Assembly (NCBI GenBank): GCA_031763025.1
Contig: JASSKH010000010.1
Span: forward strand, 3,529,901-3,593,900
Length of the DNA stretch: 64,000 bases
Reading direction: 5' to 3'
Source of the DNA: Macrocystis pyrifera
Taxonomy: Eukaryota; Sar; Phaeophyceae; Laminariales; Laminariaceae
In this document: positions 1 to 64,000 of the stretch, piece by piece
How positions within the stretch are numbered: the stretch's first letter is position 1
Layout of the letters: every line of letters begins with the position of its first letter
Position numbers and translations under genes: made by a program
Notes under the pieces: model-generated
Database searches by the model: none
What the model saw: the letters and a program-made list of their open reading frames with translations, nothing else
Told to the model about the DNA's origin: nothing

Positions 1-1020
1 ACAGAGCCTATTGATACATCCCTCGTGTCTCGAGGCACACGCGACGCCTAGGCACGAAAGCGGCGACCGCGCTCCTTGCAACTCCCCCTCTACTCGCCAG
101 CATCCGCTGACACCCGCGACGGTGCCGGGTTCGCCCGCGCAACCGTGCTCGGAGTACACGCACGCACACGAAACGAAAGAAGAAAAAAGGAAAGAAGGAC
201 TGAAAGTACGACGAGAAATGGAGAAAACAAAGACTCGCTGGAACGGTCCGGCAAGTAATAAACGGAGGCGATTCCCAAGTGGGAGCTCTGAGAGGCCAGG
301 GATGTTCCCATCTTCCCCAAATCTGAAAGTCGACGAACAAAGGGGATGGGGGTGCGAGGACCAAGCGAAACGTAGAGAACATGCCGACTGTAGCAGACGT
401 TATGCGTGATTCATTAGGCGAAAGCGTTTATATCTACGGTGGGTGGCGGGCTGCGGTATCTGGGGAATATAGTGTGGGAGACCACCTACGTAAAAGCTCC
501 GCCTTTGTCGCCCCTCAAGCACGACATGAGCATATGTTAGTGCCGGAAGAACCGCATGGAGACACGCCACACCACTGCGTGCCGACTACCAGGTAAACGC
601 GTTTCGGGTGCCTCACACCGCAATGGCATACCTCAGCGCCGTATCACCGTCGAAGGCGTATGGACAATCGTACGTGACGTTCCCATGGAACAACCAACGG
701 TAGCAGAACCCCTAATGAACTAGGCTACAAGTTTGGGGACATTAAGGAATAAAAGGAACTTGCAAGAAAGGATACGCATCAAACGAGCGACGGCAATTGA
801 GAAAAGAAAAGGGTCAACAACTATGGGTGTGATCTCATGCCGCTGCTGAGAGAGGCCTCTTTGATCCCCAACTATATACGAATTAACGTACGACGCGATG
901 TTACAACAATAATCTGGAACAGAAAAGCGGGGACGCCAGCAGGGTGGATCCCTTTTCGGGAAAGCCTCTTTGTTGTATGCAGCTCCTAAAGCAGTTAAGG
1001 TCCCATTTGTTAGGGCACGG
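1..1020. other. No supported gene; start of window
   Basis: Open frames on both strands up to 130 codons overlap each other and show no domain, no convincing splice pattern and no shared codon bias, so none is called. The last 40 bases hold a first copy of a unit (CAGTTAAGGTCCCATTTGTT-like) that recurs about 60 bases further on inside the fold-back element. Confidence 0.4.
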
Positions 1021-1845
1021 CAGTAGCGCTCTCGTGGCAACAGCAGCTGCCAAAGCATTTGAGGTCCCATTTGTTGGGACACGACAGAAGAAGCGCTCAC
1101 TATTCACGGGGGACCATAGTAAATAGGACCTACGGAACACACAAACACCTATATATTTCCCTGTTTTTACTAACAATGGTAAATAGGACCTACGGAACAC
1201 ACAAAAACCTATATATTTCCCTGTTTTTACTATTACGGGGGTCCATAGTTAACGGGACCAAATTTTGTTAGTAAAAATAGGAAAATATATAGGTTTTTAT
1301 GTCATAGCTCCTGTTAACTATGGACCCCCGTAATAACAGTATTTGGTCCTATTTACTATGGTCCCCCGTAAATAGTATCCTTACCGTCGCTACAACGAAG
1401 TACTGCAAAGTAATAATACTACTACACTGCGCAGAGAAGAACACGGGTCACTCACGTCGTCCTCGCCTGCGAGTCGTACGCTGGTTGGGATGTTGTTCTC
1501 CCTCTTCAGAAGGCAGGAGTTTGGCCGAGGCACCAGTTCAGATTGCCCCTCGGGAGGCGTTGACCCCCCCGAGTGCTATCTAAACTGGTGCCTCGACCCG
1601 AACTCTTGCCTTCTGAAGAGGGAGAACAACGTCCCCACCAGCGTACGCCTCGCAGGCGAGGTCGACGTGGGTGACCCGTGTTCTTTTCTTCGCAGTGTAA
1701 TATTAATAGTATTAATACTTTGAAGTACTTTGTCGTAGCGACGGTATTGTGTCTACTGTAGGGAGCACTTCTTCTGTCGTGTCCCAGCAAATGGAACCTC
1801 AAATGCTTTAGCAGCTGCTGTTGCCACGAGTGCGCTACTACAGTA
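1021..1845. repeat. Long inverted-repeat (fold-back) element with a MITE inside its left arm
   Basis: The sequence from about 1,021 to 1,105 plus 1,372 to 1,555 is matched in reverse complement by about 1,575 to 1,845. Examples are CAGCAGCTGCCAAAGCATTT paired with AAATGCTTTAGCAGCTGCTG, and CTCCCTCTTCAGAAGGCA paired with TGCCTTCTGAAGAGGGAG. The centre (about 1,550-1,580) is a short spacer. The left arm is split by the MITE at 1,106-1,372. It has no coding capacity, so it is a non-autonomous fold-back or long-TIR DNA element. Its superfamily is not assignable by eye. Confidence 0.8.
1106..1372. mobile_element. Nested composite MITE, family A
   Basis: The outer element starts CGGGGGACCATAGTAAATAG and ends ATTTACTATGGTCCCCCG. 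An inner element (about 1,231-1,335, ACGGGGGTCCATAGTTAAC to GTTAACTATGGACCCCCGT) sits within it next to TTTTTACTA. Both have the family's inverted ends and A/T-rich middle. The same nesting at the same internal point recurs at 20.8-21.0 kb. Confidence 0.85.
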
Positions 1846-1865
1846 AGAATGTACAATCAACTCTT

Positions 1866-2150
1866 GGGGGGGGGGGGAGGGGGGGGGTGCTCATTTTGTT
1901 GCTTGCCTTAGTCGTTTGACCATTGACCACGCATCCCTTTCGAGACGGAGCGCCGTTTCTACTCCTAATAGAGACACCTCCAACAATTGGGCGCTCAAAA
2001 CGTTGTTTCCATATATTACTTAGAAACTTTTTGCCAATGTTATCCCCTTCCTGTTTGGCCGCCTGTGGCCACCACCTATCTCCTAGGATAGCGATCGTTT
2101 TCTCGCTGATATTCATTGTATCAAACTCCTCCATGTCACATTCGTCTATT
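1866..2150 (-). mobile_element. LINE 3' fragment with C-tail (5'-truncated)
   Basis: In reverse complement this encodes the C-terminal end of the LINE protein at 35-38 kb (MEEFDT, SEKTIAIL, DRWWPQAAK, VGGVSI, RSRNGA). It then gives the short 3' end and a run of C (written as G at 1,866-1,887). It begins abruptly inside the ORF, as expected of target-primed reverse transcription that stopped early. Confidence 0.85.
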
Positions 2151-2289
2151 GGGGGCGGTAAAACAATTAGGGACAGCCTGACTGACAGAATACGCAAAAA
2201 AAAACTCTCTGCGGGGGTACAATAAGTTGGGACACAGCTGGAAAACGCGAAAAAAAATGCGCATGTGAGAAATGAAAAAAAAATGTAGG

Positions 2290-3060
2290 TGTATGGCACG
2301 CTCTCGGCGCATGTGCGTCATGATAAAAAGTTCAGGAGGTGTGTCGCATGCCCTCGGCGAAAAGCATCAGCAGAACAAACAACGAACGGTGTCCACGTGA
2401 CTAGCTCATCGGAAAGACAGCATGCACGGGACAGCTCGCATGCGCTAGTGTGTGGGGGGCGAGAAGGAAGAACGATACTCGGGAGAAAAAAAAGACAAGA
2501 CAGAAAAAGGAACCTCACCGGGGAGACCCTGACAGCCGGAACACGCGAAAAAATAACATGCGCGCATGTGAAACAGCGACAAAAATTCAGACAACCTCAT
2601 GGCATCCGACGGTGTACACGCGATAGCTCATCGGAAAGACAGGGTACACGTGACACCCCACATGCAATAGGGGAGGAGGGTGGGGGGCGGTTGTGGGGAA
2701 GAGGGGTAGCGGGGGGGGAGGAGGAAGCAGACCATGCGCGCATGTACTTGAGTCAAAATAAGACAACACAGAAAAACTGTACCTCACCGGGGAGACCCTG
2801 GCAGCTGGAATAAGAACGTGCGCGCATGTAAAACAGCTACAACAATACAGATTACCTGATGGTGACCGACGGTGTTCACGTGACAGCTTATCGGAAAGAC
2901 GGGGTACACGTGACAGCTCGCACGCAAAAGGGGTGGGGTAGGGGGGCGGTAATGGGGGACGAGAGGGGCGGCGGAGCGGGCGCATCATGTACATGGGATG
3001 GAAAAAAGGCAACACAGAAAAATAAGCCTCACCGGGGAGACCGTACGCCCAGACGGCATG
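2290..3060. repeat. Tandem repeat, about 260-bp unit, three copies
   Basis: Shared blocks recur at about 260-base spacing: GCTCATCGGAAAGACAG and relatives (about 2,404, 2,625, 2,885), and CTCACCGGGGAGACC (about 2,514, 2,783, 3,028) followed by GCGCGCATGT. Units have diverged and contain small indels and G-runs. Open frames through it are repetitive and not credible genes. Confidence 0.8.
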
Positions 3061-3116
3061 GCCAATCTCAAACTGCGCACAACAGAACCAACACACTTTC
3101 CCCGAGTATTTAATCT

Positions 3117-3422
3117 TCAGGCCCGTCCACGCGCACACTCTTGCAACGGCGGCAGTCCGGGTATTTCCGCCTTGTCGTTCCTTGGATTATTATTCAAGAA
3201 CAGCGGGACCTCGCGAAGCACACGCGGGCAGTTGAAAGCAAGCTCGTGGTCGGGGGGCACGTCCTCTTGTTTGGCCCGCTCAGGGGTCGACGCGACAGCA
3301 GCCGAAGCAGGAGCGGCAGCAGACGCAGGAGCGGCAGCAGGGTGCGGGCCAGCAGAAGCGGACAAAGCTGGTCGCACAGATGTTGCTGGAGAAGAACTCG
3401 TGCGGTTGCTTGTGCGAGGCAT
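3117..3422 (-). CDS. Small hypothetical protein or terminal exon (101 codons)
   Basis: An ATG-started minus-strand frame encodes MPRTSNRTSSS, an Ala/Pro-rich linker (residues about 20-48), then a less repetitive C-terminal half (QEDVPPDHELAFNCPRV, LREVPLFLNNNPRND, ending PPLQECARGRA and a stop). The switch from low-complexity to normal composition and the charged, hydrophobic mix at the C-terminus suggest real protein. I recognise no family. It may be a last exon of a longer gene rather than a complete ORF. No partner exon could be identified upstream. Confidence 0.35.
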   Translation of the reverse strand: MPRTSNRTSSSPATSVRPALSASAGPHPAAAPASAAAPASAAVASTPERAKQEDVPPDHELAFNCPRVLREVPLFLNNNPRNDKAEIPGLPPLQECARGRA

Positions 3423-3639
3423 TAGCAAGTTACGGGTTTTCGTGTTTTGAAGCGGGGACTCGAGGTTCAGGGGGGAGCTTCAGACGGTTGTGGTGCCGTG
3501 GGGGGTGGCTTGCGTGTTCAAGTAAGTGGTGCTACATATATTTCGCCGAGGGCAGTTTTTCCCCAAAAAAATGCGTTGGCAGATTTCGTCTTCAATGCGA
3601 AAGAAAATAATCCCGCCGATATTGGCTATTCAGCGTTTC

Positions 3640-4520
3640 AACGCAGCGCAAATTCTGCCGAGAAAAATCTTTGTTTTTGAGAGTGCACACAGCTGCCTGT
3701 CGTTCGTGTCGTACGTAGGTGGCCAATTCTGCCGAGAAAATTCTTTGTTTTTGAAAGTGCCCACAATTGCCTGTCGTCCGTGACGTAGGTAGACGGACCG
3801 AGGGGGGCAGTTTTCGTGGTCACGTACGTGCTCGGTGTGAGGTGTGTGGTCACGTACGTGCTCGGTGTGAGGTGTGTGGTCACGTACGTGCTCGGTGTAA
3901 GGTGTGTGGTGGACGTCAAAAGGCTAGGTGAAACATATATGACTCTCGACAGACGTGTTCTGGTGCTGCTGTACCTGCTGCTGCTGCTGAGGTTTATAAA
4001 AAAACAAAGCAGGAAAAAGGCGGGCGATTTCAAAATTATTGAGATTTTCAACGCAGAGAAATTATCAGACAAAATTCTTCGATTTTGAAAGTGCACATAG
4101 TCCGTCGTATCATACGTGTCGTGCCTTTTTCGTACGAAGAGGATCACAGCCAGGCAGTCGGGCAGTGTGGGCCTGGCTCTGTGGCTCTTGCCCGTTGCGA
4201 TTACCTGCGGCTGAGAGCGTGCGACTGGACAACTAGCTAGGTATGACACCAACACCTATATACCTGATACCGATTTCTCCCAGGTAGACGGACCGAGGGA
4301 GGCTGTTTTGTGGTCACGAACGTGCTCGGTATTTGGTGCACACCACCCGCCAAAGGGCTTGGTACAACAGATATGACGGCCGACAGATGTGTACTGCTGC
4401 TGCTGTATGTTGCTGCTGCTGCTAATGCTGCTTCTTCTGCTGAGGTTGGAAAAAAATGTACAGCAAAGCCGGCTTGAAAATGTGTTCGAGGGTGGCGGGC
4501 TATTAAAATAACATTTGAAG
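3640..4520. repeat. Diverged segmental duplication with a 27-bp tandem repeat
   Basis: The block about 3,780-4,030 (GACGGACCGAGG, GTGGTCACGTACGTGCTCGG, ATATATGACTCTCGACAGA, then a CTG-rich run and GAGGTT) recurs as about 4,278-4,460 with substitutions. Within the first copy the unit containing GTGGTCACGTACGTGCTCGG is repeated three times (about 3,812-3,905). The phrase ATTCTGCCGAGAAAA is also repeated at 3,650 and 3,725. No gene is seen. Confidence 0.7.
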
Positions 4521-5242
4521 AAAACAGAATAAAAAAAAATGTGGGGTTTCCCATATCACCTACTCGGCTCGGTGAGGCGGAATGCGTTTTTTTGAGCCAG
4601 CTCAGCGACGTGGAATGCCCCGAGCACCGCCACGGGGCTCGGCCGGGTTCCAGATATGCATCGTAATGTACCCACGGCCCCCTTGCTTGTCCCGCAGCCG
4701 AAAGTGCGAGAAAGAACCCTCGGCCGCCGCAGAGCAGCATACCAAAAAAAAAGTGCACCTTATACATATACATATATTCATAGCGGCATGTCGTACCATA
4801 TCAAAGCTGTCTTGCCCTCCATCCCCTGGCATCCCTGCGTTTGTTAAGCTAACACTGGACGAGAGGTTTCGAAATGACCATCGCCTCGATTGATTGTTTC
4901 GTGTATCGATGTCGAGATACGTAGGATCGAACTCGATTTATCGTTCGACACCCTTCACTCTTCATAGTATATACCGGTATATACTCGCTCGCATGTGCAC
5001 AACCTTAGACTGATGATGGCGTGATAGAAAACTTTTCTTTTGGTCCTTGTTTTGTGGTGACGATGGCTGTCACTCGAAGTCCGATCATATCGTAGATATA
5101 TAGCAGTATGTAAGAGCGTCCTTCAATTGGATGGCATTGCCTGCTGCTGCCCATAATAACCCCACCCGCCAAAATCCCACCCTCCGGCCGCCTCCTTCTA
5201 TCCCCTCTCCCCTTGTTTTGTTCGTGGACGAAATGCTTGTTG
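4521..5242. other. No supported gene
   Basis: Overlapping frames on both strands, up to about 175 codons, are mutually exclusive and lack recognisable domains. Short AT-rich palindromic stretches such as TATATACCGGTATATA (4,969-4,984) are present. No repeat family from this window is recognised here. Confidence 0.4.
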
Positions 5243-5876
5243 TTATTCCTTCCGCCTCTTTTTCCCTTTTCTCCTCTTGTTCGTCGAAAATACTGTTCTT
5301 CCTCTTCTTCTTGACGCTTCAAATTCAACAGCCGACGCAACCAGCAGCGGTGCTCGCTGCGGCAACGGTGGTGGTAGCGGTGTGGAAACCGGGGGAGGCA
5401 AGAGGCTCGCTCGGTGGCTTTCCCTCTCCTCTGTTTCCACGGCACCAGCAGCAGCAGCAGCAACTGTTGCGAAGGCAACGGCGGCGGTGCGAGCATCATC
5501 GCTATCGCTCCTATTTTTGCTCGCCGTGTCTTCAACGACGGAGGATGACATCATGTCCGCCATGCGCGGGCTAGACGCGTCGCTGTCGTCGTCGTCTGGC
5601 GCGGGCGTGGCGGCCGGGGCGTCGAGAGCGCAGCCCACGCTTACCCTTCCCGCTACCACCGAGAAGGGAGGGGCGGAAATATCGTCCGGGGGTAGCTCTT
5701 CCGGAGCAGAAAGCACCGGTAGCGCTCGAGGGAATAGGCGTGGGGGTGAAACTGTAGGAGGGAGTTTGGGCGGGGGAGGCGGGGTTGGCACTGGGGGAGA
5801 GACCGATCTGATGCGAACTATGGCTGGGAGTGGGGGGGCGCGGCAGGCGGGGCCTTTGACCCACGGCTTCTGAACA
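5243..5876 (-). CDS. Hypothetical low-complexity exon with acidic/Ser block and basic C-terminus
   Basis: The minus-strand frame opens after a plausible acceptor (CATGGTAG at about 5,877) and runs about 210 codons to a stop. In order it shows a Pro-rich segment (PPVPTPPPPPKLPPTV), an acidic and Ser-rich block (APDDDDSDASSPRMADMMSS, then ASKNRSDSDD), an Ala-rich block, a second Pro-rich stretch (PPPVSTPLPPPLPQ), and a strongly basic end (NKRRKGKKRRKE) that would serve as a nuclear-localisation signal. The opposite strand is also open but reads as Gly/Ser-rich filler. No conserved domain is seen. It could be an exon of the neighbouring minus-strand gene at 10.9-13.8 kb, but no splice connection can be shown. 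Confidence 0.45.
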
Positions 5877-7675
5877 GCTACCATGTCGGTTAGCGATCTA
5901 GGTTTTCTCCGCCAAGGTCTCTTTGGGCGCCTTCCGCGGTTACATACGCAGGTGTCATGGGTTACTTAAGGGGGAGGGAGGAGGGGGGGGAAGGTGACGA
6001 AAAAAAAACCCCTCCTACGCGCCGAAAAATAATTTTCGTGTTGATCTTGCTTCCCTTCACTCTTACGTCTTAGTCGGATTTCAGAAAGGAAATTCGATGG
6101 GTGGTGCCCAGGTTTCAAAAGATTTAACCGGTTTTCTATTATAGGGATTTTTTTTAACGCTAGAAAACGGGGATGGTCCGAAAATATTCCCGTCCGTTGA
6201 AACAGCTGCGATCGAGATGTCATTTTCAGTGTGGGATAATTTTGGGGTGGGGATTGCTAATCCGTCGTTAGAGTTTTCGAGTTCGTCTATGCGACCGAGT
6301 TACAGCGGTGCAAAAACGAAAGAAAACGGGGGTGGCAGAGAAAAGCATCCCCTTGCACTGTTCTATAACTCGCTGTAAGGGCTGAAACTCTCAGGGTAGG
6401 GAAAACGAGTCAGCAATTGAGATGCCGCAAAAATCGGCAATGCCATGGAAAAACAGCTGTGAAAAAAAGGACCCGTTGCGTGAGGGTTTTTGAATTTTCA
6501 CAAACATCTTATAATTTCTCTCCCCAGTAAAGTTTTGTTACTGGGCAACTTTCGGAGTGGTTCTACCCCCCCCCCTAAAATCGGCCAAGCGGGGTCGATT
6601 GGTGAGGTGGTGTAAAAACAAAAAGTTCGGGATTGCGGTGAAAAAAAAACTCCAACCCAAGAAGTTCTTTTTTTGTTATACGTTACAGCAGTACCTACCT
6701 CTTTTTCTAGCGACTATTAGATGGGGTTCTCAAGAGAACAATTGATTAAACGACAAAACTTTTTTCTGTTTTTCTTGAATGGGGAGGGTCAATGACGCTT
6801 GTCGGCGGAAGGCGCATTGAGCTCTTCAGATAAAATACACGAAGTTACAGTCTCGGTTAGGTTGCCTTGCGGCTGTTCCAAGAGGGGCAAGGGGTGTCGT
6901 CAACCCGAACGTACTCTCTGAAAGAGTCGTCCGTTTCAAAAAATGCGTTGTTAGCTCGTATGTTGTCTTACATTCGACTACCCTCGCGTGGGGCTTGAGA
7001 CGGGAAAAAGAAAACGGACGAATATGCAACAACGATTGCGGCATCGACCACACCGAAAGACACGCCGCGCTGATAGGGCGTGGGAATGTTTCACGTCCCT
7101 GTGTGTACCTTGCGTTATTTTTTCAGCGTCATTTTTCCCCTCTGTGCATATACAGTATATACAAAGAAGTACGGCCACTTACATCGCAGGAAAGCTTTTT
7201 GCAGTGACAGAAAACGGTATACCCGATACAGAGAACGGTATCGCCCTTTCTGGTCGGTTTGGTGCTACGCCTTGAGCTGATTTTTCTAACAGTCCAGTAG
7301 CGTAAAAGCCACCACTGGTATACTGGTGTATTAATTTTTCCCCTTGAAGGCGCTTTTGGTGGGTTACGGACGCATTTGGACGTTTTGCTCATAGGAGACG
7401 CCTCTGCACGACTGCGTACACTGTACTCAAGTAAGTCCCAAGAGGGTAAACGTAAGTAGTCCACGAAACACCACACTGTCTAAGGCTCGTAAATACGAGA
7501 ACCACTGGAACCCATCATGTTATGTTGCGTACCAGGTATTTTTTATCACTTTTACTTCTAGCGCATATTTACTTCATGATTTTGTACGCTCGTCGATTTT
7601 TGGGATTTCCTGGGCAGACGTTGGTCACAGGTGTCCCCCCCCCCCCCCCCCCCCCCCTGTACATGCCTCGATTTG
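5877..7675. other. No supported gene; C-run
   Basis: AT-richer, G-run-bearing sequence with no frame showing a domain. A run of about 24 C lies at about 7,635-7,658. One plus-oriented TACAGCAGTA word is at 6,684 and a TACCAGGTA at 7,530. Confidence 0.4.
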
Positions 7676-7865
7676 TTATCGCGCAGAAAGGGCTCAGCAT
7701 TTCCACCGACCGCTCGTTAATTCGCATCGATTTTTTTTGCAATCTACCCGCAATATCAACAAGGACTAACGCCTGCAAACACAATACTGTTGTATTCTGT
7801 CTCTCTGCCGTGGATCATTTAATGTAAGCATTGGATTGGATGAGGCCTCCTGCGCCGGGCAGGAG
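7676..7865. repeat. Dispersed repeat unit, first copy
   Basis: The block beginning GGGCTCAGCATTTCCACC and including CTCGTTAATTCGCATCG and GACTAACGCCTGCAAACACA (about 7,688-7,785) recurs at about 9,107-9,205 and 9,352-9,455. The adjoining block CCGTGGATCATTTAATGTAA to GAGGCCTCCTGCGCC (7,808-7,858) recurs at about 8,175-8,222, and its end again near 26,875. Confidence 0.75.
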
Positions 7866-8329
7866 GTCTCGTCTGGTATTTCCCCCCGCGCTGAGTAGAC
7901 TAGCGTATCACGTACTCTGCGCGGGTTTAGTACCTGTAAATGATATGGGTATACAAGCATGAGAATACTAATCCTACTGCCGGGTGGGTGGGATGGTCTC
8001 AAGAAATGTGGCGACCAACTCTACACCCAAGGTTTCGGGCGCGAAAAGAAGAACTGACCTCGTTGCGATACAAATTTCGAGCCCTTTCGATATCATCGAT
8101 GGTTCCATTATTTGTGCCAAATCTTGAGCCCATCGATTGGATCGCCATTTTACTGTTATATTCTGTTTCTCTACCGTGGATCATTTAATGTAAGTATTGG
8201 ATTGAATGAGGCCTCCTGCGCCGACCTGTGGTCCCGCCCATACTTCGTTGCGCCTCTTTTAGATTGTATTTGTAGTTGACCACTGGTCAGGGGCAGAGTT
8301 GTCTTGCCCACACTTCTTTAACATTGATT

Positions 8330-8900
8330 CAGTCCTTTCCTGCACACGCCGCAAAATCATTTTTGAACTCTGGAGACAGTGGTAGGTCGCTAGCTTCCGT
8401 CCTCCCACTCGAAAGGCTCACATCGTGAAGTGGTTCGGCGGCTCTGCCATCCGCAGATCTCTTTGCAGGTTCGCCGTCATACGGGCTGCGAAGAGGGAGA
8501 GACGGCCCCGGCCCCCTTCTGCCGTGGCAACGGGGAAGAGGCACCCCGCGATTACGTCTCCCCCAATCCGTTGTGCGGCAGAGATGTACGCCATAACCGA
8601 CCGAAAAGCGCAAATCGCCAGGCAGTCCCGGTCTGCTAACACTACCGCTGCCTCGCTGTAGAGGCCCGAAGCGTCTTACCCAACTGAGGGTTGAATACCA
8701 AGTCCTCAGACGCTGGGAGTGTTAGAATGTGCAACCCCATTGTCAACGAAATATCGTAACCCCTACGCCTCGAATAGAAAATCAAAGAATACGAGGCTGT
8801 ACATCGCGTCAGAGAAATACGCTCAGCCAGAGAGCCGACCACCTGTGCGCGCGACCGCATGTCGCTCAGCAGATCTATGAGTGTGTGCTTCAACATCGGC
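8330..8900 (-). mobile_element. Tyrosine-recombinase gene fossil (Crypton- or DIRS-like)
   Basis: Minus-strand reading gives stretches typical of the C-terminal catalytic part of eukaryotic tyrosine recombinases: RRGYDISLTMG, LVFNPQLGKTLRAS, CAFRSVMAYISAAQRIGG, AGCLFPVATAEGGRG, PPNHFTM and FRVGG (the family's HSFRVGG region). The fragment is broken and spread over more than one frame, with no complete gene. I recall close relatives in brown-algal predicted proteins. Whether the parent was a DNA element (Crypton) or a YR retroelement cannot be told from this piece. Confidence 0.65.
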
Positions 8901-9079
8901 GCGGCCCGATTGACCTGAACCCCAACCTGCTTCTGTTCCTCAGATACGAAGGTAAGGTACGAATCTACCGGATTCGAGCAAGGATTGCCTACCCGGCGGA
9001 CGGGATGCCATTCTTTTCCTGTCCCGTCTTCTTTCGTCTACCTTCTCAGCTTAGAGACAAAACCTTTTCAAATAGACTC

Positions 9080-9568
9080 GGGCCGCGTACCGGTAAGCGC
9101 AGAGAGGGCTCAGCATTTCCACCAACCGCTCGTCAATTCGCATCGTTTTTTTTTGCAATCTACCGGCAATATCAACCAGGACTAACGCCTGCAAACACAA
9201 TAAATCATATAAATGTCATATTACGGGGGACCATAGTTAATAGGACCTACGGTACACATAAAAACCTATATATTTACCTATTTTTACTAACAAGATTTGG
9301 TCCCGTTAACTATGGACAAATAGACTCGGCCGCGTACCGGTAAGCGCAGAGAGGGCTCAGCATTTCCACCAACCGCTCGTCAATTCGCATCGTTTTTTTT
9401 TTTTTGCAATTTACCGGCAATATCAACCAGGACTAACGCCTGCAAACACAATAATCATATAAATGTCATATTACGGGGGACCATAGTTAATAGGACCTAC
9501 GGTACACATAAAAACCTATATATTTACCTGTTTTTACTAACAAGATTTGGTCCCGTTAACTATGGATA
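9080..9568. repeat. Tandem duplication of about 245 bp carrying a truncated MITE A in each unit
   Basis: Unit 1 (about 9,080-9,322) and unit 2 (about 9,323-9,568) share GCGTACCGGTAAGCGCAGAG, the block also seen at 7.7 kb, a T-run, and a MITE A copy (9,222-9,315 and 9,471-9,566). Both MITEs end at GTTAACTATGGA without the right inverted end, so truncation came before the duplication. Confidence 0.85.
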
Positions 9569-9790
9569 TATAAGTAGATATCATATTATATCATAGATAG
9601 GCATACTACAGGTACCTGGTAGGTATTATATCATAGACATATTTCATGATATTATATCATAATACCATATTATACAGATAGGTATTATATCATAGACATC
9701 TCATCATATTATATCATATAGATAGGTATCCTATACGTATTATACTATAGATACAGATATATATATATATATATGCTATAGGTATACCAT
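9569..9790. repeat. AT-rich degenerate tandem repeat
   Basis: Repeats of ATATTATATCATA and ATAGATAGG variants are followed by (AT)n near 9,757-9,772. Low complexity; no gene. Confidence 0.8.
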
Positions 9791-10498
9791 ATTCCCGACC
9801 GAAAATCAAGGTTACACCTCTTTGAGAATAGCACCCACGTGTTCGGGGACAAACTTCAGTACATGGAAACAGTGTGGGTTAATTTTTGAAGCAGAAAAAA
9901 AAACTTGAGATGAAACGAAAGCACCACCACAAGCAGTGAGTAAAAGTAGCCTTTGAGCCGTTTTGCTGTGCGCCAAGTACAGCAATCAACCGACGAAATC
10001 CCGCCAACAAAATATGAAACAATTCCCCCCCGCGCCCCCCCATAATTTCACTACTCCGCTACGAAAGCCAAAACAACAAATAAACAAAACACTGCGGTAC
10101 GGAAGACGGGGGGTGAACTCGATATCGTGCATGATCGTAGGCGTAAGAGGGGGGATGGGGGCAACATACCGGGCACGACAAAAACAAGAACAAAAACTGT
10201 CACCGCCGCTCACACACTACATGCCAACCCAACCCACCCCCCAGCCGCCTCCCCGGATGCGCAAAATCCCAACTGAAGTCCCAACAAACTCGGCCGCTTG
10301 TCTCGAACGCAAAATCCCACCTGGTTTCACAACAAACCCGGAAAAAAAGTTGAGAAAAAAACAACAACGGACGAGGGAAGAGCGAAAACGCAGAATCGCG
10401 CCACCATTCTCAAGTCTTGAATGATTGCACACTTTCTCCGCCTTCACGCGCGGCCACAACTAACTGGCAGAAAGCCGCGCCCCTCCCCCCCCCCCGTC
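9791..10498. other. No supported gene
   Basis: One plus-strand frame (about 150 codons) is Pro/Lys-rich and its opposite strand is equally open, so neither is called. Short C-runs occur near 10,027 and 10,487. Confidence 0.4.
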
Positions 10499-10572
10499 CG
10501 TCTCGGGAGGGATGCGTGGTCAATGTCCGTATGACTAAGGCAAGCAACAAATGGATACGCCTCCCCCCCCTC
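10499..10572 (+). mobile_element. LINE tail fragment with C-tail
   Basis: TCTCGGGAGGGATGCGTGG through GACTAAGGCAAGCAACAAAT to a C-run is the last ~75 bases of the LINE family. It lies just downstream of another C-run. Confidence 0.8.
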
Positions 10573-10889
10573 CCCTGCCCCGAAAAAAGGACCGCACCTC
10601 GAGGCTTATCGTGTTCAAGACGGCGCTCGCTCACGCACACCCACGGACACACCGCCATGCAACGCTAAAAACCGGCGCTGGGGAAACAAAAACTCGATCC
10701 GATGACGCCCGGCTTCGAATCAAAGACTACTCTACTAATATGCTCACCAATCGCAGCGAATCGGACCGTAAACAAACGCAACAACACTGATCGTCAACCA
10801 GTCCGCGCTTCGACGCCGCCGTCACCGTGACCGCCGATACAACCTGCGCTGCCCCCCCCCCCCCCCCCCCCAAGCCGCCACTTTATCCA

Positions 10890-11644
10890 TCATTTTTCAT
10901 CATCATCGGACACGACGAGTTCGATGTCCGACCCGACGAGTTCGACGACTTTATTCGGAATACGACGACCTTTCCCTGCCGCCCCCGCCGCCTCCATCGC
11001 CACCTGCTGGTCGTCCCGGCCAACCCTCCTCGCACCCGCCCCCCTGCTCTTCCCACCTTCCTGGCTCCGCTGCGGCGTTCCTCCTTGCCGCCTTTCTCGC
11101 GTGCGTTCGGCCACCGACTTGCCTGCCCCCCCCCCTCCTCCCCTCCCGCCCCCCCCGCCCTTGGTGAGCGGAATATCTCCACCAACACCATCGCCAACGC
11201 CGGCGACAGTGGCGCCCTCTTCCAGGCTCGGCTTCGTCACTTGCACTATTTCGATCGAGGCCTCGCGCTTGCCTTTCCTCTTGGAGGCGAAGAAGCGTCG
11301 GGTGAATGGTCTTCCCGCGGCCGCGACCTGGTTTTCTTCGTAACGGGAGACGACGAGATGGGGGTGGGGGCGTTCATCGCTCCGCGTCCCCCTCCCCCGC
11401 CCCCGCCCCCGGCCCCTTCCCGCTTCTGCGTTCTCCGCGACACGCGTTCGGACCAGTCGCTGCTACCGTCGGTCGCACCGCCGCGGCTGCGAGATTTCTG
11501 GTTTTCCCCTGGGTACGTAGGGAATAAAAGTTCTTGGACGGGGCCGCCGCCGAAGCTACTGCTACCGGTGCCGCCGCCTCCACCGCCGCCACCACCATCA
11601 CCTCACCTCCACTATCGCCGTCGCTACCACTATCACCTCTCTTG

Positions 11645-11678
<34 letters not shown>

Positions 11679-13805
11679 CTTTTGCTCTTTTTGCTGTCGC
11701 TTTTGGTGCCGCTGCAGCTGTAGCTGCCAACGCTTCCTCCTGGCCTGGAGGGGCGGCCCCTTCCGCCTCTTTGTCCCCCCCCACTCCCCGCTTCCGCTTC
11801 CGTATTGGCTTCTCCGCCTCCTCACCGTCGATAGGTGCAGGGTCAGCGCTGGTCCCAGGAAGAGTAGCAGCGGTCGGGGGCGCGGGGGGTAGGGAGGTTC
11901 GTCCGGCGTTCTCCATGACGATCTCAGCGTTATCCTCGCGGGCCATCGCGAAGCCCGTTTGCTGGGTGCATTTCTGGGTGGTGACGCACGCTGCTCGAGC
12001 GCTTGCAAACAGCGACTTACTCTGAAGTCGTTGTTCGGCGGACGTTGTTGCTACCGTAGGTGCCGTTGTCGCTGTCGGCGGCGGCGACACCGCCGCTACC
12101 GCCGCCACCGCCTCCACGTCTTCCTCTTTCACCCCCACTGCCACCACCACTGCTCCCGCCGCCACCGCTTCCGCTGTCGCTGCCTTCGTATTTGCCTTTT
12201 CCGCCGATATCGAGTCCGTCGCGACCGAGTTAATCTCTACACTACCACCCCGAGCGGGCGTCGGCAGTCTGAGGTTATTTTTTCTTCGCTTGGGCAGCGA
12301 CGGTTTCGCGTCATCCTTCGCAGAACCACCGGGCCCGCCCCCGCTTCCCCCACGCCCCCCCCCCCTCCATCTTCGCGATGCGCCTCACAAAGCTTCCTCC
12401 CTCTCCGGGACAGACCAACTCTGCCCGACACACCCACCTCATCTACCACCAGCACACCCGCCGCCGCCGCTGCCAGCGCCGTCCCCCCCCGCGCTTTGTG
12501 CTTCCTCGCCCCCCCGCACCGTTCGCCGTCGAGTTCGTGCGGCGCCACCAACCCCAAATCCATCACCTCTGTTAGAGGAAAGGTATCCGCAAGGTCGGCC
12601 CTCGCCGCCTCGCGCAACTTATGCCGTGCCCCGCGCGCACTGTGCCGTGCCCCGGGCCTAAGCCCGAGAGCGTCCTGAGCCCCGCTTGAGCCGCCCTCGC
12701 TCTTCGCTCCATCACGATCGTCTTCGTCCGCAGGGAGAGGGCCGGTTTGCGGTGGCTCCATCCCCGCATCCCTTCCATCACCGCCTCGGTTCAAGTCAAA
12801 CTCCGCCGCCCCCCCCCCTGTTTCTTGTCCCTCGTCAGCCTTGCCGCGGGCTGACGCTGGTGGTACCGACAGAATCGAGGTATTCAAGTTCGAGCCGCTT
12901 CGCGCATTGCTGAGCGGTCCATCGTCGTCGTGTGCCGGGCCTCCTTCGCTCGAGGTGTCGGGCAAGGGAGTGTGGGGCTTGACGCCGCTGCCGCTCCTAC
13001 TGCCGCTGGTGCTGCTGCCGCCGCTTTTGCTGCTGCTGCCGCTATTGCCGCTGCCAGCGGTGTTAGTGGAAACGCCGGAACCAGCCTCTTCCCCAACAGC
13101 TGCGCACTTCCCTCCTCCTCTCTCCCCTCTTTCCCCTTCTGCTCCTCCTCCCCCCCCTTCTTTTCCCACCCCTCCTCCTCCTCCTTCTCCTCCCGCACCA
13201 CCATCTACCCGCTTCCCGCCCTCCCCGGCCTCGAACTTCTGCCAAACCGTCCCGTCAAAAGCTTCAATGACGAGGTTGCCCTCTTCCTTCCCCTCCCCCT
13301 CCTCCTCCTCTATCATATCTACCTCGCTCCCCTCCTCCCCGCATCTCTCGGACACGGTTTCCTCGTCCGAATACATCTCTCCCGTGTACGTCGTCGTCCG
13401 CGGCAGCGGCCGCAGCGGTTGAGATTGCGGTAGCGACAGTACCTCATCAGCCGCCGCTAGATTGTCGGTGGTTATCGTGTCCGCAGCGGTATCCTCAGTG
13501 TTGGAATTTTCATTACCGTTGCTGTCGCTGCCTTCGTTGCGCTGGGCGGGGGCGGGGGCGGCGGCGGCGGCGGAGTCGGGGCCGATGTCTGCTTTGGGAG
13601 GGGGGCTGGCGGCTGGGGCAACTGGTGGTTTAGGCGGGGTCGCCGCCGCCGTTGCTGGTGGTGATGGTGGTGGCGGTAGCGCTGCTGCTGATGATGCTGA
13701 TGCTGATGATGCTGTTGTTGTTTCTCCCTTGCCGCTACCCTTAGCCTTGGCCTTGCCTTTCTTCTGTTTTTCTTGCTGTTTTTCCGCGTCGTATCGGGCC
13801 CTTGC
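10890..13805 (-). CDS. Low-complexity, probably nuclear protein; frame changes at two G-runs
   Basis: Minus-strand reading starts near 13,805 after a plausible acceptor (GTGCAAG) and shows coding character throughout. It opens with a Lys/Gln-rich start (KQQEKQKKGKAKAKG), an Ala/Pro region, an acidic block (MYSDEETVSERCGEEG), IEAFDGTVWQKFEAGEGGKR, Gly/Ser-rich linkers and LREAARADLADTFPLTEVMD. It continues with a basic NLS-like LPKRRKNNLRLPTPARGG, FASARAACVTTQKCTQQ, KPIRKRKRGVGG, then VVSRYEENQVAAAGRPF, FFASKRKGKREASIEIVQ and an acidic end (ELVVSDDDEK, stop). The frame changes at the G-runs near 12,351-12,366 and 11,385-11,405, while coding character continues on both sides. This suggests homopolymer assembly errors or indels. 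The opposite strand is open but only gives Pro/Ser-rich filler. No domain is recognised. The true start and upstream exons are unknown. Confidence 0.6.
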
Positions 13806-13887
13806 ACGGAAACAACGACGGTATACAAGTGCACGTCAAGGAGGCGGGATATATTGGGGGGGGGGGGGGGTAAGCAGATGGAGGAGA

Positions 13888-14150
13888 GGGGGGGGGGGTG
13901 TACTCATTGTCATGAATGGCCCTAGTCGTATGACCATAGAACCTTGCATCCCCACAATGCTGGGATAGAGCACGTCGGCTTTTCACCGACCAGGCAGACA
14001 TTGCTTGCACCAAGCGAGAAGCGCCATGAGGTGTGTGGGCGAGTCGCATGAAGGGTGAGCTGCATCCTACTAAGAACAGCTTGTGAGGCGGCATCGAATG
14101 AATAGAGTTGTTTTCTGGTGTGTGGCCACCTCCAGAGGCGGGGGTATTAA
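13888..14150 (-). mobile_element. C-tailed SINE copy, 5'-truncated
   Basis: In reverse complement: GGTGGCCACAC region, GATGCAGCTCACCCTTCAT, AGACATTGC/GCAATGTCTG core, GGTCATACGACTAGGGCC, then AATGAGTACACC and C-run. A second G-run (13,857-13,870) lies just beyond the tail. Confidence 0.8.
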
Positions 14151-14164
14151 AATGGCTGTGGTGG

Positions 14165-14340
14165 TGTTAGGCTATCATGTGACAGTGATGATGATAGATA
14201 GATGATGGATGATGGTGACGATGAGGGTGGGTGATGAATGGTGGTGATTGTGATGATGATGACGACGATGGTGAAGATGATGGGTAATGATGATGATGAC
14301 AGTGATGATGGTGACGATGAAGTGCGATGATGACGACAAT
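14165..14340. repeat. GATGAT/GTGATG microsatellite
   Basis: Degenerate trinucleotide-based low-complexity sequence. Confidence 0.9.
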
Positions 14341-14640
14341 GAGTTTTAACTACGAAAATGGAAACGCCCACCCAAACCACAACGGTGACAGAGCCCACAC
14401 TCGCACACAAGAAGCACCATGTTGCCGTAAACGCCTGCAATACAGCCGATCACAGACACCTTTCAGCACGCCCCTTATTTGTCTTTCAACCACCAGGTCT
14501 CTCATGCCCGTAAATACCGGGGGTTCAATCTCAACTCGCCATTAGCTTTTCTCACGCTTCCCCTTCGAGATCAAATCGGATGAAAAACACGAACTAAAAA
14601 ACAAAAAAAAAAAACGAATTTCAAGAAATTTCTGCAAGAT

Positions 14641-14738
14641 TAACCCCTCTATAGGACTGCAGTCCCGTTTTTTTGGGCACAAACCACTCAAATTCCAAGT
14701 AGGTTGTCCCCAAAACGGGACTGGGGTACTACAAGGGT
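14641..14738. mobile_element. Palindromic MITE, family D
   Basis: AACCCCTCTATAGGACTGCA with AGTCCCGTTTT at the left and AAAACGGGACT with ACAAGGGTT at the right form inverted ends around CACTCAAATTCCAAGTAGG. Other copies: 15,979, 17,637 and partial ones at 17,304 and 33,785. Confidence 0.8.
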
Positions 14739-14942
14739 TACACAATGGCCAATAAAATAAGCCACACCAGGGTGCATATCTGTTCATTTATGTAAAAAAA
14801 CGATCACACGCAACGACCAGGGGCGCGAGAGCGGGGGTGCGGGGGGGGGTCTCACTACGACCGGAGGGACGGGGGGGGGGGGGGGGGGGGGGGCGAGCGA
14901 CCGAGCGCCCGAGCGACCGACCGAGCGGCTGGAGGGGGAGTC

Positions 14943-17900
14943 TCACTTGCACTCCTCTAGCAACTGTCTCATCTTCAGCCGCTCGTCGCTGATGTCTGAG
15001 GGGCTGAACAGCTGCGGCTTGAAGCACGCCTTCAACTTGTCCTTCACTTGGCCTGGCGTCACCGGCGGCCACTGCCGGCAGATCTCCTGTGGAACCAACG
15101 GCAAAGAGCCCCGGCCGCACAAGAGAAAATAAAGAAGCGCAGAAAAAGACAAGAAAAAAAAATGTGAAGGGGTAGGGGAAGGAGGCAGAGAGCGGGGGGG
15201 GGGAGGGGGGGCGTTCATCATCACAGGCAGAGCCGTGCTACTGCAGGGTTTCACTTGATTCTAGTATAGCTAGAGTATAGCCCAGACGTTTCCCGCAGAC
15301 GGGGGGGGAGTAAAAAAATTGTATCCAATGTGTATGGCATACGACTACTTGCAAGCCCAATAATATGTGCATCCGATGTGTATTGCATACCATTTTTATT
15401 GCAAGCCCATTAGCCGATGTGTGCTGCATACCGTATGTTTGCAAGCCCATTTAATTGTGCATATCAGGCTTGGCTTACAGCATTCGATGCGTATTGCATA
15501 CCATTTTTTTTGCCGAACTAATCAATACATTTGCAAACCGATGTGTGCCGTGTACCATACTTTTGCAAGCCCATTTGATTGTGTATCGGGCTTGGCTCAA
15601 AGCATCCTATGTGCACGTAATGCACACCAGGTGCCATTTCTTTGCAAGCCCATTGATATTATTTTTGGCAAACTGGTGCCTGTTGCATACCTTATATTTG
15701 CAAGTCCATTTTGAGTGTACGTATATCAGGCTCTGCTCACAATATTTATCAAGACCGGATTGATTGTTCGGTAGGGGTACAGGGGATAGGGGGGTAGAGC
15801 ACCACCCCGCGTGACGATCATCGGCAAACTTCCACCCCTAGGTATCGTCAGCAACGATATAATACCTTATTACGGGGGGTCATAGTAAATAGGACCAAAT
15901 ATTGTCACTAAAAAAAGCGAAATATACAGGTTTTCGTGTGTACCGCAGGTCCTATTTACTATGGCCCCCCGTAATATTGCAAACTGCAGTCCCGTTTTGG
16001 CGACAAACCACTCAAATTCCAAGTAGTTTGTCCCCAAACCGGCAATTTGTCCTAGAAGTGTTGTACTACTCATCCCACCCACCAATCGAAACTCACGAAA
16101 ATCAACGCCATACTCGCCAAGCAGCCCGCTGGTCAAAAGCAGCGTCTGTGTACACGACCGCTGTCATCATGGACGAGTATTTGAACGAGTGTTGTGCCTT
16201 TTCTCGCTTGCGTCGCGAGCGAAATTGATGTATTAGAGCTACGAACGTCGTGCGGTATGGATTAAAATAGTTATTTTTTTTTTCTTTGTTCTTCAAGACG
16301 ATGTTTGAGAAACGCGGCAAGTTGGTTCCTTCTGCTGTTCGTTCACCCGGCTGTTCAATCTGCCACGTATACACGAGGGTGTTCTAAATTAATTATCTAC
16401 TTTCTTTCAAAATGTTCATGATTTCCTGCTTTCATTCGTACATAGTTTATATTTTTCCTGCAGTTTTTTTCATCCTTACTCCTTCGTTACTCCTTCCATT
16501 CATACTTCTATTATTATTTCGGGCCTATACAGTTTTTTTGTGCTTTTTTTCAACCAATTATTATATTGTTTCTGAAAGTCGATGTTTATTTTCTAGCGCT
16601 CCCCCCCCCCCCCCCCCCTCTCCCCGCTCGTACCTTGGCGTAGCGGAGCACGTAGACGCCGCAGTCACACCCGTTGATCTGCAGGGGTACACTGGGCCGC
16701 ACGAGAGGAAGTTTGCTCCAGTCAAAAGCCGCGTCTCCCCCGTTTTCCCCGCTGACCTCCTTCCACTTCTCCTTCAAGTACCTGCAACGGCCACGATGGT
16801 TGATGAGTTGGTTGCTTGGTCTGAGGGATGGTTGATTTGCTGGTATGATTTGGTTTCGGCTCGGTTCGGTTCGGTTTGGTTTGGTTTGGTTTCGGTTTTT
16901 GGTTCGGTTTGGTTTTGGCTTTGTTCGGTTTGGTTCGGTTTTGGTTCCGGATTTGGTTTTTTGATTTCCTTCCGTTTCGTTTGGGTTTTGGTTTGGTTTT
17001 GTTCGGGTATAGGTTGGATTTGGTTTGGTTTTGGTTTTGGTTTTGGTTTGGGTAGATTAGGTTATGTTGGCTGAACGGTTTTCGGCTGATTGGTTTTCAC
17101 TCGTTATTTAATTTTGACCATGACGAAAAAAACAACAGCAGTGTCGCCGACGTAAAGTGTCTTAACAACTGAAACTCTAACTGAGCAAGGCTTTTCAGCC
17201 GATCGCCCGCGATGCAAGGACCAAGGACCGTTTCGATAAAATATGCATACGCAAACCGTCCCCACATTTCGGGACAAGAGCGATATACAGCAGTCAGGTG
17301 TGCTTTAAACCTTTCAGGAGAGCGGTCCCGTTTTGGGGACTAAAAACCCTCAAAATTCTAAGCGTAGTATCTCTCAAGCTCACGTGAGATGCCTGTTTTG
17401 TTCACAACCGACCGAATGAACTATTTATAGTCATGGGCTCTACCGACGGAAACTAAATGGCTTAATATGGTCAGAGGCAGAGAAACGAGAAGAACGACCA
17501 CGCTCGTCCCGTGCCCCCTCCTAGCTTCTCGTGATAGGTGCACGGACAGAGCACATCACCACTGCTCGCTGCCGATTGATAGGCCTAGAGGCTAGGCCTA
17601 CTGATGTGGTTAGCCCCGAAAGTCAAGTGCCCGTTTTAACCCATTTAGGACAGCAGTCCCCTTTTGGGGACTAAACCCTCAAATTCCAAGTGGTTAGTCC
17701 CCAAAACGGGACTCCAGTCCTAAAAGGGTCCAGGACCACCCCGTCACAAGCCAACACAGACGTCGTGTTATCTCCAACATGGTCTCTTAAATATTTTACT
17801 ACTGAGAAAATGATCCCATACGACTACGACACATCCACTTCCTCGCCATTAAGAGAGTGTTTTTTTTTTCCTCGTGACGACCCGCTTTCACCTGTGGCCT

Positions 17901-20900
17901 TATCTCCCGAAAACGTCTTATAGCAGGTACAACGGATGGCCTCAAAGTGGGGTACCCGACCGTAGTAAAAGTTACAGAAAAACACCAGATTCCTCTCCGG
18001 TGTTGACACCAAATGACAGGATATTACTCGCGTCGGCAATGTTTGTACCACCAAAAGACTAAAGCCGGTAGACCGCGTTTGGACTTTTTTCCCCTTCAGC
18101 TCTTGAACGGCGCCCCGTCGTAGCAGCAGCAGCAGCAGTAGTAGTGGCAGCTGTACAGTAGCAACAGCGGTCTTCTTGATACGGGCGCACGAGTTGTTGG
18201 CCTCGGTAGCATTGATTTGACTCCTCCGATAAGCCGATCGTTAACACGACAACAAACCACCAGACAACCAAAGACGAAAAAAAAACACCGTCGGCAATCT
18301 TGCACACCAGAAAAGTGATCACTCCTTCGCCACGAGAATCTAAGGACCTAAGGACCGTTTGTACAGCAATGCAGAAGCAGCAGCGGTGGTCCCTCTGTAG
18401 AGTAGTGCCGCCCTCTGTAGTACCCGTGAAATCGTTTGGGGCCGACGGGATTAGCCAGTGTACCAGTATCGACAGCAGTGATTGCGATCAGCTGGTAGCT
18501 AGTGCCCGGAGAGTGGCCCCTACGGTTCTTAAAAGAATGAGTTTGAAAAAACAGGTACACGATATTCTACTGTATCCGATGCAGACCACGAAAAAAAAAA
18601 AAAAAACTTTGTTTTGTTGACTGCGTACAATATGCACGTACGAGTATACAGATGTAGCCAATGTTTTCTCAAAATTGTTCGGGTTCTCCGAATGAGAGGC
18701 CCCAGAAAAAAAAAAAAAAAACATGTTTTACTGTGTACACCACTCTGTTAATAAAAATAGTGACCACTTGTATATACGAATGTTCAATAAAAAAGATGAT
18801 TATATGAAGAGGCAGTGGTACTAACAATACTACTGCTGTACTCCTATCGTAAATAGCACGGGTCCCAAGCTATGCGGATGAACCGTCTGAGAGATAGCGA
18901 GAAAAGAAAGAAAGCACGCATGCATATGATAATCACAACGCACACTATTGATGGGGATCAGCATGGGCTTCTCCGTCCCATCGGCGGATCGGCCATAATT
19001 TGCTTTTTTCACCAACTATTTCAGGGTTTTAGCGAATAAGAAAATAACGTTTCGGCACTGAAGCGTAGGTAAAACCCCTTCAAGAATCGGTCGAAATCCT
19101 GGCTATATCATACTACAGAAAAAAATACCTGGTATCACCCTACGTAGGGGAGCCATCGGCCTTACTAGATGCGTCCTTCACGAGCTCATACACAAACGTA
19201 CAATCCGCAGAACGCGCGAAACAAAACATCAATGAGCTTCAACAAAATCATCGTCGATCTCACGGCTCTAGGCGTGTTTTTTTTTTTTAATGGATTTTAC
19301 AATTATTACGGGGGTCCATAGTTAACAGGACCTATGGTGTACATAAAAACCTACATATTTGCCTATTTTTACTAACAAAATTTGGTCCCGTTAACTATGG
19401 GCCCCCGTAATAGTATATTGTGCCAAATATACCGGTATAAAAATAGAAAACAATTGGTGTCAAATTTTTAAAAAATATTCAGCCGTATTCTTGTAATACC
19501 AAAAACAAAATGTAGATTTTTGTCACGAACCTTTGGAGGTAGTTCCAAATCCTGGTAGCGTGATGCATGTCGAGGGAGTCCATGAAGAGGAGACAGGGCT
19601 GCTCTTCGTCAGAGCCGTAGTCGTCAACCCCCTTGCCCACCTGACTCAGACGAAGCGGGGAAACGGGACAAGAATAGGTGCAAGAACAGTCGCAGTAACG
19701 AAGGAGGGTGAGGGCGAAGACAAAAGCGACACCAACACTTCAATCGCCGCCAATAGCGACATCAGCAACAGCAATAGCAACACGGCCACCCCCACACCTA
19801 TCCACCACCACCACCACCACCACCACCACCACCACCACCAGCCAAACATGTCAGCAGACAGCATTTTCACCCCTTGACAGACAGGAACTTTGCCTCGACA
19901 TGCCTCGACTGACACCAAAATACTAGGTTTTAGTGTCGAACACTCGGCCCTACACCCTCGACAGCGCGCGTTGCGCCTTTTGCTTGACATGTCTCCTGAC
20001 ATTTTTGGCAGCAGCAGCAGCAGCAGCAGCCAAAACCACCACAACAGCCATAACCAAAACATCACCAACAACAATCGCTCGAATACCCACGTCACGGATT
20101 CCCTCTACCTTCAGAACATATAATTGGATACATTAACAAGCACTTAAGGCGCGTACACCAGGCATAGTTTCGATAGCATTCGTGTGCTATTTTTTCGATA
20201 TGATCCATCCATATCAATATCATACCGATCCTTACCAACGTCTCCATATTGAAAGAAGAAAAAAAAAACAACAACAATGGGCTATGAGATGGTTTCGTCG
20301 AAAAGTCGTCTTTGCAAGCTGTGTAGTACAGGCTTTGTGCAAGACCTTGAACGTTGCATGTATCCTGCATTGGGGTGGAAAGAACTCTGATTGCTGTGGA
20401 GCTCAGGGAGCGTTATTGACATCCGTACTATCAAGCATGGCAACTATTATCATCATGATAATATTACAACCTGAGCTCATCGACGTTATTGGCGAAGCAG
20501 ACGAGGCTCCACTACATGTTCTCTCTCCACCACAGCATTTACGAATGCAAAAAAAAAAAAACAGAGAAAAGTTCCACATTTCCCGTAAGTACCAACACCG
20601 CACTCTTTTTGAATACCAGGTATTTAAGACCCGTAGCATGCGCGATCGAAGCATCAAATACAACATGCAGTAGGATGACACACAGCCTGCAGAGATGGGC
20701 TTTCGACGACATCCTCCACCTCAATGCTCTGACGTTTTTTACGCAATTGATACATACCACTCCTATCAGTCACATGTTCATCATCAACATTCAGTAGTAT
20801 CAAATACCACGCGTATCGATTATTACTATCACGGGAGACCATAGTTAACAGGACCTACGGTACACACAAAACACCCATATATTTCCATATTTTTACTATG

Positions 20901-22624
20901 ACGGGGGTACATAGTTAATAGGACCTATGGTATACATTAAAACCTATATATTTACCTATTTTTGCTAACAATATTTGGTCCCGTTAACTATGGACCCCCG
21001 TAATAACAATATGTGGTCCTATTTACTATGGCTCCCCGTAATAGCATTGTAACATACAGTAATAACAATCACCACTCGTTTATAGATATATACGTAGTAC
21101 GAGCGATCGAAGTGTGGCACACAGCTTGCAACGATGAGCTTCGACGAATTCCTCGACCTCACAACTGTTTTCTTGTGTTTTTAATAAATACCCAAACATT
21201 ATCAGCGTAAAAAAAAAAATACCAGGTATGAACGAAAAAAAAAGATGTATGTACAGAGCACTAGGCCTACGTTATCATACGATACCTTGATCTTGTCGAG
21301 GTTGGCGATGCAGGCGAGGCTCCAGTGCATATTCTCCACCACCGGCACGAGGACGAACTTCTTAGAGAAAAGATCGACGTTTCTAGTCCAGTACTGCACC
21401 TTGCTGTATGCCGCCTGACGAAAACACAAAACGCAAAACACCGGTACACATGGGGAGGGAGGGAGGGAGGGAGGGAGGGAGGGAGGGAAGGGCGAAGTGG
21501 GTTAGGATATCGGTCGACAACGACTAGCGAACGAGATAAAACTAACGATTCTTGACGTACCGTAGATCGCGGTGAAAATAAACAAAGTACTAAATCCGAA
21601 GCGGTGGGGGTGGGGGATGTCGACACCATGCATGGCCGTAGTCGTATGACCATAGACCACCGCATCCCTACAATGCCGGGACGGAGCACGCCGGGTTTTT
21701 ACCGACCAGACGGACATTGCTTGCACCAAGCGCGAAGCGCCGTGGGCGGGGGCGTTACCGCAGCAGCGAGATGGGACAGGAGCAACTATCATGTGACACG
21801 CTTGATTCAGCCTGGGCCGGGCGATCGACGCCCCTCTCGTGACCAGTCATCAATGATCAAATATCAAACATCAAACACCAATACCAAAAATCAATTATCA
21901 AATATCAAACATCAGCTATCAAATGTCAAACAGCGCACGGATAGTATCAAAGATCAGTTTTCAAGCATCTAATACTAAATATAAAACATAATGCCAGGCA
22001 CACTTATTACAATCCCCCCCCCCCAAAAAAAAAAAAAAAAACAATCAATCAATCAATCAATCTCAAAAATCAAAATCCTCACGTCGAAGCTGGATACCCG
22101 ACCCTCCGTGAGCTTGGTGAAAAAGTGCGAGCTGAACACGTGCACCTTGTCCGCGTCCATTCCGCCGCCGCCCCCGTCGTCCCACGTCTTAAACGCCTCC
22201 CTGTGCATGTGTCTTGAAAATCACGGTGGAACGTTTCAAGATTCAGAGGGCCGGAAAAGACGACGTAAGACACTCGGTAAGAAACACAAGCGATCCTGGC
22301 CATCACAACCCAAAATGAAGGGGACCGGGAACAGTCTCATCAAGTATTACATCAAAACGAAGTAAGAAAATAAACGTACACACGTGATGCCTTGCCACAA
22401 AATATGCAAAAAAAAAAGGTCAAAACACAAACACAACCACAAACGTGTTTTTTTTTTTCAAGCCCGTGATAATCAAAGTCCCCGATATATACCAGGTGTA
22501 CGATGTCAATCTCTGGGCTTTCATGCGTCCAGTCCCCCCATGAATACTCCTGGAGGGTGACAACTTGTACGTCTACAGTAGACAGGCTCTTCAACCTTCG
22601 GCCATGACCATAGGGTAGGGGGGT

Positions 22625-22657
<33 letters not shown>

Positions 22658-23895
22658 CGGTGTGAAGGGGGTGCCAGGGGTTAGGAGGGGAGGTGGGGTC
22701 GGGGGTAGTAATAGCCCTTACCGTGTTCTTGACGCACAAAGCATCCCAGATGAAGTACGAAACGTAGCACGATTTTTGTGGAGGTCCGCACATTTTTTGC
22801 TTCAGATTGTCCAAAACGCGCGGCGGAGCCGCGCTCGGGTTGAGCCTTAGCCCGGACCAGGGTTGGGGTTGGGGTTGGGTTGGGTCGACGCCTTTTCGTG
22901 ATTTGTTCAAAACAAAAAACAAAAAAACTCCAGAAGCACACAGAGCTATTAATAGCAAAGATCGTACTGTATTTAGTACTATATCTGGTATGATTTGTGT
23001 GCTAAAGATCGGTAGAGGCGCCGCGATGGGGGTACGAGGGGTTAGGGTGGGAGGGGTTGGGGGGGTGGGGGGGGGGGGGGGGTACTCATTATCATGCATG
23101 GCCGTAGTCGTCTGACCATAGACCCTCGCATCCCTACAATGCCGGGACATATTCGGGGGGGGGGGGGGAAGGGGGTACCGTGCCGTACGTAGCCGTGAGT
23201 GACAGCCCCAAGGCCCGCGGTTGGTCCGTCCCCCACTGACTGCATCTGGTTCCGACTCTGGCCAAAAGTCGCCATTTGTATCTTCGAAACTGCAAGCCAC
23301 TCGTATGCATTCGGAGGACAACTAACTTACGTGGAACTCGATGAAAACCCGACGTGGTCCGTCCGGGCAATGTAGGGATGCGAGGGGCAATGTCCATACG
23401 ACTACGACCACGCATGATATCGAGTACAACCCCCCCCCCTCGTCCCCCGTCCACTCCCCCCCCGGTCCCACCACACAGACCCAGACTACACACCGCCTCA
23501 TTTCTAGCAACTCCTAAAAGTTTACTCTACGTCCCACCACACACCGCTAAAATTATAGCAACTGCTCGTCATTTATTGGTCATATTTTGCTCACTTGAGG
23601 TACAGGTCGACAAAGCTGTCATTCAACAACGCCCCCGTCCCCCGTCCCCTCCCCCTCCGTCCCACTACACACCGCCTCATTTATAGCAAATCCTCCTTCC
23701 TCATTGTGAACATGTTTACGATGTTCTCACTTGAGGTACAGGTCGACGAGGCTGTCGTTCAAGAACTCTCCCTCCTGAGTCCGCGCCTTGTCCAGGCTGT
23801 TGATGGCCACCCTGTCGGACGCCGACGCCTCTGGAGGGTAGTGGAAAACCACCTGGTTCGTCTCCTCCTTGGCGGCGTTGGATCGGAGGGTTCTC
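14943..23895 (-). CDS. SUMO-specific cysteine protease, catalytic domain (C48, Ulp2/SENP6-7 type)
   Basis: Seven minus-strand exons join in phase through GT..AG introns: 23,895-23,731; 22,845-22,722; 22,187-22,083; 21,414-21,286; 19,640-19,531; 16,781-16,634; 15,086-14,943 (stop TGA). Motifs in order are EGEFLNDSLVDLYLK (entry strand), VHVFSSHFFTKL, NVDLFSKKFVLVPVVENMHW (catalytic His), PCLLFMDSLD (catalytic Asp), YLKEKW, VPLQINGCDCGVYVLRYAK (Gln of the oxyanion hole and catalytic Cys), and a helical tail ending LLEECK. The set and order match ULP1-family peptidases that cleave SUMO from targets. The NVDLF..K.VLVPV and LNDSLVDLYLK wording is closest to the Ulp2/SENP6-7 branch, which trims SUMO chains in the nucleus. 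The acceptor of the third exon is the least certain. Introns carry MITEs, SINEs and a minisatellite. Confidence 0.93.
15325..15745. repeat. Minisatellite of about 55 bp inside a protease intron
   Basis: Repeats of GATGTGTATTGCATACCATT and TTTGCAAGCCCATT units, about six diverged copies, with CAGGCTTGGCT spacers. It lies in the last intron of the SUMO protease. Confidence 0.85.
15871..15976. mobile_element. MITE A copy
   Basis: ATTACGGGGGGTCATAGT to ACTATGGCCCCCCGTAAT, inverted orientation relative to most copies (GGACCAAATATTG on the left). Confidence 0.9.
15979..16062. mobile_element. MITE D copy, partial
   Basis: AACTGCAGTCCCGTTTTGG, CACTCAAATTCCAAGTAG and TTGTCCCCAAACCGG. It abuts the MITE A copy to the left. 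Confidence 0.7.
16850..17060. repeat. GGTTTGGTTC-type low-complexity run
   Basis: Degenerate repeats of GGTTTGGTTT and GGTTCGGTTT just upstream (protease sense) of the Cys-bearing exon. Confidence 0.9.
17225..17290. mobile_element. MITE C fragment
   Basis: ATGCATACGCAAACCGTCCC and CATTTCGGGACA resemble the copy at 29,640-29,715. Confidence 0.5.
17304..17729. mobile_element. Two MITE D copies (partial and full)
   Basis: Partial copy about 17,304-17,370 (GAGCGGTCCCGTTTTGGGGA). The full copy about 17,637-17,729 has near-perfect ends: CAGCAGTCCCCTTTTGGGGA paired with TCCCCAAAACGGGACTCCAG. Confidence 0.75.
17730..19300. other. Protease intron sequence, no other gene supported
   Basis: CAG/CTG-rich patches, A-runs and a TACTGCTGTA word (18,831). 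Frames on both strands are short and show no domain. Confidence 0.5.
19304..19413. mobile_element. MITE A copy (TTAAC subfamily)
   Basis: TTACGGGGGTCCATAGTTAA to GTTAACTATGGGCCCCCGTA with TA on both flanks. Confidence 0.9.
19801..19842. repeat. (CAC)n microsatellite
   Basis: About 14 CAC triplets, just outside the Asp-bearing protease exon. It makes the spurious poly-His frame seen here. Confidence 0.95.
20826..21043. mobile_element. Nested composite MITE, family A (second copy)
   Basis: Outer element: CACGGGAGACCATAGTTAAC to ATTTACTATGGCTCCCCGTA. Inner element about 20,896-21,005: GACGGGGGTACATAGTTAAT to GTTAACTATGGACCCCCGTA. The insertion point in the outer element matches that of the composite at 1.1-1.4 kb. 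Confidence 0.85.
21451..21490. repeat. (GGGA)n microsatellite
   Basis: About nine tetranucleotide units beside the protease exon at 21,286-21,414. Confidence 0.9.
21603..21757 (-). mobile_element. C-tailed SINE copy, 5'-truncated
   Basis: CATGCATGGCCGTAGTCGTA, CATCCCTACAATGCCGGGAC and GACATTGCTTGCACCAAGCG in reverse orientation. The G-rich tail side is short here. Confidence 0.8.
22619..22660. repeat. Long G-run
   Basis: Nearly 35 uninterrupted G in a protease intron with no recognisable element attached. It may be the relic of a C-tail on the minus strand. Confidence 0.9.
23062..23152 (-). mobile_element. C-tailed SINE copy, short
   Basis: G-run (C-tail), then GGTACTCATTATCATGCATG, GCCGTAGTCGTCTGACCATA and CTACAATGCCGGGACAT, ending in a second G-run. 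Confidence 0.85.
23337..23448 (+). mobile_element. C-tailed SINE copy, short
   Basis: AAAACCCGACGTGGTCCGTC, GTAGGGATGCGAGGGG and GATATCGAGTACAA, then a C-run. Opposite orientation to the copy 200 bases away. Confidence 0.8.
23500..23626 (-). pseudogene. Degenerate duplicate of a protease exon end
   Basis: CTCACTTGAGGTACAGGTCG with ACAAAGCTGTCATTCAAC (23,591-23,626) repeats the 3' end of the genuine exon at 23,731 (CTCACTTGAGGTACAGGTCG, ACGAGGCTGTCGTTCAAG). Read on the minus strand it would encode LNDSFVDLYLK and the donor site. Flanking CACACCGCCTCATTT sequence is also duplicated. Only the last ~12 codons are retained and the C-rich sequence before them has no acceptor or matching codons, so it is not a usable exon. 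Confidence 0.75.
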
Positions 23896-23942
23896 CTGAG
23901 AAAAGCCGGGAGAAACAACAGCCAACACACAAAAGTTCATGG

Positions 23943-24053
23943 CTATTACGGAGGGCCATAGTAAATAGGACCTACGGTACACACAAAAACCTATATATTT
24001 CCCTATTAATACTAACAATATTTGGTCCTATTAACTACGGCCCCCCGGAATAG
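23943..24053. mobile_element. MITE A copy
   Basis: TTACGGAGGGCCATAGTAAA to AACTACGGCCCCCCGGAAT, 48 bases upstream (protease sense) of the LNDSLVDLYLK exon. Confidence 0.9.
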
Positions 24054-24559
24054 TGACGCAAACAGCGCAAATATGAAATGCTTGTAAAACAGGCGTGTGT
24101 GACACGATTGAACGCGCACCACAAACACTATACCGGTATCCTGGTAAATAAAACACACGCGCACAAACGAGTACGCAAAACATGAAACAAACAGAGGCGC
24201 ACGAAACAACACGCACGAACACAAACTCCGTACAGCCCAACAGAGAGCAACAGTCTATCAAATAAGCCGCTGGTTTTGCTCCCTGCTGCCTTGCGAAGGT
24301 ACGAAGGCGGCGTGCTGTTATCATTCCCAGTTTTTGTTTCCTTTTGTTTTGCTTCACACACCCGACCCTTCACCACCCCCACCACCCCCACCACCACCAC
24401 CACCACCAAAATCAGCAATAAGCAGAGAGCAGAAAAAAAAATACAACCAGCAGCAGTTTCAACCAAACCTCGCTACGTAACACCTTCAGCCAAAAAGAAG
24501 CTACACGTAGATAGGAAACCGTGTTTTTCGGACGTATCAAGGTCTCTTTTGACCTTCCT

Positions 24560-25035
24560 ATACTGGTTTTAATGTAGGGGCGGTCAGTCAAGGGATCAAA
24601 CCGCGGTCTCTATCATCCTTATTATAATTATAATAGAGTATGGGGCGGTCAGTCAAGCCGTCAGACCGCGGCTCCCCAGGTATTTGCTCACCTAGTCCGG
24701 CAGGAGACAGGTCTTATCGGGCATGTCGCGGCCACTTTTGCACGTAGCACACCAGTTTTAGTGTAGGGAGGCGGTCAGTCAAACGGTCAACGCTACGGTA
24801 TCCGCGCATTTTTGCTCACCTAGTCTCTGCGGACGCGTCAAGGTCTCTTTCAACTACACTATACCAGGTACTGGTTTTAGGAAGGCGGTCAGTCAAGCCG
24901 TCAAACCGCGGTCTCCGCGCGTTGCTTCTCACCTACTCTGTTTAGGACGCGTCAAGGCCGATTTTGACCGCATAATACTGATTTTAGTGCAGACAGGCGG
25001 TCAGTCGAAAGCGGTCAGATCGTGGTCCCCAATAA
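24560..25035. repeat. GGTCAGTCAAGCGGTCAAACCGCG minisatellite-like family (reverse sense)
   Basis: About five copies at roughly 100-base spacing of a block reading GCGGTCAGTCAAGCCGTCA and ACCGCGGTCTCC. Each is followed by a CACCTAGTC-type piece and a GTCAAGGTCTCTTT piece. The same block in the opposite sense makes the array at 62.8-63.3 kb. Confidence 0.85.
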
Positions 25036-25065
25036 CAAATAGCATACTCTGAGGTATTATCGCAC

Positions 25066-27597
25066 CTAGTCCGCACGCGGTCAAAAACGTCATCCTCCCT
25101 TTTCCCCTCTTCCCCCGCCTCCTTCTCCCGCTTCCTCTCCCTCTCCCTCTCCTCTTCGGCCTCCTTTTCTTCATCCGCCAGACGGATGTCCAGCGCTCGC
25201 CGGAGGATCCTCGGCAACTCTCCCACCATCTGCATGTCCACGCGAGCCTGGGCATCATCCCCGCTGAACACCGCATCCACGATGGACTTCATTACAGTGG
25301 AAACCCCCGAAACGCACAAAAAAAAAAAAAAAAAACGGGGTGGACGGGGGGGGGGGGGTAGGTAAGGGTGGGGGTGGTGTTGGTGGCGGGGGGTACTCGG
25401 TATCTCGACATCATGCATGGCCGTAGTCGAATGTCTCGAATCCCTACAATGCCGGGGTGAGCTTCAAGGAGATACCGCGCAGGTAAGGGCGCCCCATCCG
25501 GGAGACTAGGCGACTCAGGCGCCACAGCCAGCGATAAACGCATAAAGATGGGGGTGGCGACCTCTTCTCTCGCGGGGCCACCACCCGGCAACTCAGCGGC
25601 CAGGGCAGCTGCAAAACGATAGCATTCGCCACATGAGCACGGCTATCTTAGTTTTGTATATGTCATAATGTGCGTCATAATGTGTTCCGAACGAAACGGG
25701 TCGACTCGCACTCAGCCAAATCGAACGAAACGGAACGGAACGGAACGGAGAGGAAGCGAACGGAACCGAACCGAACCGAACCGAACCGAACCGAACCGAA
25801 CCGAACGGAACGGAACGGAACCGAACCGAACCGAACCGAACGGAACCGAACCGAACCGAACCGAACCGATCCACATCAAAAACAAAATCCAAAATCAACC
25901 CACAACCAAAAACAAACATAAAACCCACAGAAGGTCATCATAAAACCAACAACCAACACCAAAACCGAAACCGAACCCGACACCGAAGTCACAACCAACA
26001 CCATAACCGAAAGGCCAAAACCAACACGAAAAAAAAAAAACAAAAAAGGAAGCCAAAACGGAATACCGTGACGTACCGCCTCGTGAGTCCTAAACTGGTG
26101 ATCCTCTGGCAAGAAGACGGTGATCACCCCAGCTGCCCCTTTGGGTGTTCGTCGCCGACGGCAGAGCACGTGCGCGTGCGTGCGAGAACACAGAAGTCAA
26201 GATAGCAGCTTGGGTATGGGCGATCCAGCACAAGCCCTGCACACGTATTGAATATCCGTATCATGCATACCTGGTAGTCTTGAGAGTCTACTGTACATGA
26301 TACGGAAATAATCTAAAAAACGCAATATTTACATATCTAAATGTCTGCATATTTAAATGTTTGTATTTACATATTTACATATCTACATATTTACATATTT
26401 ACATATCTACATATTTACATATCTACATATTTACATATTTACATATCTACATATCTACATATCTACATATTTACATATCTACATATTTACATATCTACAT
26501 ATTTACATATCTACATGTTTACATATCTACATATTTACATATGTACGTATTGACGTATTGACGTATTTACATATTTACATATATATTTACATGTTTACAT
26601 ATTTACGTTTTTACATATTTACATATTTACATGTTTACGTATTATGTACATATTTACATACTTGCATATTCACATATTTACCGTACGTATGTACGCATTC
26701 TTATACGTTTCGTCATTTTAAGAGCACACTTTCTCCACTACCACGACACTCTAAACCAAAATAGAAATGTGCAAAGTGCGCCTGCTCGTATGGTACGGTA
26801 TACCTGGTACCTGGTATATAGATAGCAGTGTTAGAACATTGCGTCGTAGGTTAATTTGTATGTAGTTCGGGATTAATGAGGCCTCCTGCTGCGACCAGCT
26901 GGAGACTATCACCCAGGGCTACTACTCCCGCGTTATTTGTCTGGCAATCAACGCGGCACTTCGTCGCAAAGAGTACGTACCCCGGTAAAACAAACACTAA
27001 CAAAACTGACCGTCGTTTGTCGACGTCACATCTCGCCACCAACGATGGGTGGGCGGGGTGGTCTGTTTTTTCCTGGCCTCTTCTAACTTTGCCGTGCTGT
27101 TGCATATAGAGCTGCGATACCGCTCACGGAGCGATACTTGATCACTGCCTCCCAGTCCAGCGATGAGGCTTTTCCGAAAAGGGATCCACCCGGCGGGCGT
27201 CCCCTCTTTTCTGTTTCAGGTTACCAGTATATGAAAAAAAAAGAAAATACAAAAATACAAATGCAATACCAGTGCGTAGAAAATCACGAAAAATACGACA
27301 ACAAGACGAAAACATGAAAATACGGAAATGCAAAGATAGCAAAAAACGAAAAAAAACGACGGAAATAAGCGCGGAAATAAGAAACCGCGAAGACACGCTA
27401 ATAATTATGTACCCAAAAAAATACGAAAATACCAACAAAATAAATAAAAAAAAAAAAATAAAAAAACGAAGAAAACACCCACCTTGGTCGATAGGATCAT
27501 AATTTCGACGGTACCCTTCATCCTGGGCAATCGTTCCCGCAGGGTGGGTTCGGATCGTCAGGAGAGCCCTCTCCTTGCCCCCCGCCCCTCGCTGAAC
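25066..27597 (-). CDS. Upstream exons of the SUMO protease gene
   Basis: Four further minus-strand exons chain in phase into the catalytic exons. 27,597-27,483 includes ALLTIRTHPAGTIAQDEGYR and ends before GTGGGT. 26,132-26,067 reads AGVITVFLPEDHQFRTHEA. 25,608-25,476 reads AALAAELPGGGPAREEV and FMRLSLAVAPESPSLPDG. 25,263-25,066 reads GDDAQARVDMQMVGELPR, LRRALDIRLADEEKE, then a charged coiled-coil-like run of Glu/Arg/Lys and DDVFDRVRTR. Each junction keeps the reading frame (phases 1, 1, 2, 2), which is unlikely by chance. The donor choices at 26,067 and 25,476 were picked by phase and are less sure than the rest. No domain is recognised here, as is usual for the divergent regions before Ulp2-type catalytic domains. 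The start codon lies further upstream. Confidence 0.65.
25375..25468 (-). mobile_element. C-tailed SINE copy, short
   Basis: GGGTACTCGGTATCTCGACA, TCATGCATGGCCGTAGTCGA and CCCTACAATGCCGGGG. It abuts the protease exon at 25,476-25,608. Confidence 0.8.
25725..25875. repeat. (CCGAA)n / (CGGAA)n microsatellite
   Basis: Pentanucleotide units with CG/CC variants. Confidence 0.95.
26325..26690. repeat. ACATATTT/ACATATCT low-complexity array
   Basis: Eight-base units repeated about 40 times. The long plus-strand frames rich in Tyr, Leu, His and Ile are artefacts of it. Confidence 0.95.
26700..27480. other. Intron sequence; A-rich run and repeat fragment
   Basis: Contains two overlapping TACCTGGTA words (26,801-26,816), a fragment of the 7.8 kb repeat (ATGAGGCCTCCTGC, about 26,876) and a long A-rich tract (27,230-27,470). 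No gene is seen. Confidence 0.5.
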
Positions 27598-27767
27598 CTG
27601 CCATCGCAAACGCGGTTCATTGAAACCCGGAGAAGAGGCGGAAGGGAAGCAACAAGGTTGGGGGGGGGAGGAGGGCGGGGGGGGGGGGGGCGAATGAAAA
27701 CGAAAACGGGGTTGACGAAAGCGAAAATCTTTTCTAAAAAATACAACAAACAAAAATTACCACGCTG

Positions 27768-27936
27768 GCCGGGAATATAAGGACCTTTTATGCACCAATA
27801 TGAATACCATGTGGTTCTTATATTTCCGTCCAGAGTGGGATATATTATGCCATAATGTCCCTAAACATAAGGAACTTTTTAATTTAATATTAGTGTACAA
27901 AATGTCTGTATATTAAGGGACGGAGTGGTACCTGGT
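27768..27936. mobile_element. Two adjacent palindromic MITEs (families F and C)
   Basis: 27,768-27,832: CTGGCCGGGAATATAAGGAC paired with GGTTCTTATATTTCCGTCCA, shared with 34,215-34,297. 27,845-27,936: AATGTCCCTAAACATAAGGA and AAGGGACGGAGTGG around TTTAATATTAGTGTACAAAA, shared with 58,848-58,930. Confidence 0.7.
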
Positions 27937-28377
27937 ACAATGGGGGGTACCCACTTGAAAAAACCATCCGGTTTGAGACTCCTCGCGAGATTCAAGACCA
28001 AGTAAATACAGGATTTCGTCACGAAAAAGTATCTGCTTGGACTTAATATGCAATTTTTTTTTTTGCGGTATTAATAGTGAAAAAAACAAGACCGTGTGTG
28101 GAGGACAGGTCTCGGGAAAGGTTCGCAAAATGGTCGTCCAACAATCATCGTTTGTGGAAGATAGATGCACCAGAAGTGTTATCACATCCGAGATTTTTAT
28201 TTCGACAACCGGGAGAATTCGGTGTTTAATACCCCGTTTCTGCTCGAAAGTCGAGACGGGCCTTGTTTGCCCGTCCGAACCTCACTCGATCTCTCGTTTC
28301 TCCACGCTGCTAACCCAACGTCGAGGGCTCTCTCCTGGCCCTGAACATTGCAGCCCTCGGTAGCGGGTCAAAGCTAC

Positions 28378-28490
28378 TGTTACGGGGGACCACAGTAAAT
28401 AGGACCAAATATTGTTGATAAAAATAGGCAAATATATAGTTTTTTTTATGTATACCATAGGTCCTATTAACTATGGACCCCCGTAATATT
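28378..28490. mobile_element. MITE A copy
   Basis: TTACGGGGGACCACAGTAAA to TTAACTATGGACCCCCGTAA. The two ends belong to different subfamilies. Confidence 0.9.
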
Positions 28491-28654
28491 AATTCCTCAC
28501 TTGGAACCTTTGTGACCCCATGAAAGTAGGGGGGCTCATATACTGGCGGCCTCGATTGGATTGGTTCGAAGTCACGCTGGAGGGGAAAAAAATAACGAGT
28601 ACGTGAAAAAAATCTTGTTTTATTATTTGAGGAAAAAGAGGGAGGGAGGGAGGA

Positions 28655-28806
<152 letters not shown>

Positions 28807-28856
28807 AAGAGCAGAGCAGAGCAGAGTCAAGGACTCCACCGAGTTCAGGACGACTG

Positions 28857-29255
28857 CGTTTCAAAGATGCAGCTTGAAGAAGAAAGAGAAGAAGCGGAAG
28901 AAGCAAGCGGCCAAGGGTACGTCGGCAGCTCTCGCCACAGGCGGTACACCCCACAGCCAAGTTTCGATGGCGTAGCCGAGCGAACTGAGGGCGAAGACAT
29001 CACGGACTCTGCTGCTGAGAGCGACCATGAGAAGACCCCCGCCGATCAGGAGGGCTCTTCTACGGCAGGAGACATGATAGCAGATGTCTTCTGCTGCTGT
29101 CTATGACGTCTCCTGCGATAGACGAATCCTCCTCGTCGGCGGGGACCTTCCCACAATCGCTCTCAGCAGCAGAATCGTTGCTGTTTTCGTCCTCAGTTCG
29201 CTCGGCTACGCCATCGAAACTTGGCTGTAGGGCGTACGTACCGCCTGCGCCTGAG
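28857..29255. repeat. Inverted duplication of a coding-like segment
   Basis: The plus-strand arm (about 28,935-29,097) encodes YTPQPSFDGVAERTEGED, SAAESDHEKTPADQEG and SSTAGDMIADV. The arm at about 29,098-29,250 encodes, on the minus strand, YALQPSFDGVAERTEDENSN, SAAESDCGKVPADEEDSS and IAGDVI. Differences fall mostly so as to keep similar residues. Each arm follows a TACAG or CACAG acceptor-like site. The plus arm is preceded by a basic stretch (KKKEKKRKKQAAK in one frame). The minus-strand arm could be an exon of the SUMO protease; which arm is ancestral is unknown. Confidence 0.6.
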
Positions 29256-29354
29256 GATCAAGATTGACGATCAAGACCACGTGAATGGCGTTTGGTCACC
29301 GGGGGTGCTCTCACAGTGCGCACTCCACCGCTGTACTTGCAGCATGATAACCAT

Positions 29355-29985
29355 TACTGCGGGGGTACATAGTTAATAGGACCTATGGTATACACAAAAA
29401 CCTATATATTTACCTATTTTTACTAACAAAATTTGGTCCCGTTAACTACGGACCCCCGTCATAATATCTTCAGCACTGAACCCACGGCTCGGGGGACAAG
29501 CCGCTTGGAATTGCAATATTACGGGGGACCATAGTAAATAGGACCTGCGGTACACACAAAAACCTGAATATTTCCGCATGTCTAGTAACGATATTCGGTC
29601 CTATTTACTATGGCCCCCCGTAACAGGAGATCCCTCTCTGTATAAAAAAAATTAAGGAGCTTTTGGATTAAATATTGATATGCAAACCGTCCTTATGTTT
29701 TGGGACAGAGGGCTATTACGGGGGTCCATAGTTAATAGGACCTATGGTGTACACAAAAACCTATATATTTACCTATTTTTACTAACAAAACTTGGTCCCG
29801 TTAACTATGGACCCCCGTAATAGCAAGCACTGGAGTGTTGCTTCCCTACCTCGGATAAGTCACATAAGTGAGGTATTACGGGGGGACCGTAGTAAATAGG
29901 ACCAAATATTGTCAGTAAAAACAGGGAAACATTTACGTTTTAGTGTGTACCGTAGGTCCTATTTGCTATGGTCCCCCGTAATAGA
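29355..29985. mobile_element. Cluster of four MITE A copies plus a MITE C fragment
   Basis: MITE A at about 29,355-29,463, 29,517-29,627, 29,713-29,823 and 29,873-29,984, of both TTAAC and TAAAT subfamilies and both orientations. MITE C at about 29,640-29,715 (AAATATTGATATGCAAACCG). Confidence 0.85.
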
Positions 29986-29999
29986 TAATCTAGATCCTA

Positions 30000-30335
30000 A
30001 TCCACCGTTATAAGGTGCTGTGCAGTTGCTGCAAAACGACGCGTGCCGCGACATAGGCAGCACATTTCCGCTAAAAAGTTATCTGAATGACGGGGCTCCT
30101 TAACCCAAATTCGTCGGAATGTCAACCCTGTTTCCAAAAATGACATTTTTGAAAACTTGGGTCAAGGGACTGTTCATCGGGATGCAATTTGATTTTTCGT
30201 GGGGTCAGTTTTCGGGTGAGGTACGGAGCTCCTTAAGGTCAAGTGAGGAAGGAGCCTCGGAAAAAAAAAGGTGAACATCCAACCGGTAAGGACTGTCCTA
30301 CTGCTGTAGGTCACGGACATTGTAAGGTTCTCACC
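30000..30335. other. No supported gene
   Basis: Unique-looking sequence with a TACTGCTGTA word at 30,299 and no credible frame. Confidence 0.5.
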
Positions 30336-30339
30336 CACT

Positions 30340-31310
30340 CCGAGGAAGTCATCTCTTTTGGCGAAATGCTGCTCACCACAAAAAAACGCCGCAATACCTC
30401 ATAAAAACCAGATACCCCTCCCCCCGCCTCAACCGAACAAAGCCACCTCCTTGGGCAGAATACCTCACCCCCCCCCCCCGCCCCCCGCCCCCCAACAAAA
30501 TAACGCCACACACTATCTCATAAAAAAACAGAGACCCCTCCCCGCCCCAACCAAAGAAGGCCACCTCCTCGGGCGGAATACCTCACACCCCCCCTCCAAC
30601 AAAAAAACGCCACACTTTATCATTAAAAACATAGACCCCTCCCTCCCTCAACCAAAGAAAGCCACCTCAATACTTCACCCCCCCCCCCGAAAACAAAACA
30701 ACACACATACGTATGATCTCATGAAAAAAAAATAAAAAAATTCCCGACTGACCCACAGAAAGTCACCTTCGGCGGAATGCCTCACACCGCCCCCAACAAA
30801 AAAACGCCACATTATCTCATAAAAAAGGGACACCCCTCCCCGACTCCTGGCTCGTCAAAACGAAGTCACCTCCTTCGGCGAGATACCTCACGCACCCGAA
30901 CAAAAAACGCCATATTACTTACCCTGTCGGTAAAAAAAAACGGATACATAACCCTCTCCAGCTCCTGACTCACCCAAAGAAGGTCACCTCTTTCCGCAGA
31001 ATACCTCACACCCCCCCCCCCAAAAAAAAAAACACCATAATACCCCGACCCCTGGTCAAAGGACGTCACCTCCTATGTCGGAATGCCTCACACCTCTAGA
31101 CAAACACCGCCATGCTATCTCATCAAAAACAGACTCTACCTTCCTGACTCGTGACTCGCCACAAAGAAGCTCACCTCCTCTGGCGAAATGCCTCACACCC
31201 CCCCTCCCCCCCAACAAAAAAAGCCGCATTTATCTCCATAAAAACTGGCACCCCTGCCTCTTGACTCCTCACTCACCCGAAGAAAGTCACTTCCTTCGGC
31301 GGAATACTGA
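30340..31310. repeat. Minisatellite of about 105 bp, roughly nine diverged copies
   Basis: Each unit has GGCGGAATACCTCACACC (about 30,457, 30,574, 30,772, 30,878, 30,990, 31,075, 31,183, 31,295), a C-run, AACAAAAAACGCCACA, ATCTCATAAAAAA and AAAGAAGGCCACCTC. Confidence 0.9.
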
Positions 31311-32454
31311 GCGTCGTGTCTTTCGCGTCCCCGCCCCTGCATGCAGAACAACAAAACGAAAAAACAAACAAACATTGAAGTAAAGGAAAAATGAAAAAAA
31401 AAAAAAAAAGCAAAAAAAGAACAAAAAGAAAAAAAAAAAACAGAAAAAAAAAGAAGAACGAGAAGATGAAGACAAAAAACACATGGTTATACCCTGGTGC
31501 TCCCTCTAGAGTGCCGGTTGAGCACGGTAGTGCCGGTTTGCCCGCTATACAGCGGGTGGAATCGATTGGCACCGATAGGAATATCAATCAGTGTGGCAGT
31601 GTGCGGAGGGAGTAGTTAGTGCCCGTTGCCGACATAATAGTGCCGGTATTGTTGGCCGGCGCGCGTAAATACCGGCACTATTTTAGTAGGGGGACCGGCA
31701 CTACTGTACTTTGTGCCGCCCTGACCCCTAATATAAGCGAATTGTTCATGATACTACTTAGTACAAAATTTCATTATATTCCGGGACGGTGTGGTGCGAA
31801 AAAGGAACAAGAAGGAGGACCCCCCCCCCCCCCCCCCCCCCCCCCGCCCCCCGCCCCCCGCCCCCCGCCCCCGCCCCCCAAAAGACAGGAAGAGGGCAAC
31901 AAACGAAACAAGGCGGTCACAATGATACTTTGATTCTGAGCGGAAAAAAAAAATGTGCTTATTGGTCCGCCAAAAAAGAAGAAGAACAAAAAAAAAAACG
32001 CGAAAACAATAAACGAAACAAAACGGGTGGCAAAAAACTAGCCGCAAGACACACAAACAAAGCGCAAAAAAAGCGAACGCACACAGACCCCCAACGCTTG
32101 ACACAAAAAATCACAAATATCATGCCGCCGCACAAACAAACGAACGAACGAACGAACGAACGAGCGAACGAAAAAAAAAAAAACAAGCCGCGCACACACA
32201 AAAAACCTACAAAACACACACACAAACAAAAACACAACACAAACACAAACACAAACACAACGCGAACGTAACGCAGCACAAACGAATCACAGAACGAAAC
32301 CGCAACACAGAACAGCCAACACCGAAACAACACAGCACATACAGAACCGAAACAATCGAACAAACAAAAACACACGGGCACACAGCACAGACACTCCCCT
32401 CACCCTTTCAAGCGTATCACTATGTGGCCCGACATGGGGATCTTTATGTGGCAC
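31311..32454. other. A-rich and C-run low-complexity sequence, no gene
   Basis: A-rich tract 31,388-31,470, a short AGTGCCGGT-bearing inverted repeat region (31,500-31,710), a C-run at 31,820-31,846 and ACAAACACAAA-type repeats to 32,370. Confidence 0.6.
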
Positions 32455-32775
32455 CTCCCAATCACAGGCCACGTCCCGACCATCACGGCCTCCGCAGCCA
32501 TGTCGGGGATCGACCCGAAGCTTACCCCCGACGACTGCATGCAAAGCCGACGCACAACATGGGGGAGCAGCACAACGAGACATGGGAGCACAAAATACAA
32601 CACGAGGACAACATTACGGAGGCGTAAAATGGAGGGGGGGGGGGTATGGAGGCAAAAAAAAGGGGGGGGAGGGGGGGGGGCAATACAGCCTCCGCAGCCA
32701 TATCGGGGATCGGCCCAAAGCTCCCCCCCCAAAACTGCACGCAAAACCGACGCACGGCACGTCGAGCACAGCAGT
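32455..32775. repeat. Two copies of a segment with GCCTCCGCAGCCAT
   Basis: GCCTCCGCAGCCATGTCGGG with GATCGACCCGAAGCT (about 32,487) recurs at about 32,689 (GCCTCCGCAGCCATATCGGG). A fragment is at 33,738 (GCGTCCGCAGCCATCACGAG). The minus strand is open (PDMAAEAVMVG) but no family is recognised. Confidence 0.6.
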
Positions 32776-32804
32776 AAATGCGAGAGAAATGTCATGGAAG
32801 CTTA

Positions 32805-33760
32805 CGTCATGCATGGCTGTAGTCGTATGATGGCTGTAGTCGTTATACTATGACATAAACCCTCGCATCCATACGATGCCGGGACGGATCACGTCGGGTT
32901 TTCACCGACCAGGCGGACCTTTCTTGCACCGAGCACGAAGCGAAACGTGATGTGTTGGGCGAGCCGCATGAGGGAGGTAGGGGGTCGGGGGGGGGGGGGG
33001 GGGGTACTCGCTAGGAGAGAGAGAGATGTACTCGATCTCATGCATGGCCGTAGTCATATGACCATAGACCCTCGCATCCCTACAATGCCGGGACGGAGCA
33101 TGTCGGAGATATTACGAGGCAAGATATAGTCTAGAGCACATCGATATACGCAAGACGAGAAAAAAGTTATGGAGGCGTAAAAAAAAGGAGAGGGCCGAGG
33201 GGTGTACTCATTATCATGCATGGCCGTAGTCGTATGACCATAGACCCTCGCACCCCTACAATGCCGGGACGGAGCACGTCGGCTTTTCACCGACCAGGCA
33301 GAGGGGGGGGGGGGGGGGGTGCTCATTTGTTGCTTGCCTTTAGTCATTTGACCATTAACCACGCATCCCTTCCGAGACGGAGCACCGTTCCTACCCCTAA
33401 TAAAGGCACCTTCAACAATGGTTGGGCGCTGGGGGGGGGGGGGGGGGAGTACTCGATAGGAGAGATGTACTCGATCTCATGCATGGCCGTAGTCGTATAT
33501 GACCATAGACCCTCGCATCCCTACAGTGCCGGGACGGAGCATGTCGGGTTTTTCACCGACCAGGCAGACATTGCTTGCACCAAGCGCGAAGCGCCGTGAG
33601 GTGTCCGGCGAGTCGCATGAAGGGTGAGCTGCATCCTACTAAGAACCGCTTGTGAGGCGGACTTTCTTGCATATGGATGACAGCTTCAATGAGTTAGTTT
33701 AATTTCCGGTGTGGCCAGATGGGGGGGGGGATCATCACGGCGTCCGCAGCCATCACGAGG
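32805..33760 (-). mobile_element. Head-to-tail chain of C-tailed SINE and LINE insertions
   Basis: All in minus orientation and joined by G-runs (C-tails). SINE about 32,805-32,965; SINE about 32,985-33,110; SINE about 33,195-33,301; LINE tail about 33,318-33,433 (TGACCATTAACCACGCATCC, TCCGAGACGGAGCACC); SINE about 33,452-33,730, the longest here, reaching GTGGCCAGAT. Each ends in TGCATG..GAGTAC-type sequence and a C-tract. Confidence 0.85.
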
Positions 33761-33784
33761 AGTGACCCGAAGCCTATCGTCGAC

Positions 33785-33850
33785 GGTTAAACCCCTTCTA
33801 GGAGTGCAGGTCCCGTTTCGGGGACAATTGGGGGCAAATCACTTGCAATA
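33785..33850. mobile_element. MITE D fragment
   Basis: TAAACCCCTTCTAGGAGTGC and GTCCCGTTTCGGGGAC. Confidence 0.6.
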
Positions 33851-34214
33851 AAAGTTAGGCGCAAGTTTCTGGACAGTGCAGCGCTAAAACGGTTGTAACC
33901 CCGAGCGCTCTTGTCTTGCGCGCGCTCGTAAACCGGGGATACCCGGCTACTCAAAACAAACGACAGCCCAACGATATCATAGACCAACCCAAACCTCGAA
34001 AATGAGACTTAAGACGCCTCTGGTAGGGGCAACATTCGTGCTAGAGAAGGAAAACGTCAAGGAAACGAAAGAGTACAGACACAACGGGATGTTCGTCGTG
34101 GTACAATAAGAAACTAGAGTAGTCGGACCGATCTAACCGGGTACGTACCCCGAATCAGCGAGAACGGTGTCCTGCGTGGGAAAAAAGCGAACGGTAGACT
34201 TGAAAACAAAAAGC

Positions 34215-34297
34215 TAGCGCTCTGGTCGGAAATATAAGGATATTTTATACATAAATATGAATACCAAGGGGTCCTTATATTTACATCCAAAGTCATA
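34215..34297. mobile_element. Palindromic MITE, family F
   Basis: CTGGTCGGAAATATAAGGAT paired with GTCCTTATATTTACATCCA. Confidence 0.7.
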
Positions 34298-34516
34298 CCT
34301 ATTAGAACAATCCAACGGAGGGACAAAAAAAACAAAAACAAAAAAGTCAGATGTCGTGTATGTATATACATATATATATATATATACCTTCCCCCTCTCC
34401 AGCGGCGCGTCTTGTGTCGGTTCGTCTGCGTCCGATATTCTCTTCTTCTCCTTACCCCCCTGGCGGTTTTCATCGCCCCATCGCGATGCGCCGAAACCGA
34501 GTGCCACCCCGGTACG

Positions 34517-34702
34517 CGGGGAGGGAGGGGAGGGAGGGAGGGAGGGAGGGAGGGAGGGAGGGAGGGAGGGAGGGGGGAGGGAGGGGAGGGAGGGAGGGAG
34601 GGAGGGAGGGAAGGAAAGAGGAAGGGAGGGAGGGAGGGAGGGAGGGAGGGAGGGAGGGGAGGGAAGGAAAGAGGAAAGGAGGGAGGGAGGGAGGGAGGGT
34701 CC
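34517..34702. repeat. (GGGA)n microsatellite
   Basis: About 45 tetranucleotide units with a few interruptions. The Pro/Ser-rich minus-strand frames are artefacts. Confidence 0.95.
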
Positions 34703-35103
34703 GAAAGGTCGGGGAATGAAGGTGCGAGGCTCACCGACTGAAGGGCAAGGTGTCCAAGGCGCCACAAACAAACAAACAAACAAAAAAAACAAGCAAACAA
34801 ACAAAACAAACAAACAAGAAGAAAACGGTACATAGGCGCTTCCAGAATTCGGTATGAAGTGCTCCGAACTACAATTTTATGAACTAAATTTTCCTTTTTA
34901 GGGTCGACCCGTCGGAAACGAACAAAACGACCTTCGAGACGGTCGACTAGACGCCGGCGGCAGATATCACGACACGTTCCGATATCACCTCAAAGGTTGA
35001 CAGGAAAGGGGGGTAAATCACACCAAAGCGACAACAAAACGTATAACTCACTCCGACGGCGAGAGCGTTCGTCCCCTTAAGCGCGAAACAAGTACCGCCT
35101 TCC

Positions 35104-37923
35104 GTGGAAACCCTCGAAAGCACCAACGGGACGCAGGGCAACCAAAGCTTGGAGAGAGAGTCGAACCAACCTCACACAGAACAAAAAACGACCACAACGG
35201 CACCAATGCCAGCGAGGAAACGCCCGCCCCCGAAAAACGGGAAGAGTTCCAAGAAGAGGCGGCCACAAAATGCGGAGCAATTTTCCGAGCTATTGGAAAG
35301 AATAGAGCAAGTAAAGTAATAGGGAAGAAGTTTATAGTATGCACCAGAGCGGTAAAATGGTGAGATGAAAAAGTAAAAGAGGCTATAGGAGTAAGGAGAA
35401 AGGCACACGCAACATAGACATCGAGCAAAACTACGACAGGATGGGAGGGATATGCTATAGCTAGAAATGAAGTAAAAGAGATGGTAGAGAAGAGGAAGAA
35501 AGGGATATGGAAAGACGTAGTAAAAGAAGCGAACGAAGACTTTGAGGGCGGGATGGACCAGATGTGGGTAGGAACAAAAAGGATACTGGGCAAACAAGCA
35601 GGAGAGGCAGACACGGGAATAACTACCTCAAGAGCACAGAACGGTAAAAGGGCTAGTAGTTCGGAGGGGAAAAGGGAAGTAATATTAATAGTAGAGCATT
35701 ACCGTAAGCTAGGAACACCCACAGTCAACGAAACGCTCGACGCAGAATTAGATAAGGAAATCAACGCGTGGGCAGAGGCGAACGTAGATGCATCAGAAAG
35801 GGAAGGCAGTGGTTCAGGACGGTTCCAGAGAGAGTTCACAAGGGAAGACGTAAATAAGTGTGTAGCTAAACGTAAGAATAGAAAGGCAGCAGGGGCAGAC
35901 CAAATAGTGAATGGTTTTATGAAGTACGGGGGAGAAGGAATGCTTACCATGATGGTTATGTTGTATACCTGGATATGGAAAAACGAATACGCACCTACGA
36001 GGTGGAGAGAAGGAGTAGTATTAATAGTAAATTTATTCAAGAAAGAAGATGAGGCTGACCCGGGGAACAATAGAGGGATAGTGCTACTAAGCACAGTAGG
36101 GAAAACACTTTGTAAGATTTCGAACGATGTAATGGGAACAATGACGGAGAATGAAGACAAAATAAGCGAAGGGCAAGCAGGGTGTAGGCCAAACCGTAGC
36201 TGCGTAGACCATGTGTACACCTTGAGTAAGATAATCCAAGGTAGGAAAGACGCGGGACCACCAACGTACTGATTCTTTCTAGATGTGCAGAAAGCCTACG
36301 ACACAGTATGGAGAAATGGATTGTGGAAAAAAACCGTGGGAAATAGGAATCAGAGGAAAGATGTGGAGAATTACGAAAAAGATGACGGAATGTACGAGAA
36401 GTGCTGTGATGCTGGACGGGGAAATATCGAAGTCTGTTGACATTTTACAAGGAGTTGCACAGGGATGTACGTTGTCACCTAACTTATTCAATATATATTA
36501 ACAACCTGATAGTAGCAGTCGAGGCAGCAAGGCAGGGAGTCACGGTAGGGGAAGATGCGGTGTCGGGATTGATGTTTGCGGATGATTTCGTGTGGATATC
36601 AGAAACACCCGAAGGATTGCATAAACAAATAGAGAAGACGCTAGAATACACCAGGAAATGGAGGGTGACGGCGAATGTCGAGAAATACGCAGTAGTTGGT
36701 TGCAACGAAGATAAGGTAAACCCGGTAAATTTCAGCTGGAAGTGGGGAGTAGATGAATTGCCGATCGTAGACCAGTATACATACCTTGGCGTAGAGATCT
36801 CAAAAAACTGCTCTTGGGATACACATATAGCAAAAGTAATAGGAAAGGGTAAGGCACAAGTAGGCAAGATGGATGCGACCCTAACAGACTCGCACGTTGA
36901 CACTAGGATTAAGATATGTATCCTGATGAATGTGATAGTACCAAAGCTAGAATATGCAGGAGAAGTACGGGAAGGGAACGCGAAGTTCGTTAAACAGTTG
37001 GAAACAGTACAGATGACAGCAGCTAAAAAGTACCAAGATGCTCAAGTACGATTAGAAATACAGTACTAAGAGCAGAACCGGGAACGTACCCACTCAAGAC
37101 AAATAGAGACATGAGAAATTTGAAATGGCAAAATAAGGTAAGGAACATGCCAAAAAAGAGGTTGCCAGCCATAGTTGATAAAGCTGTATGGGAGAAGGTA
37201 ACAAGAGGGCGCTGGAATAAGGTGGGATGGCGTAGTTGAGAAAGTATGGAAGGATACAGGGGGAAACCAAGAAGAGGTGATATCCGCAGAAAAAATTGGG
37301 AGGCACAAGGCAGAAGTAGAAGAAAGGATAGAAAGTAAGGAAAAGGCTAGCGCTAAGAAACAAGGTGGAATCAGAAAAACATTTAGAGGTGTACGGGGGA
37401 TTGACGGAAGGAATAGGTATGAAAACGCATTTGCACGGCCCAATGGACTTCGCGAAAACGCTGAAACTGCGATTTCGTGTCGGTGACCTGGACCTGCCAG
37501 AGAGAAGAGAGAGGAATACCAGTAGCCGGGAGGAGGAAGTAGATGCACAGATATGCCCGTTTGGCAAAGCAATAGAGAGTAGAAGTCACATAGTAGGAGA
37601 ATGTGAAATGTACAAAGAGGAACGGGATGTGTTAGAAGAGATGAGGGAAATAGACGGATGTGGCATGGAGGAGTTTGATACGCTAGATAGCAGCGAGAAA
37701 ACGATCGCTATCCTAGAGGATAGATGACCACAGGCGGCCAAACTGGAACGGGATAAGATTAGCAAAAAGGTTATATGTGTTATATGGAAACAACGTAATG
37801 AGCGCCCAAATGTTGGAGGTGTCTCTATTAAGAGTAGGAACGGTGCCCGTCTCGAAAGGGATGCGTGGTCAATGGTCGAATGACTAACGCAAGCAATGAG
37901 TATCCCCCCCCCCCCCCCCCCCC
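35104..37923 (+). mobile_element. LINE (non-LTR retrotransposon), 5'-incomplete, decayed, poly(C)-tailed
   Basis: The protein trace runs from a basic segment (MPARKRPPPKNGKSSKKRRP) through WWDE..KEAIGVRRKAH linker sequence into a reverse transcriptase. RT motifs include AAGADQIVNGFMKYGG, PGNNRGIVLLSTVGK, SEGQAGCRPNRSCVDHVY, FFLDVQKAYDTVW (motif A), QGVAQGCTLSPNLFNI (B) and GLMFADDFVWIS (C, FADD catalytic pair). The C-terminal CCHC-type zinc motif is CPFGKAIESRSHIVGEC. The ORF ends ERDAWSMVE about 25 bases before a C-run (37,904-37,923). Breaks: TGA at 36,270; frame changes near 36,335 (A-run), 36,495 and 37,026; TGA near 37,725. No endonuclease domain is seen upstream, so the copy is probably 5'-truncated. 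The clade is not assignable by eye. Confidence 0.92.
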
Positions 37924-38046
37924 TCTCCCGCCTGCCCGCTAACCCTGGTGCCACGACCTTTAACCTCTAGTCCCCATCACCACCACCACCAACATATACA
38001 TCAATACAAGGAAGGAGCCCTTCACAGCAGCGGCAGCGGCGGCGGC

Positions 38047-38084
<38 letters not shown>

Positions 38085-38124
38085 CGGTCCGAACAAAACC
38101 AACCAAAAGGCAGCCTCTACTTAC

Positions 38125-38955
38125 CGTAGCACAATCAACACCAGCACCAGCACCAGCACCAGCCGACAGGCGGCCGCCTTCTCCTCCATCTCCATCCCCT
38201 TTCCCCTCCAACCTCCAGTCCAGCCCCGTCCCCTTCTGTCGATCCCGCCCTCCCCCCCCCCCCCCCCCCCCCCCTCCCCCTCCTCCTCCTCCTCCTCCCC
38301 CCCCCCCCCCCCCCCCCCCCCCTCCCCCTCCGCGTCTTCTTCCTCCCCCTCCCCTTCCCCCTCGTCGTCGTCGCTCGAGTCGTTGATGGTAACGACATCC
38401 GGCGACCGAGGCACTTTCGGTGCCCTGCCGCCGCTTTTTCGGGGACTGCACCGGAGTTTATTTTTGTATAAAGGAGAGTTCGGTGCCCCTCCCGGCCCAT
38501 CGTGGCGGTAGCCGTGGCCGGTACTGTCCCGGTTGCGACCACCGACGCCGCCGCCGCCGCTGCCGCCACTGTGTCCTAAGGCCGACATGATTCCGGTGAC
38601 CGGGTTCTTGCCATACGTGCGGATGTTAGGGTTTAGCTGTTGCTCTCGCGTGGTGGCGGTACCGGCGGTAGCGGCCGTAGCGGCGGCAGGAGTGGTCGCA
38701 GTGACAGATGGGCCATCGCAAGGTGCGTTTCGGGCTCGCCTGCGGGAGTAATGAAAGGCAGGGGCGCTGTGTTGTGTGCGTACATACGTGCGTTTACGTG
38801 TTATCTTTGCAGCAAAAAAAAATGATAAGAGCAAAAGACCAGAGAGATGCAGAGTACGATGAAGTATGAGGGGACGAAGGCCTGGCGTTCTTGGCCCGTT
38901 TGGCACGTTGTTTCTTCTTCGGCTGCAGCTGCAGCTGCAGCGGCAGCAGCAACAT
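38125..38955 (-). CDS. Two exons with NLS and SUMO-interacting-type motif; possible N-terminus of the SUMO protease
   Basis: Exon 1 (38,955-38,858) starts ATG and encodes LQLQPKKKQRAKRAKNARPS, a strong basic nuclear-localisation stretch. It ends at a phase-2 donor that joins in frame to exon 2 (38,739-38,125, after TCCCGCAG). Exon 2 reads TYGKNPVTGIMSALGHSGG, NSPLYKNKLRCSPRKSGG and PKVPRSPDVVTINDSSDDDE, then Glu/Gly-rich sequence with two long G-runs, and ends at the excellent donor GTAAGT. DVVTINDSSDDD has the form of a SUMO-interacting motif: a hydrophobic core followed by Ser and acidic residues. Frame beyond the G-runs is uncertain. The strand, the motif and the missing N-terminus of the protease 10 kb downstream suggest one gene with a large LINE-bearing intron. 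This link is inference. Confidence 0.55.
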
Positions 38956-39209
38956 CGCCAACAATCACCACCCCCAGTCAACTCCACGACCACCACGACC
39001 ACCACGACCACCACGACCACCGCCGCCACACCAACACCGACATGAACACCAACAGCGACACCAACACCGACCGACACAGCCACCACCGACATCAACACCA
39101 CCACCACCGCCACCGCCACCGCCACCAGTATCCGCACCAGTACCAACAGAGCAACAACATCATCACCAATACCTTCACCACCAGCACCACCACCAACACC
39201 ACCAACACC

Positions 39210-39241
<32 letters not shown>

Positions 39242-39301
39242 CAATAACCAGGCACCTCAATGCACGAGGTAAAAAGTGGGTTGGGCAGGGCGTATAACAA
39301 C

Positions 39302-39335
<34 letters not shown>

Positions 39336-39350
39336 CCGAAAAGGTGAAAA
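38956..39350. repeat. CCA/CAA trinucleotide low-complexity run
   Basis: CCACGACCACGACCACC-type units pass into CACCACC and (CAA)n. The 459-codon minus-strand frame over this block is mostly artefact. Confidence 0.9.
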
Positions 39351-39640
39351 AAGAAGTGGATTGGACGGGGCGCGTGTGCGCGTACCCCACTCTGCAACCC
39401 GTAGTACCAACAGGAACACCCACCTGGTCCATAAATTTTCCGACAGAGTGGTAAAAACTGCACTTAGAAAAACTGCACTAGTTCCTCGTAAGCGTCGCAC
39501 ACTGACACACTCAAAAATCCGAAACTGCTAGCGGCCGGATAACTAAATATATTTTCAGATGCAAATACTCCACATAAAAAAGGGCATCGACGGGTGGGCT
39601 ATATGGAGATTGGCAAAAAAAACAGTGGGGGAGAGAGGAT

Positions 39641-39677
<37 letters not shown>

Positions 39678-40000
39678 GGGGGGGTCCCTCCGTCCCCTGG
39701 GAGGAATCCCTCCGTCTCCTGGTGCTGCTGTCCGCTCACCTCTCCCAACCCGCCGCGGATTGTCGATCCCGGTCCCGGCGCCGGCGCCCGCACCGTCGCC
39801 ATCCTTGTCCCATCTTGAGAGGCGTTACAATGGCGGGACAAATGAAAGTGACATCCCAGAGAATAGAAAAAGAGGTGCCGAGAAGGCAAGGGGGCAGGGG
39901 GACGAGGAAGGGGAGGGGGGGGGGAGGACGGGGGGGGGGGGGCGGGCGGGTGGAGGTCGGAATGTTTGCGACGTACGATATGTTGTCTACAGGCGAGGTT
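39351..40000. other. G-runs; no supported gene
   Basis: A G-run of about 35 lies at 39,642-39,678 and another at about 39,931-39,942. Frames on both strands are Gly- or Pro-rich only. Confidence 0.5.
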
Positions 40001-41010
40001 TTCGCGGCCGAAGCCAACCGATCGACTCACCGATTCACGGACCGATTCACTGAAACTGGTATTTCCACCGAACGAGAGTCGATTGACCGAAACCGACCAA
40101 CCAACAAACAAAAACCACCGATTCATCATCGATAAAAAAAGATCGATCGAAAACCAATCAATCACAAGGAAGCAACCGATAATCCGACCGATTCACCGAG
40201 CGATCTGCGGGCCAACCCACCGACCGACCGACCCACCGATCCGCCAAAACCGACGGATCGCCCAAAGACCAACCCTTAACAAAAGAATCAACCAACAAGC
40301 CAACGAGTTCTACCAATCCATCAAACCCATCACCCGACCAATCTAATCAATCGGTCAGTCCACCAACCAACCAAACCCACCAACTAACCTACCAACCATA
40401 TCAAACGAAACAAACGAACCAACCAACCAACCAACCAACCAATCAAACCGCATCAACCCATTTCAACAACGGCTACGAACCGATCAACCAACGTCGCCGA
40501 CCTGCTCTGCGGGCCACCGGCTTGCGCCTGCCATTCTCTCCTCCTCCTCTTCGCGCGCCAAAAACTGACGGATCGGGCCGAGGTGAGCCGCATCACCCGT
40601 CCCCATCAGTGAACTCCTCAATCTATCAACCCATCAAAATCTACACAATAACCAACCCGTGAAAGGGCGCATATACCGACCGATTCCGGCCAGAAAAATA
40701 ATCCGTCGACCGAAAACCGCCAACTCCAAGGTGCAAACCAAATCCACCCACCGATCACCGCCTACATACCGACCCGCCGACCGAAAACCACACGTCCACC
40801 ATTCCACCGACCGAAACCATACCCCGATACATCGATCACCCCCTGTATACCAATCTGCAGACAGAAACGTGCCTCAAACCAGCCATATACTGTATTCCAA
40901 TCCACCAACCGAAACGACACACCGATCCCGAACGATTCCACCGGACACTCTACCGAACGATTCGTTCGGGAACGACAAAAAAAAATCTACCGAACGACTC
41001 CACCGAAGGT
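40001..41010. repeat. Degenerate ACCGA/ACCAA-type simple repeat
   Basis: Dense short words CCGATT, ACCGACC, CCAACC and ACCAACCAACC throughout. Open frames are compositional artefacts. Confidence 0.8.
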
Positions 41011-41200
41011 TTCCGCCCACCTGTTCTGCTGGCGATTGGCTTGCGCCTTCTCCTCTCTCTGGCGTTTCGCCGCTTCTCTGACAGTGGTGGTCTTACCCTG
41101 CCCACTCCTGCCAGCCACCGGCCTTGCCGCCCTAGGGGGGACCCCACCGCCTCCGCTTTGAATAAAAGTGCCGGGGATTATCGGTGCGGCTAACGGTTTC
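41011..41200. other. Short unique stretch, possible repeat-flanked exon not provable
   Basis: Minus-strand reading gives ERREKAQANRQQNRWAE and a Gly/Pro segment before GKTTTVREAAKRQ. Too short and unframed by clear splice sites to call. Confidence 0.25.
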
Positions 41201-41946
41201 ACAAAAAAAACACAAACGAAACGGAACGGAACGGAACGAAACGAAACGACAGCAGAGAACGAAACGAAACAAAAACAAAGCGAAACGAAACGAAAGGAAA
41301 AGAAACATAATGGAAACGGAACGGAACGAAACCGAACAAAACGAAACGAAAACAGAAGAACAAAAAAAAAAACGAAAAGAAAACGAAACGACAGCAGAAA
41401 ACGAAACGAAACAAGAACGAAACGAAAATACAAAAAAAAAACGAAAATAGAGCACAAACAGAAACGAAACGGAAACATAAGTGAAACGAAACGAAAAGAA
41501 ACAGAATAGAAGGGAAACGGAACAAACGAGAACAGAGAGAACGAAACGAAACGAAAAAACAAAACCAAACGAAAATAAAACAGAAACAGAAACGGAACGG
41601 AACGAAACAAAACCAGATAAAAAACGAAACGAGACAAACGCGAGAAAACGAAAGCAGAACGCGAAACGAAAAATTTGAAAACCAAAAACAGAAAATAAAA
41701 CGATATATACAAATGGAACGAAACGAAACGAAACCAAACCAAACGAAACCAAGCGAAGCGAGACGAAGACAGAAACGAGTCGAAACGAAAATAGAAGAAA
41801 ATCGAAACGAAGAGAGAAATGAAAACAGGAAGACAAGAAAAGAAAAGACATGGTAAGACAAGACAAGACAAGGCGAGGAAAGGCGAGGCAAGGCGAGGCA
41901 AGGCAAGGCAAGGCAAGGCAAGGCAAGGCAAGGCAAGGCAAGGCAA
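41201..41946. repeat. GAAACGAAAC repeat followed by (AAGGC)n
   Basis: GAAAC/GGAAC units run to about 41,850, then (AAGGC)n to 41,946. The Phe-rich minus-strand frames are artefacts. Confidence 0.95.
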
Positions 41947-42104
41947 ACCCTAACCCAAACACATTCGTGGACCGCCGGCAGCTACACAGGTACCGCTATT
42001 GGATAAGGGCACGACGTGCACGGAACAGCACCTAATCATCCAACCGTTCTCACCAAGTTATCGGTACGGGAACATGCTCCTGTTACGTTCAACGTTGCTG
42101 ATAC

Positions 42105-42800
42105 CGGTACCGGTACCAGTATTGATACCAATTCCGATACCAATACCGACCCCGATACCGATACCGATACCTATACTGATATCGGTACCCATATTGATGC
42201 AGATTCCTCTACCCATATCGATGCCGACACCGATATCGATACCGATATCGATACCGATACCGATACCGATACCGACATTGATACCGATACCGATATCAAT
42301 CCTGCTACCGGTATCAATACCGACATGGATACCGACACCGATACCAAAACCAATACCGGTACCGATACTGATACCGATGCCTATCCTGACATCGATATAT
42401 CGATACAGATTTTTCTACCCATATCGACACCGACACCGATACCGATACCAACACCGACATCGACACCGACATGACACCGATATTAGACACCGATACCGAT
42501 ATTAATACTGCTACCGGCATCAAAAACGATATGGATACACATCGATACCAAGACCAATACCGGTGTCAATACCGATACCGATAGCTATACTGGTATCGAT
42601 ATATCGACACAGATTCTGCTATCAATATCGACACCGACACCGATACCGATACCAACACCGACATCAATACCGACACCGATTTTGATACCGATATGGATGC
42701 CAACACTGATACGAAGACTGATACCGGTATCATACCGATACCGACACAGGAACCGATGCCGATACTGACACCGACACCGATGTCAACACCGATATCGATG
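42105..42800. repeat. (GATACC)n / (GACACC)n degenerate hexanucleotide array
   Basis: ACCGATACCGAT units over about 700 bases, with many substitutions. Confidence 0.95.
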
Positions 42801-42919
42801 CTACCACAGCTACCACTGGCGTCGAGGCTGCCACCATAACCGTTACCGCAACCGGCTCAGCCGTAACCGTCAATGTCACTGCTACATTTTGCCACCGCCC
42901 CTACCGTTACCTTACCGTT

Positions 42920-43295
<376 letters not shown>

Positions 43296-43434
43296 ACACA
43301 CTGCCAAGGGAAGCGCCCGGGCACCTCCTCCCTGTTACCACCGTACACGAAGGGGCACCGCGCCGGTCAAGCAGAGGCCAAAACGCGCACGGCACGGGAC
43401 CGAAACCGAATGTTGCAACACCGACCGGGCAATC

Positions 43435-43505
43435 CCCCCCCCTGCCCCCCCCTCCACCCCCCCCCCCCCCTCTCCCGCCCCCCCCCCCGCCCGCTCCATC
43501 CCCCT
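43435..43505. repeat. C-rich runs
   Basis: Several consecutive C-runs separated by single T, A or G, on the same strand as the nearby plus-sense C-tails but without an attached SINE. Confidence 0.7.
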
Positions 43506-43729
43506 CGCCCACCTCCCCTTACCTTTGGGTTTGGAACTCGAGGCCGCTGCAGCGTACTCGTTGGTTGATGCCCGCCGAGTCTTACTCCGGGGCGAAATCA
43601 AGGGAAGCGAACGTTTGCCTCCGGTTTGCACGGTATGCATAGGTAATGGCGGGAACATCTTCAAACGCGCGCGGGGGGGGGGGGGGGGGGGGGGGGGACG
43701 GCCGTCACGGCACGTAGAGTGGCAGTAGG

Positions 43730-43905
43730 CACGCAAGACACACGCAGCAGGCACGCAAGACACACACAGCAGGCACGCCAAGAGGCAAAGGCACGCGCAA
43801 GCAACGCACGGGGCGCGCGCGACCCAGGCACGCAACACACATACGCAGCAGAGGCGCGCAAGACGCAGAGCACATACAGGCAGCCAGGCGCACAGGCACA
43901 CGCGC
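43730..43905. repeat. Minisatellite of GCACGCAAGACACACGCAG units
   Basis: About eight diverged 20-base units. Confidence 0.8.
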
Positions 43906-43952
43906 GAAACAAGGTCCGGGGACGACACAAGCGGGGAGGGCAGCACGGAGGG

Positions 43953-44357
43953 GGGGGGTAGTAGTACTCATTATCATGCATGGCCATAGTCGTATAACCA
44001 TAGACCCTCGCATCCCTACAATGCCGGGACAGAGCACGTGGGGTTTTCACCGACCAGGCAGACATTGCTTGCATCAAGCGCGAAACGCCGTGAAGTGTTG
44101 GGCGAGTCGCATGGAGGGTGAGCTGCATCCTACTAAGAACCGCGTTTGAGGCGGATTTTCTTGCATATGGATGACAGCGTCATTGAATTGATTCAATTTC
44201 TGCTGCGGCCACCTCCAGAGACAACAACGGGTTTCACTATGTGACTGCCTCGTGGGTGCCTTACCACACACGCTAGGTGATACGATCATCACCTTTGTGC
44301 GGAGTAAGGTTCTCCCCGAACGAAAAAAATGTTTCAACTCGACCGCCAGCCATGGTG
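43953..44357 (-). mobile_element. C-tailed SINE, near full length
   Basis: In reverse complement it starts GTCACCATGGCTGGCGGTCG, passes GTGCGG, CACCCACGAGGCAGTCACAT, GAGGTGGCCGCAG, GCATCCATATGCAAG-type sequence and GATGCAGCTCACCCTCCATG, and ends GGCCATGCATGATAATGAGT then a C-run. It matches 61,725-62,118 end to end, defining a unit of about 400 bases. No convincing Pol III A/B boxes are seen. Confidence 0.85.
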
Positions 44358-45930
44358 ACTTGTCAAATAAAAAAAAAAAAAAAGGTACCCTGGTTGTCTA
44401 CAGCAGCTAGCGCAGTGAGAAAGAGGCGTGTTTTACAGCGTCTTCGCCAACCGACGTCAACCCAACAGAGCGGGGGAGGGGGAGGGCTGTGTTGCTATGA
44501 ACCCTTGCGGGACCCAGCGATGGAGACCAAAACTACGATATCGTTTTTTTTCTCTTGTGAGCCGCCTACGGATGGCTCATACGTAGCAGTGTCACCCCGC
44601 AGCAGTACACGCGGCATCGTTTTACGGAGGCGTATTACATACAGTAGAGGTAACACCAAAATATTCTGAGGCTCCTCACTCCTTACTTGATTATAGTATT
44701 GGATCTCTACACCTCAACACCTGCAGTAGTCCCACCCAGAAACTGATTTTGAGCAAAAAGCTAAAAAGTGAAAACCCGGTTGGGACGACCCCAAAGCCTA
44801 GTAATAACTACATCACGTTATCACGAACACTAACGTAAAAACACTCCTGTATGGTATTCATTCCAAAATATAGCGCGTCAAGGAGCCCGGTCAATCAGAA
44901 ATACTTCGACCAAAAAGTGCTGCGACCTTCGTATCCCTATGTCATAACTCTGGGCCCGTGTCGCACAGCTCCTTTGCGTTCTTGTAGTGCGGTCGGTCAC
45001 TGAAACGCCGGTCGTCGCCCGGTGGTCTGTCTGTTAATAGTGGTTACCCTCGAATGCTGCTTAACGTCGATCTCGTGAGCTCAAACCCCAACCGCGGTGA
45101 GACTATGAATTTATTCGCAAGAAAAAAAAGGAACCAACTGCTCACACCGCGTAGCAAGTAGCGTGGGTAGACACGACTCGACGCGAGTCGACGGGGGAAA
45201 GAACAAGCTGAAGTCTTAACTCTCGAGATAAAACAGAAGGTACGGACCGTACTGGGGAGGGGGCAAGGAAAACCTGCTATGATAGGTGACCCCGACCCCG
45301 CATCTGAGTTGCGACTAGGAGAGAGAACAAAAAAAAAAGAAGGGCGAAGTATAATACACGGGAAAAGAAAAAGAAAAGAAAAGAAAAAAACGCCTTGCAC
45401 GTACGCTCGCGTTTGTAAATCCCACGCGCCGTTCGCAACACATTCTTGTCGTTTGCGGAACTACACAGACAGCCCCTGGTGGGAAAATGCCTCCATTATA
45501 CTGAAAATCCCCTACTTTTTGCGTCGGAAGGGGGGGGGGGGGGGGGTGACATGTCCTCCATCCCATGTAATAACGCCTTCCCAGATTTACGGGTGCCGTT
45601 TTCCGCGAGAACGGGCACCGTTCTCTCTTCTTGTTTTTGGCCGTATGATACAATGCATCATTCCTGTTATTGGCCCCTCTGATCTCGCTCGGTTCCCCAT
45701 CTCCCAAAGCCCTATCGCTTTGGCTTTGGGACTAACAAACTTCAGAGGTGAGAAAAACAAATGGCGTTCTAAACGGCCGCTGCGTGATCGGGGCGTGACA
45801 CAGATTGGTGTCCGAGCTGTGTACGTACAACGCAAGGACTCGTACGGCCTGTACTTGCGGTGCGGGCCGCCCGCGCTGATCGCGGACGATTGATCCACCA
45901 TCGATATCAGTGAGTTGGTCGCCATACTTC
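44358..45930. other. No supported gene
   Basis: One plus-strand frame of about 200 codons (45,279-45,893) ends GVRAVYVQRKDSYGLYLRCG but has a low-complexity Lys-rich start, no domain and an equally open opposite strand. A G-run of about 15 lies at 45,532. Confidence 0.4.
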
Positions 45931-45934
45931 ATGA

Positions 45935-46025
45935 GAATGATGGTGATGATGATGATGATGATGATGGTGACGATGATGATGGGTGATGGCGATGATGATG
46001 ATGATGGTGATGATGATGATAACGT
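45935..46025. repeat. (GAT)n microsatellite
   Basis: GATGATGGTGATGAT-type units. Confidence 0.95.
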
Positions 46026-46460
46026 TTTTACATTTATTAATCGCTCATTTTCTCAAAACTAGTCCGTAGGGCATAGAACAGCTTGAAAAAAAAAAAAAAA
46101 AAGTATCCATGGAAGGAAACAAAGTACAGAACAAAAGGTGCGCCGCAGTTCTACGTTAGTACGCAACGGAACGGTACTATCGAGCTGTAATATATATATG
46201 TGTCATGAGCCATGTCGTGTCACTTGCAACTGAATGAAGCCACGAACACGTCCACGGCATACATGTATACCCGAAAAAAAAAAGGAAAAAGAAAATCATA
46301 TCTGGTGTACAGTAAACGTACAGCTATCATGTTTACCTTCGTTTCGAGGGACGAATTGTTGGGAATCAGAGTTGAAATGCATTTTAATCGTACCAAAGTG
46401 ACAAGAGACACGCTCAGAAATCGGTGATCTTGTCCTGCACGCATGAAAAATAGCCGTTGG

Positions 46461-46491
<31 letters not shown>

Positions 46492-46639
46492 CAGATCGAC
46501 TCAGGATAGGCGGGGGCGGGGACTCACCGCCGCCTCTTTCGTCTCTCCAACGGCTGGTTTGACCAAGCGTTTTTTTTCGCATTCGCCTCATCAGCGGCAA
46601 AGAAAGGTACTGACTGAAGGGAACAGGAGAGCGACGGCA

Positions 46640-47440
46640 ACGGTGGCGAGGCGGCAGTGGCGGTGAAGGTAACGGGAGCGGGAAGTAACTGTGACTGAAC
46701 GTTAGCGGCAAGTAACGCTAACGGTGAAGGCAACAGTAAATGTAACGGTGAATGTAACGCTAAATGTAAACGCCACATGTAACGGTTACGGTAGCGGCAA
46801 TAGTGACAGTGACGGTCGGAGGAACGGTAACAGTAGCGGTGAAGGAAACGGTAACGGTAGCGAGTGACGGTGACAGAAACGGTAACGGAAAATGTAACGG
46901 TAACGGGAGCGGTAAGTAACGGTGACCGTGAAGTATACGGTAAATGCAACGGTAATAATAGCGGTAGTAGTAACAGTGACGGTCGGAGGAATGGTAACAA
47001 TAGCGGTAAAGGAAACGGTAACGGTAGCGAGTGACGGTGACAGTAACGGTAACGGAAAATGTAACGGTAATGTTAGCGGTAATAGTAACAGTGACGGTAA
47101 CGGTAGCGGTAAGTAACGGTGACCGTGAAGTATACGGTAAATGTAACGGTAATAATAGCGGTAATAGCAACAGTGACGGTCGGAGGAATGGTAACAATAG
47201 CGGTAAAGGAAACGGTAACGGTAGCGAGTGACGGTGACAGTAACGGTAACGGAAAAAGTAACGGTAATGTTAGCGGTAATAGTAACAGTGACGGTAACGG
47301 TAGCGGTAAGTAACGGTGACCGTGAAGTATACGGTAAATGTAACGGTAATAATAGCGGTAATAGTAACAGTGACGGTCGGAGGAATGGTAACAGTAGCGG
47401 TGAAGGAAACGGTAACGGTAACGGTAGCGAGTGACGGTGA
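46640..47440. repeat. GGTAAC-rich satellite with about 197-bp higher-order period
   Basis: AAGTATACGGTAAATG recurs at about 46,930, 47,128 and 47,325. Between the marks short GTAACGGTA and GTGACGG words vary in the same order in each period, so 6-base words are organised into a longer unit. Confidence 0.9.
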
Positions 47441-48424
47441 CACTGGCAAGTGTAAAATAATACGGGGCAGTTGACGCCAGCTATCTTCCAATCGTACGGC
47501 TGAAATAACGCGAACGGCGGGAGCCATCTTCCAATAAAATCGCTGTATTAACGGGAACCACGTGAACCACGCTAAATCACGCCGCACACAAACCACAGGA
47601 GAAGAAAGACATAGCCCACCGCTCGAACACCCGCAGTCGCGCGACGATTGAACTTCGATCTCGACACATAATCCACCCACGGTCAACGAGCTTCGTACCG
47701 GGCAAGGCCAACGAGTCTAAATGATGGCCCCGCCTCGGAGGTATCATGGGAACCCGTGGTCTAGGGGGCGAGAGGTTGGCCGAAGAGGTTGTCCGCGGCG
47801 TCCTACGCTCTTCGTCAAAACATTCAAAAATTTATGTTTTGTGCCAACGGAGAGGAATCGAGCGTTTTTGTCGTCTGTTTTCTATACACCAGCTGCCAAA
47901 TAAGTTTGTAGTAGATGCCTGGCCCACCCACGCCACATATCACCGACCGAGGTGTGAGCACTGTGATACTAGTGTGGGACGGAGCCTCTAACCAGCGTGC
48001 TTCATTCAGAATTCGTGACGTAGTCGTTAGGTTTGTCGATCGATGTCAAACCTGAAAAATGGTCTATTTCTCGCCATCGGAGAGCGGTCGACATTTTTTT
48101 GTCGTCTGTCTTCTACAGACCAGCGCCAAAACGTTTTTTTATCAGAGGCCTGGTCAGCCCACGTCACATATCACCGACCGAGGTGTGAGCATTGTGATAC
48201 TAGGGTGGGTCGGAGACCTTAACCAGCGCATTCCGTTCAGATTTCATGAGGGTGTCGATGGTTTTGTCGATCGATGTCTGCCGAGGATTCTCATAGAAGT
48301 TGGCTCTAGTCAGTGGGAATCACTATACATTGCTTCAGAGCCTGCCATAACAGAGGTTTTATATACATTGCGCGGCGCGCAATTGAAGTCCGCGAAAGCT
48401 GTCCTGTGACGTATAAAATTTGCC
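47441..48424. repeat. Dispersed repeat family E, two copies, between satellite blocks
   Basis: 47,640-47,990 (CTTCGATCTCGACA, CGGGCAAGGCCAACGAGT, CTAGGGGGCGAGAG, TTTTTGTCGTCTGTTTTCTA, CATATCACCGACCGAGGTGT) is partly repeated at about 48,050-48,240 and again at 63,690-64,000. No coding capacity is recognised. Confidence 0.75.
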
Positions 48425-48920
48425 AGGTCAGGTAACGGGAGCGGCAAGTAACCGTGACGGTAACGGTAGCGGTAAGTAACTGTAACGGTGAAGGGTACGG
48501 TAAATGTAACGGTAATGTTAGCGGTAATAGTGACAGTGACGGTCGGAGGAACGGTAACAGTAGCGGTGAAGGAAACGGTAACGGTAGCGAGTGACGGTGA
48601 CAGAAACGGTAACGGAAAATGTAACGGTAACGGGAGCGGTAAGTAACCGTGACGGTAACGGTAGCGGTAAGCAACGGTGACCGTGAAGTATACGGTAAAT
48701 GTAACGGTAATGATAGCGGCAATAGTAACGGCGACGATCGGAGGAACGGTAACGATAGCGCTGAAGGAAACACCAACGGAAACAGTAACGGTAAGGGGAG
48801 CGGTAATGGTAACAGCAACTGCGGCAGAGACGGTAGGGGTAGCGGCAAAGGCAACAGCAACGATAAAACTAAACGTGGCGGCAACGGTAGCAGTGACGGT
48901 GACGGGGAACGGTAACGGTG
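48425..48920. repeat. GGTAAC-rich satellite, second block
   Basis: Same words and one AAGTATACGGTAAATG mark (about 48,687). The satellite was split by the family E repeat region. Confidence 0.9.
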
Positions 48921-49159
48921 GCGGAATATGCAACGGTATCACGGGAAAGGATACTGCTGAAGGGAGCGGTATCGGCAGCGGCACAAAACAACAGCAACAG
49001 CAACGTCAAAAGAACACACAACAAACCATCAACATCGCCCCCCCGTGCCGGCATCCGTCCCTCCCAGTGCCGACTTCCGTCACTTCGCCTCTCCACCCCT
49101 CCGCTTCTCCTCGCCTTCTCGTCCGAAATTCATACTCCTCAAGCCCCTTACTCCCATTG

Positions 49160-49437
49160 CCAAGTGGCTGCACCGGAAATTAAATCAACTGATTGAAGCT
49201 GTCATCCGTATGCAAGTTCGCCTCGCAAGCGGTTCTTAGTAGGATGCAGCTCACCCTTCATGCGACTCGCCGAACACCGCACGGCGCTTCGCGCTTGGCG
49301 CAAGCAATGTCTGCCCGGGCCGGTGAAAACCCGACACGCTCCGTCCCGGCATTGCAGGGATGCGAGGGTCTATGGCCATACGACTACGGCCATGCATGAG
49401 ATCGAGTACATCTCTCCTATCGAGTACACCCCCCCCC
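49160..49437 (+). mobile_element. C-tailed SINE copy, 5'-truncated
   Basis: Begins near AGTGGCTGCACCGG, with GATGCAGCTCACCCTTCATG, GGTGAAAACCCGACACGCTC, GAGATCGAGTACATCTCTCC, TATCGAGTACACC and a C-run. The doubled GAGTACA end marks the longer-tailed subtype. Confidence 0.85.
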
Positions 49438-50360
49438 TCCCTCCCTCGAGGGTTGTAGAGACCAAGTCCCAGGTTTAACAAAATGGTCGAAACATGCTTA
49501 ACTCCAAACTCTAACCCTAAACGCTGGGAAAATTCTCGGAATGTTCTACGTGCAGTAGGACGTAATGAAGAGTTCCCGGTAACTATCTTGTAGAAGCTGG
49601 GCCGAGTCGTGAACACTACAGCACCCCCCTCTCCCCTCCCCTCCTCCCTCCCTGCCCTAGCCACGTATATACTCCGACATCTCTTCCCTTCCCCTCTCCC
49701 CACGGCCGCACTCACACTCTTAGCAGGGCTGGCTTTCGATATTGTCCCAGATCCGGTGGACTGCATCGTCTTTCCCGTTCGCCGCTGCCGCTGTTATCGT
49801 CCTCATCGCCAGAAAGGGGGGGGGGGGGGGGGGGGGGGATAGGCGAGGGGACCGGGGGGGGGGAGTGGGGTCAGCAAGAGCCGGTGAGGTCAGGAGGTGT
49901 GTCTGAAGCACAACGCACCGTGTACATACAGTTGTAGGAGCTTTGCTATACACGAAGTGACACACGCTCGCAGCATATCGACGCTCGTACTTCTGCACGC
50001 CCTTCCTGTCCTTGTGACGTCGGTGGATGTGCTTATATACCAACCAAGTTAAGTGCAATCAAGTCCCACACCCCAAAAAAAATTTCAGGTTCACCGTTAT
50101 AAGATTCCCGTGACGATCTCGAGCTCCGAATTCGGGCCTACCGCCCACCGAACAGCCGGCTCCTGCCAGACCAAAGTTTTTCTTGGGCTGACCCTAGTGC
50201 CACGAGGAAGTAGGAAAGCGAGCGGGTGGAGAGGTAGTCGGACGATGAAACACGGGGGGGAGTAGTTGGAGCGAAACAGGGCGGGGGGGGGGGGGAAGGG
50301 GTGTTCTCCCCATCTCTTCGGGCATCACTCGACAACCACCACAAACACACACGCACCCCC
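49438..50360. other. No firmly supported gene
   Basis: A minus-strand frame (about 49,500-49,766) includes KIVTGNSSLRPTARRTFREF and KHVSTILLNLG and looks partly protein-like, but has no splice support or domain. G-runs occur at 49,817-49,838 and 49,851. Confidence 0.3.
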
Positions 50361-50513
50361 GCTTGGCGCAAGCAATGTCTGCCTGCTCGGTGAAAACCGG
50401 ACATGCTCCGTCTCGGCATTGCAGGGATGCGAGGGTCTATGGTCATACGACTACGGCCATGCATGAGATCGAGTACATCTCTCCTATCGAGTACATCCCC
50501 CTCCTCCCCCCCC
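50361..50513 (+). mobile_element. C-tailed SINE copy, 5'-truncated
   Basis: GCTTGGCGCAAGCAATGTCT to TATCGAGTACATCC and a C-run. The next LINE copy starts at the tail. Confidence 0.85.
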
Positions 50514-52045
50514 GGCCATGCATGTAGTTGCACAGGGATGTACGTTGTCACAAGATACATATTGGCGACCTGATAGTAGCAGTCGAAGCAGCAAGACAGG
50601 GAGTCACGGTAGGGGAAGATGCGGTATCGGGATTGATGTTCGCGGATGACTTCGTGGGGACATCAGAAACACCCGAAGGATTGCAGAAACAAGCAGATAA
50701 GGCGCTAGAGTACACCAGGAAATTGAGGGTGACGGCGACCGTCAAGAATGTGCAGTAGTTGTTTGTAACGAAGATAAGGCAAACCCGGTAAATTTCCGTT
50801 GGAAGTGGGGAGAAGATGAATTGCCGATCGTAGACCAGTATACATACCTTGGCGGAGAGATGTCAAAATACTGCTCTTGGGATACACATATAGAAAAAAT
50901 AATAGGAAAGGGTAAAGAACACGTAGGCAAGATGGATGCGACCCTAACAGACTCGCACCTTGACACTAGGATTAAGAGATGTATCCTGACGAATGTGATA
51001 GTACCCAAGCTAGAACATGCAGGAGCAGTATGGGAAGGGGACGCGAAGTTCGTAAAACAGTTGGAAACAGTGTAGATGACATCAGCTGAAAAAATCCTAA
51101 CATGCTCAAGTACAACTAGTAATACGGTATCAAGAGCAATACTGGGAATGCACCCACTCAAGACATTTAGACACACGAAAGAGTTAAAACGGCCGTATTA
51201 AGTAACGAACATGCCAAAAAAAAGGTTGCCAGCCATATATATTAATAGTTGATAGAGCGGTACGGGAGAAAGTAACAAAAAAGGGCGAGCTGGAATAAGG
51301 TGGGATAGCGAAAAGTATGGAAGGATAAACGTAGAGGGAAACCAAGAAGAGGTAATGTCCGCAGAAACGTTTGGGGGTTACAAGGTAGAAGTTTTAATAG
51401 AAAGGATAGAAAGAAGGGAAAGGCTAGCGCTGAGAATCAAGGTGACATCGGAAAAAACACTTGGAGATATACGGGGGGATAAACGAAGGAATAGGAATGA
51501 AAACGTATTTGCACGGCCCAATAGACTTTGCGAAAACGCTGGAAATGCGATTTTGTGTAGGTGACCTGGAGCTGCCAGAAAGAAGAAAGAGGTATACTAG
51601 TAGCCGGGAGGAGGAGGAATTATATGCACAGATGTGCCAGTGCGGCGAAGCAATAGAGAGTAGAACTCACATAGTAGGAGAACGTGAAGTATACAAGGAG
51701 GAACGGGATGTGTTATTGTTAGAAGAGATGATACAGAGACGAATGTGGGAGGAGTGATACCACTAGATAGCAGCGAGAAAACGATCGCTATCCTAGGAGA
51801 TAGATGGTGGTCACAGGCGGCCGATCAGGATCGGGATACGATTAGCAAAAAAGTCCTGTGTAATATACGGGAAAACATAATGAGCGCCAAAATGTTGGAG
51901 GTCACTCCGCTAGGAGTAGGAACGGTGCTTCGTTTCGAAAGGGATGCGTGGTCAATGATCAAATGACTAAGGCAAGCAACAAATGAGTACGCCCCCCCCC
52001 CCGCCCCCCCTGGCCATGCATGATGACGAGTACACCCCCCCCCTA
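50514..52045 (+). mobile_element. LINE copy B, 5'-truncated, poly(C)-tailed, plus a SINE tail scrap
   Basis: Starts inside RT motif B (GTTGCACAGGGATGTACGTT) right after GGCCATGCATG, a SINE-tail scrap. It continues through SGLMFADDFVGTSETPEGL, QYTYLGGEMSKYCSWDTHI and IESRTHIVGEREVYKEERDV to SMIK and stop, then a C-run at 51,992. A zinc-motif Cys-X-Cys is clearer here (CQCGEAIESRTH) than in copy A. Frames are broken at several points. A further scrap GGCCATGCATGATGACGAGT and C-run follows at 52,010-52,045. Confidence 0.9.
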
Positions 52046-52173
52046 ACACATCGCGAGGCAACGGACGGACAGCAGTAGTCACTTTCTCCTGTCCCCGCGC
52101 ATTCAGTGCTCACGGGGCCCTGGAGGGCAAACAAGCACCGAAAAGTAAAAATCGACGCAAAAATCTTGCACAC

Positions 52174-52287
52174 GTCAGACAGACCGTGAGCTATTAATAG
52201 ATCCTTTATTTCCTCGCCTTCCGGTACGATGAGGTCGTGCAGGATCTGTGCATAGTACAGATCATCCAACCCAGCAGGAAACATGTG
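52174..52287 (-). CDS. Possible internal exon, unknown protein
   Basis: 38 codons in one minus-strand frame, MFPAGLDDLYYAQILHDLIV and PEGEEIKDLLIAHGLSD, between an AG acceptor (ACAGTAG) and a GTGTGC donor. Composition is ordinary and amphipathic, unlike the repeats around it. It starts and ends in phase 0, as does the ATG exon at 54,977-55,111, so the two could belong to one gene. No family is recognised. Confidence 0.3.
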
Positions 52288-52289
52288 CT

Positions 52290-53006
52290 ACTGTAGATCG
52301 TGCCGATTACACGGGTCCTACCCGACAACACGATCTGCATCATTTACACGATCGTGAATAGATCTATCTGCCTCGAAAGATCTGCATCATGAACTGTGGG
52401 AATCGATGATCTGTACATGATCTGTGTCCGCGATGTGAATAGCTCGCACGCCCCCTTGGACACATCAGAACCCCCCCCCCCCCTTCACGATACATAAACA
52501 TTTCGAGGCAGGTATCATCGACCGCTGATCGGACAAGATCTGAACTGGTCTAGATCGTGTCAGCCCGGGCGCGATCTATACTACACAGCTCTTCGCGAAC
52601 ACGTGCCGGGAGAGAATCTGTGTGATAAATACGGATCTTGTTGCACAGCATTTTCAATACGGCAAGCGTAGGATCTACACATGTGATCCATGTATGTATA
52701 CGTCTACACAGATCACGATATCTCTTCGATGCATTCGACGCTCGCTGCAGCACCTTGATCGAGAGAAAGAGGGGAAGGTGCATACGCTTCAAATCCCCCT
52801 GTGAGGAAAGTGGAGGGGGGCGGCGTGGGATGGGGCGGGAGGCAGAGGTGCACAACTTCTAGTCGAACGGCTTCCTGGAGCAGAGAGGGAACCTGCCGAC
52901 TGGGTGGACATTCTTCTGCCATCTGACAAGCTCACCCTCGCTCGGACAAGGGGAGCCGCGACCCATGCCGGTGCTATCGGTATGGTATGGTCGAGAGGCG
53001 TGTTTT

Positions 53007-53008
<2 letters not shown>
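52290..53008. repeat. GATCTG-rich degenerate repeats
   Basis: GATCTGCATCAT, CGATCGTGAATAGATC and GATCTGTACATGATCTG recur over 52,300-52,720. No gene is called. Confidence 0.6.
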
Positions 53009-53039
<31 letters not shown>

Positions 53040-53040
53040 A
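53009..53040. repeat. Long G-run
   Basis: About 30 G with no attached element recognised. Confidence 0.9.
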
Positions 53041-53535
53041 CTGACCGAATGCTTCTGAAACACACCCGCGGGAGTACACATATATGTATTATATGCATGT
53101 ATATATATAAAACGCGTTTTTTTTTTTGGGGCTTCGCCAACCTTTTCTCTTCCGGCCGTGGGTCACGCAGGGGGTCCGCGTGTACACCACAGCGCAAGTC
53201 TGTGCCCCGGCCGGGCTCCGTGGCGCGTACACTAGGGCGTTCACAGTCGCGCGAGATGACTCTTCGCGGGATCGCTTTCCACCGAGCATGAGCCAGGCAG
53301 GACGATGGGAACCCAGACACGAAAAAAAAAAACAGCATATTTTTGCATGCTCTGCTGTGTACGTATGACGGCTCGCATCTCTCAGAGGTAGGCGCGTTTT
53401 ACAACAACAGCCTCCCCTCAAGTTTTTTTTTCCCTCTGCGGTAGCAGCAAACGATGCTTCTGCGGGCGTGTGCGCGTGTGTGCGCGTCTGTGCCGTCGGA
53501 TCTAACAGCGTACCTGGTATAATGATAGAAAGCTA

Positions 53536-53643
53536 TCACGGGGGACCATAGTAAATAGGACCTACGGTACACACAAAAACCTACATATTTCCCTATTTTT
53601 ACTCCCAAATCTTCGATCCTATTTACTATGGTCCCCCGTAATA
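53536..53643. mobile_element. MITE A copy (TAAAT subfamily)
   Basis: CACGGGGGACCATAGTAAAT to ATTTACTATGGTCCCCCGTA. Confidence 0.9.
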
Positions 53644-54192
53644 GTAACTCGCAACACAAACATATAAAAAGACGGCGGTGAAATTTCAGGTTTTTGGTTT
53701 CATCTACTGCTGTATATATATATATATCTGTATGCTGGTCTGTATCGCACCGTCCTCCAAGCTCTCTCCATACACACTGCTGCAGCAGCTACGGTAATAC
53801 ATGCACAAGCCAAAGTTGGAGTACTTCTCTGTGCGTTGTGTTGTGCGTTGTGCCAGTCATTCTAACGAATCCACACTGCTGTTCCTCTGAAAATAAAACA
53901 CACCCGCAGCAGAATACCGTCCAACAACAGCAGCGATGCAGCGATACAACAGCCGCAGGGTACATATTATAGCAGCAGCGGATCTGACGTACACAAAATT
54001 AGGAACGCCTGTGTTCCCCCTTGTCAACTCGCGATACCCCCAGATTCCGATTCAATCGCATCCCGAAAGGCAACCTTGTATGACAGATAAGAATCACAGC
54101 ATTATTACAGTACAGCAGTATCATACAACTGCTGTAAGCCAGACAAGATCATTCGAAGGGCACGGTACTAATCGGTCAGCATCTACTTGCAG

Positions 54193-54256
54193 CACATCTC
54201 TCCTGGCTGAGCTGAGGGAGGTGCTAAGATTCCACGATATGGTATTGGCAATTTGG
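54193..54256 (+). CDS. Possible short exon, unknown protein
   Basis: TSLLAELREVLRFHDMVLAI is encoded between TTGCAG and GTACGT. An amphipathic helix-like peptide; no family recognised and no partner proved. Confidence 0.25.
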
Positions 54257-54976
54257 GTACGTCCCACTAAAACGCCTCACTATACATCGGAAACCCGTCG
54301 AAGCGTGCCCACATGAGAAATGAGAAGAGAGAGAACGAACAGAAGAGGAGAGAAAAGGGCGAGTGACGCAAACCGGGGCAAGATGGAGGAAGACACCATC
54401 ACAACTTGTTCGCATTTTCGACTCCTTCTAGAGTGCACCTACCAACCTTGACCCAAGCATTGCCTGCTAGACACGGCCCAAACTCACCGTACTCTCTACT
54501 GCTGTAGCGCTAGTGGAGTCAAATCGCTTAAGAACAAGCCGCGACCAAAATCCCGGGCGGACCCACAGGCTGCGGGCAGGAATCCTCCTCGCGGCTACAT
54601 ACATAGATGTACTCGTAGAGTCACCAGTACCTTACTACTGCTGTACGAAGCCTCCATGGTAAGCGGTCTAATCGAGATGGATTCCGCCTAAACTTCAGTG
54701 AAAGCCACTGAGAGTAGTATTACGGTACAGTCAAAGTAGTCTACTGCTGTAGTCTCGACTATATTGGCCCATTGCCCATTACAGAGAAGAGCAACCTGTT
54801 CGGAGTAGTTCATTCTTTTGGTACTACTATTAATAGCGCTGCTGTAGTGCCGCTTGGGGGACAAATCCTGCTGATGAAAGGGTTGACACCCGGTAGCGCT
54901 CGTCTAGGTTTGTCACGGGGCGATCCGGGTACACATTGATTGTGTTACTGCTGTATTAATCAGTAACAGTACATAC

Positions 54977-55111
54977 CTGATTCGCACTTGAGGACGATTT
55001 TTTCGCTTGCTCCGGCGTGCCCACAATGTTGGCAGCGGCGGCAAGATCCCCGCACACCTGAGGGTCATCGGTCCAATCATTGCCTTTCCTCTTCTTCGCC
55101 CCGCTTGACAT
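54977..55111 (-). CDS. Possible first exon with ATG and strong donor, unknown protein
   Basis: ATG at 55,111 opens 45 codons: MSSGAKKRKGNDWTDDPQ, then DLAAAANIVGTPEQAKK and SSSSANQ, ending exactly before GTATGT. The Lys/Arg start could direct it to the nucleus. The coding-like composition with a clean donor in phase 0 supports a real exon. No domain is recognised. The next exon may be 52,287-52,174. Confidence 0.45.
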
Positions 55112-55194
55112 TCTCGAGCTTCCTCGTGGTGGAAGTGCCGAAGACACCGGCCTTGGCTATTCCGGAACCTAACCTATCTTGTCACTGGCTGCTG

Positions 55195-55345
55195 TGCTGC
55201 TGCTGCTGCTGATGATGATGATGCTGCTGCTGCTGCTGACGCTGCTGATGCTGCCGACGCCGCTGCTGCTGTTGCCGGTGCTGATGCTGCCACTGCTGAT
55301 GTTGATGGTCGTGCTGTTGCTGCTGTTGCTGCTGCTGCTAACTGT
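55195..55345. repeat. CTG/GAT trinucleotide repeat
   Basis: GCTGCTGCTG with GATGATGATG, partly degenerate. Confidence 0.9.
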
Positions 55346-55354
55346 TTCTTGCAG

Positions 55355-55570
55355 ATCGAAAGCAAAGGTTACGAGAGCGGGACGAGACGGGAGGTGGGTG
55401 ACATATATATTAATCATAGCGTAGAAGAAAGGGGGCGCACGATAGCGCTGTTCAAACCAGCCGCGGATCTCCCTTTCGCGATGGCTGCTGCTGGCGATAA
55501 TGACGTTGTTCGCGAGGTGATGAACGAAGCGTTCTTGTACTCTAAACGCGCTTGGTGTAGCTACTGCTGA
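55355..55570 (+). CDS. Possible exon with a PI4K-like segment
   Basis: After TTTCTTGCAG the plus frame reads IESKGYESGTRREVGDIYIN, HSVEERGRTIALFKPAADLP, FAMAAAGDNDVVREVMNEAF and LYSKRAW to a stop. IALFKP with REV about 25 residues later resembles the nucleotide-binding start of type II phosphatidylinositol 4-kinases (VFKP..EEP and REVAAY), but the acidic pair after FKP is absent. It could also be an unrelated protein. It overlaps nothing on the minus strand that is better supported. An alternative donor GTGGGT after RRE would leave a 13-codon exon. Confidence 0.3.
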   Translation: MESKGYESGTRREVGDIYINHSVEERGRTIALFKPAADLPFAMAAAGDNDVVREVMNEAFLYSKRAWCSYC

Positions 55571-56310
55571 CAACAAGGAGGAGCCATGGGCGAGGTAAGG
55601 TATACCTTTGGGCGTCTGGTACTGGTACAGCGTATATACAGATTACTGTACCTGAAAAAGGAAAGCTAAAAATGTGGTTGGTCATGACTATCTAAGAAGG
55701 CACGAGAAAGGATGAGGTGGCGAAAATCTTGGCCCTCGCGTGCAAAATCCAAAGGGCACATGTCTAGGGCATCCCCCTCGAGAAAGTACTGCGACACTCA
55801 CGTGTCGGCCATGCAGTAGTAGCTGCTGCTGACACTGCGGTCTCAATGGTACCAACTTTCTGATTTCAAAAATCGAACTTGCGCCATCGGGTTTCAAATA
55901 TATTCTGAGGCGTTATTATAGTTCGAACGTCTGTTTTCTGAGTAATGAGCAGAGCAGCAGAGCAGCAGAGCAGCAGAGCTGTGTGGCAGCTTAAACATCC
56001 TCCGTGCCTCTATGCGCTCGACTGCTGCGACGAATAACCCCAGTGCGACGTACTTGGTGCTGTAGAGCAGTGGTAACCAGTACAACGCAAATAGCAGCGG
56101 TCCTCAAGCTGATTTTTCCTTTTCCTTCGCGTAACATTAATAAGGTGAGCTGTTTCCTCGTCCGCTTGCTCGATACCGGTACATCAATCAATCAGTAGTT
56201 TCTGCTGTCCACTGTCTTGACATCGAAGCTCCTATGATAGGCGTTCAGTGCGTTATCATACAGGTGCTGGCAATGTGCTCAAGCTTCATGCGTACAGTCT
56301 ATACAGGTAC
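55571..56310. other. No supported gene
   Basis: CAGCAGAG repeats at 55,950-55,980. Remaining frames are short and featureless. Confidence 0.4.
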
Positions 56311-56493
56311 CACCACTGCTATGTGTGTGTTTTTTCTATAGCATAGCCCGCACAGCAGTTGCTCTGCACGCTGGTCCCAGTTGCACTTCTTCGAGTTTGG
56401 CTGCTGTGCCACACACTCCGCTTCCAGGCGATTCCATTCATCCAATAATCCACGGAGTGAGGCCGTCCTTGACTCGCACACGGGGCTTGTCGG
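56311..56493 (-). CDS. Possible internal exon, unknown protein
   Basis: 61 minus-strand codons between CGCCCAG and GTACCTG: CESRTASLRGLLDEWNRLEA, ECVAQQPNSKKCNWDQRAEQ and LLCGLCYRKN. Charged helical composition with several Cys, clearly unlike shuffled sequence. It enters and leaves in phase 0. It may be an upstream exon of the gene starting or continuing at 55,111, although the phase of that junction does not fit simply. No family is recognised. Confidence 0.4.
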
Positions 56494-56699
56494 CTGGGCG
56501 GGGCAGGGGTCGAGGCAGGAGACTTCCAGCTGACAGCTCTATGAATAGTTGCTACGTATGCGTAGACACCCTGTACGTATTGTCTCTCATGGCACATAGC
56601 TCAAGTACGAAGTTACAGCAGTAGAGAGGCTCGCAAGAAGTCTATTCGACTAATACGTAGCTACCGTAGACTCTCAAGCAAGAGCAAGTTACTTCCTGC

Positions 56700-57260
56700 C
56701 CGCAGTTTCGGTCCACCCGCAAAATACTGCTGTAACGGTTTCCGTCCGCCCGCAATGCCGTAACGGTTTCCGTCGACCCGCAATGATACAGCCTTTTCCC
56801 CTCCACCCGCAATACTGCTGTAACGATTTGCTGTGACGGTTTCCATCCCATAGTCCACCCGCAATGATGCAACGGTTTCATCGTCCACAGCAGTGTTGCA
56901 ACTTATTTCCGTCCACCTCGCAATATGATGTCGGTTTCACGATGCTCTAACTTTCTTCCGGTCCACCTCGTGATGCTGCAACGGTCTCCGTCCACCCGCG
57001 ATGCTCCACGTAACGATTCCCGTCTCCCCGCGATGTCGCAACGATTTTCGTCCATCCACTTTGCTGTAACGATTTCCGCCCACCTCGTAGCGATTTTAAC
57101 GGTTTCACCCTCCACCGGCAATTCAACGCAGTCACGGTTTCTGTCCACCCGCAGTACTGCTGTAACGGTTTCCGTCCACCCGCAATGCTGTAAGAGTAGC
57201 GGTTTCTGTCCACCCACGACGATGAACCGATTTGCCGTCCACCCGCAAATGGCTGTCGTT
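56700..57260. repeat. Minisatellite of about 35-45 bp
   Basis: TAACGGTTTCCGTCCACCCG and CAATGCTG units, about 13 diverged copies. Several contain TACTGCTGTA. Confidence 0.9.
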
Positions 57261-58137
57261 GTTTCCTATTTATGTTCCGTTTTACTGCTGCATCATGTAT
57301 CCATCTACCCGCAATCCTGTACGACTCTGTTCCGACATTTAAGGATTATTGATATTAAGTTTTAACAGTGATGGCAATTTCGTCGATTCCGGAATTCGCC
57401 GGGAATATATCCAGCCGGACGGATTTTTTTTCCCGCGGAATTATATTATTCTCAAGGGGGTCCGCGGTATATATAGACCCCCCTACCTGAGGGGGGGGCA
57501 CATTCAAAGAACAGCAGCAGCATAGGAAATACCTGGTAGAAAACAACACAGCGCCACAGGTAGCGGTGGTGCCTTACGCTCGAACTATTGAAAATGGCTG
57601 GGCGGCGTGTACACACGTACACCCAACAGTCGACAATACAGCGTTGGGGGCTTTGTTGGGCTTCATTCGCGCTTTTCCGGAGGCTGTCATGAGGATACAG
57701 AGGAAAAAACACCCCTAATAACTGAGATTCTGAATCTGCGGGGCCTCCTCGATGTTCCGGGGCCCCCTGTCTGCCGGAATTGCCGGCCGGAACTGGAATT
57801 GCCCAAAACACGGAATTCCACGGCCGGAACTAGGTCAAATCGCCGGAATTGCCATCGCTGAGTTTTAATATAAAAACGGATCTTGCTTTTCGGAACAGAG
57901 TGATATATCACACCAGGTACCAGTCTGCCTACTCTCCGCCCGCGATGCTGCGTATCATACCCGGTACCTGGTATGATTTGTGATTTGTAAAAAAGAAAAA
58001 AATGTTGTGTGTTCTGTGTTTGTTTCGTTTGTTTTCATGTTGGCATCTGGTCCGTCCACCAGCAATGAAAGCCATTGTTTCCCATGTACGATGCATCTGA
58101 CGATAGGTCCGACCGAGCGAGAAAAGAGGATTGAAGG
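57261..58137. other. Upstream region of the reductase; no element identified
   Basis: Short palindromic pieces with CCGGAATTGCCGG (57,773-57,790, 57,838-57,852) and GGGAATATATCCAGCCGG. TACCTGGTA at 57,530 and 57,965. No TATA box or other promoter element can be assigned with confidence. Confidence 0.4.
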
Positions 58138-59925
58138 ATGCCAACAGTCTCGTCCGCCCAAGTTGCCGTGGCGACAACGTTAGTGGTGATCGTGATAATG
58201 AGGTCGACCCAAGCCTGCGCGGAGTCGGTCGCCACCGCTAGGGTTGCCGGAGAAGGGGAGGAGTGTCGAGCCGCCCCGGGCCTGCCTCTACAAGTGCGGC
58301 TCAATAACGGCGTCTACGGTGCGTGCAATATACGTATGGTGTCATTGCAACCGTCGTGGTCTAATGAATTTTGCGGGCTACAGATTTGTATGCATCGAAC
58401 CGATCAACTCAGATGACCCCCTCGGTTTGGCGTGCCCGGTTTGCCTCCTTCGATGAAACGCCTTCCCACCCTACCTCTCTCCCTTTCCTCCCTCCCCCCC
58501 CTTCCTCCTGGCCGCTACCGCCACCACTACCGGTTCCGCTGCTGCCGTTGCTGCTCTGGTGTGATGCTTTTGGCGTGCCGCCGTGCTGCGGCGCAGTCCC
58601 GAGGATAGGCTTCGGCACCGCCGGGCTGGGCGATGCGACGGAAGAGTCGGCCAACCTGGCCCTGGCAGCGGGCTACCGACACATCGATACGGCGCAGGTT
58701 ATGAAAAAACGAAGCAAATATTATACGAGGAGACCCCAGCCTGACCCCCTTGACTGACCACCCCCCCTACACTAAAAACTCTACTATTTCGGGTGAACAT
58801 ATTAATAGTATTCTGAACCATACATGGTGTGTATTCATAGGGGGGTACCACTCTGTCCCTAAAAATAGGAACCATTTTCATTTAATATTAATATACAAAA
58901 TGTACTTACATTTGGGGACAGCCTGGTTGGTACCTCTTTTTATCCGTCGTTGCTGTATGTGTTCTTTTCTGTTCGTATGTGTGTCCTGTTGTGTTTTTTT
59001 TTTTTGTTACTTTTTTCTTCTGCGTTTTTCTTTTATGTCGTTTGTTTTTGTGAAGTTTTTGTTGTTTGTTTTGCGTTACAGTGACGGGTGTTCTGCTTCT
59101 CCCCCACTCTTCCCCCCCGTACCCACCTCCTTCAGAGGCCGCCCTTCATCACGCTCTCTTTGTTGTGCCTTCCACCATCTCCACGAACTCCCACGGTTGT
59201 CTCTCGCAGTGAAATATTTTGCAACGGTACCACAGCAGTGCCGTTATTGCGGGCCCCAAGAGCTATGTAACGAGAAGACGCCGTCAGCTGGGAGGTGAAG
59301 AAACCGGCCACCACCTCGACCGATGACAACTCTCTCCCCCCACCCCAACCCTCTCCCCTCCCTCGCCCCACCAGAACCATACTCTCGATACCCCGTGCTG
59401 CCTCCACCCCCCCATACACACTTCGTCTCGAGAGGGATGCGTGGTCAATGGTCAAATGACTAAGGCAAGCAACAAAGGAGTACGCCCCCCCCCCCCCCAC
59501 ACACACATACTCGCCGAACACCTCACGGCGCTTCGAACTTGGTGCAAGCAATGCCTGCCTGGTCGGTGAAAACCCGACGTGCTCCGTCCCGACAGTGTAG
59601 GGATGCGAGGGCCTATGGCGATACGACTACGGACATGCATGATAATGAGTGCACCCCCCCCACACACCCCATACTCTCCGCCTTTTCAGAGTCGTACTCC
59701 CCCCCCGTGCCGCTCGCTCTGTTCTGAACTTTGTTCGCCTTTCCCACCATCTCCACGAACTCCCACGATTGTTTCCCGCGGCCGGTCGTTTCCCGCTGCC
59801 GGTCGTTTTCCCGGGGGGGGTTTTCCCGCGGTTTTTTTCCTTCGGATGTTTTCTCGCGGTTGTTCTCCCGCGGTTATTTTATGGTGTGGTTATTCTACCG
59901 CGGTTTATTCCCGGCCGTACTACTG

Positions 59926-59956
<31 letters not shown>

Positions 59957-62794
59957 TATACTACTATAAATTGTCCCGCAGGCTCAAGAGTGGTACCGAG
60001 AAGACGCCGTCGGCAGGGCGGTGAAAAAGAACGAGAAGCGGGCCACCGCCTTATCGGAACCGTGCAAACTCTCTCCCCCACAAAGACAACACGGAAGCGG
60101 AGAAGAGCAAGGGGATGGGGTTGGCGATGGCGGCGATAGTAGTAGCAGTGTGGGGTCGGGGGTGGAGGCTGGGGGGGTAGGGGTTGGGGTGGTGGACGGG
60201 GGGGTGGAGGAGGCGAGGGTTGGGGGGGTTAGGGGGGGGAGGGGGGGGGTGGGGGCGGAGGGGATGGCGGCGGGGGGGGGGGGGGGGGGGGTGACCTCGA
60301 GGTTGGGGGTGCCTCGTGAAGACGTGTTCGTGACGACGAAGATCCACCCGAGGGATTTCGGAGCGGAAAGGCTTCGGGCAATGGTTGAGGTTTCCGACGA
60401 AAACTTGCAGGTACGGGGAGAGAGAGAGGAGGGGGGGGGGGGGGGGGGGGGCGCTTGCTGTTGGTGCTGCGTCTCCAGATCGTTTTTGATTTGCTTTCGT
60501 TATGGTTCGGTTTTGGTTTGGTTTAGTTTGGTTTGCGTAGCTTGCCTTGTTTTGATTCTGCGTCGTTTTTGTTTTATTTATGTGTTACGTGTGAAAGCTT
60601 GGCCGTGTTTTGGTCCTTTCTGCTCTGTTTTATTTTTATGCTGCCGTGTTTTGATTCAGGTTTTGTTTTAGCTCTTTTTTTTCTTCTCTGCGTGCGGGCA
60701 TCTTTGTTTTTGTCTGTTTTTGTGGGTTGCTGAAGCAGATCGCCAGACGTGTGCGGCTTGAGCTGTGCCGTGGCTCCGTAGCTTTACCTTGTTCAGAGTA
60801 CAGTTTTTTCAGCCTACAGGCAGGCGACCCCGTTTATCCCAGTCGAGGCACGTTCGGTTCCATCTGTTGCGCGGCACTCGTAGTCGTCCTCCCTCACCGT
60901 TTCGACTTCGGTGCCAGGTCGGTAAGAACCCGACGTGCTCCGTCCCGGCATTGTTGGGATGCGAGGGTCTATGGTCATACGACTACGGCCATGCATGACA
61001 ATGAGTACACCCCTACCGCCTCGCACGATATCGAAAACGTTTTTGCGGCAGTGTGCACGAAAACCCTCGCGCTTTCGACGTCGCCCCCCCTCCCTTCCCT
61101 CCGCTCCGGCCTCCCATGCTACCACTTGTCTTGCCCCGTTCGACGCAAAGGGGATTGACCTGCTGTTGCTGCATTCTCCCCACTGCTGGGCCGGGTCTTG
61201 CCCTGACAGGTGAGTGGGACAACCCCCCGTCATTAAAAAACGCCTCCAGTTGCTGAGGAACGCCGGCGGCGCTGAGCCGTTTCATCAAAATGTTTTAATT
61301 TTTTTTCCCATTTCCGCAGGCCAAGAGGGGGGCAAGGTATCGTTTTCCCGCCAACTAACAGATGATACCATCCGGACTTTGTGGTTTAAACGAGAAATGA
61401 TACCCCCCCCCCCCCCCCGGCCATGCATGAGATGGAGTACATCTATCCTATCGAGTACACCCCCCCCGCTATCCTAGTGGGTAGATAGTGGCCACGGGTG
61501 GCGAAACAGGGAGGGGGAGTAATACCAGCACAAAGTTTCTACCTGGTATGTAATATACGGGATAAAGGTAATGAGCGCCCAACTTTTAGAGGTGTCTGTA
61601 TCAAGAGTAGGAACGGTGCCCCGCCCCGAAAGGGATGCGCGGTCAATGATCGAATGACTAAGGCAAGCATCAAATGAGTACGCCTCCCCCGTTTCTTTTC
61701 TTTCTTTGTTTTTGTTTTGGCGGTCACCACGGCTGGCGATCGAGTTAAATCATTTTTTGTGCGAGGAAAGCTTCAACTCCGCACAGGGGGGATTATCGTA
61801 TCAGTGTGTATATGATAAGGCACCCACGAGGCAGTTACATAGTAAACCCATTGCTGTCTCTGGAGGTGGCCACACCACAAAATAAATCAGTTCATTGACG
61901 CTGTCATCCGTATGCAAGAAAATCCGCCTCAAAAGCGGTGCTTAATAGGATGCAGCTCACCCTTCATGCGACTCGCCCAACAACTCACGGCGCTTCGCGC
62001 TTGGTGCAAGCAATGTCTGCCTGGTTGGTGAAAACCCGACGTGCTCCATCCCGGTACTGTAGGGATGCGAGGTTCTATGGTCATACGACTACGGCCATGC
62101 ATGGTAATGAGTACACCCTCCCCCCCCACCGTCCCCGCCCCCGCCCGCCCCTCAACCCCTCCTTTCCATGTACCGCCTCCTTTCTTGTGTAGTTAATACG
62201 GAACGACACTATCACACCAGGCTTTGCTTAATTTCGCTGGTGATTTCAAAGAGAACGTCGGCACCCTCCCCTCCGACCCCTCTTACCCCAGGTACCACGT
62301 ACCGCCTCATTATGCGTATACTTGTACCCGTAATCTCATGGCTTCAACGAAAAAAAAAATAGACCGGTAAAGCCACCCCAATCATCCGTACCCCCTCCCA
62401 CGTACCGCCTCTTAATGTTTGTATATGTGCACGTCAATGATTGCTTCCAAGGATTGAAAGTAAGACAGAACCCCCCCCCCCCCCCCCCCCCCCAACACCC
62501 TCTTCCTCTCACCCCCGATCCGCCTTACCCCCTCTCCCACGTACTGCCTACTTTTGTGTGTTTATTTGTTTTTACTAACTGGGGACGCCAGCCCGACACC
62601 ATGGCAGGACGCGTGGCGGGAACTGGAGAAGCTGTACGCAGAGGGGGCGGTCAGAGCTATCGGGGTTTCCAATTTCTCGGAAGGCCTGCTCCGGGAGCTT
62701 CTCGGACTGGCCACTGTTATGCCCTCCGCGGTGCAGAACTGGATGGACCCGTTCCACCAGGACAGGGCAGTACGCAACCTGTGTGCGGAGAACG
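58138..62794 (+). CDS. Aldo/keto reductase with predicted signal peptide (five exons, may continue)
   Basis: Exons in phase: 58,138-58,318; 58,597-58,697; 59,982-60,410; 61,052-61,209 (start uncertain; 61,145 also possible); 62,592-62,794. ATG opens MPTVSSAQVAVATTLVVIV, a hydrophobic signal-like start. Then come LPLQVRLNNGV, PRIGFGTAGLG, YRHIDTAQ (catalytic Asp), AQEWYREDAVGRAVKK (Tyr), PREDVFVTTKIHPRDF (Lys), IDLLLLHSPHCW (His) and AEGAVRAIGVSNFSEGLLRE, then SAVQNWMDPFHQ. The complete Asp-Tyr-Lys-His tetrad predicts an active NAD(P)H-dependent carbonyl reductase of the (beta/alpha)8 barrel type. An unusual Gly/Val-rich insert of about 85 residues separates RAVKKN from VPREDV. The barrel's C-terminal strands are missing; a continuation after GGCTGCAG at 63,630 (GGVTCFLSLQ) is phase-compatible but weak. 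Introns hold SINEs, LINE tails and a MITE. Confidence 0.9.
58848..58930. mobile_element. MITE C copy in reductase intron 2
   Basis: CTCTGTCCCTAAAAATAGGA paired with TTTGGGGACAG around TTTAATATTAATATACAAAA. Confidence 0.7.
59150..59345 (+). pseudogene. Degenerate duplicate of the reductase exon 3 start
   Basis: GAGAAGACGCCGTCAGCTGG to AACTCTCTCCCCC (59,265-59,337) repeats exon 3 (GAGAAGACGCCGTCGGCAGG, 59,998 onward). CACCATCTCCACGAACTCCC (59,175) repeats 59,745. The copy lacks the TGGTAC pair that encodes the catalytic Tyr, shows a TAA next to it in the exon frame and has no good acceptor, so it is not a usable exon. Confidence 0.8.
59427..59500 (+). mobile_element. LINE tail fragment with C-tail
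   Basis: TCTCGAGAGGGATGCGTGGT, CAAATGACTAAGGCAAGCAA and GGAGTACG, then a C-run. In reductase intron 2. Confidence 0.85.
59509..59668 (+). mobile_element. C-tailed SINE copy, 5'-truncated
   Basis: TACTCGCCGAACACCTCACG to GATAATGAGTGCACC and a C-run. It sits directly after the LINE tail. Confidence 0.85.
59920..59967. repeat. (CTA)n microsatellite at an acceptor
   Basis: About a dozen CTA units, 15 bases before the exon 3 acceptor TGTCCCGCAG. Confidence 0.95.
60912..61016 (+). mobile_element. C-tailed SINE copy, short
   Basis: GTGCCAGGTCGGTAAGAACC to GACAATGAGTACACCCC. Reductase intron 3. Confidence 0.8.
61408..61690 (+). mobile_element. SINE tail scrap followed by a LINE 3' fragment
   Basis: C-run, GGCCATGCATGAGATGGAGT, CTATCCTATCGAGTACACC, C-run (61,408-61,467). 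Then a LINE fragment from GCTATCCTAGTGGGTAGATA through TGAGCGCCCAACTTTTAGAG to ATCAAATGAGTACGCC and a C-run. Confidence 0.85.
61725..62133 (+). mobile_element. C-tailed SINE, near full length
   Basis: GGTCACCACGGCTGGCGATC at the 5' end, GGCACCCACGAGGCAGTTAC, TCTGGAGGTGGCCACACC, GATGCAGCTCACCCTTCATG, CTTGGTGCAAGCAATGTCTG, GGTCATACGACTACGGCCAT and GGTAATGAGTACACC, then a C-run. It sits in the last identified reductase intron. No clear target-site duplication is seen. Confidence 0.88.
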
Positions 62795-62814
62795 GTGAGC
62801 AGCAAATGTGCTCT

Positions 62815-63260
62815 TATTAGGAGACCGCGGTTTGACCCCTTGACTGACCTGATGCCCCTGACCATCCCCTACAATAAAAATAGGTACTATATGCTAGGAG
62901 TGAGACCGCGATTTGACCCCTTTGACTGACCTGACTCCCCTAGCCGTCTCCTACACTAAAGTCTGTATAAGTAAGATGCTAGGAGACCGCGGTTTGACCC
63001 CTTGACTGACCTGACGCCCGTGACCGTCCTCCATACTAAAATTGATCCGTAGGAGACCGCGGTTTGACCGCTTGACTGACCTGACGCCCCTCACCGTCCC
63101 CTGCACTAAACCTAGACACGAGGAGACCGTAGTTTGACGTCATGACTGCCCGCCCCTGACCGCCCCCTACACTGAACCTGTTTTATTAAGGCCAGAAGCG
63201 GTCTTTGACTCCTTGACTGACCGGACGCCCATGACCGCCACCTTCACTCTAAACTAGTAT
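62815..63260. repeat. Minisatellite of about 70 bp (GGTTTGACC..TTGACTGACC family)
   Basis: About six units: GGAGACCGCGGTTTGACCCC, TTGACTGACCTGACGCCC, GACCGTCC and CTACACTAAA. The same block in reverse forms the array at 24.6-25.0 kb. A single unit is at 58,728-58,780 (GACCCCCTTGACTGACC). Confidence 0.9.
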
Positions 63261-63679
63261 ATTAAGGCCAAAATAAGCTTTGCGGCGCCCGAAAAGGCAA
63301 GTTTCCTATTGTACTGGTAGCATATTTGGTGAGCAGACGTTCTCTGGAAAAAAAGCAGTGCACGTACGGTATGCGAATAACAGTACGACTTGGCCTAGAA
63401 TAGCTCGACCAAAATTGTTGACATGTGCACACTGCACTTCTTCTCACAGTTTTTTTTTGCGAAGTTTTCCGCGGTGTTAGACCTATGCCAATGGAAACGC
63501 GAACTTCAACAGTTCTTTCAAAGATATTGCTTTAATAAAACAGTCGAAAATATCCTTGTGCCGCCGCTGTGGGAAAAAAAGGGGAAAATGTGTTTGATTT
63601 TTTCTTCTTTTTTTCTCTAACGGCTGCAGGCGGCGTAACTTGTTTTCTCTCGTTGCAAGGTGTCAACACGCTGACAAAA

Positions 63680-64000
63680 ATCAGCTCGTGCGACGATAGA
63701 CGCTCGATCTCGATATAGACTCAGCCCACGGCCAACCCGCTTGGTGTCGGGCAAGGCCAACGAGTACAGATGACGGCATCGAAGATATAAAGTGGATACA
63801 TGCTCTAGGGGGCGAGAGCCTGCCGGCGGCGTCCTGCGGTATCCTCTCAAACCTGAAAAAAAGCCTGTCTTTTGCCATTCGAGACGGATCGAAAAATCTT
63901 GTCTTCTGTTTTGTGCGCACCAGCGGCTAGTTGTTTTTTTATCGTACGCCTGGCCAGCGCCCGCCACATGTCACTGGCCATTGTGTGAAGACGGTGACCC
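63680..64000. repeat. Dispersed repeat family E, third copy
   Basis: CTCGATCTCGATATAGACTC, GGGCAAGGCCAACGAGTACA, TCTAGGGGGCGAGAG and CACATGTCACTGGCC align with 47,640-47,960 and 48,050-48,190. It runs off the window end. Confidence 0.75.

Follow-up and report, generated by a model that had tools for sequence, protein, structure and literature searches.

A LINE and a SINE-like partner with poly(C) ends in Macrocystis pyrifera, found mostly in C-runs that include their own tails

The question raised by this locus is whether a LINE and a short partner with the same 3' end both finish in poly(C), and whether the C-runs that adjoin them are only tails or are also the places of insertion. The window, ie the whole stretch of 64,000 nucleotides of Macrocystis pyrifera DNA analysed here, contains 25 copies or fragments according to a hand-made table, seven of the LINE and 18 of the SINE-like partner. 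An automatic table holds 22, and some 5' ends, both in the window table and in the analysis that gave the 2.8% upstream background, were later shifted. An initial annotation, made from the letters alone, had placed LINE copies at 1.9, 10.5, 33.3, 35.1-37.9, 50.5-52.0, 59.4 and 61.5 kb, and all of these sites were confirmed. The partner copies that it put at about 14 are present, and number 18 in our count. The copies and chains of copies are listed below; SINE is used in the list as a short name for the partner.

1866-2150, minus strand: LINE 3' fragment, tail C9TC12, 5' junction CCCCC
10108-10145, minus strand: SINE 3' fragment, tail C6, upstream sequence C-rich
10485-10570, plus strand: LINE 3' fragment with C11 on one side and CCTC8 on the other
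13888-14114, minus strand: SINE, tail C11, 5' end approximate
21603-21744, minus strand: SINE with CCCCC as tail and CCCCC at the 5' junction
23067-23168, minus strand: SINE flanked by runs of C14 and C15-16
23339-23439, plus strand: SINE, tail C10, upstream without a C-run
25346-25457, minus strand: degraded SINE, tail C-rich, upstream without a C-run
32797-33106, minus strand: chain of SINE 33106-33014, C18 and a C-rich spacer, and SINE 32974-32797 without a C-tail
33197-33730, minus strand: chain, read on that strand, of a C10 site, SINE, C17, LINE 33430-33319, C17, and SINE 33302-33203 with a CCCC end only
35104-37923, plus strand: longest LINE copy of the window, C20 tail, with reverse transcriptase pieces, stops and frame changes, not intact; 5' boundary approximate
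43950-44465, minus strand: nearly full-length partner element, C9 tail, with CCCTCCCCCTCCCCCGC immediately 5' of its start
49164-49450, plus strand: SINE with its GAGTAC end doubled, C9 tail, upstream without a C-run of five
50360-50513, plus strand: SINE, 5'-truncated, C-rich tail, CCCC(C) immediately 5'
50506-52043, plus strand: chain of the end of SINE 50360, C8, LINE 50513-51989 (its first 12 or so nucleotides resemble the SINE), C11/C7, SINE fragment 52011-52034, and C9
59414-59661, plus strand: chain of a C7 site, LINE 59421-59483, C14, SINE 59511-59653, and C8
60912-61013, plus strand: SINE, end of CCCC only
61403-62127, plus strand: chain of C16, SINE fragment 61418-61459, C8, LINE 61468-61682, CCTCCCCC, SINE 61701-62115, and CCCTCCCCCCCC

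Three pieces (50513-50526, 52011 and 61418) open with (G)GGCCATGCATG right after a C-run, and one of the three continues with bases of the LINE, not of the SINE; such starts mark either a point of repeated truncation or a switch between templates. The window also holds large tandem arrays built on a GTAACG hexamer (46792-47438 and 48448-48813), with higher-order units of 197 bp (97% match), and a tandem duplication of 250 bp with 96% matches at 9069-9566.

Each of the seven LINE sites bears GGGATGCG(T/C)GG..., then a C-run, as had been annotated. A C-run of at least five within 30 nt of the 3' end was found for 22 of the 25 copies (LINE 7/7, partner 15/18), compared to a background of 5.5% of 30-mers on both strands (binomial p 4e-25). 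The statement that every SINE copy ends in this way is thus right for 15 of 18, the exceptions being S32806, which has no run, and S33197 and S60914, which have CCCC only. Runs of at least five A, G or T after the 3' end were seen in 1, 0 and 1 of the 25 window copies, respectively.

The counts were extended to the genome (537 Mb, 223 contigs), where GGGATGCGWGGNCWATGGNC has 5,284 exact matches and its reversed control has none. The exact LINE end GCAAGCAACAAATGAGTACG matches 1,653 times on the forward and 1,668 times on the reverse strand. CCCCC begins 0-2 nt after 1,334 of the 1,653 forward-strand matches (81%), a figure which treats every forward place as one count, in line with the listed rows; a gapped pattern gave 3,718 on the reverse strand, but these duplicate the same places and were left out. 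Genomic LINE copies therefore do not mostly lack the C-run, and for the partner the same was found in samples only. A 200-kb sample was drawn from one contig as 20 stretches of 10 kb at even spacing; of the 27 copies in it, 22 show a C-run of at least five at their end. A merged set of 105 copies lying away from stretch ends was also assembled (22 from the window, 27 from the sample and 56 from loci picked by the LINE-end pattern), and was reduced to 100 by removing five repeats of one antisense fragment. Duplicates in the set were removed by identical 70-nt bodies, so that near-identical copies of one duplicated locus (L005, L015, L017, L025, L026) partly remain. C-tails are present in 88 of the 100.

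The length of the runs is variable. One insertion that occurs at five loci (L004, L016, L024, L027, L028) has 3' C-runs of 53, 81, 21, 40 and 58 nt and 5' C-runs of 19, 16, 22, 18 and 20, and in a second set of five loci (L005, L015, L017, L025, L026) the C-runs are 165, 71, 216, 50 and 63. The variation among loci of one insertion is due to slippage, assembly error, or both. Within each set the LINE/SINE insertions are the same but sit on several small contigs and differ greatly in C-run length (21-81 and 50-216), which suggests that the assembly holds duplicated sequence or separate haplotypes. The window contains 80 C-runs of at least eight, 54 of which adjoin none of the 25 copies, and the idea that all C-runs derive from the two elements was discarded on that count.

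The shared 3' end was evident from either side. A profile of the SINE ends recovers all seven LINE ends of the window, and a profile of the LINE ends recovers 13 SINE ends (E 6e-8 to 1e-3). Consensus ends built from 51 SINE and 41 LINE copies, taken from the window and from fetched loci, are identical in 55 of 74 columns; their score is 46, compared to a maximum of 27 in 5,000 mononucleotide shuffles. The resemblance claimed for individual copies thus survives in the consensus, and the pair has the 3' end common to LINE and partner by which stringent-type pairs are recognised. No covarying base pair was found in this shared end of about 75 nt, which in the LINE is largely coding, and through which we infer that the partner is mobilised.

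More of the LINE could be read from a longer copy elsewhere in the genome. It has two endonuclease-like pieces (PF03372, E 0.0057; PF14529, E 0.0012) and a reverse transcriptase piece (PF00078, E 0.00046), each below the curated cut-off, and a CxC...H...C motif at its C-terminus. PF00078 is also precomputed in relatives of the LINE protein; a search of solved structures with one of the endonuclease pieces retrieved no endonuclease. The reverse transcriptase is of the non-LTR type and the copies are truncated, as expected of a non-LTR LINE. In the LINE-bearing stretch labelled C25 an endonuclease-like frame opens directly behind a C10 run, which may or may not be the point of truncation. The frame of the longer copy ends GAPSRKGCVVNGQMTKASNN, and the end of its relatives reads ...KASNK. 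In the consensus the stop (TGA) is situated inside AAATGAGTACG(C)n, leaving only GTACG (5 nt) between stop and C-run. A very short 3' UTR and a terminal simple repeat are characteristic of RTE and RTE-X elements, and TGA, GTACG and the C-run together make up that arrangement here. From this anatomy and from the families described in PMC12477816, the LINE would be RTE-like.

The LINE pieces have matches among the proteins of Ectocarpus sp. CCAP 1310/34, and a later search added one from Sphacelaria rigidula, from which the host would be a brown alga; in viral contigs no relatives of the LINE were detected by a scan of reverse transcriptase proteins or by a scan for the end pattern. VVNG near the end is kept in relatives at 41-53% identity (P0157, P0160, P0163, P0175, P0177). 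P0186, which is only 30% identical, still ends RGCVVNGSGAMAAI, and given that ending the end of the protein may be under an older constraint. Four LINE proteins that read past the stop continue into P-rich sequence (P0158, P0170, P0176 of Ectocarpus, and P0202). LINE or SINE sequence is also filed under bacterial MAGs (P0155 and L001; Parasphingorhabdus, Robiginitomaculum), probably as algal contamination.

At full length the partner measures about 520 bp, more than most copies in the window, and its first bases are (TA)n AGGTTGGGTTGGCGTCGG. A SINE is a short, non-autonomous element with a head of the Pol III type (tRNA, 5S, 7SL). The partner is short and non-autonomous, and such a head did not emerge: ARAGORN found no tRNA in the window, and the full-length copy had no Rfam match at E<=1. 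The name SINE is therefore not established for it, and SINE-like is preferred. The 5' part does not seem to have been taken from the LINE, a possibility that was rejected when the full-length partner gave no match to the 5' part of the C25 LINE stretch.

A reading frame that crosses the SINE body into the tail gave 162 protein matches in other assemblies, and these allowed the tail to be followed as translated sequence. In the 97 copies with a parsable end among the 120 listed of the 162 matches, P (CCN) accounts for 57, 61, 58 and 42% at the first four positions after the core, compared to 4-12% at positions 15-30; the source being predicted proteins, only SINE copies with an open frame are visible. 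Among 101 translated copies from the same 120 that extend at least 15 residues past the core, 12 enter another SINE or LINE (E<=1e-3), 11 in sense and one in antisense, and 10 of the 12 joins begin within 20 residues. On L001, a probably algal contig that was placed in the MAG of a marine bacterium, a SINE end is likewise followed by a C-run.

The initial annotation took the tails, and the loss of 5' sequence at different points, as the mark of target-primed reverse transcription. The copies are indeed truncated at varied 5' points and most have poly(C) after the end; C-runs occur at the 5' junctions too, which suggests that they also serve as insertion sites and are more than tails. For 16 of the 25 window copies the 25 nt preceding the element contain a C-run of at least five, compared to a background of 4.7%, and no runs of A, G or T were found before the 5' ends of the window copies. 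Nine of ten aligned full-length partner copies start beside a C-run or a LINE tail.

Many of these upstream runs are the tails of other copies. Eight copies in the window are trailed within 60 nt by a copy on the same strand, where random placement gives a mean of 0.35 and a maximum of 3 (2,000 runs), and the 200-kb sample has seven nested copies, where random placement gives 0.27 and 4 (5,000 runs). In the merged set, 36 of 105 copies (56 of the 105 being from loci picked by the LINE-end pattern) start within 60 nt behind the 3' end of a same-strand copy and one behind that of an opposite-strand copy. After the reduction to 100, 36 copies are nested behind a tail, 40 lie beside another C-run and 24 do neither, ie there is a preference for tails and C-runs (76 of 100) which is not strict. 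The 40 solo copies have a C-run of five or more in the last 25 nt upstream, in every case within 10 nt, compared to a background of 2.8%. Because only three of the 40 solo runs, and a fourth weakly, are preceded by the end of an older element, ordinary C-runs seem to be used as sites too.

Three flank tests on window and merged copies gave no signal of general target-site duplication. Matched flanks were no more alike than mismatched ones in 95 copies (p 0.19), seven being above the 95th percentile and none above the 99th. In a gapped test two of 69 copies exceeded the 99th percentile (p 0.09 overall); the similarity in these two, L011 and L022, lies outside the C-runs and would fit an ordinary target duplication. 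Around SINE 59511 there may be a duplication that takes in the C-run, with a score exceeded by 3.7% of mismatched pairs, uncorrected. A high score at L50513 was discarded, as element sequence is present on both sides. Copies are thus not flanked by duplications as a rule, and duplications consisting of C's alone would be invisible. Insertion into C-runs would leave no outer duplications, but their absence is weak evidence taken alone. Among the matches listed in the fetched DNA, from which self matches were not excluded, no clear empty site was found, and a pre-existing C-run is therefore not shown directly for any insertion.

We regard it as fairly probable that in this brown-algal LINE and its partner the C-run acts as target, primer and tail, and that insertions stack head behind tail. 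The reverse transcriptase would recognise the common 3' end of either RNA, and the endonuclease would nick the G-strand within a C-run. The oligo(G) 3' end released by the nick could then anneal to the C-run at the end of the RNA and prime the cDNA, which would usually be 5'-truncated; the nick and priming steps are inferred. The C-end of the RNA would be either read from the C-run of the source copy or added, and the length of the tail would be set by slippage on C:G. Target duplications, if any, would be all C's and hence invisible, and the new C-tail would become the target of the next insertion, so that copies stack head behind tail. The C-tails, the C-runs at most 5' junctions and the nesting in one orientation argue for this account, and the 24 of 100 copies with neither tail nor C-run upstream argue against it.

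A different explanation is that priming, at the 3' end, is the only step that makes C-runs, that insertion sites are not chosen for them, and that the upstream runs are coincidence or the remains of older copies. The C-tails are real in either case, the same 24 copies are then as expected, and L022 (C20 tail, no upstream C-run, a possible ordinary duplication) would fit such an insertion. We nevertheless judge this explanation unlikely, given the 76 of 100 copies with a tail or C-run on the 5' side against 2.8% in the background, the nesting on one strand, the small number of older element ends hidden upstream and the lack of general duplications. One-strand chains would likewise be produced if the reverse transcriptase moved from one RNA to the C-tail of another, a chain and its 5' C-runs then coming from one insertion event. 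This would predict duplications outside the whole chain or outside both C-runs, which were not found as a rule (L011 is a possible case), and the members of a chain seemingly differ in their state of decay. Such template jumping is quite improbable as the general route, even with the SINE-like start of LINE 50513 and the SINE-LINE join without a C-run in P0097, which do resemble a switch.

There is very little chance that the pattern merely reflects a genome rich in C-runs, with homopolymers stretched by the assembler and no special link to the elements. At the 3' ends it is already contradicted, by 22 of 25 ends against 5.5%, by the 81% of exact LINE ends with a run within 2 nt, and by the P content of 42-61% at the first four positions of 97 translated copies against 4-12% further on (positions 15-30). 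Comparable runs of A, G or T are lacking and the effect is specific to position and strand. What does favour such an origin is that 54 of the 80 window C-runs of at least eight adjoin no copy, and that the longest runs (165, 216) may owe their length to assembly.

The use of C-runs as target, primer and tail can be taken further, and here our view is tentative, slightly on the side of doubt. Tail, target and primer would be one homopolymer; the LINE would cut and prime on C:G runs and so make its own next target; C-runs would be seeded and expanded, to about 200 nt in the assembly, with same-strand chains of LINE and partner genome-wide. The recognition end would lie in the last codons of the LINE and would have been taken over by the partner, and the LINE would need almost no 3' UTR because that end sits in its last codons.

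Parts of this behaviour have precedents. Alu elements insert into the A-tails of older Alus, and in both cases the tail serves as target for the next same-strand insertion, but Alu has poly(A), the L1 machinery and clear target duplications. Nested insertion is also known for the Zepp and Zepp-like LINEs of green algae, where it leads to arrays composed mostly of 3' ends (PMC3446292, PMC8226300). As described there, Zepp belongs to the L1 clade, has an (A)n tail and forms one cluster per chromosome, whereas the chains here are short, dispersed and joined by poly(C). A preference for simple repeats is shared with microsatellite-specific non-LTR elements of the RLE type, namely the (TG)n-specific Togen and some HERO families (PMC4640811), but none of those named in the relevant part of that paper targets (C)n, and the preference here is partial, with 24 of 100 copies outside it.

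There is also a likeness to stringent-type LINE/SINE pairs, which include green-algal RTEX and plant RTE and have a common 3' end and a terminal short repeat (PMC3747384). The common end, the short repeat and an RTE-like LINE are all found here, but (C)n is absent from the repeats in Tables 1-3 of that source, which give (A)n, (T)n, (ATT)n, (CTTT)n, (TTG)n, (TTGATG)n, (CATA)n, (CA)n, (CAA)n, (TAA)n, (CTATTT)n, (CCAT)n, (ACAATG)n and (CTTGTAA)n. In Ectocarpus, RTEX-1 and RTEX-2_Ec32 have a 3' end in common with RTEX-N1_Ec32, a non-autonomous and abundant partner of about 600 bp (PMC12477816). As there, we have a brown alga, an autonomous LINE and a short, abundant partner that shares its 3' end, and relatives of the present LINE protein occur in Ectocarpus. 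The present pair may be a relative of the Ectocarpus one, the families being likened by description only; the part of the PMC12477816 text that describes them is silent on tails, targets and nesting. The suggestion that the pair may be undescribed has thus to be narrowed, as a LINE and partner with a common 3' end are published for Ectocarpus. It stands for the tails, in that no poly(C)-tailed LINE or LINE/SINE pair was met in searches of literature mostly outside subscription papers and supplements, where the mentions of poly-C that were followed up concerned different subjects, and provisionally we regard the poly(C)-tailed pair as undescribed.

We conclude that the association is real: a LINE that is RTE-like by anatomy and a SINE-like partner have poly(C) ends, and most of their insertions sit in C-runs, their own tails among them, beyond chance and beyond the window. 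The pair could explain part, not all, of the C-runs of the genome, which are a trap for assembly. LINE tails are central to the choice of template and target. A poly(C) pair with a preference for C-runs would separate what the reverse transcriptase reads from poly(A), would offer a natural setting in which to test how primer and tail anneal during target-primed reverse transcription, and would point to an endonuclease and reverse transcriptase with an unusual target chemistry.
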